A stretch of 64,000 nucleotides of DNA from Diplocarpon mali (Eukaryota; Ascomycota; Leotiomycetes; Helotiales; Drepanopezizaceae): contig JAENRP010000218.1 of NCBI GenBank assembly GCA_024741835.1, positions 1-64,000 of the forward strand. The letters run 5' to 3'. Positions 1-64,000 of the stretch are shown here, piece after piece; position 1 is the first letter of the stretch; each line of letters begins with the position of its first letter. Made by a program: the position numbers and the translations under genes. Under the pieces are notes generated by a model. The model saw only the letters and a program-made list of their open reading frames with translations, was not told the DNA's origin and did no database searches.

Positions 1-119
1 TTTTTATATATACTTTTTACCTATAGGCCGGGCCTAGGAGTTAGAAAACGAAACTAGTAAAAATAAACAAATAAGCTATAGAGTTATAAAAATAATTAAA
101 AATAGTACTAACCTAGATA

Positions 120-1272
120 TTAATTTTCCTTAATTCTCTTTAAGGGATAAGGAGAACTATTATCAGATAATACTCTCTTTATAAAGCGCCTACTTCTTTT
201 TAATAGTTTACTATTAGTATTAGAAGAGTCTGGTCTTAGTATTATAAGAGCTTTAATGTTTTGTAAAGATGCTAGTATAGTTTGATAGCTTTTGCTAATA
301 GGGAGGAAGATATATATTGCAGTATTATTATTATTATCTTCTTTATTATTATTATTATCCTTTAAAGAGTTATCTATTATTAAAAGGGACGCGGTAGGAG
401 ATTCTATAGCTATAACCTCCTTAGCCTTGCCTTTCTTTAGATTGAGTTGCGGGCTAGGCTTAGGAGTTGTATTAAGGGTTTTTGCATAAGGCTTTTTAGT
501 ACTATACTTCTTAAGAAGAATTGTCTTATTAATCATATTATTAGCCTTAATGTTATTATTAATGCCTTTTATCTTAGCTTAGGATTTGTCCTTATATAAT
601 TGTAGCTTTAAGTATTAAATCAGTTTCCAAGTATAGGTAAAATTATTAAAAAGTTCTTGCTTATGCTTCTTTAAATAAGTTATTAATTGACTTATATCTT
701 TGGATAGTAACTCTTTTACTATTATTACTATTAATAGATCGTTCTATAGTTGTTTCCTTATAAGTGCTTCTAATAGTAGGCCACCTTTTATTATACTAAG
801 TGTTATATAAAACTTAGCTAACGATTCCCTTATAATACTCCATCTTATAGTGCTCGGTTTCTTTATATAGATGGACTTAATATAAAACTCATTTAGGTTA
901 GTACTATTTTTAAGTAAGTTATTATTAATAACTTCTATATAGTTATTACTAATAGTAAGGAACCTACCTTTTCCAAGCTCTCTACTAGACTTTAAGTTAA
1001 CGAACGTTCCTTATCTTATAAATATAGAGAATGGGGTGGTCTTATTAGAGATATATTCCTTAAGTAGCGTCTTAGTCTTAGTATTTAATTCTTTCTACTA
1101 TATTGCGTTTTATACTAGATTTAGTAAGACCTATTAAGTATTCTTTAGGCGTAGGGAGGTGAGAGCTAATAATTTATAGGATTTTTCCTATATAGTAAAT
1201 TCTTTAGTTAATTGTTTTACTATAGGTATTATATAGTAATCGATAGTCCTACTATTAAGGGAGCTAACCTGC
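120..1272 (-). pseudogene. Y ORF3, C-terminal third
   Basis: Matches X 15,300-16,441 in reverse. The final 138 codons (536-120) happen to be free of stops and end KRIKEN before TAA, next to a basic segment (LLKRSRRFIKRVLSD) and an Asn/acidic run. The fragment is separated from the rest of Y ORF3 by the 15.8-kb X insertion, so it cannot be a gene by itself. Confidence 0.75.
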
Positions 1273-1517
1273 TGTGGAGACCTGAGATGGATAGGTCTTA
1301 TGATATATATTATATGATTGACGTAGGACGGTAGGAGGATAAAAGGGCCATCTTCTATATATAGAAATAGCGCGTATCGCTATAGTACTGAATATACCTT
1401 ATACTTAGGACTTATTCCTAATATCTTATTTAAGAGAGCCCGCTTATAGTGCTTCCTCCTCTTGTTTTTAGGTCTTCCCTTAGGCCTATTCTTGTATTGT
1501 CTCCCCTTAGTTTTATA
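1273..1517 (+). repeat. X 5' LTR
   Basis: This 245-bp LTR begins TGTGGAGACC and ends TTTTATA, followed by a primer-binding-like TGGTGACTTACGC at 1,519. It matches 16,785-17,029 in the same orientation and 43,307-43,551 in reverse. The differences I saw among the three copies are essentially all transitions, as RIP produces. Confidence 0.92.
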
Positions 1518-1518
1518 T

Positions 1519-1538
1519 TGGTGACTTACGCAAGGACC
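1519..1538 (+). other. X primer-binding site (candidate)
   Basis: TGGTGACTTACGCAAGGACC starts one base after the 5' LTR, the expected place for a tRNA primer-binding site beginning TGG. Y has the same segment with transitions, reading from 43,305 leftwards. I did not identify the matching tRNA. Confidence 0.6.
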
Positions 1539-2274
1539 GATTTCTTAAGATTTCTATCCTTATATAACCTTATTGATCTCTTGGTTTATAGATAAGAGAC
1601 CGGCCTTTCGAAGAATACGTCTTCGAAACACTTATAGCATTTTAATCGACTTTAAAACCCTTATCCTTAATCGCTTAGTTACTTAGAACTATCGATTTTC
1701 GTTTAGCAACTATTAATAACTTTAGATTTTCCCTTTTCGGCTCTGCTTTAAAAACCCTTATTTTCTTCCTTAACTCTGAGATTTTCGGAATTTTCGGCTT
1801 CCTAGTATGAAAAGTTTGGCAAACCCTATAATAGCAATCTTAAATAGCAGTAGTTTCGAGTACTTGAGTAATATTAAGCGCAAACTCTAACTGGAAGTGC
1901 CTCTTTAGAATCTTTAGAAATCCGAATCCGATAATTCAGCCGCCTCGGCTTAATAGAACTCTAAAAATTGCCTTAGAATCGTCTCTAAAGACCCCTTTAT
2001 TCTAAGGACCAATAGGAATTGGCCTAGAGGCTAAGAAGAATCTTAAATACAAACCTTATCTTAGAAATTAGTCCTTAATTAGATAAACCTTATCTTATTA
2101 TAATTAGTCGCAACGCTCCTATTAGCTATTTAGCACCCACTTAGAATCTCTTAGCAAATTCGGATTAAACTTTTAGCAGAATCCGGAATTCCACTCCTAA
2201 GCCCAGCCTATAAGTAAGAGGATAAAAAGATATCCTTAAATAACTTAAGACTACTACTTACTTTTTTAATATCA
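1539..2274 (+). other. X leader region, no gene seen
   Basis: Untranslated leader between the primer-binding site and the gag start. It has no long frame on either strand. One palindromic motif copy lies near 2,195-2,220 (ACTCCTAAGCC followed by CAGCCTATAAGT). The same stretch is present in Y at about 42,550-43,290. Confidence 0.6.
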
Positions 2275-4960
2275 ATACTAGAAAATACTAAAAATAATAA
2301 CAATTTTAAACTTTTTACTAACCTTTTATCTAAATCTTTTCAAACTTATCCTAATCACTTTAAGATTGACTTAGATTCTAAATGTTCTTTAAGCCCTTTT
2401 AAATTTCGAAGTACTCCTCTTAGCAATCAATCTCGCAATATTAAAGCTTCCCCTTTGCCCCTTATAGATTCTATTAACCTAGACGGTTAGTATAAAATAA
2501 TAATAGCCGCATTTAAGGCTATTACTAATCACTTTCCCCTTCCTAATTCCCTTAGCGCTCCTTACTTTATAAGCGCTAATATTACTAATTTCCTTAAGCA
2601 ATATAAAAAAACTTATTACGATTTTGGTATTATATAAGAGGATATGATTTCTCAACTTCCTTGCTACTATGATTATATAAGTAAGGATATTATCAAGTCC
2701 CTCCTCAAATGGAAAACTCATAGTTTATAGGAACTCCTTATTAAGGCCTTTAAATCTGAATTTCGCGAATTTAACAGATAGTAGATTTGCGATACCTTAG
2801 CTTTCTTAAAGGAATTTATTCTAATCACTTATACTCCTAAGGAACTTAAGAACTACTATCGGACTTTTACTTATATATTAAACACCTTAATTAGCTAGAA
2901 AATACTTAGCGAAGTTAAAAGAGGCCGCCTTTTCTTACTCAAATTACCTATTAGACTCTAAAATAAGATTATTAAGCATTTTAAGATTAATAAGCAAGAC
3001 CTTATAACCTTTGTCTTATTTAAGGAATTCGCGGCCTTTGCTTTAAAATCAGATCTTAGTAAGAGAACTATTAATGCTATAGAGTAGGAAAAAGCCCTTA
3101 CTCCCTTTTATACTAAAGACCTTAAGAGCTTGGTCTAAGAACACTCAAAGGCTTTAGAAGTTATAGAAGAGGTAAAGAAGAACCTAGTAGTTATACCTTT
3201 TACTCGCGAGCCTGACCTAGGAGTGAAATCTAACCTTAGAATTAAGGAACTTAAGACCTAATTTGCAAAACTCTAAATCTAAAGCTTGGAAACTAGGATT
3301 AATGATCTCTTATAGGAAAAATAGCATATTCTCTAATTTAGTAATAGGCAAAACTCGGCTACTATGAGCCAATATAGTAGTTCCTATTACTAGACTCCTG
3401 CTTCTTATCATTTAGAATAACCTGCTAATATAAGAACTTAATAGTTGATTAAAGAAGGAGAAATTAATCCTAACTAGCACTTTACTAATATTAATACTAT
3501 AGGGTACTAAGGGAATAGCAATAGAAGACGACTAACCTGCAACTTTTATAATAATAAAGAACCTAACTGCGCTCTATATAAGTATTATAACAATTGCCCT
3601 CTTTTCCTTTGTTTTATTAATACTAGGGTCATACATATTAATAAGTATAGGATGCTTTGCATTAGGGATCCTAGGCTAGAAGCTATCCCTATTAAAAAGC
3701 ACTAGAATCGCTTATAGTTATAGACTATTCGAACGATGATATATAGTACAAAATAGAACGAGAATTTAGTCGAACGATAGTATATTATAGATATAAATGC
3801 TAAAATTCCAACTTATATATATATAGGTCCAACTAGCAATCTACCTAAGGGAGTTCTTAAAGACCTAGCTTCTGATTAAATAGCTATAGAAGTTAAAGGC
3901 ATCTTTATCTTAGGATAGGTTAATAATAATATTTCAACTAATATTAATACTACTTCTATATCTAAGAATCCTTAGAATTCTCAGCGTCCTTTTAGATCTT
4001 CTACTCTACTAATACTAATAAAACTAGCTAAAGTCCAGAAATCAGCGCGTGCAACTCAGGAATCTTAATATAGAGTCCAAATGCTAAAAGATACCTAATA
4101 ATCTAGAACTGCAGTAGATAAGAATAAAGCCGATATAGCAGACGAATTAATTAGAGATATAATAGACGAAGATAGCTTTAAGCTTAAAGATTAAGAAGTT
4201 GAAGTTATTACGCAGACCCTTAACCTTAAGCGAAAGAGATAGATATTAAAATAAGAGAAATTCGTCGACAAATACGCTAGTTCAACTGTAATAGAGAAAG
4301 CTATAGAGAATATTATAGCCTAGCAAATTAACCTTACATTTAAAGACCTATTTAATTTAATTAGACGCTTTAATAAAGTGCTAGGAAAGCATATCCCAGT
4401 TACCTTTAAAGATTTGAATAATAATAAGGAAATGGAAATTATAATACAAAAGAACTTTAAGAAGCACCTAGCCTTAATCAAATGTCTTTAGATTATAAAA
4501 GACAAAAGAACCTAAAGGTACTATAATATTATAGCAATAGCTTTAATATCTTAGAATATCAATCGAAATTATTCAGTAGTTATAATAAAAAGCCCTATTA
4601 TTATTTATTCTATAGAAGAATCAATTAAAGCAAAGGCTCTAATCGATTATAGTTTAGAAGTTAATATAATAATTAGAAAAGTGGCGGAAATAGCTCAATT
4701 AACAATCGTTAGCGATCGACTCCTTATTTATTTAACTATCTCTAAATCGAAATACAATTTTAATAGATAGGTAAAAAATGTAAAGGTTAAAGTCAAAGGA
4801 ATCGTTAATTATACTAACTTTCTAATAATAGAGAATTCCTCGAATGATATTCTTTTAAAAATGCCCTTTATTTTAGAATCTTAGCTAATATTTAACTATC
4901 TTAAAGATAGGCTTATAAAAGCTAGCCTTTAGAATACAGATCGATCCTTAAAAGGATAAA
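2275..4960 (+). pseudogene. gag: X gag-protease (Ty3/Gypsy), RIP-degraded
   Basis: The frame starts at ATA (2,275), which is ATG at the same place in Y (42,549), so it is a RIP-damaged start. The N-terminal half reads like the fungal Gypsy capsid type, with PYFISANITNFLKQYKKTYY around 2,560-2,620. A cysteine-rich stretch (CNFYNNKEPNC) near 3,540 looks like a damaged nucleocapsid zinc knuckle. Around 4,585-4,960 the sequence ALIDYSLEVN followed by a hydrophobic C-terminal part resembles a retropepsin whose DSG/DTG site has been altered. A 23-bp palindrome copy at 3,202 is read in frame as TREPDLGV. There are many TAG/TAA codons at expected Q and W positions. Gag and protease share one frame, while the RT lies in another. 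Confidence 0.75.
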
Positions 4961-5090
4961 TAGTTATCGCAAGAGATATAGCCGAATTCTAAAATAAGGT
5001 TTTAGGAAACGATTAGCTAGCATAAGGGCTAAGCTTAATACTAGTAAAGGAAGGCACCTAGCGAGGAGTTATAGCAAAAGAAAGGTAAGT

Positions 5091-8000
5091 TTGCCGATTT
5101 TGAATAATAGCGATTTAACTCGCAGTCCTAGACTAGGAGTCAAATCTAGAATTTTGAAAAATAGTGCAATCGGCGTTTTATCGGCTTAACAATTAAGAAA
5201 AAAGAAAAATAAGGTAGAAAAGAGAGTTCGTTTTACAAATTTCGATAATTCATCGATCATTTTAAAAAACCTAAAAACTACTTATAGGCCAGACCTATAA
5301 GTGAAAAATAATAAAATTACTAATAATATTTCCATTTATACACTTTAAATTAACAACTTAAAAAATCTTTTATTTATTTTTAAAAAGGAAAATTCGGACT
5401 GTTTTATAGGATTTGATAAAAAAGGAAAGAAGTAGAGAAGTATAGTACTAGCTAATATTCGAACTATATATAAAAGCAAGGCCGATAAAGTACAACCAGT
5501 AGATTAGGGAATCTCTAACAGCTTAAAGCCTAGAGGACTGGACAATTAGTTTAAATAAGATAAGAAGCTTCAACCTCCAAAGCCAAGTGGCAAATTTGAT
5601 AAGTTTATTATAAGCAGATTTTCTAATAAACCTATTAGATATCAGCTAATAAAAGAACGTTTCAATATACTAAAAATTGGAGATAACTTAATAGAATAAG
5701 AACGCAAACTACTTTATAAAACCTTAATAAATCGAAAGGACGCCTTAGCTTTTAATTAAATAGAACTTGGCCAGATTCGAAAAGAGGTTACGCCTTATAT
5801 TAAGATTAAGATAATACCCTATAAAGCCTAGCAAAAGAAAACATTCAAGGTCCCTAAAGCTCTTTAAGAAAAGATAATCGAAATATTAAAGGACAGGCTA
5901 AAGCAAGGAGTTCTCAAGTTCTATAATAGCCCTTATAAGAACAAATGGTTCCTAGTTATTAAGAAAGAGAAGGGAACTTACAGACTAATAATAATAGTAG
6001 TAGAGATGAACTAAATAACTATTAAAAATACTAACATTCCTCCGAATATAGATAAGTTCTTAAATAAATTCATAGGATTAACCTACAGCTCTCTTATTAA
6101 CTTCTTTTCTAGATATGACCAATTCATTCTTAATATTAAATCAAAAGATATAATAGCAATTCAAACCCCTCTTAAGCTACTTCAGATAATAAGATTACTT
6201 TAAGGGGCTATAAATTCGATCGCTCAATTTATTTAAGTAATCTATAAGATACTAGTAGATTGCATACTTAATATTACGCTCCCTTATATAGATAATATAG
6301 GAGTAAAAGGATTAAGATCATTTTATAACTACAAAGAAGTTCTTCTTAGCATACAACGATTTATAATAGAATACATTTAAAACCTAGACCAGGTGCTTAT
6401 ACAATTCGAAAGGGCAAGAGCAACAGTTGGTCCGAAGTTATAATACTATCTTCTATTAATGGAAATTGTTGGTTTTATTACTGATTCTAATGGCCGAAGT
6501 CCTTAAAGGGCTAAAGTACTTAAAATCGACAAATAGAAGAGGTGTAATAATATGGCAGAAGCTCGCGCGTTTATTAGCATTATAATATACTATCACATTT
6601 AGATCAAGGATTTTGCTAAAAAGGCAGCGCCTATTTACACCTTATTTCAGAAAGGGGCTGAGTTTTAATAGGAGGAACCTTAAATAGAGGCTATAAAACA
6701 ATTGAAGCAAGCGTTGCTTAAAGCGCTATATCTGATTAAAATAGACTATAGAACCAACGCTAGGCTAATAATACTAATAGTTAACGCAAGCTTAATTGGA
6801 TAGGGTACTATCTTTTAATAAGCTAATAGCTAATAGAAAAGACATCTAGCTCACTTTGAAAGTAGTCTTTAGAATCTAATAGAGACAAAGTATAATACTA
6901 TTAAATAGGAATGCAAAGGAGCCTTAAAAGCAATGAAAAAGATAAGAAGCGACCTTTATAGTACTTACTTCATTCTTAAAACCGATGCTAAAGTATTAGT
7001 AGAATAACTGAATAGAGCTGCAAGCAACCTACCTAAAGCCTTGCTAATAAAATGGATTACTTAAATAAGACTGATAGACTTTAAAGTCAAATATATTCTA
7101 GGAATAAAAAACACTACTATAGACGGCCTTTTAAAAAGAACTCGGCCCTACCCCTTTGATTTGATTAAAGAAGATAAAACAGATATTAATAAGTAGGTAG
7201 AAAACGAAGTTGGTTGTTTATTAATATATCACCTTAAAGGGACTCGACTCGCGAGCCTAGCCTACGAGTTAAATAAGAGAATTTTATCACCTAACTACTT
7301 AAGTAACTTTAAAGAAATTGCAAAGTTTTTAATTACGCTTAAACGACTAAAGACAGTTGCTCTTAAGGATTTTTAGAAATTTAAAGCTAAAGCTCTGATT
7401 TATCTAATATAAGGAAGACGATTGTTTAAAAGGAGCGATAACTCATTCCTTATACAACTCTGCTTAGATAATAAAAAACTAAAGGCTAAGGCTATCTAGG
7501 ATATTTATAAGGAAACTGGCCACTAAGGAGCTAAGTCCACTTACTACCAACTCTTAAGAAAATTCTTTTAGAAAGGCTCTTTTAAGGACTATAAAGCTTT
7601 TGTAAAGAGTTGCATCCCTTATTAGAAATAAAAACCTAGTTATAAGGAAAATCCCTTATTCCTAACCTAGCTATCAGGCCTTTTCTATAAAGTCAGCCTT
7701 AATATTATATAAGTACTAACTACTAAGAATAGGATAATATATTTTATTCTAGCAAAGGAAGACCTATTAGGATGGCCTAAAGGATGACCTTTAAGATCTG
7801 CTAACTCTAAATCTATTGCAAAGTTCCTTTAGAAAGACGTAGTCTATCGCTATAGACTTTTTAGTAGATTAACTATTAATAAAGGCCTTGAAAATAAAGG
7901 AGTAGTTAAAGCTTTCTTATAAAAATATAGCATCAAACGGGTATAAATCTTAATATATAACTCAAAAGCTAATAGAGTAGTAGAATAAGGATATTATAAT

Positions 8001-8790
8001 ATTCTTAATAGTCTATCTAAAGTTACTCGCAAAGGATTTAAAGATTAGATAAAACGCTTTTATAGAATACTCTTTACTTATCGAACGATAATTTACAAAC
8101 CGACTAAAGTTATACTATTCTTCCTTATCTATAGCAAAGAGGTACAGCTCCCTCTTGAATCCTAATAGCCTATTTAAAGATTATTCGACTATAGTCAAAT
8201 TCGGAACCGTTCTGATTTGCTTATAATAAGATACTGATAACTTAAGCTTTAAGATATAGATATAAAGGAAATCATTCTACAAAAGAAACGATATTAGGAA
8301 AAAGCTAAAGAAGCGTAGGCTGCTTTCAAAGTACTTAAAACGCACCTTATTTGAAAAGATGATCTTATCCTAGTCTATAATATTATAAGAAGTATTAATA
8401 TATCTATAGATACTAAACTTAACTATCGATAGCTTAGTCTATTTAAGGTTAAGTCCGAGTAAGAAGAAAAGGGATACTATTCTCTTTAAGAACTTAACGG
8501 AATCGATATTAAAGGAACCTTCGCAGCCAACCGACTAAAGCACTTTTATTAATACAACCAGACCTTATTCCCTTTAAAAGACGAATCAGAAATTGATATA
8601 ACCTCCGAATCTTCTATAGGAACCGACGGCAATATAAGCAATTTTAAACCCTTAGATAAAGACTAAGATTTTTCCAATTTGACCTATAAGCCGGTCCCGT
8701 AGGTAAAGAATATTAAAATACCCAACTAATCGCAACCCTAAGTTATTATTCCTAAAATATTTAAAGAATGCAAGTAGGAATACTAAACGA
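5091..8790 (+). pseudogene. pol: X pol: reverse transcriptase, RNase H, integrase (Ty3/Gypsy), RIP-degraded
   Basis: RT is clear at about 5,787-6,480, with SPYKNKWFLVIKKEKGTYRL, then NIPPNIDKFL, IQTPLKLLQ and the active-site region YIDNIGVKG at 6,285. The second catalytic Asp is now Asn. RNase H follows at about 6,760-7,140 (LIVNASLIG, then TDAKVLVEQLNRA with the stop read as Q). Integrase begins with a zinc-binding remnant (YKETGH at about 7,500, KSCIPY at about 7,605, last Cys lost) and a core near 7,660-8,200. The C-terminus (YSLQELNGIDIKGTFAANRL, stop read as Q, about 8,475) resembles the end of fungal Gypsy Pol proteins. Pol is in a different frame from gag-protease; the shift falls between about 4,960 and 5,090. 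Palindrome copies at 5,118 and 5,280 are in frame. The copy at 7,247 is in another phase and lacks the internal TAG. Confidence 0.88.
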
Positions 8791-9099
8791 TTTCCTAGCC
8801 TATCAATTATCTTACCTTCCTCTAATCCTTATTTTTACATTTTTAGCAAGGTCGCCTCCTTTATTATTTAAGATATAGATCTTTTAGGATCACTTTAAAT
8901 TCTTGCCTACTCTGACTTATTTTACATTCTTAATATTAGCCTTTAATTATAATATTCCTATTACTTTCCTTGAATAATAAATAAAAAAGTCCAATTTCCT
9001 TAATATATATATAGTAAACCTATTGCAGCTTATATGCCCTTTTAATTCTTATACCCTATTGAACTCTCTTATTTATACTCCCTATCTTTCATAAGCAAT
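8791..9099 (+). other. X spacer between pol and ORF2
   Basis: About 300 bases rich in T and C without a frame. I saw no promoter or splice signal that could be trusted after RIP. The homologous stretch in Y is about 29,582-29,890. Confidence 0.5.
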
Positions 9100-12000
9100 A
9101 TGCCTTTAAAGAACTTATAAATGGTTTTATCTACTGCAATAGGGGATAAATAAGCACTAGTTATAAACTTCTCTTAAGATAGTAGAGCTATTATATTATT
9201 AAAGAGCTTTAAATCGACTTACGCAGCCTTAGGAGATATAGAGTAATAAAAACTCCTTTCAGCTTATATAAATGCTATTAGCAACCTTTTAACCTAGGTA
9301 GCCCCCGGAATTCTCCAATTTAACAACTTCCTAACCGAAGAATTAAGACTAAAGGGAATCTTTAAAGAGGAATTCTTAGCTGACGCAGATTAATATATAA
9401 CCTTAGCCAACACTTTTAAAATAGATTAAGATAAAAGGGAAGAATCTATTCGACAATTAGATAATTTAGCTACTAATAAGAGAAGACTCCTATTTTATTT
9501 ACATTTCCTAATAAATATTGATTCTAATAATAGAAGGCGAGTATTATTAAAAATTCTTAAGGAAAACACTCTTATAGCTAAAGCTATTCAAATTCTTAAT
9601 TTCTTTATTATTTAAAAAGGAGTAGCAAAATTCTAAGGCAATCGAATTTGCGGTCGCAGATTTATAAGCCTATCTAATGCAGTACTTATAGTAGCTAATA
9701 GAGCTATAAAAAGATCAAATTAGGCTGCAGATATTACCTTACCTAATAGTACTATTATTAATATGCTAAGGCTTTGCACTTCTACTTATAGGTTGCTTAT
9801 TTTAAAAGAAAACTAGACTCTTATATTAGAGTTTAAATAAGATTTCTTTAATAATAAAGAAGAGAATTAGTTATTTATAATTAAGCCTGCCTTAAAATTC
9901 GCCTCTTAGCCTAAAGATATAATAAGCGCTAAACTATATGATTTGACTTACAGTCTTAGATTAGGAATTAGAAATAAGAATTTTAAAACTGGACCTAACT
10001 TGCCTTTTATTAAAATGATTCTAGAAACTGCTATCAAATAGACTGCTTAAACGCTTAGCGCAGCCTCTTTAGAATTTTCGGAATCTTTAAAGGACTCTCC
10101 TTTAGCTAAACGACTAATTTTAGCTTAACCTTTAAGAAGGATAGATCGTTCGATAGCTACCTTAGCTGATTTGCAATTTAAAACTAAAGGATTGCGCGCT
10201 CGCTTAAACTCCTTCTTTAATAACTTAAAGGAGCTAATTCTTAACTTCTTTATATCTATATACAACCGATTTAGAAATAATAATATAAGGGAAGACCCTA
10301 TTCCTTCTACTCTAAAGATAATTAGAAGAGCTATTAGACAAATTTAATAGCTTATCCTAGATAAGTTTGCCCTTATAAATATTATTCAATTCTTTAATAA
10401 TTGCAAAAGTTAAGAACCTAGTCTCTTAAATGCCAAGCGGGACTATTTTGTCTTATAAGAAAGAGAACGTAAAGAGGAATCTATTAATTAGGACATTTGT
10501 AATTATAGCAATATGCCTTAATCAGTCATTCTTAACCTCGAACTTAGAGAATAATATAATATTCAAATATCCTTTGCAATAAAAACTCGCTTTTAATAGT
10601 ATCTTCCTAGCGTAGGAATCGAAGGAAGAAGACTTTGCGACCTTTATATTCGCTCTCTTTCGATTTACTATAGTCTTAATTATAAAGGATTTGATATTAA
10701 TAAAATTATTAAACACCTTAAACTTCTCTATATAGTAGAAGATATTGATCTTTTTCTAATCCACCTTAATAATTAATTCTTTATCTCTTTAAAGATATAT
10801 AAATCCAACCTATTAATAATAGAGGCATCTTTAAGTGCTATAAAATTCAAGGCTGATCCTAAAGCCTTAAAGGCATTAGAGCCGATTGAATAGGATAATT
10901 CCTTTTTATCGATATTACTAAACAATGAATAGCAGGAGGAAATAGAGGAAGAAGGGTCAATTGTAATGCTTGAACCCTTCGGATGCCGCTTCCTAACCGA
11001 CAATTTTACTACTAATAATAGTACTTTTATAAGTATATTCCTTTCTATTATAAGATAAGAAGCAGAGATGTATCTTTATTACTTCTGCCTTATAGATAGC
11101 GCGACCTTTATACCTTCTTATTTTCTTTATAATATGATATTCAGTCTTACTTAATAAGTCTTTCGAATGCATTATGGACTCTACCTCTTAGTTATAATAA
11201 TAAGAAGTAGAGGAACCTATTAGCTTATGGCCTACCTTAAACCTCCTTAATTGATTAGCCTTAGTCTTTATAATTAAGTCGTTTTAATAAAGAGAGATGC
11301 AAGTGCTACTAATAAAGAAATTCCGATTTTCACTCGCGGTCCTAGCCCGCGAGTCAATTTTATTAGAAAGCAAGTCTTAAATTATTAGATCCTACCGATC
11401 GGATAAGAGCCAGCTTCTAGAAGCCTTAATAGGTAGGTCGGCTCTTAGTCGAATGTAAAACTCATTCTATCTATAAAGAAGACAAGTTGATAGACTTCCT
11501 AGGCACTTAGTTTAAAATCTCAACTAGCTCAAATAATTGCAAAATTAAAGCAAAAGGAGATCTTACAACCTATTACTAATAATAGCAATTCAATTATAGT
11601 AATAATAAAATAGGAATACCTTTTTAAAATACTTTCAGATAATCCTTATAGGACTAGTGGTTTTATAGCCTTTTGCAACAATTATATAGCTATTTGCGAT
11701 AAGAACACCTTAGAAAATAAGACTTAAATCTCCGACCTTGTCTTTTCAATCTCTATTCTAAAGCAACCTCTAGTACCTCAATAGATTAATATAAGTAGGA
11801 CTACTGCACCTTTTAAAGTAGCTTTTTATCTTAAGAACTGCAGCAGCCTCTTTAAAGCTATTATTAGTCAATACTCTTAGATAGATCTATTAGTTATAAT
11901 TGAAGTATAAGAGTTGTTTCTTCTTAATAAAGACAAATTGAAAATCCACTTTGCAAAATATAATTAAAAGCTCTTTAACGCCCTTATTAAGGCCTGGACG

Positions 12001-12432
12001 AATATTATAAATACTAAGTCGCTTCTTTATAGACTTAAGTCTTAAGGATAATGCGATAAAGTAAATGCTATCTAAGAGCCTAATGCATTAATTAATAAAG
12101 GCATTATTATAAGAAAATTCGGAAAAGAGACAAACTGAGACGCTAGTATAGTATTAAACCCTAATTTAGGAACCAATCTCCTATTTTTACCCTTAAGTTT
12201 AAAAATGCTAAGACTGACTTGTAAGCCTAGCCTACGAGTAAGGTTGGACTCAGCTGGCTTAAGCCTATAAGAAGGTTCGAATGAACCTTAGTTACTAAAT
12301 CTAGGGGTACTAATAGAAGATCCTTTAAAAGAGGTCCCTAAAGCTGAGAAATCGCCGAGAAATAAGAACTAACGCAAGAGAAGAAGACTCCGAAGTGATA
12401 ATAGAACTGATAATTAAGTCGATTCGATTTGA
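9100..12432 (+). pseudogene. X ORF2: large accessory frame of unknown function, paralogue of ORF3
   Basis: Reading TAA/TAG as former Q or W, one frame runs from ATG (9,100) to TGA (12,430-12,432), 1,110 codons with no net frame change. It is not gag, protease, RT, RNase H or integrase. It is collinear with ORF3: residues 160-179 read AKAIQILNFFIIQKGVAKFQ, against AKAIQVLNHFTIQEGMKKLQ at 165-184 of ORF3. A second block (MYLYYF at 657, FRMHYGLY at 688) matches MYQYYF at 674 and LRMHYNLY at 705. The C-terminus is basic (KRRRLRSD). In-frame palindromes lie at 11,332 and 12,217. I saw no obvious signal peptide or membrane segment. The reading frame is shared with Y, so it is part of the element rather than a passenger in one copy. 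I do not recognise the family. Confidence 0.75.
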
Positions 12433-13006
12433 AGAATTATAGTCTACCCCCCCTTTGAAAACCATTTGAAGAAATTGCAAATTAAATATTGAATTTTTTT
12501 AAGATTATCTACTTTCTATATACCTATACCTCTTTATTCTCTATTTATTATTCTATTTTATATATATTCTTTACTCTATTTTGTTCTTTATATAATCTAC
12601 CCTTTGATTATTTCCTTTATATGCAACTTTCTAACGCTTACCTTTGAAATGTTATCCTTACCTTTAAAGAATTATCATTTACTAATTATAGGTCCTTATA
12701 TGCGTTATACCCTACTTTTATTCCTACTTCTAAGCTTATTATACCTACTTTTCCTTTATACACTAGCGCGATTCCAAACTCTATAAATAAGCCTCTTTTC
12801 ATATAACAATTTTACTTTTTTACTTTCTCTATAACCCTACTAGACCTATAATACTAGTACTACTACTATTATCTTTCTATTATTAATCTTTTCTAGTATA
12901 GGCCTCTTATATCGTTAATCTTTTTTAAATAATCATCTCTTTATTTAAAGCTACCCTCCCTACTGACTAATTCATTATAGTACTATTAAGCTCAAATAAG
13001 AAAGCC
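12433..13006 (+). other. X spacer between ORF2 and ORF3
   Basis: Pyrimidine-rich, AT-rich spacer with long runs of T and CT. A 60-codon hydrophobic frame at 12,604-12,786 does not look preserved in Y and is probably spurious. Copia A inserted into the matching site in Y. Confidence 0.5.
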
Positions 13007-16000
13007 ATACCTAAGAAGAACATGTCAGTTGTTGCCTTAGGCAGCAAGTTAATAAATATTACTAGCAATAAGCTAATATTAGAGGGTGGCTTTTTATAGG
13101 AGGGCAAGTTATTAAGATCATTAGAAGATATGGTAAGCACCTATAGAACATTAGGTAAAATAGAATAATAGGTATTCCTGAACTTATCTATTGAAGTATT
13201 GAACTATAGAATCTCTACAGTCGAAGAAGGATTTTTAGGCTTTGATGATTTTCTTAAGAATAAGCTTAAGATAAAGGGAATCGATTATAAAAAATTCCTA
13301 TAGGAATATTAGGGATATACTAATTCAGTCAATCTATTTTAAAAGAATTAAGATAAGAAAAATGAGTATATAAAAAGGTTGTTGCAATTTATAAGTAGTA
13401 CCTATAGTACACTTTTTCGGATATACTTTATAATTAATATCACTGCTAATAACGCCTTGCAAGGGCTTGGCAAAATTTTTAAGATATACTAACTAGTGGC
13501 AAAGGCTATATAGGTATTGAATCATTTCACCATTTAAGAGGGTATGAAAAAGCTATAGGGAAATAGTACGCAAGGTAGAAAATTTGTAGGTTTCTTAAGT
13601 ACTATTGTCTACTCCGCTATTCAGACTATAAAGGATAGCCCCTCCTAATATAATAATATTGTATTGCTAGACTAAATAGTTCTAGATACCCTTAGTTTAT
13701 AATAGTTATAATATAGTTTACTTATTATAAAGGAAAAGATGATCTATCTAGCTAAGTATACTATAAACTACTTTAATAATAAGATAGAAAGATAGAAGTT
13801 TATTATACCTACCGCTTAGAAAATGCTGCTACCCTTAGAAGATTCAATTAATAAGCAAAATTTGACTTATAGGCCTGGCCTATAGGTGGAAGTACTATGT
13901 AAGGAGGATGTCCTTAAGCTAGAGGTGCCTATAACACCTAGAACTCAAATAGCTAACTATTGCAATCACTAATTATTAGACTTAGATAAGTTTGATTTAC
14001 TATCCTTAAAGATGCCTTAAATACCTAGAACACTAGTAGTAAAGAAGTTAACTTATGAGCCCGGCCTATAGGTTAGAATACATAATAATATAGACTTTGA
14101 AGATAATCTGACAGATAAAGAGAATAATCTTATTACTAATATAATAGAAATTTTTAATAATACTAAAAAGGATATAGCCGATATTATACAAACCTTTTCC
14201 AAAGACCTGCAAAAATTTGTTTTGAAATTCTATAAGTTAATAATAAAGCGTTTGAAAAAGGAAGGTCAGGGAGAAGTTTTACTAATATAGGAAGCGATAG
14301 CAAGAGCTGTTAAATAAATTATAAAGCTATAATAAGACGAATTTTCTATAGATAATATTATATATTTCTTTATCAAGTATAAGAAATCGAAGGGCGACTA
14401 CTATATCCTTAAAGAAAAGCCAGAAAATAGCATAATAATCATATCTATAGAGTGCTATAAAGTTCCCCTTAATATTAAAATAATACTTTAATATAGCAAT
14501 AGATTTAAGATTGCAATAATACTAGAAATGAAGATACAACTAAGCAAATTTGTAATAGAGATATTCAAGGACTTCAGTTTCGAAAAATTTTATACTTTAT
14601 ATAAATGATAATATGTATAATATTATAGGCTGATAATAGTATCTTTGACTAATAAGCAAGTTTCCTCTAATATATACAAATTTTATACTGCACCTAACCT
14701 AAAGTTGTTTTTACTATACCTAGGGAATTATGCAATTATGGCTACTAGCAATAGAATAGCAAGCTAGGTCAAGAAAGATATATTATTAGGTTTCGCTAAG
14801 TTTAAGGTAGAGCCTAAAGCTTTAAAATTATTCTATAATATCGCTTGGACTCCCGCCTAATATAATGCTATACTAACTAGTAATAACCTAATATTACTCT
14901 ATAGCAAAGGTTTTTTAAATATGCTTAAATTGTTTAACTACGCTTTCCTAAGTACTATACGCACGTATAGTTATAGTAATTATAGAAAGAATTCATTTTT
15001 GATAATAGTATAAGAGGAGCTAGAAATGTACTAATACTATTTCCAGACCTTAGATAAGAAGCCAAGCCCCCCCTCCGCCTTCTTTTATAATATAACTTAT
15101 AGCTTAATACAGCAGACCTTAAGGATGCACTATAATCTGTATTTTAATGCTCTATTAACTCGTTATAATTCTTTATATAAGCTGGTAGCATATCCTAAGC
15201 TTATATAGTTTATAGGCATTAACTACTATTTGCAAATTGTTTCTATTAAGATTAACGCTAATATAAGATTCGTAAGATTAACTCCTAGGCCCAGCTCGCA
15301 GGTCAATCCACTTAATAATAGAACTATTAACTACTATATAATTCTAATAGCTAAACAATCGACTGGAGAATTTGCTATATAGGAAAAGTCTTATAAGTTA
15401 TTTATACTTATATCCTATCGCCTTAAGAACTCTTAATAGATCTTATTAAATCTAGCATAGAGCGCAGCTTAATAGAAAGAATTAAATACTAAGGATAGAA
15501 CAATTCTAGAGGAGTACATTTCTAATAAGACTACTCTATTCTCGGTATTTATAAGACAAGGTACCTTCATTAACTTGGATTCTAATAGAGAACCTAGAAA
15601 GGGTAGTTTTCTTACTATTAGCAATAACTATATAAAAGTTATTAGCAATGAATCACTTGAGAATAGCACTAACCTAAAAGAATTTATTATCAATTCTATC
15701 TATATAAAGAAATTAAGCATAGTAAGATAGAGTATTATTAAAGAAGCCTTAGCCAAGTTTTATATAATACTTAGTATAATAAAAGGTAGTCCACTATCAG
15801 ACGCTCTTATAAGAAGACGATTATAAAGTGATCTATTAGTAGTAATGATTATAAAGGATTTGTTTGCAAAAGACGTATCTTAGCTAATAGTATATCTAAA
15901 GAAGTATAAATAAGAACTTTTTAAAGATTTTGCTAGTACTTAGAAGCTGGTTTAATAACTAAAGCTATAGTTGTATAGTAATAAATCTTAGACAAAGACC

Positions 16001-16441
16001 AAGGATATAGATGATAATATTAAAGCTAATAATATAATTGATAAAACGATACTCCTTAAGAAGTATAGCATTAAGAAGCCTTATGCAAAGACACCTGATA
16101 TAACTCCTAGGCCCGGCTTGCAACTTGATCTATTAAAGGGCAAGGCCAAGGAAGTAGTATCTATAGAATCTCCTGCCTCCTCCTCCTTTATTACCGACAA
16201 TTCCCTTAAGGATAATGATAATAATAATAATAATAACGCTACTATATAAGTCTCTCTTCCTATTAGCAGAAGCCGTTATACTATATTAGCATTCGCAAGG
16301 AGTATAGAAGCTCCTGCTATATTAAGACCTGCCTTATCAGATACTAATAGCAATGCTATAAGAAGAAGTAGTCGTTCGGCAAAGAGAGTATTATCTAGTA
16401 ATAGTTCTCCCTATCCTTTAAAGAGAACTAAGGAAAACTAA
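13007..16441 (+). pseudogene. X ORF3: large accessory frame of unknown function, paralogue of ORF2
   Basis: One frame runs from ATA (13,007, a RIP-altered ATG; ATA-CCT-AAG-AAG-AAC aligns with the ATG-CCT-TTA-AAG-AAC start of ORF2) to TAA (16,439-16,441), 1,144 codons with no net frame change. It aligns collinearly with ORF2 over the first two thirds or so. Beyond that it has its own C-terminal part, with an Asn-rich run (DNDNNNNNN near 16,206-16,240) and a basic tail (RRSSRSAKRVLSS at about 16,361-16,399). Palindrome copies at 13,865, 14,051, 15,281 and 16,103 all begin on codon position 1 and read T-x-x-P-x-x-Q-V-like peptides, for example TPRPGLQL. X itself sits inside the Y copy of this frame. 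Function unknown; a structural or env-like role is possible but not supported by any motif I see. Confidence 0.75.
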
Positions 16442-16784
16442 CGCCTAGGTTGGTTCTATTTTAATTGTTTTTTTTTACAATTCTATAGCTTATTTATTTG
16501 TTTTGCTAGTTTCTTTTTCTAACTCCTAGGCCTGGCCTATAGGTGAAAAGCGTATATATAAAAANNNNNNNNNNNNNNNNNNNNNNNNNNNNNNNNNNNN
16601 NNNNNNNNNNCCTTTTTTTCTTTTACCTTTAATAATAATATAGCCTTAGTTTAAGCCTTTTAATATATTAGTTTTCTTACACTTAGGGTTTACTAGTGAT
16701 TGATATGCTATTACCTTAACCTATATTATTCTATATTCTTTACTAATAGTAGTAGAGGCTACTACTTTTATTATTTAGGATATA
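16442..16784 (+). other. X 3' untranslated region with assembly gap
   Basis: Between the ORF3 stop and the 3' LTR. It contains a well-kept palindrome copy at 16,522-16,544, the N gap at 16,565-16,610, and T-rich sequence after it. I did not find a clear polypurine tract before the 3' LTR; RIP may have blurred it. Confidence 0.5.
16565..16610. other. Assembly gap (46 N)
   Basis: A run of N between ATATATAAAA and CCTTTTTTTC. The window's first bases correspond, in reverse, to the same point of the Y copy, so the unresolved stretch is probably low-complexity sequence shared by the family. True gap length is unknown. Confidence 0.95.
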
Positions 16785-17029
16785 TATAAAGACCTAAGAT
16801 AGATAGGTCTTATAATATATATTATATGATTAACGCAGGATAGTAAGAGGATAAAAGGGCCATCTTCTATATATAGAGATAGCGCGTATCGCTATAGTAC
16901 TAAATATACCCTATACTTAGGACTTGTTCCTAACATCTTGTTTAAGAGAGCCTGCTTGTGGTGCTTCCTCCTCTTGTTTTTGGGTCTTCCCTTAGGCCTA
17001 TTCTTGTGTTGTCTCCCCTCAGTTTTATA
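16785..17029 (+). repeat. X 3' LTR
   Basis: 245 bp, starting TATAAAGACC (TGTGGAGACC in the 5' copy) and ending TTTTATA, then TSD CTGC at 17,030. The start TG became TA, the usual RIP change. Confidence 0.92.
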
Positions 17030-19324
17030 CTGCGAGCTAGGCCTAGGAGTTAGCCTTACGAATCTTATATTAGCGTTAATCTTAGTAAAAACAACTCTTA
17101 AATAGTAGTTAATGCTTATAAACTATATAGCTTTAAGATACGCTACTAGCTTATATAAAGAATTATAGTAAGTTAATAGAGCACTAAGATATAGCCTATA
17201 GTATATCCTTAAAGTCTATTGTATTAAACTATAAGTTATATTATAAAGGAAGGTAGAAGGAGGGGAAGGCTTTTTATTTGAGATTTGGAAATAGTGCTTA
17301 TATATTTCGATTTCCTCTTATGCTAATGTTAAAAATGAATTCTTTCCCTAAGAACTATAACTATGCGTGCGAACTATACTTAAGAATGTATAGTTAAATA
17401 ATTTAAGCATATTTAAGAAACCCTTAGTGCGAAGCGATATTAAAGTATCCTTAATTAATATCGTTTTATATTAGGCGGGGGTCTAAGCGATATTATAGAA
17501 TAATTTCAAAGCCTTAAGTGCTACTTTAAACTTAAAGAAACCTAGCGATATATCTTTTTTAATTTAATTGGTTATTCTATTGCTAGTAGTCACTATTATA
17601 TAATTTCTAAGGTATAATAAGAATAATCTTAGATCAGGAGTAGTGTAAAATTTATAAAGGTTAAATGATACTTCTTTATTAGTAATGCCTATTGATATTA
17701 GTCTATAGTATAGTGTATATTATTATTTATAAAGGGTATAAAATTTCTTAAAATAGAAGTCTTTAAATATCCTTATTACGAATTTACTTAAGCGAGTCTT
17801 TATTTCTAGTATTACTATAACTTTGAATTTGTTACTATACTATAGTATTATCTTGATATTAAGAGGGACTTGATAATATTCCCTAGAGATTATTATTATA
17901 GTATCTTTAGGCTTCTCTTTAAGTATATAATAGTCGCCTTTTGATTTCTTATAGTTAATAAAGAACTATATAATATTATTTAAGGAGAATTCGTCTTATT
18001 GCAATTTTATAATTTGTTTAATAGCTTTTGCTATTACCTCTTATACTAATAAAACATTTCCCTAGTTTTCCTTTTTCAAACGCTTTATTATAGACTTATA
18101 GAATTTTAAAATAAACTTTTGCAAATCTTTAGGAAAGGTTTGTATAATATTGGATATATCCTTTTTAGTATTATTAAAAATTTCTAATACATTAGTAATA
18201 AGGCTATTCACTTTATCTATCAGCTTATCTTCTAAGTCTATATTATTATATGTTTTAACCTGTAGGCCGGGCCTACGACTCGATTTACTTGCTATTAGTA
18301 TTCGAGGTATTTAAGGCATTTCTAAAGATAGTGATTTAAACTCGTCTAAGTTAGAAGATAAGTGGTTAGGCTAGTATTCTACTTAAGCTTTAGGTATTAT
18401 AGGTACCTTATACTTAAGGACTTCTTTATTACGTGCTTCTTCCACTTGTGGGCCAGGCCTACGAGTTAAATCGGGCTCGTTTATTAATTCAGCCATTAGT
18501 AGTAGTAGCTTTGCAGCAGTAAGGATAACAAATTCCTATTTTTCCGTTTTATTATTAAAGTAGTTTATAGTATACTTAGCGAGATAAATTATCTTTTCTT
18601 TTATAATAAGTAGACTATATTATAATTATTATAAGCCGAGCGTGTTTAAAACTATTTAATTAGGAAGTGTAAAACTATTATACTAGGCAGGGCTGTCTTT
18701 TATAGTCTGAATAGTAGAGTATACAATAGTACTTAAGAAACTTATAAATTTTCTACCTTGTATACTATTTCCTTATAGCTTTTTTATACCCTCTTAGATA
18801 GTGAAATGATTTAATACCTATATGGCTTTTGCTATTAGTTAGTATGTTTTAAAAATTTTGCCAAGCCCTTATAAGGCGTTATTAGCAGTAATATCAGTTA
18901 TAAAGTATATCTGAAAAAGTATACTATAAGTACTATCTATAAATTGCATTAATCTTTTTATATACTTATTTTTCTTATCTCAGTTCTTTTAAAATAAATT
19001 AACTAAATTAATATACCTTTAATACTTTTATAAAAACTTTTCTCAATTAATACCTTTGCCTTAGAGTTCCTTATCTAAGAAATCATTAAAACCTAAGAAT
19101 CCTTCCTTAATAGTAGAAATTCTATAGTTAAGCACCTCAATAGATGAATTTAGGAATACCTACTATTCTATCTTACCTAATATTCTATAGGTACTTACTA
19201 TATCTTCTAATAATCTTAATGACTTGCTATCTTATGAGAACCCTCCCTTTAATATTAGTTTATTATTAGTAGTGCTTAAGGACTTGCTGCCTAAGGCAAT
19301 AACTGATATATTCTTCTTAGGTAT
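17030..19324 (-). pseudogene. Y ORF3, N-terminal two thirds (interrupted by X)
   Basis: The reverse complement of X 13,007-15,305. The start lies at 19,324 (also ATA), and the frame runs left to the X insertion at 17,030. The rest continues at 1,272-120. The same accessory protein of unknown function is described under X ORF3. Palindrome copies remain near 18,261 and 18,447, and the X target itself is a palindrome copy (ACCTGCGAGCTAGGCC). Confidence 0.75.
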
Positions 19325-19778
19325 GGCCTTTTTACTTATGGTTAGTAGTGCTATAATAAATTATTTAATAAGAGGGGGTAGTTCTAAATAAAGAGATAAT
19401 TATTTAAGAAAGATTAATAATATAAGAGGCTTGTATTAGAAAAGATTAATAATGGAAAGATAATAGTAGTAGTGCTGCTAGTGCTGGTATTTAGTAGGGT
19501 TATAGAAAAGGTAAAAAAAAGTATAATTGTAGTGCGAGGAGAGGTTTATTTATAAAGATGGGAATTGCGCTAATATATAAAGGAAAAGTAGGCATGAAGA
19601 GGCTGGAAGTAGGAATAAAAGTAGGGTATAACGCATATAAGGACCTATAATTAGTAAATGACAATTGTCAAAGGTGAGGACAATATTTTAAAGGTAAGCA
19701 TTAGAAGTTGTATATAAAGGGAATAATTAAAGAATGAATTATATAAAGAGTAAAGTAAATAAAGAATATATATAAAAT

Positions 19779-19974
19779 TGTTGAGATGGGTGATATAGCT
19801 ATCACTCCGATGTATTATTATATGACCCTACTGCTTAGTCGGTAGGATATTAATATATATATAGCTATAGGAGAAGAAAGGGGTAACCTTTCTTCCCTAA
19901 CTCTTACTAATATATCGACTATTAACCTTTAGAAGTTTCTTATACCTACTGCGCCGACTCACTTAAGCTTAATA
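19779..19974 (+). repeat. Copia A 5' LTR
   Basis: 196 bp, TGTTGAGATGGG to CTTAATA. Its outer bases are less mutated than those of the other three LTRs of this family. It is followed directly by a primer-binding site. Confidence 0.94.
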
Positions 19975-19988
19975 GGTTATAAGCCTTA
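19975..19988 (+). other. Copia A primer-binding site, half-tRNA type
   Basis: GGTTATAAGCCTTA directly follows the LTR. With one RIP change undone (A back to G at the eighth base), GGTTATGAGCC is complementary to the anticodon loop of initiator tRNA-Met (GGCUCAUAACC). This is the internal-priming arrangement known from Drosophila copia and Ty5, rather than priming from the tRNA 3' end. Confidence 0.65.
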
Positions 19989-20094
19989 GATAGACCGATA
20001 ATAGATTATTAACTTCCCTTAGAAAGTACTTATGCTATAACTATTAGTAGGAAGTTGAATAAGACTTATAGTAAGAGGTAAGCAATCGGCAAAT

Positions 20095-20335
20095 AGGAGG
20101 TGTGATTCCCTATTTAGCTAACTTATATTACAAAAGGTGTGATTCCTTGCTTTATAACCCCTTCGGTACTGCAAGAGGTATAATTCCTTGCTTTATTATA
20201 TTTCGTAAGAGGTATGATTTCCTGCGTTATAGCCTAAAAACCCTTTTCGATAAGAGGACTTCCTCCCTATTTAATACTTCTATAATACCTGCTATTTAAT
20301 CATTTCGACTTTTCAATAAGAGGAGTGCCCTTAAC
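20095..20335 (+). repeat. Copia A leader tandem repeat
   Basis: About five to six degenerate units, each starting with AAGAGGTGTGATTCCT-like sequence, spaced roughly 35-65 bp apart, in the leader before gag. The same array is present in Copia B at about 41,540-41,800. Short open frames over it on both copies are by-products of the repeat. Confidence 0.65.
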
Positions 20336-20373
20336 TATTTAATTTATTTGATTTTAACGCAATTCGATTCGAA

Positions 20374-23300
20374 ATAGCAATAGCTTCTGATTCCGATCGA
20401 AACACTAGACTTAAAGACCTTTAACTCTTTTAAAAGAACTAGTAATAATAGTTCGACGATTTAAAGCTTTACTTTAAGAGTAAAGGCATTGAAATAGCAA
20501 TTCAAAAGACACTTATTAAATACGTAAGAATAGCCCCTTATACTCCTTCTACTAATTCGTCTACTTCTACTTTAATAGCTAATACAATTGCTAAAGATTT
20601 GCTAAATATATTAAATAAGCTTAGCTTAAGAGCTTTAATAGATAATAACTAAGAATCCTAAAAGCAGATTTTAAATATAAAAAAGGAGAATAAGTATAAA
20701 TTAGCCTTAGCCAAATGTAAGCTTAAGATTAATAAAGGTTTAAGCGATAAAGACCGAGATTTTATTTAAGTTTATAATAATATAAAGATAAGATAGGATA
20801 TATTAAAGGTAAAATACTCTTAGACAACTGCCTTTAATACTTAGCATCTGCTATAGCAGATCACTTTATTTTAATATAGAAAAGATAAAGATAGTAAGGA
20901 TATAGATATAAATATAGACTCTGCTTAATCTATACTATATAAAGTAAGGAGGAGAGTAAGAGCCGCAGATCCTAGGATAGCTATAACTTTTAGGAAAACT
21001 TAGCTTTTTAATTTCTTACTTAATAGCCTCCCTTTTAAGTTTGCTATTGCGAAATAATCTCTTCTTATCTAACCTAACCTTAAGATCTATAAGAAGATCG
21101 ACCTCCTTTGAATTATTAAGTAAGACCTTAAAGGACGCTTTAAGTTGGCAAATACCGCATTATAGGGCAATGATAAGCTTAAGAAGAGGAAAGAGCGCAA
21201 GATAAGCCCTTAAGCTTATTAGAGATACTACTTTTATAATAGTACTTATAATATTACTAATTGTAAAGTTAGAAGGTAACTGATTGATATAGTCGCCAGC
21301 TTTAATATTAAAAAGCAATTAAAGCAGAAGTTAAAAAGCAAACTACCCTTATCCTACCGAAGGCCGCAACTATTAAAGAAAGGCAAAGGAAAAGGCTATT
21401 TAGCCAGAACTTTAGCAGATACTTTTAATAATAATAATAGGTTATTTAAACCTAAATCTACTTTTAATAATTCAAATAATAATTATAATAAAGATGCTTA
21501 CATTTTAAAAGCCGATCTTTATAAGATCTTTAAATCCAATTAGTATAGTAATACTAATTATATAGTATATATAACTAATAAACCCTACTTATTTAAAGGC
21601 CCGCTTATTAAAATAAAAAGGCGCTCTATTAAGGTTAATAGTAGAAGGTTATATATAGATTCGATAGGTATAGTAAAGATGAATATTGCTAGCATTTCTT
21701 TCCTTTTGCAAAATGTTCTCCTTATACTTAGCTTAAGTATTAATCTTTTATCTAGCTATAAGATTTATATAGAATTGAATTATATAAGAGTTTTTAATAA
21801 TCAATTTATATAATTTATAAATAATAATTATAAAGTGATCTTTAAGGCTAAAATTAAAGATAGACTTTATATTATTTCAAAGGTGATATTATAAAAATTA
21901 ACTCTTAAGCTAAACTTATAAGTAGATTCCTTTAAGGAAAGTGCATTCTTTACCCTAATACAATTAAGCAAGGATAAGGAGAATAGATAGACTTTTAAGC
22001 TAGGATTATAAGTGAAACTTGCGAAAATAACTCTTAAGCTAAGATTATAGGTAGATTATAAAGTATTTTTAAAGATGACTTTTAAGCTAAGATTATAAGT
22101 AAATTTAATAGAAATGACTCTTAGGCTAGGATTGCAAGTGGATTTTGCAGATTTGCTAATAATAACTCTTAAGCTAAGATCGCAAGTGAAATTCGTAGAA
22201 ATGACTCTTAGGCTAAAACTATAAGTGAAATTTGCAAATTCGTTAGAAACGACTCTTAAGCTAAGACTGTAAGTAGATCTTACGATTTTATTAAAAACGA
22301 CTCTTAAGCCAGGCTTATAACTGGAAAACGGCAAAACCTTAAACTGCTATTATTAGTCCTTTTTAACCGCTAATAATAAAGTATTAATTAATAATAGGCT
22401 ACTAAAGCTATTAAAAGCCGAAAGCCTATTAAGGTATTAGCTAATATATAAAAGATTCGTATATTTAAGACTAGAGAAATTAAAGGGCCTATATAAGGTC
22501 TTAACCTTAAAATAGAAGATTTAAGTACTAAAGGATCGCTTAATATACTGAATTTGCAAGCTAATAAAACTTTAAAATCGGACGCAAATTAAGCTTAGTT
22601 TATAAAAAGATTCAATACTAGCGCTAATATTTATTAATACTATTAGACTATTTACAACTTTAATCAAAGGAAATAATTGGTTTTCTTAAATAGTAGATAA
22701 TTCTACTTAATAGATATAAACCATTTGCACTAGGACTAAATCTAAGCTTATAGAAAAGCTAGAAACTTAGAAAGTAATAAAGGAATGCTAGACTTAGTTA
22801 AAGCTAATAGCTATTAAATCTGATAGTATATTAGAGATTAAGGCAAAGCTTAATAAATAGGTAAAATAAAGAGTTTATTATAAACCAACTATAATATATA
22901 AAGGTTCTTATTAAAATAGTATCGCTAAGCGAAGCATCTAGCAAGTAGAGACTGACTATCGCACTCTACTATAAGATGCTAACTTACTATTAGAATTCTA
23001 GGACCTTGCAATTAAAGCAGATATATACCTACAAAATAGAATAAGTAGTAGACTAATAGTCAATAGTACTTAAATATTATTATATAAGGTATATTTTAAA
23101 TAGAAACTAAGCTTAGACTATATCTGCGTCTTTAAAAGTATCTGCTACTCCTATATTAGCCTAAAGTCCTAGCCTATAAGTATAAAGAGTAAAAAGCTAA
23201 TAGACTAAGGTAAAGAATATATATTTATTAAATATATTAAATAGATAATAAAGCAATAAATAATATATGCACTAGATCTAAGGCAAGTAATTATATCCTT

Positions 23301-25401
23301 AATAGTTGAGTTTAATAAATCTTAAAATAGGAGGGAGCTATCCTTAAAGCTTTATATACTTAAAGATTCGCAAGGTATACTACTTAATAATAATACTATT
23401 AAGCCGAACTAATAACCCCTCTCTCTTAGCTTAGGTATATTAAGCATACCTGCTGATCGATAACCTACTAATTACCTAAAGGCCGAATAGACTATTCCTA
23501 TTATCTGCAAACTGCTTAAAGTATAGAATAACTTTAATATTATTATCCCTTTAGTTAAAGCACCTATAGTAAAGGATACTCCTAAAATAGGTATAAGTAA
23601 TAATAAGCCTCTACTACTAGAAAGCAGTTCCTTAGATAATAAGCCTATAGAACCTATAGCTGAACCTACGCCTTTAAAGAGGAATAAAGACTTAGAACTA
23701 GAAGACGCCTTAGATAAACGCAAGTCTAAGCATATCTAAGCTATAATAGCATATAGGATCTATAAGCTCGAACTTTAATAGAGCTTTAATAAAGATAATA
23801 CGTTCTTAGCCGCTAAGAGGATAATGAAAATCTCTCTTCTAAAGATATATAATAAAGTTATTAATAACCTAAAGAATAAAGCAATATAGAATGAGGTAAT
23901 CTAAGAGGAGATAAGCTCTCTTATTACAAATGGTATATAAATAGAGGAACTAATACTAAAGGATATAAACCTAGTTTTAATAAAGTAGGTCTTTATAATT
24001 AAGATATATGCAAATAGGACCTTAGAACGTTATAAGGTAAGGCTTATAGCTAAGGGCTTCTTCTAATAGTATAAAGAAGACTACTTTAATACATTTGCGC
24101 TAATAGTTCGCATAAACACCCTTTGCATATTTATAGTAATAGTAGCTGCTAAGGACCTTAAATGCAGATAGTATAATATTAAAAATGCATTTACTAAAGC
24201 GATTATAAAGGAATGGATTTTTCTCTCCTAACCTAATAGTATTCTTATATATATTAGCCACTCTTTCTATATACTTTGCAATATCTATAGGCTTAAATAA
24301 TTAGCCTATAATTAAAACCTCTTATATAGCTCTGCTTTAGTAGAAATAGGATTCGTTTAGAGCTTAGCTAACCCTTATCTATTTACTTATACTAAGTGTA
24401 GAATCAAGTTGCTATTATATATTAATAATATTACTACAGCTATAAAAATAACTACTCAATTGGATTGGTTCTTTATGACTATTCGGAAACGTTTTAATAC
24501 TAAGGATCTAAAGGGAATTCATAAGATCCTTAGTATTTGCATTATAAGGAACCGCTCTACTTAAAAACTCTAGTTAGACTAAGAGCAGTATATTAAGAAG
24601 ATCCTAGACTGAATAGGACTCTCTACTTATACTCTTAACTTTAAGCTAAAGCGTACTCTAATCGAAGGAAAGTATAATAAGTTAAAGCCTATTAATAAAA
24701 ATAAGTAAAGAGGAGATCTAAAGAAGTACTAATAGGATATTAAAGCAATTATATATACTATGGTATATATAAGATTAGATATCGCCTTTATTATTAAGCA
24801 ACTTAATTAGAACTTAAAGGATCTGATAATTTAATATAAGAATGCAATCAAGCGACTTAAAAGGTACCTTCGATTGATAATTATATAAAAGGTAAAATAT
24901 AGACTAATAAAATATATAAGCGCAAAGCTTAAAGTATATACTGATTCTAACTAAGCAAATATAAAAGGTTGGAAAAGTATATCTAAAAGCGTAGTAGTAC
25001 TATATAGCAGACCTATATTATAAGGAAGTAGGAAGTAGAAATCAATAGCTATCGCAAGCACTAAGGCCGAATATATATTAATATTATTAAATTGTAAGTA
25101 AGGATTATAAATCGCTTAAGTTTTAAAAGATATAGGTTTTATTAAGTATATTAGATAAGATAGGAACTATATTAATCTTTAAGCAGATAATACAAAGGTG
25201 ATTGCACTCGCTAAGAATCTATACTTATATAAGCGATTAAAATATATTAATATTACTTACTACTTTATCTACGACCTTATTATAAAAAATAAGTTATTAA
25301 TTACCTATATCTTAACCGATCGAATAGTAGCAGATGGATTTACAAAGCTATTAAAAATAGTTGCAAAGTTCAAAGCATTTAAAGATATACTAAGGTTATA
25401 G
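20374..25401 (+). pseudogene. gag-pol: Copia A gag-pol, one frame, RIP-degraded
   Basis: A single frame of 1,675 codons from a RIP-altered start (ATA at 20,374) to TAG (25,399). Gag comes first, with a damaged zinc knuckle (YYFYNSTYNITNC at about 21,225). Next is a protease region (21,650-21,890), then an in-frame palindrome array (21,901-22,322), then weak pre-integrase/integrase sequence. RT has KVRLIAKGFF at about 24,030 and LYINNIT at about 24,415, where YVDD has lost both Asp. RNase H shows VYTDSN, SIAIASTKAEYI (about 25,045) and VIALAKNLYL...RLKYINITYYFI (from 25,198). The order protease-integrase-RT-RNase H defines Ty1/Copia. Confidence 0.88.
21901..22322 (+). repeat. In-frame palindrome array in Copia A
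   Basis: Nine copies of the degenerate 23-bp motif start at 21,901, 21,991, 22,030, 22,078, 22,117, 22,165, 22,204, 22,252 and 22,300. After the first 90-bp step the spacing is 39, 48, 39, 48, 39, 48, 48, all multiples of three. Every copy begins on codon position 1 of the gag-pol frame and reads T-x-x-x-x-L-Q/*-V. It sits between protease and integrase, where Copia proteins normally carry no repeat. The antisense frame 22,334-22,056 is a shadow of it. Confidence 0.85.
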
Positions 25402-25721
25402 AAGATAGTAGGGGCTTAATAGGCTTAAGGACGACTCCTAGGCCTACTTTACAAATTAGGTCATATAATCTTATAAAGGAAAGTTTTTAAATCGACTCTT
25501 AAGCCTAGATTGCAAGTTAAATTATATAGTCTTATAAAGGAATATCTTTTAAGAAATTTGACTCCTAGTCCTATCTTATAAGTAAGATTAGTGATTTTAA
25601 TAAAGGTTGCTATTAATTAATTGTTTTTAATTTAAAGAGATACTTAAGAGTTGGATTAGCGCAAAAGGATAGTTATTATTTTCCCAACTATAGGTCAATT
25701 AAAGTAAGGTCTAAGTAAGGG
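25402..25721 (+). repeat. Copia A 3' untranslated region with three palindrome copies
   Basis: Between the gag-pol stop and the 3' LTR lie three units of ACTCC/TTA-type palindrome followed by TTATAAAGGAA, starting near 25,426, 25,494 and 25,571. Unit length is close to 65-75 bp. The same three occur in Copia B at about 36,295-36,450. Confidence 0.7.
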
Positions 25722-25917
25722 TATTAAGATAGGTAATATAGCTATCACTTTAATATATTATTATATAATCCTACTGCTTAATCGGTAGGATGTTAATACA
25801 TATATAGCTATAGGGGAAGAAAGGGGTAACCTTTCTTCCTTAACTCTTATTAATATATCGACTATCGACCTCTAGAAGTTTCCTATACCTACTGCGCCGA
25901 CTCACTTAAGCTTAATA
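25722..25917 (+). repeat. Copia A 3' LTR
   Basis: 196 bp, TATTAAGATAGG to CTTAATA, followed by TSD AAAAT. It differs from the 5' LTR mainly by transitions. Confidence 0.94.
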
Positions 25918-26047
25918 AAAATAGAATAATAGGTTAAGAATAAAGAGGTATAGGTATATAGAAAGTAGATAATCCTAAAAAAAATTCAATATCTAATTCG
26001 CAATCTCTCTAAATGGTTTTCAAAGGGGGAGTAGACTATAATTCTCT

Positions 26048-29000
26048 AGATTAATTCGATTTAATTATCAGTTTTATTATCACTTCAAAGTCTTCTTCTC
26101 TTATATTAGTTCTCATTTTTCAGCGATTTCTCAGCTTTAGGGACCTCTCTTAAAGGATCTTCTATTAGTACCCTTAGATTTAGTAATTAAGGTTCATTTG
26201 GACTATCTTATAGACTTAAGCTAGCTAAGTCCAACCTTACTCATAGGCCAGGCCTATAAGTCAGTCTTGGCGTTTTTAAGCTTAAGGGTAAAAATAAGAG
26301 ATTAGTTCCTAAATTAGGGTTTAATACTATACTAGCGTCTTAGTTTATCTCTTTTCCGAATTTTCTTATAATAATACCTTTATCAATTAATGCATTAGGC
26401 TCTTAAATAGCATTTACTTTATTACGCTATCCCTAAGACTTAAGTCTATAAAGAAGCGACTTAGTATTTGTAATATTTATTTAGGCCTTAATAAGGGCAT
26501 TAAAGAGCTTCTAATTATATTCTATAAGGTGGATTTTCAATTCGTCTTTATTAAGAAGAAATAACTCCTATACTTTGATTATAACTAATAGATCTATTTA
26601 AAAGCGTCGACTAATAATAGCTTTAAAGAGGCTGCTGCAGTTCTTAAAATGAAAAGCTACCTTAAAAGGTGCAGTGGTTCTACTTATATTAATCTATTAA
26701 GGTACTAGAGGTTGCTTTAAAGCAAAGATTGAAAAGATAAAATTAGAGATTCGAGTCTTATTTTCTAAAGTGTTCTTATCGCAGACAGCTGTATAATTAT
26801 TGTAAAAGGCTATAAAACTACTAGTCTTATAAGAATTATCTAAAAGCATTCTAAGAAGGTATCCCTATTTTATTATTATTATAATTGGATTGTGTCGTGC
26901 AGAATGGGCGGAGTCTCCACTTATTCTGGAGACCCTCCACGTGACTCTGCTTAGTCATAGACTCTCCCTTTTTCTTTCCGAAGTCGCCTTACCATACATA
27001 CACTAGATAATAATACAATCAATCATCTTCATCCACATCAGCGAGCCTCCTGAGCGACCCAATGAAGGCCCTCCAGCCGACCGCACCACAGATTGCTATT
27101 ATTAGTAATAGGTTATAAGATCTCCTTTCGCTTTAATTTCGCAGTCATTTAAGCTAATTGAGATTTTGAACCAAGTGCCTAGGAAGTCTATCGACTTATC
27201 TTCTTCGCAAATAGAGTGAGTTTTATATTCGACTAAGAGCCGACCTACCTATTAAGGCTTTTAAAAGCTGGCCTTTATCTAATTAATAGGATCTGATAAT
27301 CTAAGACTTGCTTTCTAATAAAATTAACTTGCAGGCCAGGACTGCGAGTGAAAATCGGAATTTCTTTATTAGTAGTACTTGCATCTCTCTTTATCGAAAT
27401 AACTTAATTATAAAGACTAAGGCTAATCAATTAAGAAGGTTTAAAGTAGGCTATAAGCTAATAGGCTCCTTTACTTTTTACTATTATAATTAAAAGGTAG
27501 AGTCTATAATATATCTAAAGGACTTATTAAGTAAGATTAAATATTATATTATAAAGAAAATAAGAAGGTATAAAGGTTATATTATCTATAAGGCAAAAGT
27601 AATAAAGGTATATCTCTACTTCTTATCTTATTATAAAAAGGAATATACTTATAAAAGTACTATTATTAATAGTAAAATTGTCGGTTAAGAAGCGGTATCT
27701 AAAGGGTTTAAGCATTACAATTGACCCTTCTTCCTTTATTTCTTCTTACTATTTATTACTTAATAATATCGAAAAGAAGGAATTGTTCTATTTAATTGGC
27801 TCTAATACCTTTAAGACTTTAGGATTAGCCTTGAATTTTATAGCACTTAAAGATGCCTCTATTATTAATAGGTTGGATTTGCGTATCTTTGAAAAGATAA
27901 AGAATTAATTATTAAAGTAGATTAGAAAAAGATTAATATCTTCTATTATATAAAGAAGTTTAAAGTATTTAATAGTTTTATTAATATTAAATCCTTTATA
28001 ATTGAGATTATAGTAAACTAAAAGAGAGCGAATATAAAGGTTGCAAAGTCTTCTTCCTTCGATTCTTATGCTAAGAAGATACTATCGAAAGCGAGTCTTT
28101 ATTATAAAGGACACTTGAATATTATATTATTCTTTAAGCTTAAGGTTGAAAATGACCGATTAAGGCATGTTGCTATAATTACAAATATCTTAATTAATAG
28201 ATTCCTTTTTACATTCTCTTTCTTATAAGATAAAATAGTCTTATTTAGTATTTGAAAGACTAGGTTCTTGACTTTTATAATTATTAAAGAATTGAATAAT
28301 ATCTATAAGGGCGAACTTATTTAAAATAAGCTATTAAATCTATTTAATAGCTCTCTTAATCGTCTTTAAAGCAGTTAGAATAAGGTCTTCCCTTATATTA
28401 TTATTTTTAAAACAATTGTATATAAATATAAAGAAGTTAAGAACTAGCTCCTTTAAGTTATTAAAGAAGGAGTTTAAGCGAGCGTGCAATCCTTTGATTT
28501 TAAATTACAAATTAGCTAAGGTGGCTATTAAACGATCTATCCTTTTTAAAGGTTAAGCTAAAATAGGTCGTTTAGCTAAAGGAGAGTCCTTTAAAGATTC
28601 CGAAAATTCTAAAGAGGCTATATTAAGCGTTTGGGCAGTTTATTCGATAGCAGTTTTTAGAATTATTTTAATAAAAGGCAAGTTAAGTCTAGTTTTAAAA
28701 TTCTTATTTCTAACTCTTAATCTAAGACCGCGAGTTAAATTATATAGTTTAATACTTATTATATCTTTAGGTTAAGAAGCGAATTTTAAAGTAGGCTTAA
28801 TTATAAATAACTAATTCCCTTCTTTATTATTAAAGAAATCTCGTTTAAACCTTAGTATAAGAGTCTAATTCTCTTTTAAAATAAGCAAACTATAAGTAGA
28901 AGCGCAGAGCCTTAGTATATTAATAATAGTACTATTAGGTAAGGTAATATCTATAGCCTAATTTGATCTTTTTATAGTCTTATTAGCTATTATAAGTACT

Positions 29001-29581
29001 GCATTAGATAAGCCTATAAATCTGCGACCGCAAATTCAATTGCCTTAGAATTTTATTACTCCTTTTTAAATAATAAAGAAATTGAGAATTTAAATAGCTC
29101 TGGCTATAAGAGTATTTTCCTTAAGAATTTTTAATAATACTCGCCTTCTATTATTAGAATTAATATTTATTAAAAAGCGCAAATAAAATAGGAGTCCTCT
29201 TTTATTAATAATTAAATTATCTAATTATTAAATAGATTCTTCTCTTTTATCTTAGTTTATTTTAAAAGTATCGGCTAAGGTTATATATTAATTTATATTA
29301 GCTAAGAATTCCTCTTTAAAGATTCCCTTTAGTCTTAATTCTTCGATTAGGAAGTTATTAAATTAGAGAATTCCAGGGGCCACTTAAGTTGAAAGGTTAT
29401 TAATAGCATTCGCATAAGCTAAAAGGAGTTTTTATTACTTTATATCTCCTAAGGCTGCGTAGGTCGATTTGAAGTTCTCTAACAATATAATAGCTCTACT
29501 ATCTTAAGAGAAGTTTGTAATTAATGCTTATTTATCCCTTATTATAGTAGATAAAACCATTTATAAGTTCTTTAAAAGTAT
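26048..29581 (-). pseudogene. Y ORF2, interrupted by a solo LTR
   Basis: The reverse complement of X 9,100-12,432, with start codon ATA at 29,581 (ATG in X). The C-terminal end differs slightly from X. A 198-bp GC-rich solo LTR splits it at 26,893-27,090. Product unknown; see X ORF2. Two stop-free fragments (27,308-27,493 and 27,678-27,908) are read on the opposite strand and are not genes. Confidence 0.72.
26893..27090 (+). repeat. Solo LTR, GC-rich and not RIP-mutated
   Basis: 198 bp, beginning TGTCGTGCAG and ending CCGCACCACA, flanked by GATTG on both sides (26,888-26,892 and 27,091-27,095). X has the uninterrupted site (AATTGCTATT), so this is a clean insertion. The TG...CA ends, the 5-bp duplication and the lack of coding capacity fit a solo LTR or a very small non-autonomous LTR element. 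Its composition contrasts sharply with the AT-rich surroundings. Strand is arbitrary. Confidence 0.82.
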
Positions 29582-29889
29582 ATTACTTATAAAAGATAGG
29601 AAGTATAAATAAGAAAGTTTAATAGAGTATAGGAATTAAAAGGGTATATAAGCTGCAATAGGTTTGCTATATATATATTAAGGAAATTGGACTTTTTATT
29701 TATTATTTAAAGAAAGTAATAGGAATACTATAATTAAAGGCTAATATTAAGAATGTAAAATAAGTTAAAGTAGGCAAGAATTTAAAGTAATCCTAAAAGA
29801 TCTATATTTTAAATAATAAAGGAGGTATCCTTACCGAAAATGTAAAAATAAGAATTAAAGGAAAGTAGGATAATTGATAGGCTAAGAAA

Positions 29890-32800
29890 TCGTTTAGTAT
29901 TCCTATTTGCATTCTTTAGATATTTTAAGAATAATAACTTAAGGTTGCGATTAGTTAAGTATTTTAATATTCTTTACTTATAAGACCAGCTTATAAGTTA
30001 AGTTGGAAAAATCTTAGTCTTTATCTAAAGGTTTAAAATTGCTTATATTACTATCAGTTCTTATAGAAGATTCGAAGGTTATATCAATTTCTAATTCGTC
30101 TTTTAAAGGGAATAAGGTCTAATTGCATTAATAAAAGCGCTTTAGTTAGTTAGCTGCAAAGGTTCCTTTAATATCGATTCTATTAAGTTCCTAAAGAGAA
30201 TAGTATCCCTTTTCTTTTTACTTAAACTTAATCTTAAATAGACTAAGCTATTAATAGTTAAGTTTAATATCTGCTAATATATTAATACTTCTTATAATAT
30301 TATAGATTAGGATAAGATCATCTTTTCAAATAAGGTGCGTTTTAAGTACTTTAGAAGTAGCCTATGCTTCCTTAGCTTTTTTCTAATATCATTTCTTTTA
30401 TAAAATGATTTCCTTTATATCTATATCTTAAAGCTTAAGTTATTAGCATCTTATTATAAGTAAATCGGAACAGTTTTAAATTTGACTATAATCGAATAAT
30501 CTTTAAATAGGCTATTAGGATTTAAGAGGAAGCTATACCTCTCTACTATAGATAAGGAAAAATAGTATAATTCTAGTCAGTTTATAAATTATCATTCGAT
30601 AAGTAAAGAGTATTTTATAAAAGTATTTTATTTAATTCTTAAATCCTTTATAAGTAACTTTAGATAACTTATTAAGAATATTATAATATCCTTACTTTAT
30701 TACTTTATTAGCTTTCGAGTTATATACTAAGATTTAAACCTATCTAATATTATATTTTTATAAAAAAGCTTTAATTACTCCTTTATTTTTAAGGCCTCTA
30801 TTAATAGTTAGTTTATTAAAAAGTCTATAGCAATAGACTATATCTTCTTAAAGGAACTTTATAATAGATTTAAAGTTAGTAGATTTTAAAGGTCGTCCTT
30901 TAGGCCATCTTAATAGGTCTTCCTTTATTAGAATAAAATATATAATCCTATTTTCGGTTATTAGTATTTATATAATATTAAGATTGACTTTATAAAAAAG
31001 GCCTAATAGCTAGGTTAGGAATAGGGGATTCTCTTTATAACCAGGTTTTCGTTTCTAATAGGGGATACAACTTTTCATAAAAGCTTTGCAATCTTTAAAA
31101 GAACCCTTTTAAAAGAATTTTCTTAAGAGTTAGTAGTAAGTGGACTTAGCTCCTTAGTAGCCGGTCTTCTTATAAATATCTTAAATAGCTTTAGCTTATA
31201 GTTTTTTATTATTTAAGCAGAGTTATATAAGGAATGAGTTATCGCTCCTTTTAAATAATTATCTTTCTTATATTAGATAAATCAGAGCTTTAGCTTTGAA
31301 TTTCTAAAAATCTTTAAGAGCAATTGTCTTTAATCGTTTAAGCGTAATTAAAAATTTTACAATTTCTTTAAAGTTACTTAAGTAGTTAGGTGATAAAATT
31401 CTTTTAGTTAACTCGCGGGCTAGGCTTATAAGTCGAGTCCCTTTAAGGTAATATATTAATAGATAACTAACTTTGTTTTCTACTTACTTATTAATATCTA
31501 TTTCGTCTTCTTTAATTAAATTAAAAGGGTAGGACTAAGTTCTTTTTAAAAGGCCGTTGGCAATAGTATTTTTCATTCTTAGAATATATTTAACTTTAAA
31601 GTCTATTAGTCTTATTTAAGTAATCCATTTTATTAGTAAGGCTTTTAATAGGTCGCTTATAGCTCTATTTAGTTATTCTATTAGCACTTTAGCATTAGTT
31701 TTAAAGATAAAGTAAGTACTATAAAGGTCGCTTCTTATCTTTTTTATTACCTTTAAAGCGCCTTTACATTCCTATTTAATAATATTATACTTTATCTCCG
31801 CTAGATTCTAAAGACTACTTTTAAAGCGAGCTAGATGTCTTTTCTATTAGCTATTAGCTTATTAAAGGACGGCACCCTATTCGATTAAGCTTGCGTCAAC
31901 TATTAGTATAATTAGCCTAGCGTCAGCTCTATAGTCTATTTTAATCAGATATAGCACTTTAAGTAATGCTTGCTTTAGTTGTTTTATAGCCTTTATTTAA
32001 GATTCCTCCTATTGAAACTCAGCCCCTTTTTAAAATAAGGCATAAATAGGTGCTGCCTTTTTAACAAAATCCTTGATTTAAATGCGATAGTATATTATAA
32101 TACTAATAAACGCGCGAGCTTCTGCTATATTATTATACCTCTTCTATTTATCGATTTTAAGTACTTTAGCCCTCTAAGGACTTCAGCTATTAGAATCAGT
32201 AATAAAACTAATAATTTCTATCAATAGAAGATAGTATTATAACTTCGGACTAACTATTGCTCTTACCCTTTCGAATTGTATAAGTACCTAGTCTAGGTTC
32301 TAAATATATTCTATTATAAATTATTATATATTAAAAAGAACTTCTTTATAGTTATAGAATGATCTTAATCCTTTTACTCTTATATTATCTATATAAAAGA
32401 GCGCAATATTAGATATGCAATCTACTAGTATCTTATAGATTACTTAAATAAATTAAGCGATTGAATTTATAGCCCTTTAAGGTAATCTTATTATTTAAAG
32501 TAGCTTAAGAGGGGTTTGAATTACTATTATATCTCTCGATTTAATATTAAGAATAAATTAGTTATATTTAAAGAAGAAGTTAATAAAAGAGCTATAGGTT
32601 AATCTTACGAATTCATTTAAGAACTTATTTATATTCGGAGGAACGTTAGCGTCTTTAATAATTATTCAGTTCATCTTTACTACTACTATTATTAGTCTAT
32701 AAGTTCCCTTCTCTTTCTTAGTAACTAGGAACCATTTATTCTTATAAGGGCTATTATAAAACTTAAGAACACTTTGCTTTAGCCTATCCTTTAATATTTC

Positions 32801-35800
32801 GATTACCTTTTCTTAAAGAGTTTTAAGGATCCCAAATGTTTTCTCTTACTAGGCTTTGTAAAGTATTATCTTAATCTTAATATAAGGTATAACCTCTTCT
32901 TAAATCTAGCTAAGTTCCGTTTAATCAAAAGCTAAGGCGTCCTTTCGATTTATTAAGGTTTTATAAAGTAGTTCGCATTCTTATTCTATTAAGTTATCTT
33001 TAATTTTTAATATATCGAAATGTTCTTTTATTAGCCGATATCCAATAGGTTTATTAGAAAATCTGCTTATAATAAACTTATCAAATTTGCTACCTAACTT
33101 TAAAGGTCGAAGCTTCTTATCTTATTTAAATTAATCATCTAGTCCTTTAGGCTTTAAGCTATTAGAGATTCCCTAATCTACCAGTTATACTTTATCGGCC
33201 TTGCTTTTATATATAATTCAAATATTAACTAATACTATACTTCTCTACTTCTTTCCTTTTTTATCAAATCCTATAAAACGGTCCGAATTTTCCTTTTTAA
33301 AAATAAATAAAAGATTTTCTAAGTCGTTAATTTAAAGTACGTAAATAGAAATATTATTAGTAATTTTATTATTTTTCATTTGCAGGTCCGGCCTATAAGT
33401 GGTTTTTAGGTTTTTTAAAATAATTAATAAATTATCGAAATTTATAAAACGAACTCTCTTTTCTACCTTATTTTTCTTTTTTCTTAATTATTAAGCTAAT
33501 AAAACGCTAATTATACTATTTTTCAAAATTCCAGATTTGACTCCTAGTCTAGGATCGCGAGTTAAATCACTATTATTTAAAATCGATAAACTTACCTTTC
33601 TTTTGCTATAACTCCTCACTAAGTGCCTTCCTTTATTAGTATTAAGCCTAGCCCTTATACTAGCTAATCGTTTCTCAAAACCTTATTTTAGAATTCGGCT
33701 ATATCTCTTATAATAACCATTTATCCTTTTAAGGATCGATTTATATTTTAAAGACTAGCTTTTATAAGCCTATCTTTAAGATAGTTAAATATTAGCTAAG
33801 ATTCTAAAATAAAGGGCATTTTTAAAAGAATATTATTTAAAGAATTCTCTATTATTAGAAAGTTAGTATAATTAATAATTCCTTTAACTCTAACCTTTAC
33901 ATTTTTTACCTATCTATTAAAATTATATCTTAATCTAAAGATAGTCGAATAAATAAGGAGTCGATCGCTAACAATTGTTAATTAAGCTATTTCTACTACT
34001 TTTCTAATTATTATATTAACTTTTAAACTATAATCGATTAGAGCCTTTACTTTAACTAATTCTTCTATAGAATAAATAATAATAGGGCTTTTTATCATAA
34101 TTACTAAATAATTTCGATTGATATTCTAAGATATTAAAGCTATTGCCATAATATTATAGTACCTTTAGGTTCCTTTATCTTTTATAATTTAAAGATATTT
34201 AATTAAGGCTAAGTGCTTTTTAAAGTTCTTTTATATTATAATTTCCATTTCCTTATTATTATTTAAATCTTTAAAAGCAATTAGGATATGCTTTCTTAGT
34301 ACTTTATCAAAGCGTTTAATTAAACTAAATAGGTCTTTAAACGTAAGGTTAATTTGCTAAGCTATAATATTCTTTATAGCTTTCTCTATTGCGGTTGAAC
34401 TAGCGTATTTATTAACGAATTTCTCCTATTTTAATATCTATCTCTTTCGCTTAGGGTTAAGGGTTTACGTAATAACTTCGACTTCTTAATCTTTAAGCTT
34501 AAAGCCATCTTTGTCTATTATATCTTTAATCAATTTGTCTATTATATTAGCTTTATCCTTATCTACTGCGGTTTTAGATTATTAGGTATCTTTTAGCATT
34601 TGGACTCTATATTGAGATTCCTAAGTTATATGCATTGATTTCTGGACTTTAGCTGGTTTTATTAATATTAAAGGAATAGTAAATCTAAAAGGACGCTGAG
34701 TATTTTAAGGATTTCTAGATATAGAAGTAGCATTAATATTAGTAGAAATATTATTATTTACCTACTTTAAAATAGAGATACCTTTGACTTTAATAGTAGT
34801 CTAATTCAAAGTTTGGTTAATAAGCACTCCCTTAGGTAGATTGCTAGCTGGACCTATATATATATAAGTTAGGACTTTGGAATTGATTTCGATAATGCGC
34901 TTCTATTCGGCTAAATCCTCGTCCTACTTTATATTATATATTATTATTCGAATAGTCTATAGCTATAAACGATTCTAGTGTTTTTTAATAGGGATAGCGT
35001 CTGGCCTAGGATCTCTAATATAAAGTATCCTATACTTATTAATATATATAACCTTAGTGTTAATAAATCGAAGGAAAAGAGGGCAATTGTTACAGTACTT
35101 ATATAAAGCGCAGTTAAGTTCTTTATTATTGCAAAAGTTATAGGTTAGTTATCTTCTATTACTATTTCCTTAGTATCCTATGGCATTGATATTAGTAGAG
35201 TGCTAGTTAGGATCAATTCCTCTTTCTTTAGCTAGCTATTGCATTCTTATATTAGCTGGTTATTCCAAATGATAAGAAGTAAGAGTCTGGTAATAGGAAC
35301 TACTAGGTTGGCTTATAGTAGCTGAGTTTTATCTATTATTAAACTAGGAAATATATTATTTTTCTTATAAAAGATTATTAATTCTAGTTTCTAAGCTTTG
35401 AATTTAGAGTTCTATAAATTAGGTCTTAAGTTTATTAATTCTAGGGTTGGATCTTACTCTTAGGTCGGGCCCGCGAGTAAAAGGTATGACTATTAGGTTC
35501 TTCTTTACCTCTTCTATAACTTCCAGAGCTTTCGAGTGTTCTTGGATTAGGCTCTTAAGGTCTTTAGTATAAGAGGGAGTAAGGGCTTTTTCCTACTTTA
35601 TAATATTAATAGTTCTTTTACTAAGATCTGATTTTAAAGCAAAGGCTAAGAATTCCTTAAATAAGGCGAAGGTTATAAGGTCTTGCTTATCAATCTTAAA
35701 ATGCTTAATGATCTTATTTTAAAGGCTAATAGGTAATCTAAGTAAGAAAAGGCGGCCTCTTTTAACTTTGCTAAGTATTTTCTAGCTAATTAAGGTATTT

Positions 35801-35965
35801 GATATATAAGTAAAAGTCCGATAGTAGTTCTTAAGTTCCTTAGGAGTTTAAGTGATTAAAACAAATTCCTTTAAGAAAGCTAAAGTATTACGAATCTGCT
35901 ATTTGTCAAATTCTTGGAATTCAGACTTAAGAGCTTTAATAAGGAGTTCCTATAAACTATACGTT
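29890..35965 (-). pseudogene. gag-pol: Y gag (C-terminal part) and pol, RIP-degraded
   Basis: The reverse complement of X from about 2,720 to 8,790. The RT active-site region reads YIDNI near 32,390, with the second Asp changed to Asn as in X. It is cut at 35,965 by Copia B; the missing N-terminus of gag is at 42,105-42,549. Motif copies lie at about 31,405, 33,382, 33,540 and 35,455, at the places where X has them. Confidence 0.82.
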
Positions 35966-36161
35966 TATTAAGCTTAAGTGAGTCGGCGCAGTAGGTATAG
36001 GAAACTTCTAAAGGTCGATAGTCGATATATTAGTAAGAGTTAAGGAAGAAAGGTTACCCCTTTCTTCCCTTATAGCTATATACGTATTAATATCCTATTA
36101 ATTAAGCAGTAGGATCATATGATAATATATTAAAGTAATAGCTATATTACCTATCTTAATA
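35966..36161 (-). repeat. Copia B 3' LTR
   Basis: 196 bp, TATTAAGCTTAAG to CTATCTTAATA on the plus strand. It is the reverse of the Copia A LTR. Confidence 0.93.
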
Positions 36162-36481
36162 CCCTTACTTAAACCTTACTCCGATTGACCTATAGTTAGG
36201 AAAATAATAACTATCCTTTTACGCTAATCTAACTCTTAAGTATCTCTTTAAATTAAAAACAATTAATTAATAGTAACTTCTATTAAAATTACCAATCTTA
36301 CTTGCAAAGCAGGATTAGGAGTCAAATTTCTTAAAAGATATTCCTTTATAAGACTATATAACTTGACTTGCGATTTAAGCCTAGGAGTCGATTTAAAAAC
36401 TTTCCTTTATAAAATTATATAATTTAACTTATAGGGCGGGCCTAGGAGTCGTCCTTAAGCCTGCTAAGCCCCTACTATCTT

Positions 36482-39400
36482 CTATAACCTTAGTATATCT
36501 TTAAACGCTTCGAACTTTGCAATTGTCTTTAATAGCTTTATAAATCCATCTACTACTATTCGATTAATTAAGATATAAGTAATTAATAACTTGTTTTTTA
36601 TAATAAGGTTGCGGATAAAGTAGTAGGTAATATTAATATATTTCGATCGCTTATATAAGTATGGATTCTTAATAAGTGCAATTGCTTTTATATTATCTAT
36701 TTAAAGATTAATATAATTCTTATTTTATCTAATATACTTAGCGAAACTTATATCTTTTAGAACTTAGGCGATCTATAATCCTTATTTACAATTTGATAAT
36801 ATTAATATATATTTAGCTTTAATGCTTGCGATAGCTATTGATTTCTACTTTTTACTTCCTTATAATATAGGTCTACTATATAGTACTGCTACGCTTTTAG
36901 ATATACTTTTCCAACCTTTTATATTTGCTTAATTGGAATTAATATATACCTTAAGCTTTGCGCTTATATATTTTATTAGTTTATATCTTACCTTTTATAT
37001 AATTATCAATCGAAGGTACCTTTTAAGTCGCTTGACTGCATTCTTATATCAAATCGTCAGATCCTTTAGATTTTGACTAAGTTGCTTAATAATAAAGGTA
37101 ATATCTGGTCTTATATATATTATAATATATATAATTGCTTTAATATCCTATTAGTACTTTTTTAAATCTCCTCTTTACTTATTTTTATTAGTAGGCTTTA
37201 ACTTATTATACTTTCCTTTAATTAGAGTACGCTTTAGCTTAAAGTTAGAAGTATAAGTAAAGAGTCCTATTTGGTCTAGGATCTTCTTAATATACTACTC
37301 TTAGTCTAACCAGAGTTCTTAAGTAGAGCGGTTCCTTATAATACAGATACTAAGGATCTTATGAATTCCCCTTAGATCCTTAGTATTAAAACGTTTCTAA
37401 ATAGTTATAAAGAACCAATTTAATTAAGTAGTTGTTTTCGTAGCTATAGTAATATCATCGATATATAATAGCAACTTGATTTTACGCTTAATATAAGTAA
37501 ATAGATAAGGGTTAGCTAAGCTTTAAACAAATCCCATTTTTACTAAAGTAGAGCTATATAAGAGGTTCTAATTATAAGCTGATTATTTAAGCCTATAGAT
37601 ACTGCAGAGTATATAAAGAGAGTGGCTAGCGCATATAGGAATACTATTAGGTTAGGAGAGAAAAATCCGTTCCTTTATAATCGCTTTAGTAAATGTATTT
37701 TTAATATTATACTATCTATATTTAAGGTCCTTAGCAGCTACTATCATTATAAATATGCAAAGGGTATTTATATAGACTATTAGCGCAAATATATTAAAGT
37801 AGTCTTTTCTATACTATTAGGAGAAGCCCTTAGCTATAAGCCTTGCCTTATAATATTCTAAGGTCCTATTTGCATATATCTTGATTATAAAGACCTACTT
37901 TATTAAAACTAGGTTTATATCCTTTAGCGTCGGTTCCTCTATCTATATGCCATTTGTAATAAGAGAGCTTATCTCCTCTTAGATTACCTTATTCTATGCT
38001 ACTCTATTCTCTAGGTTATTAATAGCTTTATTATATATCTTTAGAAAAGAGATTTTCATTATCCTTTTAGCAGCTAGGAATATATTATCTTTATTAAAGC
38101 TTTATTAAAGTTTAAGCTTATAGATCCTATATACTATTATAGCTTAAATATGCTTAGACTTACATTTATTTAAGGCGTCTTTTAATTCTAGGTCTTTATT
38201 CCTCTTTAAAGGCGTAGGTTTAGCTATAGGTTCTATAGGCTTATTATCTAAGGAACCGCTTTCTAATAGTAGAGGCTTATTATTACTTATACCTATTTTA
38301 GAAGCATCCTTTACTATAGGTACTTTAATTAAAGGAATAATAATATTAAAGTTATTCTATACTTTAGATAGTTCGCAGACGATAGGAATAGTCTATTCGG
38401 CCTTTAGGCGATTAGTAGGTCGTCGATTAGCAGGTACGCTTAATATACTTAAGTTAAGAAAGAGGGATTATTAATTCGGCTTAATAGTATTACTATTAAA
38501 TAGTATACCTTACGAATCTTTAAGTATATAAAGCTTTAAGGATAGCTCCTTCCTATTTTAAGATTTATTAAACTCAACTATTAAAGATATAATTACTTAC
38601 CTTAGATTTAGTGCATATACTATTTATTACTTTATTATCTATTTAATATATTTAATAAATATATATTCTCTACTTTAGTCTATTAACTTCTTACTCTTTA
38701 TACCTGCGGGCTAGGACTTTAGGCTAATATAGGAGTAGCAGATACTTTTAAAGACGCAGATATAGTCTAGGCTTAGTTTCTATTTAAAATATACCTTATA
38801 TAGCGATATTTAAGTACTATTAACTATTAGTCTACTACCTATTCTATTTCGCAAGTATACGTTTGCCTTAATTGCAAGGTTCTAGAATTCTAATAGTAGG
38901 TTAGCATCTTATAGTAGAGTGCAATAGTCAGTCTCTACTTATTAGATACTTCGCTTAGCGATGCTATTTTAATAAGAACCTTTGTATATTATAGTTAGTT
39001 TATAATAAACTCCTTATTTTACCTATTTATTAAGCTTTACCTTAATCTTTAATATATTATTAGACTTAATAGCTATTAGCTTTAATTAGGTCTAGCATTC
39101 CTTTATTACTTTTTAAGTTTTTAGCTTTTCTATAAGCTTAGATTTAGTCTTAGCGTAAATAGTCTATATCTATTAAGTAGAGTTATCTACTATTTAAGAA
39201 AACCAATTATTTCCTTTAATTAAGGTTATAAATAGTCTAATAGTATTAATAGATATTAGCGCTAATATCGAATCTTTCTATAGACTAAGCTTAATTTGCG
39301 TCCGATTTCGAAGTTTTATTAGCTTGCAAATTTAGTATACTAAGCGATCCTTTAGTATTTAAATCTTCTATTTTAAAGTTAAGACCTTATATAGGCCTTT

Positions 39401-41519
39401 TAATTTCTCTAGTCTTAGATATGCGAATCTTTTATATATTAGCTAATACTTTAATAGGCTTTCGGCTTCTAATAGTTTTAGTAGCCTATTATTAGTTAAT
39501 ACTTTATTATTAGTAGCTAGAAAGGACTAGTAATAGTAGTTTGAGGTTTTGCTATTTTCTAATTGCAAGCCTGGCTTAGGAGTTGTTTTTAGTAAAATCG
39601 CAAGATCTACTTATAGTCTTAGCTTAGGAGTTATTTCTAACGAATTCGCGAATTTCACTTGTAGTCCTAATCTAGGAGTCATTTCTGCGAATTTTACTTG
39701 CGATCCTAGCTTAAGAGTTATTATTAGCAAATCTGCAGAATCTATTTATAATCCTAGCCTAAGAGTTATTTCTATTAAATTCACTTATGATCTTAGCTTA
39801 AGAGTTATCTTTAAGGATACTTTACAATCTACTTATAGTCTTAGCTTAAGAGTCATTTTCGCAAGTTTCACTTGCGATCCTAGCTTAAGAGTCTATCTAT
39901 TCTCCTTATCCTTACTTAATTATATTAAAGTAAAAAGTGCACTTTCCTTAAAGGAATCTACTTATAAGTCCGGCCTAAGAGTCAATTTCTATAATATTAC
40001 CTTTGAGATAATATAAAGTCTATCTTTGATTTTAGCCTTAAAGATCACTTTATAGTTATTATTTATAAACTATATAAATTAATTATTAAAAACTCTTATA
40101 TAATTCAACTTTATATAAATCTTATAGCTAGATAAAAGATTAATACCTAAGTTAAGCATAAGGAGAACATTTTATAAAAGGAAAGAAATGCTAGTAATAT
40201 TTATCTCTACTATACTTATCAAATCTGTATATAACCTTCTACTATTAACCTTAATAAAGCGCCTTTTTATTTTAATAAGCGGGCCTTTAAATAGGTAGGA
40301 TTTATTAGTTATATATACTATATAACTAGTATTACTATACTAATCGGATTTAAGGATCTTATAGAGATCGGCTTTTAAGATATAAGCATCTTTATTATAA
40401 TTATCATTTAAATTATTAAAAGTGGATTTAAGTTTAAATAACCTATTATTATTATTAGAGGTATTTGCTAAAGTTCTGGCTAAATAGCCTTTTCCTTTGC
40501 CTTTCTTTAATAGTTGCAGCCTTCGGCGGGATAAGGGCAATTTACTTTTTAACTTCTACTTTAATTGCTTCTTAATATTAAAGCTAGCAACTATATCGAT
40601 CAGTTGCCTTCTAACTTTATAATTAGTAATATTATAAGCACTATTATAGAAGTAGTATTCTTAATAAGCTTAAGGGCTTATCCTATGCTCCTTCCTCTTC
40701 TTAGGCTTATTATTGCCTTATAACGCAGCATTTGCCAACTTAGAGCGTCCTTTAAGATCTTACTTAATAGTTTAAAAGAGGTCGATCTTCTTATAGATCT
40801 TAAGGTTAGGTTAGATAAGAAGAGATTATTTCGCAATAGCGAACTTAAGAGGGAGGCTATTAAGTAGGAAATTAAAAAGCTAAGTTTCCTTAAAAGTTAT
40901 AGCTATCCTAGGATCTATAGCTCTTACTTTCCTTTTTACTTTATATAGTATAGATTAAGTAGAGTCTATATTTATATCTATATCCTTACTATCTTTATCT
41001 TTTCTATATTAAAATAAAGTGATCTACTATAATAGATGCTAAGTATTAAGGGTAGTTGTCTAAGAGTATTTTGCCTTTAATATATCCTATCTTATCTTTA
41101 TATTATTATAAACTTAAATAAAATCTTAGTCTTTATTATTTAAACCTTTATTAATCTTAAGCTTGCATTTAGCTAAGGCTAACTTATACTTATTCTCCTT
41201 TTCTATATTTAAAATCTACCTTTAGGATTCTTAGTTATTATCTATTAAAGCTCTTAGGCTAAGCTTATTTAATATATCTGGCAAATCTTTAGCAGTTATA
41301 TTAGCTATTAAAGTAGAAGTAGACAAATCGGTAGAGGGAGTATAAAGGGCTATTCTTACGTATTTAATAAGTGTCTTTTGAATTGCCATTTCAATGCCTT
41401 TGCTTTTAAAGTAAAGCTCTAAATCGTCGAACTATTATTGCTAGTTCTTTTAAAAGAGTTAGAGGTCTTTAGGTCTAGTATTTTAATCGGAATTAGAAGC
41501 TATTGCTATTTCAAATCGA
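36482..41519 (-). pseudogene. gag-pol: Copia B gag-pol, RIP-degraded
   Basis: The counterpart of Copia A 20,374-25,401, with start ATA (41,519) and stop at 36,482-36,484. Its length is not an exact multiple of three relative to that start, so small indels are present besides RIP stops. A stretch at 40,540-40,340 retains 66 open codons of the gag C-terminal region (basic, GKGKGYLARTLA). The palindrome array lies at about 39,560-39,985. Confidence 0.82.
39556..39985 (-). repeat. In-frame palindrome array in Copia B
   Basis: The same array as in Copia A, on the minus strand. The opposite strand stays open for 155 codons (39,549-40,016) because each unit is a multiple of three and RIP stops fall in the sense frame. 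That antisense frame (repeats of SLRVI) is not a gene. Confidence 0.8.
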
Positions 41520-41894
41520 ATTATATTAAAATCAAATAAATTAAATAGTTAAAGGCACTCCTCCTATTAAAAAGTCGAAATGATTAAATAGTAGGTATTA
41601 TAGAAGTATTAAATAGGGAGGAAGTCCTTTTATCGAAAAGGGTTTTTAGGCTATAACGCAGGGAATTATACCTCTTATAAAATATAGTAAAGCAAGGAAT
41701 TATACCTCTTGCAGTATTAAAGGGGTTATAAAGCAAGGAATCATACCTCTTATAATATAGGTTGGCTAAATAGGGAATCATACCTCCTATTTGCCAATTG
41801 CTTACCTCTTATTATAAGTCTCGTTCAACTTCCTACTAATAGTTGCAGCGCAAGTGCTTTCTAAAGGAAGTTAATAATCTATTATTAGTCTATC

Positions 41895-41908
41895 TAAGGC
41901 TTATAACC
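41895..41908 (-). other. Copia B primer-binding site, half-tRNA type
   Basis: TAAGGCTTATAACC on the plus strand, the reverse complement of GGTTATAAGCCTTA, directly inside the 5' LTR. See Copia A. Confidence 0.65.
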
Positions 41909-42104
41909 TATTAAGCTTAAGTAAGTCGGCGCAGTAGGTATAAGAAACTTCTAAAGGTCGATAGTCGATATATTAGTAAGAGTTAAGGAAGAAAGGTTAC
42001 CCCTTTCTTCCTTTATAGCTATATATGTATCAATATCCTACTGACTAAGCAGTAGGGTCATATGATAATACATCAGAGTGATAGCTGTATCACCTATCTT
42101 AATA
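41909..42104 (-). repeat. Copia B 5' LTR
   Basis: 196 bp, matching the other three LTRs of this family, followed by TSD GCGTT. Confidence 0.93.
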
Positions 42105-42549
42105 GCGTTTTCCATTTAAGAAAGGATTTAATAATATCTTTACTTATATAATTATAGTAGTAAGGAAGTTAAGAAATCATATCCTCTTATATAATACTAA
42201 AATTGTAATAAGTTTCCTTATATTACTTAAGGAAATTAGTAATATTGGCGCCTATAAAGTAAGGAGCGCTAAGGGAACTAGGAAGGGGAAAGTGATTAGT
42301 AATAGCCTTAAATGCGGCTATTATCATTTTATACTAACTATCTAAGTTAATAGAATTTATAAGGGGTAAAGGGGAAGCTTTAATATTGCGAGATTAATTA
42401 TTAAAAAGAGTACTTTGAAATTTAAAAGGGCTTAAAGAATATTTAGAATCCAAGTCAATCTTAAAGTGATTAAGACGAGTTTGAAAAGATTTAGATAAAG
42501 GGTTAGTGAAAAGTTTAAAATTATTATTATTATTAGTATTTTTAAGCAT
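42105..42549 (-). pseudogene. gag: Y gag, N-terminal part
   Basis: Starts at an intact ATG (42,549) and matches X 2,275-2,718 in reverse. An Asn-rich stretch follows the start. It is truncated by Copia B and continues at 35,965. This copy gives the best view of the original gag start. Confidence 0.75.
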
Positions 42550-43306
42550 TGATATTAAAAAAGTAGGTAGTAGTCCTAAGTTATTTAAAGATATCTTTTT
42601 ATCCTCTTACTCGTAGGCTAGGCCTAGGAGTAGAATTTCGGATTCTATTAAAAGTTTAATCTAAGTTTGCTAAAAGATTTTAAATAGGTACTAAATAGCT
42701 AATAAGAGCGTTGCGACTAATCGCAATAAGATAAGGTTTATCTAATTAAGGATCAATTTTTAAAATAAGGTTTATATCTAAGATTCTTCTTAGCCTTTAG
42801 GCCAATTCTTATTAGTCCTTAAAATAAAGGGGTCTTTAGAAACGATTCTAAGGCAATTTTTAGAGTTTTATTAAGCTAAGGCGGCTGAATTATTAGATTC
42901 GGATTTCTAAGGATTCTAAGGAGGCACTTCCAATTGGAGTTTGCACTTAATATTATTTAAGTACTTGAAACCACTGCTATTTAAAATTACTATTATAGGG
43001 TTTGCCAAACTTTTTATACTAGGAAGCCGAAAATTCCGAAAATCTCAAAGTTAAGGAAGAAAATAGGGGTTTTTAAAGCAAAGCCGAAAAGGGAAAATCT
43101 AAGGTTATTAATAGTTGTTAAATGAAAATCGACAGTTTTAAGTAATTAGGCGATTAAAGATAAGGGTTTTAAAGTTGATTAAAATGCTATAAGTGTTTTA
43201 AAGACGTATTTTTCGAAAGGCCAGTCTTTTATCTGCGAATTAAGAGATTAATAAGGTCGTATAAGGATGGAAATCTTAAGAAATCGGTCTTTGCATAGGT
43301 CACTAA

Positions 43307-43551
43307 TATAAAATAGAAGGGAAATAATATAAGAATAGGCCTAAGGGAAGACTTAAAAACAAAAGGAGGAAGCACTATAAGCGGGCTCTCTTAGATAAGA
43401 TATTAGGAATAAGTCTTAAGTATAAGGTATATTTAGTACTATAGCGATATACGCTATCTTTATATATAGAAGATGGCCCTTTTATCCTCCTACCGTTTTG
43501 CGCTGATTATGTAATATATGTCATAAGACCTATCCATCTTAGGTCTTCATA
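43307..43551 (-). repeat. Y 5' LTR
   Basis: 245 bp. Read on the minus strand it starts TATGAAGACC and ends TTTTATA, followed by the primer-site segment TTAGTGACCTATGC. It is the reverse of the X LTRs. The outer edge at 43,551 abuts Z coding sequence. Confidence 0.9.
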
Positions 43552-46500
43552 CTATTTGACCTAGTACTTTAAGTTCCCTTAAGATAGGTATATACTTAAT
43601 ATCTTAAATACTTTATACTCTTTTTACCTTATAATCTTTTCTATAATAGGCTAGGGTTGTTTCTAACTTAGCAAAGGGTTCTATAGATCTTTGAATAATA
43701 GCTTTAGCGTAAAGATATTATATATTATAGAACCTATAGGCAGCTTGATTTAATATGAATTGCCTACCTTCTTAAGAACCTTGAAAGGACTATCCTATTA
43801 ATTAGCCAGTTTCCTACTAAGGCAGTAGTTCTTAAGATTTTTTATTAAAAGGTAGACTATATCTTTAGGTTTTTAATCAATCTCCCTTTAGTATTAATTC
43901 ATAGACTTACGTATTTTCTCTTAAGCGTATTCTATATTACCTTTTGCTACTTCTTAGGCTAAGTGCATCCTTTCTACTATTAGCCTAGCCTTTGCTTAAT
44001 TCAATCTCTCTTACGGATTAGACGGTTTTAAAGAGATCCAGTCCTAACTTATCTAAGGTATAACTCTATACTTAAGCTAATATAAGGTTATACTAATCGA
44101 AGTATAAAAGAGAGTAGATTATATATAATCTATTAATAGAATTAGCTTACTTTAATTATCTTAATAGTAATTAATAAAAGGCTATAGCCTTAAATTAATA
44201 TACTTATTTATAATCTCCATTTAGCCGTTAGTCTTCTTATAGTATGCTATAGAGAGTTTAATCTTAATACTAATAATATAATAGAACTCTCTTTAAAATG
44301 AAGAGACGAATTAGGGACCTTAGTCTAAGGTAATTATCTTTAGAGTATAGCCGAATCGATATATCTATTAAATAAATAATCAGGCAGTTCCTTAAGCGTC
44401 GATATCTTTTTAATAAAGGATTGTAATAGCGCTTTTACTAAGTTGGTTTATAAAAACCAGGATTCGATCAAAACTGTACTTATTAAAAGGGAAATCCTTA
44501 AAATCTATATATAAGTACTATATAAGATAGTTAGGAATAAAGAAGGGCTATAAAAGGCCTTATTATTTAATTATCTTCGAATATAAGAATTGATAAGGTC
44601 TGCAATTTATAATAAATCTTTTATAATCCGAACCTATCCTAACCTAATAGTACTTAAGAGCAAAAAGCTAATAGGTCTTTAAGCTATTAAGGTGCGCGCT
44701 TAAAGGTTAATTATAAGCTTTCTAAATTAGATAAGTGTATAAGGGAGTATTATAGCATATATAAAGACGCTCCTTAAAGTAAAGCAATCTATCTTTTAAG
44801 GAGTAGTTCTTAAAGAGGTTAGTGCGAATCTTTTAAAAGGATTTGCAATTATTTTAATAAAGCTTTTCAATTAAATTAAAGGAATCCTTAGGTCGATTTA
44901 AGGTCGAATCAAGAGTATCGGTTGATATTAGGGTAAAGGTACCTTCGGCAGATTCGGCGAGAAATTTATCGGCTAGTTCGGTATTAATTTAAGGGTCTAA
45001 TTAGGCTAGGGAAATCAGAACCTAGGATCGGCTATCTAGCTTCGCTTATTTATAAACTGGCATATCCTACTCTTAGCGGCTAAGAATATTAGCCTTTTGG
45101 TTATCTTTACTAAAAGTATATACAATTTGAAAATTGAAGTTAAATAAAAATTCCATTTATTGGTACTATTTCGCAATTAGAACCTTAGTAGTTATAAAGT
45201 ACTTAAGGGAGTAATAATCTAAGTAAATATCAACTTGCTCCTTAAGTAATATAAGCTTAGGTCTCTATTTATAGTAGGATTCAATAATAGTAAAGAGTTC
45301 CTTATTATATATTTCCTAATTAGGTTCATAGCTAAAGAGTATATATAAATAGAAGCCAATTAGGTACTATTGCTTATTAAAGTATTATTAAGAAAGTACT
45401 TTAGCGATAATACCGTTAGAAGCATCAGTTTCCAGCTTTATAAGTAAGTTAGGGTCAAAATGGTAAATCTGCTAAATTAAAAGCAACTACTTATAAAGCT
45501 CTTTAAAAGCGATTCGGCACTCTTCTATCTAATTCTAAGGCATTATCGGTTGGGTTAAAATAGAAAGGGGTTTGGCAATTAGCCTAAAGTTGCAAATGAA
45601 TTATCGATAGAACTTATAAAATCCTAAGTAAGACTTCATTTTAATAATAGTTTTTAAGTACTTCTAATTATATAATAGTTCGACCTTTTTAAGGTCTAGT
45701 TCGATCTTAATTATTATTAGAATATATTTAAGATATTAAGTTTAAGTAATATAGAACTTGCACTTTTTAATATTTGCTTAAAGGCTAGCCTTTAAGAGTC
45801 GTTTTAGCACCTTTTTAATATAGCCCTAGTGCTCTTTAATATTCTTAAAGTAAATCAAAATATTATTTAAGTATATTATATAAAAATCATTTAAATAATT
45901 TAAAAGAATATTATTTATATACTGCTAGTAAGTACTAGGTCTATTATAGAGGCCAAATAGGAGAACCTTACATTTATAGGATCTATACCTTATTCGAAAG
46001 GTAGTATATTCCTTTAATTCAAGGTCCATTTGTATCCGATTAAAAGCAGCTCGAATATTTAGTTTTATAAAAATCTTGGCTTTAGATACTTGCTTTAAAA
46101 GCTTATCTATCCTTAGAATCGGGTAAGCGTCTTTTTAAGTTAATGCGTTTAGCTTTTGATAGTTTATATAAAATCGGAGGCTACTATCGGCCTTCTTTAT
46201 AAATAGTACTAGCGAAGCGAAAGGGCTAGTACTTGTTTTAATAAAGCCTTTATTTAAATTCTTAAGTAAATACTCCTTTATAACCTTAAGCTCCTTAGTA
46301 GATTAATAGTAGAAGGGCGAATAGGCGTTAGACAAAGGCCCTTTTAGCTATATCTTATAATTGTAATACTAATAGGAAGGGAGGGTATCTGCATCCCTTT
46401 TTAAGAAGGCTTATCTTAAAGATTAGTACTATTTTAAGAGTCGATTATTAATTAGCTTTTCAATATTAGGATTCTTAAGCTTATATCTTTCCTTTAGAAT

Positions 46501-48800
46501 CCTATCTACTTTATAAATACTGGTTTAAAAGAACTCAGTCTTTTTACACTTTATATTATAATAAAAGGTATTAGTACTAATTTCGCAAATAGGAATCGCA
46601 GATTTAGGGCATTTGCAAATAGGGTTAGAATATAGTCGATTCATATTAGACTATTTTCTTAGATCTAGCTTAATTATAGGCAGGGGCGCTAGCCTAGTAA
46701 TAGCAATAGGGATCTTGCGCCTAGCTAGGACTATTAAATTGATATAAGACTATCTTCTATTAATTTGTCAAGCTTCGTCTATAGCTATTTCCTATTCTTT
46801 ATAATTGATATCGGCTTAATAATTGGATCGGATCCAAAGTCCTTTAAAAGGGAGAAGACGAATAACGATTTCCTTTGCGAATTGGGGAGATAGGAGGTAA
46901 TATAAAGACTATACGAATCGGTTTTCCTTCGGATCAAGTTTAAGTTAGAATCGGCGTATCCATTTGACTTTAATAATAGCGTCGCGCTAGCCTAAGTTGA
47001 AAATAACCTAAAGGCAGTTATAAATACGCCTTTTATCAATTATTAAATAAAAGCGCATATAGTATATAGCTTATGCGCAAATAGTATTCTAAAATCTATA
47101 AATAGGAATAAGGGCTAGAAGAGGAAAAATTTTAAAGCTAGTCGCTTTTAAAAGATATATAAAAAGGGAACGATTTAAAAATAAGTAATTAAGGACTTTA
47201 GTATCTACTAAAGCTAATAATAATACTTTAAGTCCATTTATACTAATAGTATAAGAGGTTAGGAATTGCTTCCCTTCTATTAAAGAGTTAAGATCTAGCT
47301 TTAATAAGTTGCACTTTCGCAGGCCTAAGTAGGAGTCTTTTCCTAAGCCTCTTCATTTTCCTAATCTTCCTCTATTTTAATCCTATTCTTAATTAAGTCT
47401 AAAGTCGGATTAGATTCCTTTATATCTTTTAAGGTATTAATCTTACTTATAAAAGGGAACTTAGTCTTATAGTAACTAGTTTTACTATAAGTCTAATAGG
47501 TAGCTTGCTTAAAGGGCAAAGTAGGAGAACTAGCCTTAGTTAGCGTATCTTAGCGAAAAGGGGTAATCGGCTTTAAGGCTAGTAGCCTAGAGACTTAGGT
47601 GGTACTTCTAGTACTTAGACCGCGAGCAGTCTTATTAAGGAGCGAATCGGATGTCTTTTAATATAATACTAAGGTTGCCTTGCTTTTAGTTAAAAGGTTG
47701 AAAAGTTAATTACTTTAGCATTTTATATTAAGGGCATTTAATTAATTAACTATAATAGTATAGTCCTTTCCTTAAGAGGCCTTAGCTAAGGCGTAGGTAG
47801 CTTTAAGCTAAGGGGTAATCTTATTCTATATAAAGAAGAACTACTCAGATCTTAAGACCTCTTCTTAGATTATAGTAGATTAGAATCAGGCTTAAAACTA
47901 AAGGAAAGTTTCTTTAAAATGACCGGCTTCTCTTATATAGAGGTAGTAGAAAGTAAATTAGAATAGGTCTACCTTTTAGCTAATTAAAAAGTAACTGCTT
48001 AGCAGTTCTACTATTTCTTAACAGTTTCAAAAGGGGTTAGTCTTTAAGAGGTACTAGGGTTTAAGGTACATTTAGGCTTATCTTATAGTAGATCCTTAAA
48101 TAAGGGCTTAGCGAGCTCGCTCATTTAAATACAAGTCGGCATTGACTTGCAATTGGTCTTAGACTAAAGCTAACTACTACTTATATATTAAAGAGGTCCT
48201 ATTATTAAAGGGGGTAATCTTTTCAATTAGCTGAATTTTTAGCCGTTTTATATTTATATCGACTTTTAAAGGAGGCTAGGTCTCTTAAGGGTAGGTAGAT
48301 TCTCACTTAATAGTCTAATATACGCGCTAAGCCGTCTCTTAGCTTTAATAAGCTAGGGTCTTTAGGCTAAAGATAGCCTAAGCAATCCTACTAATCTTAC
48401 TTTATAATTATTAATTAAATTAATCTTAGTATTATAAGGATTCCTTTAAACCTAAGACTATTCTTTATAAGACGTTCGGGTTCGAAAAGTCTTGCTTATC
48501 TCAATTGGCTTAGCTATAGTATTATAGTCTCTTGCCCTTAATAGCAAAGGAAGGTCCGGCCCTAAGGGCTAAGGTAAGGGTACTCCCTATAAAAGCTAGT
48601 TCCTTAAACGAACTGGGTATATTCTAAGTTTGCTAACTTCCGGCTAATAGGGAATTCATTTTACCGATTTTGGTTTTAGTAATAATTCAGTTAAAAAGGG
48701 GTTCTATAGAAAAAGGGTTCTAGTAGTATAGTGCTCTCTTAACTTCTGCCTATAGCACTTTTATAAAAGGAGTAGTTAAGAAAATCCGACTAATAAAAGC
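43552..48800 (-). pseudogene. gag-pol: Z gag-pol with C-terminal chromodomain fragment, RIP-degraded
   Basis: RT is clear on the minus strand: at about 46,255-46,100 it reads NLNKGFIKTSTSPFASLVLF, then IKKADSSLRFYINYQKLNAL. The active site at about 45,880 is YLNNILIYF, from YLDDILIYS, with both Asp lost. RNase H and the tether lie at about 45,550-45,050, ending NILSR near 45,080, and integrase follows. At 43,870-43,660 is a typical GKVYLL/GPFKVL-like integrase C-terminus. Then comes a chromodomain start (YKVFKILSIYLSQGNLKYQV, 43,620-43,560, one stop read as Q) that breaks off at the Trp codon of the usual KWKGY. Gag occupies roughly 47,400-48,800 but its limits are unclear. Confidence 0.72.
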
Positions 48801-49250
48801 GTTCCTCGATTATATTAATTAATAAGCTATACTTAAGCTCCTAGTTTATTTAAGAGATCTCTAGGATCCTGACTCTATTAAAAGTCGAAATAACCGCGAA
48901 TCGATTTTCAAAAGGGGTAGGATATTATTAAAAGCTATCCTTAGCAGAGAAGAACTTCTTTATTTAATATAATAATATAGAACCGCCGAAGTGTAAGATT
49001 AAGTATAAGAGTAAGAAGTAGTATAAAAGGCATATTCTATAAGTCTAATATAAAAGAAATAAAGAAGTTAAAGAGCCCTCTTTAAGGGAGAGCCCTTTTT
49101 CCTTATATATATAAGTAGCTTAAGGCTCTTTATCCGTTTATATAATATTATATAAGAATATCCTTTTACACCTTTAGGGTCGATTCGAGATAACCCTATA
49201 TCGAATCGAGATTGTAAAACCTTAAAACACTATACTCCCAGGTAATTGCA
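43552..49250 (-). mobile_element. Z: Ty3/Gypsy chromovirus, 3' end displaced by Y
   Basis: A Gypsy element of a different type from X/Y. The 3' coding end is cut at 43,551 inside the chromodomain by the Y insertion; the remaining codons and 3' LTR should lie left of the window. The 5' edge is placed near 49,250, where the RNase H frame of W ends and TGCAATTACC begins on the minus strand. Because the 3' LTR is not visible, the 5' LTR length and TSD cannot be read here. The stretch from about 48,800 to 49,250 holds LTR and leader without a frame. Confidence 0.75.
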
Positions 49251-51355
49251 CTAAGTGGAGGTGCAGCCGTTATATAAATAAGGTAATCGATCGAATTGTA
49301 TATTAAGGTCGGCGAATAGCTTTAGCATTTAAGCTACCTCTCTCGAGCTGTTAAAAGCTGCTATTATCTCGGCTTATTTACTACTTAGAGAAGTAGATTT
49401 TTGCCTATTTGCAGCCTAGCTAATAACTCCTCTATTGTACTTAATAAGCCAGCCTTAGAATGACTTCCTATCGTTCTTAATAGCTTAAGTAGCATCTATA
49501 TAAGCGTCGAATTGATTTGGTTCGCCTTTTCCATATGTAATTCTATCTTCGGTAGTCTTTTATAAGTATTGCAAAAGGGGTTTCGTAGCTTAGAAGTGAT
49601 CTTATAAAGGGGTTGCCATATGCTATGCCAATTGGCCGATAATATAGGAGATATCTGGCCTTATAAGGTTCGAGGGGTATATAACGCTTCCTTTAATCTA
49701 CTAGTAAAGTAAGATATTATTAGGTTATAATAGCTTATTAGTATAAGCTTTATCTATACCTAATTTCTTTAATACTATACTAGCTAAGGCTAGTAGGTTG
49801 TTCCCTTTGCAATTAGCTATTCTAAATCTATTAAGAATCTTCTTAATATAGTCTGTTTAATAGATTTGTAGCGTTTTAGCCTTGCGATCTTATTCAACTT
49901 GTATTCTAATGAAGGTATTAATTGGCCTTAGGTCTTTTCCTTTCTAAGTATTGAGAATCTTCTTTTTAAGGTAATCGCAATCTTATTGTTTTCTAATAAT
50001 TAGCATATTATCTATAAAGACTAATATATACGCAGTTGTATCATTAGCTTGATTTTCCTATATAAATAGATTTAGATCTGCTTTAGCACTTTATAGGCTA
50101 GCCTTCTCTATTTCATCTTTGACTAGTAGCCACTATTCTTAAGGTGCTTGTTTTAAGCTATATAATGACCTTAGAAGCTTAATATAGGCTTGTTTTCCTT
50201 AAAGTTAAAGGTATAATTTGTAGAATAGGTCGCATTTATCATCTAATAGTGCTATATATACGTCTTCAGCTAAGTATACATTTAAGAAGGCTATATCGAT
50301 ATCGATTTGCTTGATTTCCAGGTCTCTTAAGGCTGCAAAGGCGAGTAGAACTTATAGAGTTATATGCTTAATAATGCTAGCAAAAGTATCGAAGTAATCT
50401 ACCTTATACTATTACTTATAGCCTTTTAGTACAATTCGAGCCTTTCTTCTTACTAATACTCTATTTACGATCTTATTTCGCAGAACTAATCTCGATTTCA
50501 TTAGCTTTCTCTTAATAGGAGGTTTACCTAATATTATTTTAAAGGTTCCTGCTGATTTTATAGCTTCGAATTCACTAAGTATTGCTTCTCTTTATTCTTT
50601 TAGATTTTGACTTAGCGCGTTATATACTAATATTACCTCTATAGGAATAGTTGGTTGATTTCCTATAGAGGTCAACGCACTCTCTTACGTATTAACCTTA
50701 CCAAATACTCGTTTTAGCTTTAACTTCCTACTATACCGTAAGGTAGGAATCTTTATTTGCTTTAAAACGCGCTAATCAGACGCTTTAAGGATATTTTCTA
50801 TCACCCTTTAAGGTATAGTACCTCTTACTTCAGCTTGCCTATTTTCTAACGACTCTAATATTATAGGTCTTTTAGTACTATATACTCTCTTAGTTTCATA
50901 TACTAGCCTTTCTATAGCTTGTATAAGAGGTCTTTTAGTAATATCTACTAGCCTTATAGGTCTTATTGAGCTTATAGTACTATATGCTAGCCTCTTCTTC
51001 TGCAGTCTTTCCTACTATACTTCTCTTATATTATACATTGAGTATTTGTCAAATTTAACATTAGCAAATATCAGTTTTTTTAAAGTCTCAACGTTTAATA
51101 GCTTATACGTTTTCGAGCTTATTATACTTATAAGTATCTAAGCTCCTCTTATAGTTCTTAACTCGAACTTACCTAGGCCATTTCCTCTATTATTTAATAG
51201 GAACGCTCTTGACCTAAATACTCTGATTTTTAACAGATCTTCCGTACGTTTTAAGTATGCCTCTAATGGAGTTAAGCCTTTAAGCTTTCTAAAAGGTAGT
51301 GCCTTTATAGGCCTCCTATTCTTTAGCCTATAGGCCTATTCTAAGGTATAGTACT
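49251..51355 (-). pseudogene. pol: W reverse transcriptase and RNase H, RIP-degraded
   Basis: Copia RT at about 51,300-49,700, with the active-site region ILVFIDNML at about 50,015 (VDDM originally). The RNase H core at about 49,525-49,290 reads FDAYIDAT, then RKSFQGWLIKYNRGVIS, ANRQKSTSLSSKQAEIIAAF and REVAQMLKLFADL, with stops read as Q. It ends in a DNQGC-like segment (LYNGCTST) at the junction with Z. It is the C-terminal part of the frame interrupted by V. Confidence 0.8.
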
Positions 51356-51590
51356 TGTAGCAAGGAGGTTCTCTGATAGTGAACTTGATAGTAAACTAGA
51401 AGAGAGGGCACGAAGAAGTATAAGGTGCAAACGACGATATTAGGTGTCTTAATTCATAAGAGCTCTCTAACTACGAGCTATTTAACAAGGGCTGCCACTA
51501 AGTCATATGGCAAGTCATATAATACATCATATATATGATTTATCATATGACAGATTATATGACAAATATATAATAGGCATTCCTATAACA
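51356..51590 (-). repeat. V 3' LTR
   Basis: 235 bp, TGTAGCAAGG to TCCTATAACA on the plus strand. Its right half is strongly RIP-mutated compared with the other LTR. Confidence 0.94.
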
Positions 51591-51605
51591 CACCCCTCTG
51601 GGGAG
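51591..51605 (-). other. V polypurine tract
   Basis: CACCCCTCTGGGGAG on the plus strand, directly inside the 3' LTR. Read on the minus strand it is CTCCCCAGAGGGGTG, placed where plus-strand priming starts. The CCCC/GGGG arms could also pair. Confidence 0.7.
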
Positions 51606-51750
51606 ACCTTTAAAGGTACTCGCCAGCAATACATATAATATCATAACTTTTATTATAATCTACAGTTTCACATGAAAAATCAACCTACAGATATAGGAAA
51701 TAGAGTAGAGTTCGCTAGCGCGAAATCCACCCCTTAGTAAGCCAAAATCA

Positions 51751-51865
51751 ACTCGCGGGCCCGGCCCAGGAGTAGAAAAAAAATCACCCCTTAATAGAAG
51801 TGCAAAAAAAAAAAATCACCCTATAATAGAGGTGAAAAAAAAATCACCCCTTAATCGAAGTGCAG
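51751..51865 (-). repeat. V 3' repeats: palindrome plus three A-tract units
   Basis: The best-preserved 23-bp palindrome copy (ACTCGCGGGCC then CGGCCCAGGAGT, 51,751-51,773) is followed by three units of roughly 30 bp. Each has an A tract of 8-12 bases, then ATCACCCCTTAATMGAAGTG. The last unit overlaps the end of gag-pol (TAA at 51,853-51,851). The reason for the triplication is unknown. Confidence 0.75.
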
Positions 51866-53657
51866 AACCTTCATATTTAACAATTTGATAAAGGCGGCGT
51901 AGTTAGAGCTATTTAAGCTCTTAGTAAGGCCGTCGGCAGCGTTGTCTTTGGTATTCGTATACCAAAGGTCCAAATGGCCTTTCTAAAGCTCTTACCGAAT
52001 ATAATAGAACTTGATATTAATATACTTCATTTTCTAATAATATTCGGGATTTTCAATAAGATAAAGGGCTCTCTAATTATCGCAGATCATTTCGACTTTA
52101 GTAGCGTCATCGCTAGTATAGCCTATTTCCTTAAGTACCTGGCGTATCCAAGAGGCCTCTTATGCAAATTTGCATATAGCAATATACTCTACCTTTATAG
52201 ATAAGAGAGCAATAATAGTTTATTGCTTAAAGGAGGCGGTAATTATGCTATTATTAAGGAAGAAGACGGCCTTAAAATGGAAGGCTTTACTTCCTCTATT
52301 ACCTACCTAGTTAGAATCGCAATAGCCGTGCAATTTCTAAAGCTTTAGGTCAATTGTTTTACTTCCAAAGATAGTATAATAGAATCGCATTCCTTATAAG
52401 TATTGTAAAACTCGTTTTAAAGCTACTATATATTATAGTAAAGGGTTAGTAAGGAATTTGCTAAGAATGGAGCAGTAGTATAATATATCCTAATGCGTAT
52501 AGTGCGCAAAGTACTATAAGGAACCGCAGATCTCCTAGTATAGCTTCACTTCCTATGGAATGGCTTAGCCTTCAAATTTGACCATATGAACTTTATAGCC
52601 ATTAGCAAAAGGCATTGGTACGCTCTTATAATTAGTTATATAAAAACGTTTAAGAACCTTATTAACGTAGGCGTCTTAATAAAGTAAGATCGTTCTATTT
52701 TATCGATCTCTAACTATATATACTCTTAAGAAGTAATTAGCCGGTTCGCCACCTATAATCTCGAAGAGGTTGCGAAGATCTCTCTTAAACTTATTATATA
52801 TATCACCTTTCTTTGCTACTATAAGGAAGTCGTCGACGTAGGTAATAATAAGAATCCGAGAGGCGCGGTTGATATATACGCAATTATTAGTATCGAAAGG
52901 TTGAAAATCGAGCTTTTACAGCTCAAACTGTAGCTTTTCTTACTATAGTCATAGAGATTGCTTCAAGCTATATAAGGCCTTAAGAAGCTTAAGACAGTAG
53001 TCTTAAGGTAAAAGAACGACCTTATCTTAAGTATATTTAAGAGGTAACTTAATATAGATATTAGAGTCAGCTTCTAAATTAAAGAAAGCTATCTTAACGT
53101 CGAACTAATCTAACTTAAAGTTGTAGAAAACTGCAAGCGCAATTACAATCTTCCAAATAGCAGATTTGCAAATGCTAGTAAAGGTTTGGTCGTAATCTCG
53201 ACCTTATTATTACATATAGCCTTATATAACGAATCTGACCTTCTATTAGGAGATTTCCCCGTTTTAGTCTCTTTTAGTTTTAAAGACGAGTCTTAATCTA
53301 AGTACTCTATCGTCTTTAAAGAGGTTTAAGCGTTTTACTACTACTTATATATTCTTATAAGCGAGGGAATTGTACTTAAAGTTGATCGCAGATCGCCATT
53401 TGTTAATATTAGCGCAAGAGAGGGCTTATTCGACTGTTTTCAGGTCATTTAAGTATAGAGAGTCAAGTAAGGCTATATAGAAGGCACCTAAATAGGCTTC
53501 CTTATTATTAGAGTTATTAGCTTTAAATCTAAAAGTATAAGTTAAGCGAGTAGCTCTCTTTTCGGAAGGCTAAGGGTAAGCCTTATTCTTTGAACTAAGA
53601 GGTCTTCCTCTTTTTCTTAAAGTTAGACAGTCAGTTTCATTAGCTTCTCCTAAATCG

Positions 53658-53776
53658 ACTTGCAGTCCTGGCCTAGGAGTGAAATCATTATAAGAGTTAG
53701 TATTAACTCGCGGTCCCGGCCTAGGAGTAGAATTATCGTAAGAGTTAGAATTGACTTGCGGTCCTAGACTAGGAGT
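53658..53776 (-). repeat. Three in-frame palindromes in V, 48-bp period
   Basis: Copies at 53,658-53,680, 53,706-53,728 and 53,754-53,776, read on the minus strand as TPSLGPQV, TPRPGPRV and TPRPGLQV, separated by 8-residue spacers of the SNSYDNS type. All begin on codon position 1. They lie between integrase and RT, a tolerant linker. The 48-bp period is also found in the Copia A array. Confidence 0.88.
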
Positions 53777-55163
53777 CAAATCACCCCTTAATTGCGGCTC
53801 TATAATTAGGCCATCTTTATCGAATCGAACGTAAGATAATCGAATAATCTTTTCACCTATTTATAATAGCATATAGATTTAATAGATACTTCTACTATTA
53901 AATCCGATAAGAGTACTTACTTTTACTCTTAAAGCGAGTTTATTACTCTAAGTTCGCTTTTCTTTCTCAATTAGTATATAGACGCAATAGCCTAATACTC
54001 AAAGATGCTTAACTAAAGGAGTATAAGGCTTATTAGGCTTAATATTATCCTAAAAGACCTTATATAAAGTCTTACTACTTAGAATATCAAAGGCAGTAAG
54101 ATTAGTAATATATATTATTAAAAGAAGGAGGTAAGGCCAGAGAAAGGAGGAGATATTTTAATTAATTACAGCTGTTTGCAACTTTTCCATTAATATACAA
54201 ATTGATTATTCCGATCTACTATCTTATTCTAGCGTATATAAAGTAGATTCTTCTAAAATTATACCAAGGTTTTCTATAAGTATTCGCATCTATATAAGAG
54301 AGTACTCCTTACTTCTATCAGTTCTCTACTACTTAATTATACAATTATACTAAGTTTGTAAAAGGCTAATCATTTTCTTATTTACCTTAAAGGCATTAGA
54401 TTTATTTATATAAGTCTATTCCCACCTAGCTATCGTAGCTACGCAAGTGAAGATAGAAGCGTATTTATAGCCGTTAAGGCCAGTTGGCTTTAGATAAACC
54501 ATATCGACATATAGCTTATTAAGTGCCTTCGTAAGTCAAGGGCGAGCTAAATGTTTATTAATATATTAGAAAGGTCTGCCTTTCTTATAAGGAGCGTAAA
54601 TTCGCGTCTTCCTTGATTTTATTTCCTTAATTTATATATTAGTAATAGCAGATTAGGTCTTTCTAACCGTTTAAAGGCCAGCGTAGCCTAATCGACGGTA
54701 CTAAAGCTCAATATCAAAAGGTCCATTCTCAATAGTAGCTAAGAGAGTATATCCACTTATATAACCAAAGGAGTCAGTAGAAGGCTATTCCTTATTAATA
54801 TATATATTATTATCAATAGTGCAAATTTCCTTCTTATTAAATAAGAACAGCTTGCTATTTCAATAGAAGCCTTTGATTTTATTAAGTTTACTACTTAAGT
54901 ATAAGTAGATAGGTAATTAAGGTATATAAAGAGTATTAATTAACTTAAGAATATACACCTTTCTATTAGATTTAAGTATATTAACTTTGCAAGTATTAAC
55001 GCTAAAAGGTTGAATAGATCTATTAACTATACTTAAAAAGGGTAGATTATCTTAAGCAGTATAAGAAGTAAACTTAAAGAGATTATTAAAGATGTACTCA
55101 CTAGCACCTATATCGTATAACTAACAATTCCTTAATTTGGATAAGAAGTAGATAAAAGAACTG

Positions 55164-55240
55164 ACTCCTAGGCCTAGCCCGCGAGTGGAAATTGGCCCTA
55201 AAGAGGAGTTGGAATTGACTCCTAGGCCTAGCTCGCAAGT
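55164..55240 (-). repeat. Two in-frame palindromes in V gag/protease linker
   Basis: Copies at 55,164-55,186 and 55,218-55,240, 54 bp apart, in the opposite orientation to those at 53,658-53,776. On the coding strand they read TRGLGLGV and TCELGLGV, again on codon position 1. Confidence 0.85.
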
Positions 55241-56686
55241 GAGAATTAGCCCTAGGGTTAGTAATAGCATAGTATGCCTAAAGAGGTTATTATCTAACTC
55301 TTCATCTTCCTTTTGAATCTTCCTAAAAGGCTTCTTACCTTTTAGTAATAATAATAGCAAGGACTTATCGTCCTTGCCTTTAAGGTAACGGAATACGTAC
55401 TTCTTTCCTAAGTCCTTTTCCCAAGCCTCTCTTTTCGATTTATTAATTGCAAAGCAATCTTCTACCTTATAGTATAGCTTTAGTTACTTATAATAAGGAC
55501 AAGGGGAGTTAGGGGAGGAGGTAGTAGTATTCCTAGAGGTGCTCTTCTTTAAGTCTTTAAAACCTCTCTTATTTTCTAACTTCTTATAGTTAGAGGAATG
55601 CGGCTTGCTAGCCGATTTATTATTATATAAAACGGTTCCGTTCATCTTTAAACTCTATAAGGCTTAAACTTTATTAGTAATATCTTTAATAAGAGCTTTA
55701 AGCGTGATTTCTGATTTTTATCCAATTGCTATAGCTAAGCGAAGGTTAGAGCGTTATCGATCTACTTAAATAGGCCATCTATTGGAATAGCTAGTAATAA
55801 ATATAATAAGATACTAGTAAGAAGGAGAGGTAGAGTCGAAAGCTTCCAATTTAGTAATTAAAAGCCTAAAAGCGATAATATAAGCTTTAAGTGAATTAAA
55901 GTCATTATATTTAATAGTAATATAAGTCTGGATAGCGTTATATTTAAGTACTATTCCAAATCCTTCGTACTATTTTTAAAGAGCTTCCTATATATCTAAG
56001 GTAGATTTATCGCCTTCTATATAAGCTAATAGGCCTAGTTTGCAATTAAGTATAATAGCAAGCTTTATCTAAGATTCCTTAGCTTCCTATTTAACCTAAT
56101 TGTCCCTTTCCTCATTTATAATAGAACGGTCCTATAAGTCAACCTTAAGTAGAATATATATTCTAACTTTTATATAAAGATATATAATCAAGGCGTTTGA
56201 CTTTGCAAGGTTCAAAACCTTATTCCTCTACTAGCTATAGTCCTCTGCGCCTTTAAGCTTTTAAGACTTAAAGAGGCTAAGGGCAGCCGAAGATAATAAT
56301 AACATCTTATTTATATATTTGTATATAAAGTTATTAAAAGGAGAAGGTAAAGAAGAAGAAGGAAGAAGAGATAAACTATTGAATTCGAGTTTAAGGTACT
56401 ATATATCAGTCCCTTTAAAAATAGGTGATTCAAGCAGTAGAGTACTTTTAGCAATTAAGCTAATAATCTCAGCTATCAGTCCTAATAATTCAGCCATAAT
56501 AACGAATCTTGCATAAGCTTAGATTATTACATAGCGCTCTAGAAAGGAAGTAGCTACTATTTTTATTATTAAAATAATACTATCGTACGTCATTAGTTAA
56601 GTAAAACTCAAAAATATCGATCAGCCTTTTCGTTTATAAAGGAGACTCTAATCGATGGAATTTATCGAATGCTATTCATAGGCATA

Positions 56687-56700
56687 CAAGGCTTATAACC
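56687..56700 (-). other. V primer-binding site, half-tRNA type
   Basis: CAAGGCTTATAACC on the plus strand, the reverse complement of GGTTATAAGCCTTG, directly inside the 5' LTR. It has the same initiator tRNA-Met anticodon-loop complementarity as Copia A and B, though V belongs to a different Copia family. Confidence 0.65.
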
Positions 56701-56935
56701 TATAGCAAGGAGGTTCTCTAATAGTAAACTTGATAGTAAACTAAAAGAGAGGGCATAAAGAAGTATAAGGTGCAAACGACGATATTAGGTGTCTTAATTC
56801 ATAAGAGCTCTCTAACTATGAGCTATTTAACAAAGGCTGCCACTAAGTCATGTGGCAAGTCATATGACACATCATGTGTATGATTTGTCATATGACAGAT
56901 CATGTGACAAACATGTGACGGGCATTCCTGCAACA
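56701..56935 (-). repeat. V 5' LTR with palindromic CATRTG cluster
   Basis: 235 bp; minus-strand start TGTTGCAGGAATGCC. Between about 56,847 and 56,920 it holds about six copies of TCATRTG(A/G)C-like sequence (for example GTCATATGAC, ATCATGTGAC), palindromic E-box-like sites near the U3 start. They may be transcription-factor sites of the element. The left LTR has them partly destroyed by RIP. Confidence 0.9.
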
Positions 56936-56940
56936 GTACT

Positions 56941-59000
56941 ATATATAGCTATTTATCTTAACATTATATATATAAGAATGAGCTATTTTTATAATTTCGT
57001 ATATCTAATGTTTAACGACGCCATTTAAACTGTGCTTATAAGCAGGTGAAGGTTCAAGGGTTATACCTCCTTCTACTAGCTATAGTAGGAATCTGTCTCC
57101 GAACTCTCTTATACTATTATCAGACCTCTAGTATATTACTAAAGTAGAGTTCTCTATCTTTAGTTGCTTCTTTAAATCTTTGATTTTTAGCTATATTTCA
57201 TCGGCACTCTTATTCTTTAATAGCCTTATCTAATAGTATCTATAAGCGTTATCTACTACTAGTAGGAAGTAGCAATACCCTTTAATTGATAGCAGTAGAG
57301 TACTAGATATATCGGCGTAAAGTCTTCTATAGATCTTATCTATTCTTATATCTATCTTCTTATTAAATTGCTCCTTTATTCTGCCAGCTAAGTAGCTTTC
57401 GCAGTTTCTCTCTCCTTTTAGAGCAATTCGAGCTTCTATACTCAGGTTATAGTTATCGTCGACTAGCTTCTTTAGCTTAGTATAATTAAGGTAGCCTAGT
57501 CTCTTATAGAGGAGCTTAGAATCTGTTTTATTTGAGTTTTAAGGTATCGTCTTTATATTAATCAGTTCTAAAGGTTATATAGGGCTAAGATTTATAGCTT
57601 TTTCTTCTGCTTTAGGATTTGTAGCCTTTTTATCTACTTCAAGTGCAATAGTAGTATGCGATTGAGATAAAGTAAATAATCCACTAAGCTATAGTGCAGT
57701 AAATACTATATCGTCGCCTTAATACCCTTTTGCCTCTCCTTTACTAAAGATCATAGTAATATTGTCGTTGCCGAGCTTCGAGACCGATATAAGTCGAGTA
57801 TTGCCAAATGATAGAACGTACTATACGTTATATAATGTCAGTTTATCGTTAATTATACAATCTCTATAGCCAATTGCTTTTAAAAGCGCGCTATTTGCTA
57901 TTCTAACTTGCTTTAAGTTGTTCCACTTCCTGATTTTAATAAAATCGTTCTATACTCTAGAGAAGTATCTTATAGCGCTAAAGTCTACTTTCTAAGAAGG
58001 CTGATCTGCTTTTAAGCTTAAAGCTATTTCAATAGCTTCTATTATTATAGCGATTTCATATATTAAAGAATAAGAGTAGATAAATGAGGTTATATTATCT
58101 TTAGCCATCTAAGCTCTGGCTTTATCTCCTCTCTTCTTAAACTAGCACTCTGATTTCCAATAGCCTAATTTACTATAGTAATGATAATTTCCCTTCCTCT
58201 TTGTTCCTCCTTTCTGTATTCCTCTACGTTATATTCCTCCTCTTCCTCTGTCGCCTCTTCCTCTATTTCCTCTTCCTTTAAATCTGCCTCCTTTGCCTCT
58301 GCTACAGATTCCTCCTTAAGAGAGATTGGCTTCTATATTTAAGGCCGCTGATTGCATAGTAATCGGGGTTACTTTAAGCTATTCCTTATACAATTGTTTA
58401 TACTATTCGATCGCTATAATCGTCTATTAGAAGGTCTTGTCTTTATCCCTAAGCTAAAGTTATATTAAGGACCATATTCTAATAAGAGGGAGGCTAGTAA
58501 TTAACTAGTTTATTATCTGACTATCGTTCAGAGGGTTGTTATAGCCTTTCAAGCGAGCTTAGATGCCTTTTAGCCTTCGAATGTAGTCTTTAAGAGATTC
58601 GGAGTACAATATATATTTAGCCTTATAGAATTCCTTGATCAGGTTCGTATAAGCTTCTATATTATTTATAAGAGTGCCTTCGCTATCTCTAATAGCGTTC
58701 TAAAGAGCGTAAGCGTCTTTAGCAATAATCTCGTTCTTATACTTCTTACTAATTAAGGAGGAAAGGCTTCTAGCTATAATAGCTATAGCCTTTTGATTTT
58801 TCTTCTCCTATTTACCGTCTCCCTTAAAGGAGGAGGGGCGTAGAGGAATAGGGCCGAGAGTATAGGAAATACAGCTATTAGCTGCTAGAGTTCTAATAAC
58901 TGTCGGTCTCCATTCCTAATAGTTAGCCCATTCGAGTATGACCTCGATTTCGGTGTTATTAGCGGCTTTGCTTATTATATTATTGAGTTTGTCGAAAAAA
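56941..59000 (-). pseudogene. gag-pol: W gag and integrase, RIP-degraded
   Basis: The gag N-terminus is near 59,000 (NNTEIEVILEWANY). A zinc-knuckle remnant lies at about 58,190-58,135 (HYYSKLGYWKSEC, first Cys residues lost). Integrase includes LGYLNYTKLKKLVDD at about 57,505-57,460, GYCYFLLVVDNAYRY at about 57,280 and AYKHSLNGVVKH at about 57,045, the usual PYTHSQNGVAER-type motif. V interrupts the frame about 100 bases later. A basic, Arg/Gly-rich segment precedes the pre-integrase domain (58,200-58,330). Confidence 0.78.
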
Positions 59001-59165
59001 AAAGTGTAAAAAGGGGGTAGAAAATAGGGGTAAAAAGGGGAAGAAGGTATATATATATAAGGGTATATAAAGAGGTATTGTATAGTTGTGTTTTGCTAAG
59101 AAGCAGGTTTGAGAGTTCTTTCTAATTGATTGAGTTAATCGATTCTAAGAATTGCTACTATAACA
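59000..59165 (-). repeat. W 5' LTR (inner boundary uncertain)
   Basis: The outer end is clear: the minus strand starts TGTTATAGTAGC at 59,165. The inner end lies somewhere between 58,990 and 59,060, because the 3' LTR for comparison is outside the window. It contains a TATATATATATAAG stretch at 59,048-59,061 that could serve as a TATA region. Confidence 0.55.
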
Positions 59166-60869
59166 GAATCTGAAGGTATAGATTCTAGTTCTAAAGAGCT
59201 GAAGTAGTATATATATAAGGTAGGCTTACCAAGCCTTGGCCTCCGCTCCGTGCGGTAATCTCCATACCTTGTATATTTCTAACAAAAATGAACTGTCCAT
59301 CCCATAGTTCATTCTGTGCTTTCATTGTCCACGTTACCGTCAGGCACGTTTTGTTTGGGTTTGAAAATGTTAGATACGCTGTCTCCAATACTGGAACCTA
59401 ACAGTGGAACAACATGAGTGTCTTCGCTCATTAGATCTGAAGATGAGCCTTATCCACTATCCTGCTTCCTAGTTTGCTTCCTTATCCTAATCAAGGATCA
59501 AAAGGCATTATTATGCTGAAATGCAGGGCGATTTAGTTTCCGCTGAAGACGTACTTGAACTCTGGCTATGTTCATACCGCAGGGTCTTCGGGAATCAAAT
59601 TAGGCTTCATTGTCTCAAGGCTAGGTTTGAGGATTTTTAAGGTCCTGGGAAACTTATGTTGAGACCACCTCCTCCCCCAGCTGTACCTTTTTTTCTTCTC
59701 TTCTCTATATCATGTGACATTTATAATCATCTCGCCGTCTGTATCTTTCCTTCACCCTCTCGGCGACTACTGAGAGCAATCACTCACTATCTGTGTCTTC
59801 TGCACGCTCTTTCTCAGCGACTATCCAAGTCAATCACTTCTTAATCTTTGCTGCGCACAGCCACGCGAAAAATTCTTCGCCTCTGCTACCGACTGCTCAA
59901 GTGTTCTATCTTCAAGACTGGCAAGTCTTGCGCCCAGGATCACTCATCTCTGCTCTCTGCACTCTAACCGGACACCCCAACAGGCATTTTTACTGTGATT
60001 GCTTTACCTGGGCGACATCAAAAGCCCGTCGGGAGAACCATATGTTATGTATCTCTGCCTCCTACGCCCTCATCAGGCGATCTCTGCAGGCATTTGGGGG
60101 CGATTGACTTGGCTTACGTCAAAATGGACACCATGCCTCCTCCAGCTGCAGACCGAGTTATGAGCAGAGAGCCCGACAAGTGAGATACCGGCCCAGAGCC
60201 GACTGACCTGTATAGAGGCAGATCCCGCAGCTCTGCGGTCTGCGAATCTGCGCCTTCTTTGGCAATCATAGGAGTCAGAGCTGAGACTGGCGTACCTTTA
60301 AGAGCACGATAATGCTTTTGCAGAGTACTAAAAGTTGGCAGAGAGGGGAGCAAGAGAGAAGGTCCGGGCTACGGAGAAGACATGATGAGGAATTGCCTGG
60401 ATGAAGATACTGATCACGGTGTTCTTCTCCCTCTTCAAAGGGTCGAATAGCCATACAGGGAGCTGGAGAGATCTGATTCTTTCGTTCGAGGCATGGTGTG
60501 GAATATGGAGCTATCAGGAAGCCCAGGTCGATGGGGATAGGGTCGCGGTCCCTGTCACTACTCGGTCCCGGTCGATGAAGAATCTATAGATTCTGCTAGC
60601 AATCCACCATTCTCCTCTCCTCTCCTCTCCTCTCCATTTCATTGAGCAGCCACTCAGAGCAAACTTCCCACGAGAGTAAAGCCACCGGATGCCCATAGCA
60701 AGCCTCCTCCTCCTCACAGCTCAATAAGATCCGGAGAGCCAGGTTGCTGAAGAAAATGGCTTATGACTAGGTCATAATAAATTTTCGCATGGCTGTGAGA
60801 GAAACCACCAAAGTAGCCAGAGTCCACAATCCACTCCCTTGGATTGAGAAAGAGCTTCTTGGGTTCCCA
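59166..60869. other. Transposon-gene spacer, no gene supported
   Basis: The composition changes abruptly from AT-rich to ordinary near 59,220. Several frames of 60-104 codons occur on both strands but none resembles a known protein or is long enough to trust. A weak possibility is a small spliced frame starting ATG 60,124 (MDTMPPPAADRVMSREPD) with a GTGAGA donor at 60,180 and acceptor CCGCAG. It would be only about 46 residues, so I do not call it. Transcript termination for the arylsulfotransferase gene must fall in the right part of this spacer. Confidence 0.6.
60611..60635. repeat. (TCTCC)5 microsatellite
   Basis: Five uninterrupted TCTCC units downstream of the arylsulfotransferase gene. 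Confidence 0.95.
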
Positions 60870-62604
60870 TTACAATTCGCTCTTCTGTGTGTTGAGAAAT
60901 GCTGAATGATCGCTCTCTTCCGCAGCAAAGTCGTCTTTTCCAAGATCATGCGGTTTGATGTAGAGTTTGGGCTTGACCGCCTTCGACACCCTCAATACTT
61001 TGTTCTCAGCCCCGACCGCCTTCGCCAAGAACATTTTCGGCGTCCCCAGCTCCCCGGTGTGAAAGCTCGTCTCGAAGCCGGTTCTCTCTTCTTCCCCAAG
61101 CAAGACTTCTTTGCCTTCATCGTCAACACCGTAGAACCTCCAAATCTTGGTCTCGGTATCCCCGTTCCAGCTAACATACAGCGTCGTGCTCTCACCATGC
61201 TTCAACGCCACCACCGCAGGCTCTTCTCTCGGAGTTCCTTTCCAACTGGACTTGAAGCCCCGATAGCTCGCAGGTTTTCCGGCACGGTAAAGCTCCCCAC
61301 TGTCGAGGTACGCGTGGAAAATGACAGTCCCGTTCGGCGAGAACTCGGTGACCGCACCCGCGGCTCCCCAGTTTACAAGAACATTCTTGTTGGCCAGGAC
61401 CTGTGTATTGCCCATTTCGAATGCGAATATACCGTGAGGCGCAGGGAACACTTGCACCAAACTCGCTGTCCAGTTCTTGGTATCCAGCGACAGGATCTTG
61501 CCGCTGGATTGGTTCTCCCAGCCGGCCTTGCTGTCGATGTGCCGGCCGTTGTTGTCAAGCAGACTAATAGTTTCCGTGTGTCCGTCTTCAGAGCCGGGTA
61601 TGAAACGTGCATCATGTTGCAGCCCAAATTCAGCACCAGGTCCGAATGTGAAATTTGAGTACTTGCCACCCAATCGCCAGATGATATCTCCTGTCGTCCC
61701 ATCGATCTTGTAGATGGTTGAAGTGCGACGTCCGGATATCAGATAGTCTCTGCCATTTCCATCTACCGAGTTGATATGGAAGAAGTCGATCGCATCTGTG
61801 CTATGAAACCCGCTTCCCAGGGATGGTGTAGATAGGGACACAACACATTCTGTAGAGTCAGCTGGCTGGGTTACGTGGGAGATGGTGCGTGACTTTACCG
61901 TCAGGAGACACATGATCTAGACTCCTCCACTCGAAGAGAAGGTCCCCGGTTTCGATATCAACCTCTGTCACCATGAGCCAAAGCTGCACTACATTGTCCA
62001 AATATCACGACAAACCTTGAAAAATGCCATCAAGAAGCCATTGCGCCCTTGGACTGTTGTTACCGAGCCCCCTCAAGTCATATGGTACTGGCGTATACGA
62101 AACGAACAGCGCTGTTTCCTCGTTCATTATATGGAACTCATGCTTATCAGCGACAACATGATTCGCCGCAGCCACCAGCGTGACCGTCTCATAGTCGCGA
62201 TTTAGAATTTTAGCATGTCCTTTGCCGTAACGTGTTTGCCACGAAGTAGCGTCGGATTCAAACCCTATCAGCACATCTTCCCCATGCAGCCTCGCAGGTT
62301 GAAAGTTGTTCGTCGCGGCCAAGAACGATCCTACTCCAGACCAGACAAGCTCTCCATCGAACTTGAAGATGTATGCACCTGCTTGGACTGGCCCGTACGC
62401 TTCGAGGGCCTGCACCCTACGTGATCCGCGAGGCGTTACGAAAAGATAGTCCGGGGAGGTCTCGGCTGATGCTGGGATGGTAATATTGAGTACTGGGGGA
62501 GAAAGGTCTGGTCGTGACCTGAAGGTCCAGTCAGCTCGCAGCAGTGGAGTCAGCACTGTGAAGATGACGGTCGTGATGCGGCTGTTGAAGTAAGAGGATC
62601 TCAT
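60870..62604 (-). CDS. Secreted arylsulfotransferase-family protein (ASST), three exons
   Basis: Exons 62,604-62,016, 61,964-61,899 and 61,849-60,870 join into 544 codons plus TAA. Both introns are GT-AG and bring the frame into register: DGIFQ|EVDIETGDLLFEW across intron 1 and HVSPD|ECVVSLS across intron 2. The N-terminus looks like a signal peptide (ITTVIFTVLTPLLRA, cleavage before DWTF near residue 25). The body shows fungal arylsulfotransferase motifs (Arylsulfotran_2-type family): FKFDGELVWSG, LFVSYTPVPYDL, DFFHINSV (His243), SGRRTSTIYKIDG, GDIIWRLGGK and LQHDARF (His297). Bacterial relatives transfer sulfate between phenols; the substrate of fungal members is largely unknown, so the activity is inferred. 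The C-terminus is KSEL, close to a KDEL-type ER retrieval signal. Start context GAACATGA is good. The codon pattern shows no RIP although the AT-rich block is 1.7 kb away. Confidence 0.9.
61850..61898 (-). other. Intron 2 of the ASST gene
   Basis: 49 bp, GTAAAG to CTACAG on the minus strand, with a CTGAC branch-like sequence 10 bases before the acceptor. Removing it restores HVSPD-ECVVS. Without it, the exon 3 frame appears to begin at an internal Met (61,913). Confidence 0.85.
61965..62015 (-). other. Intron 1 of the ASST gene
   Basis: 51 bp, GTTTGT to GACAG on the minus strand. Removal joins DGIFQ to EVDIETGDLLFEWRSLDH, a continuous family motif. Reading through gives a premature stop after GLS. 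Confidence 0.85.
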
Positions 62605-64000
62605 GTTCGGTAAGAGAACGTCAACAAGCTTCCCGAGCCGAATCCAATAAACAAATAGACCCTGGATTTGGAACCTCGAAATTGATCTGTGACTGGACGA
62701 GAACGTTGTAGAAATATTGCGAAAAAGCTTATACGAACGGCGTTAGACTCCCAGAGTCATTCCCTTTGGTCGTGAAGTATGCGAGAGTCTAGGTGCAATA
62801 TAGAGGCAAAATTTCTCGAGAAAAGGCATCGGGGCCCAGGCAACACGGAGGACAATAACCTCCTCGGGCTAGGGATAATCATAACACGTGATATAGATAT
62901 CCGAAGTGAAACCCTGCAAAATTGCTCGGTGAGTGAATGAGGCACACTGTAGCTAGGACATGCATGTTCGTTACACTCTTGCAGAAGAGGACCGTACAAG
63001 ACAGCTTTTAGATCCTGACGGGGAACTTTATAGTCACATGGGAGTCTTGCTCCGAACACCAGCTGGAGTTGAAGCGCAGAAACTACGATTGGCGCAGAGT
63101 CGTCCTCGATGCATTGAGATCGAGCACAAATGCCTCGTTCTGGGATTCGCATCCTAATTACAACAATCTTCAATCGTCGGCACTAAAGAGAATATGAGTT
63201 TATGCATCGTACAAGTTTGAAAGCCGATTGCCTATCCTCGCTTCGCACTCTCAAACGCTCTTCGTAAAGCAGCTCTGGCCTCGTTTATACGAATCTATTG
63301 TTGTTTAAGCGAGAGAAGACCTTCAAGCTGGGATTAGTCAACACGGAAATTCTCTAGCAGCAACGAAATACGAACCTGGTGGCTTTTCCGAACAATCGCA
63401 TCCTCCAGATCTGAATATCAGTTTGACGATTCCTGAACACCTCCAGGGTCTCGTTCCTTTTCTATAGGGTATGCTCGGGAAAAATATCCTATTGGACAGG
63501 AGATCTCTTGTCCCCTTGCTTCGCCCCTTGGTTCTCCCTGCATATCAGAAATTCCGCGATTATCCACAGCATCAGCAACTTGGTTCAAGGCGAGGAGATG
63601 CATTCGTGAAATCGTATACTCAAAGACGTGGTCTCATTATTCTTAGAGTATTTCCAGGGCTCGGCTGCAAGTAGGACTAGATCTTTGCAGTCATGCTGGA
63701 TGTATTACAACGTAGGCTTATTCGTACACCTGGTGAAGGTGGTTCTCGTAAGAGACTCCGTGGATTTTTCGTCGCTTTCTGTTGGCTATTCGGACGGGGT
63801 TTGAGGGCATTAATGGCAAGTGATATTAAGATCTTTAGACAACGAACGGAAAGGAAGAGATCGGGGCTCAAGAAGAGGAGAGGTTTCGTTTTGTAGACAC
63901 TGAATTGAAATAACGGTTTAATTTTAACACACCAAGCCAGGCCACGAAAGTCGAAGCGGCTGTGGTATCTGCAGTCTGGGTTACTTCGACGCTGTACCCG
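62605..64000. other. Upstream region of ASST gene, no further gene supported
   Basis: Directly upstream on the minus strand are an ATTGG (inverted CCAAT, plus 62,644-62,648) about 40 bases and a TATAAG (62,728-62,733) about 125 bases before the ATG; either could be promoter elements. CACGTG occurs at 62,886. Frames of up to 138 codons (63,173-62,757, minus) and 67 codons (63,693-63,896, plus, basic) show no recognisable domain. Composition is normal and there is no transposon sequence. Confidence 0.45.

Follow-up and report, generated by a model that had tools for sequence, protein, structure and literature searches.

A short, GC-rich palindrome recurs in nearly identical form within unrelated LTR retrotransposon families of the fungus Diplocarpon mali, where its coding copies lie in frame, in both orientations and mostly in linkers. 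The initial annotation had described this pattern from the window (the whole stretch of 64,000 nucleotides, positions 1 to 64,000 of contig JAENRP010000218.1), and it holds on closer analysis. The common sequence, its positions, the reading frame, the changes of length in threes and the existence of non-coding copies are directly supported. The reading that we prefer, to which we give a little less than an even chance, is that we are dealing with a guest element of ~23–36 bp, which lives within LTR retrotransposons and passed between unrelated families before amplification. The fungus that hosts the palindrome-bearing elements is a plant pathogen.

Results

The mismatch-tolerant, genome-wide search that the initial annotation had called for, run at up to three mismatches, returned 1,414 forward and 1,360 reverse matches (2,774 in total) spread over many separate contigs of the Diplocarpon genome, as against none for a reversed-pattern control; this bears out the recurrence claimed for the Gypsy elements X and Y and for Copia A, B and V. 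At the same threshold the window holds 13 matches and its shuffles none. Nineteen sites were placed, with two Gypsy and two Copia families as hosts, and one further site, at position 79 of L007, has no placement. The less mutated form of the palindrome is ACTCSCGGKCCNGGMCCGSGAGT with looser flanks, GATTTN..NAAATC; the symmetry continues weakly for ~6 bp further on each side, the total length is put at 23–36 bp, and by eye no clear covariation between flank bases was seen. Predicted hairpins have folding energies of −11.9 to −18.9 kcal/mol, although that of the Copia V 3′-UTR is unexceptional, in that 12 of 200 shuffles fold equally well.

All 26 sites assigned to a family in a 200-kb sample have a local GC content of at most 35%; nine weak, unassigned matches in the same sample sit in DNA of at least 47% GC and look like chance. 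No convincing site in unrelated cellular genes was found in 145 kb of sampled DNA of at least 42% GC. Likewise, not all retroelements of the genome carry the palindrome (L029, L036 and L040 are without it), and the exact pattern had no match in viral or genome contig collections, neither of which is a collection of fungal genomes. A piece of the G2 Gypsy element used as a homologue query gave a single, uninformative match that covered 31% of the query.

In Gypsy X all copies are on the forward strand, and those that code do so in phase 0 with one exception. One lies mid-protein in gag (3202..3224, reading TREPDLGV), two in the protease-RT linker (5118..5140 and 5280..5302), two in ORF3 (11332..11354 and, near the C-terminus, 12217..12239) and four in ORF4 (13865..13887, with its counterpart in the other ORF4 at 18444-18466; 14051..14073; 15281..15303, with which the first ORF3 copy aligns; and 16103..16125). 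The exception, in the linker between RNase H and integrase (7247..7269), reads LASLAYE in another phase, and in the less mutated copy L012 this site ends CCCGCGAGT. Because one site, perhaps two, looks common to ORF3 and ORF4, which have diverged to 28% identity, some palindrome copies would be very old. The second ORF4 copy (14051) faces a seven-residue gap in the paralogous ORF3 in a BLASTP alignment at that 28% identity, a gap that is only suggestive of a clean empty site. Element X itself interrupts a palindrome in a different ORF4 copy, where 4 bp, CTGC, appear to have been duplicated. The palindrome as an integration target was considered and rejected: the short flanks of the Y 5′ LTR and of Copia A, B and V, judged by eye, contain no palindrome, and we therefore treat the insertion of X as a coincidence.

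The Copia families carry arrays. Between protease and integrase, Copia A has an in-frame array of degenerate units (21991..22309, forward strand; nine units when the neighbours just outside these coordinates are included), and the same array is in frame in Copia B (39657..39901, reverse strand). The Copia V units, on the reverse strand and in phase 0, comprise three at 48 bp in the integrase-RT linker (53658..53776; units at 53658, 53706 and 53754), just downstream of a Pfam SH3_retrovirus domain in L030, and a pair (55164..55240; units at 55164 and 55218) just before the protease motif, which is DIGAS in the window and DTGAS in L042. In three relatives of Copia V of different origin, the same hypervariable linker holds no palindrome unit. 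Throughout, the places occupied by coding copies are boundaries between domains, linkers or stretches of poor conservation.

The location inside proteins reported initially is correct for the coding copies but incomplete, as the palindrome is also found in 3′-UTRs and probably in a leader. Three non-coding copies missing from the initial list are clear: one in the Copia V 3′-UTR (51751..51773, reverse strand), whose phase varies among copies, and two in the Copia B 3′ region (36366..36449, reverse strand; at 36366 and 36427, 61 bp apart). A stop codon precedes the 36427 copy in 4/4 copies of Copia A/B, and the spacings of the pair are 61, 66, 65 and 65. Two more are probably non-coding, both on the forward strand: one at the 3′ end of Gypsy X after the ORF4 stop (16522..16544) and one in the X 5′ leader (2193..2215; 42609-42631 in copy Y).

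Lengths at coding sites change in threes. The net insert is a multiple of 3 in 39/39 Copia V gag-protease copies and in 36 of the 38 G2 gag copies, all 19 neighbour spacings are multiples of 3, and the spanning genome copies exceed the joined flanks by 36 bp at the X gag site 3202 (38/38) and at site 7247 (40/40). At one site different copies of a single family have between 1 and 3 units; in the V linker the three spanned copies have one unit each. The initial annotation had looked to empty sites to tell a guest from an ancestral part of each element, and here its proposal fared less well: none was empty at the four sites tested (0/38, 0/38, 0/40 and 0/39 spanning copies), which therefore gives no support for current movement of the palindrome.

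All 24 coding copies counted initially were recovered from the sense frames (ten in Gypsy X, nine Copia A units, five in V), and in 23 of them the first base is codon position 1, the copy at 7247 being the exception, as had been stated. As was also cautioned, array copies are not independent; the figure of 24 is swollen by arrays and by paralogous ORFs, and by family and site the agreement is 13/14, or 11/12 with possible homologues merged. The explanation first offered, that other phases meet the TAG within CCTAGG, did not stand. That TAG is a CpG change of CCCGGG, and the main reason for stop avoidance is the TNA/NAA codons of the flanks. Simulated open fractions for the three phases are 1.0, 0.75 and 0.25, so that phase 0 is favoured as the only one always open across palindrome and flanks. 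Once stop avoidance is allowed for, the bias has p ~0.003 (11/12) rather than 5e-5, and p = 0.01 for 9/10; it is thus partly due to stop avoidance, and the remainder is moderate.

It is also informative to examine how the palindrome has mutated. Less mutated copies have CCCGGG where the window has CCTAGG, which makes the TAG, and CCTAGG with it, largely a RIP-type product. In Copia V, C-to-T change is 40% at CpA and 18% at CpG, and CpA/TpG is absent from seven of eight representative palindromes, the eighth having one. The idea that the palindrome is specially shielded against mutation was rejected for Copia V, in which rates resemble those of the surroundings (CpG transitions, 51/215 within versus 535/2902 outside; transversions, 6/617 versus 220/29804), a likeness that may be uninformative if these copies are dead. 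These patterns illustrate a trap in RIP-mutated DNA, where CpA-free motifs stand out and gain apparent stop codons.

Read in phase 0 the palindrome encodes TPGPGPRV, a flexible Gly/Pro peptide, and its wobble bases pair with wobble bases. Among site majorities (14 phase-0 labels and 6 others) positions 5, 9, 12, 15 and 19 vary, and the silent wobble positions 3, 6, 18 and 21 have no transversion, a constancy biased towards sameness because the site-finding pattern permits at most two transversions outside the variable positions.

Discussion

We suggest that a GC-rich hairpin was copied between co-resident, unrelated retroelements, at least once for each of the two Gypsy and two Copia families. 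The route would probably be reverse transcription, in which an RNA hairpin may stall the polymerase and provoke a template switch; we infer this route, as we do transfer between families and selection, and for the route our reason is that the palindrome is absent from the 145 kb of sampled GC-rich DNA. Copies would have survived where they did little harm, that is, in linkers, whether internal to a protein or joining two (gag, gag-protease, protease-integrase, integrase-RT, protease-RT, RNase H-integrase and ORF3/ORF4), with 3′-UTRs and probably a leader as other tolerated places. At coding sites selection on the element would have kept the reading frame, and tandem duplication, by multiples of three, may have turned single copies into arrays. 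A bolder version, in which the hairpin is selfish and hyperparasitic, confined to LTR retrotransposons and spread between Gypsy and Copia by template switching with polyproteins as its in-frame hosts, is one that we put forward only tentatively.

The strongest competitor, unlikely in our estimation but live, is that the hairpin serves these retroelements in cis, in the packaging or dimerisation of RNA or as a binding site for a protein of the host or the element, and that it was acquired by recombination and kept by selection. The lack of empty copies at the four sites tested fits such a function, as does the presence of the palindrome in untranslated and coding regions alike; the transversion-free silent positions point the same way, subject to their bias towards sameness. 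However, its position and number differ between families, copies of one family have from 1 to 3 units, and three retroelements of the same genome do without it. Furthermore, an Rfam search of L041 gave no match, and the surroundings-like mutation of the Copia V palindrome, if those copies are not simply dead, also speaks against a function.

We consider it improbable that recombination on a larger scale exchanged longer linker or terminal segments, of which the palindrome alone stays recognisable for want of CpA, the main RIP target. The preference for CpA over CpG in Copia V and the scarcity of CpA/TpG in the palindromes are what this would predict, and the V linker and V 3′-UTR copies do have a similar upstream stretch, resembling TTAAGGGGTGATTT; yet in less mutated copies compared by eye over 12-base flanks, the families share little beyond ~6 flanking bases per side. 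About equally improbable is the proposal that a Gly/Pro linker repeat is conserved as protein and is palindromic merely since the codons of Pro (CC) and Gly (GG) are complementary. Of the 11 pairs, at least 7 follow from the peptide by itself, the frame is preserved in coding arrays and the coding sites are of the linker-like kind; but only 1.6% of the possible codings of TPGPGPR reach 10/11 pairs, and the same DNA is found in 3′-UTRs, is read in a different phase at 7247 and also occurs reversed in orientation; the non-coding copies in particular already largely refute the proposal. Chance or an assembly artefact, with nothing in its favour, is refuted by the 2,774 matches against none on many separate contigs, and its probability is negligible.

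A guest palindrome within retroelements has to be viewed beside several known systems, since bacteria are already known to have in-frame palindromic guests, and organelles to have short mobile palindromes. The initial annotation likened the palindrome to Rickettsia palindromic elements (RPE), which are palindromic DNA of ~150 bp (PMC10969869) lying in frame within unrelated proteins, typically in non-structured segments (PMC10969869, PMC2996958). The likeness, which extends to analogues in Wolbachia and archaea (PMC10969869, PMC2996958), is sound as to in-frame palindromic DNA: copies lie in frame in protein-coding genes of retroelements, and their insertion we infer. It fails as to length and host, as RPE occupy bacterial cellular genes, whereas the palindrome of 23–36 bp is, as sampled, in eukaryotic retrotransposons only (no cellular-gene site in the 145 kb) and in UTRs too. 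The annotation also knew of no described equivalent. Our own search of the open-access literature likewise turned up no description of an in-frame palindromic element in fungal retrotransposons, although such a search leaves absence unproven, but the PARCEL literature (PMC2996958) belongs alongside. PARCEL is a 25-residue amphipathic repeat, tandem, in frame and variable in number, encoded by DNA with dyad symmetry and tied to mobile elements in some taxa, with eukaryotic microbes included (PMC2996958). Tandem coding repeats of variable number with dyad symmetry are present in Diplocarpon as well; compared by description, however, its unit is of ~15–24 residues, rich in Gly and Pro around a core TPGPGPRV, and has non-coding copies.

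Among fungal Copia elements, GalEa has a conserved palindromic hairpin (PMC5445492), which differs from the present one in sequence, is 9 bp long and lies at the LTR edge rather than dispersed. Short mobile palindromes of organelles include yeast GC clusters, Volvox repeats and Fusarium A/T palindromes, and for an ultra-short element of Podospora, movement driven by reverse transcriptase has been proposed (PMC4478555, PMC2670323, PMC7218506). They resemble the Diplocarpon palindrome in being short and spread in AT-rich DNA, and the yeast clusters also in being GC-rich, whereas those of Fusarium are A/T runs. Like a mobile GC cluster or MITE-like element, the Diplocarpon palindrome is GC-rich and scattered over unrelated sites; unlike the organelle palindromes, which are mostly non-coding and reported to vary in presence and absence, it is in nuclear retroelements and for the most part in coding sequence, and it showed neither an empty site nor a definable target-site duplication or precise boundary. 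A version borne by nuclear retrotransposons of both Gypsy and Copia type would make a mechanism testable, namely movement of a hairpin between retroelements during reverse transcription and the entry of new peptide linkers into polyproteins, and would join the in-frame guests of bacteria with the mobile palindromes of organelles.

Results

The palindrome was placed at 19 sites, 14 coding and five not (two of these only probably so), in two Gypsy and two Copia families. X and Y are two copies of a single large Gypsy element, Copia A and Copia B form one family, Copia V is a separate family, and a hardly mutated Gypsy from the same genome (L041) we named G2; this copy has a GC content of 0.52 and few stops, among them apparent Trp codons turned TAG. 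Domain assignments are based on Pfam RVT_2 and RVT_1, with SH3_retrovirus in V and a zinc knuckle in G2. The G2 protease-RT and Copia A protease pieces gave no Pfam match, and elsewhere the labels protease, integrase and RNase H were read from characteristic motifs.

The coding positions in X lie in gag (3202), protease-RT (5118, 5280) and RNase H-integrase (7247), in ORF3 (11332, 12217) and in ORF4 (13865, 14051, 15281, 16103); the others are the Copia A array, Copia V gag-protease and integrase-RT, the G2 gag N-terminus and G2 protease-RT. These 15 positions make 14 sites because 11332 and 15281 align and were counted once; a degenerate copy in Y ORF3 (28713) was left out. Clearly non-coding are the V 3′UTR site, where phase varies among copies, and two copies in the Copia A 3′ region, one of them preceded by a stop codon in all four copies read; the sites at the X 3′ end and in the X 5′ leader are probably non-coding.

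At 13 of the 14 coding sites the first base of the palindrome is at codon position 1 (phase 0). The sole exception is 7247, whose less mutated counterpart in L012, from the same genome, matches the pattern at 22 of 23 positions. Independence of sites is a matter of judgement: if the protease-RT sites of X and G2 are taken as one, and likewise ORF3 12217 and ORF4 16103, the count is 11 of 12. In simulation, the palindrome with its loose flanks stays open in 100% of cases when its first A is at codon position 1, in 75% at position 2 and in 25% at position 3. The bias of 11/12 gives p = 5e-5 against one third and p = 0.003 against one half, the phase-0 share expected among open insertions.

Gypsy X appears to occupy 1278-17029 (~15.7 kb; LTR-like ends of 240 bp; a run of N, an assembly gap, at ~16565-16610). 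Downstream of its gag-pol lie two long broken ORFs, ORF3 (~1,050 residues aligned) and the longer ORF4, paralogues that have diverged to 28% identity (E 2e-85, pairwise comparison). X itself sits within a palindrome of another ORF4 copy (1265-1277 / 17030-17050), and a 4-bp duplication, CTGC, appears to flank it; the counterpart without an interruption is 15281-15303. Copia V (~51356-56930) is nested in a different Copia element (49860-57190) in which palindromes were not found. Several repeats like TTAAGGGGTGATTTTTT adjoin the palindrome in the V 3′UTR (51751-51864; ~3000-3100 on the sense strand of L030, a V copy elsewhere in the genome), and a similar stretch lies upstream of the V linker copy.

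With up to three mismatches the pattern matches 13 times in the window and, across the assembly (49.4 Mb, 676 contigs), 1,414 times forward and 1,360 times in reverse, with none for the reversed-pattern control. The less mutated form ACTCSCGGKCCNGGMCCGSGAGT, whose symmetry makes one place match on both strands, gives 208 forward and 208 reverse matches at up to one mismatch (control 0). No palindrome is among the matches listed for 43.6-51.3 kb of the window, and it is absent at up to five mismatches from three other retroelements (L029, L036, L040). We also sampled 20 stretches of 10 kb regardless of motif; 145 kb of this DNA has a GC content of 42% or more, and 55 kb falls under that value. 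Five stretches had matches (up to five mismatches), every one in an AT-rich block, and the 145 kb held no convincing site. At a looser threshold the same 200 kb held 26 sites assigned to the named Gypsy and Copia families and nine further weak matches, all in DNA of at least 47% GC, that look like chance.

The host gene at the window's right end (60870-62604, minus strand) encodes an arylsulfotransferase-like protein spread over two ORFs, with an intron probably between them; its best match, for the longer ORF, is a Diplocarpon mali protein 96% identical. The genome is accordingly that of a Diplocarpon, most likely D. coronariae, a synonym of D. mali. One published D. coronariae assembly is given as 51.2 Mb with 34% repeats, chiefly Copia and Ty3 (PMC11527701).

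Discussion

Joined-flank searches, in which up to 40 candidates were scored each and counts include the query's source copy, looked for empty sites. No empty site was found among spanning copies at four sites: X gag (+36 bp in 38/38; one more copy split, one with a single flank), X RNase H-integrase (+36 bp in 40/40), G2 gag (at least +30 bp in 38/38; two more split or single-flank) and V gag-protease (at least +36 bp in 39/39; one further with a single flank). Occupancy in every spanning copy scored therefore predates each family's amplification. Such full occupancy speaks against recent movement, and a functional element would be expected to show it just as much. At V integrase-RT three spanning copies have one unit each, the others matching as separate flanks. 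Outside this genome, the unit is absent from three homologues of the V linker region, P0121-P0123 (a Podosphaera aphanis sequence and two from JGI data). Because the linker is hypervariable, they do not provide a clean empty site.

Net inserts, whose lengths include other small flank indels, are 36-123 bp at V gag-protease (a multiple of three in 39/39) and 30-60 bp at G2 gag (36/38). Among the matches listed, all 19 neighbouring pairs less than 150 bp apart are spaced by a multiple of three; the non-coding Copia A 3′ pair is spaced by 61, 66, 65 and 65 in four copies. The V integrase-RT linker carries one unit in three copies (L057-L059), two in L030 and three in L033. Lengths and spacings in threes, together with variable unit number, indicate that arrays grew from single units with the frame held.

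Could the unit be simply a peptide? Wobble positions 3, 6, 18 and 21 show no transversion in 14 phase-0 labels or six others (each site being scored by its majority class, purine or pyrimidine) even though silent changes are possible there, while positions 5, 9, 12, 15 and 19 vary between sites; this comparison is biased because the site-finding pattern allowed few changes elsewhere, although a few sites differ at positions 2, 14 and 22 despite it. Some of the symmetry follows from the complementarity of Pro and Gly codons: the peptide alone imposes at least 7 of 11 pairs, but just 1.6% of its codings reach 10. The copies in untranslated regions are the stronger argument against a peptide-only nature.

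Movement as a DNA transposon predicts copies in host introns and intergenic DNA, and none was seen in the 145 kb of sampled DNA with at least 42% GC. In Copia V the palindrome is not protected from mutation. Nine Copia V copies compared with L030 show a RIP-type pattern of C-to-T change (CpA 40%, CpG 18%, CpC 4%, CpT 5%), and inside the V palindromes CpG change reaches 24% (51/215) and transversions 1.0% (6/617) versus 0.7% outside; the palindrome remains GC-rich because it is almost without CpA. A double CpG change turns CCCGGG into CCTAGG, creating the TAG.

In the DNA sampled the palindrome is confined to retroelements, which suggests that it is exchanged as they replicate. Hairpins of six copies are predicted at -12 to -19 kcal/mol; 12 of 200 shuffles fold as well as that of the V 3′UTR. 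Such a hairpin might stall reverse transcriptase, leading to a template switch that would pass the palindrome between retroelements. In Podospora mitochondria, reverse transcriptase has been proposed as the means by which ultra-short elements move (PMC2670323).

The palindrome shares its in-frame palindromic nature with the Rickettsia palindromic elements and with the palindromic amphipathic repeat coding elements, and resembles mitochondrial GC clusters in size and composition, although the host differs in each case. It works like all three, but it lacks at least one defining feature of each, and we class it with none of them.
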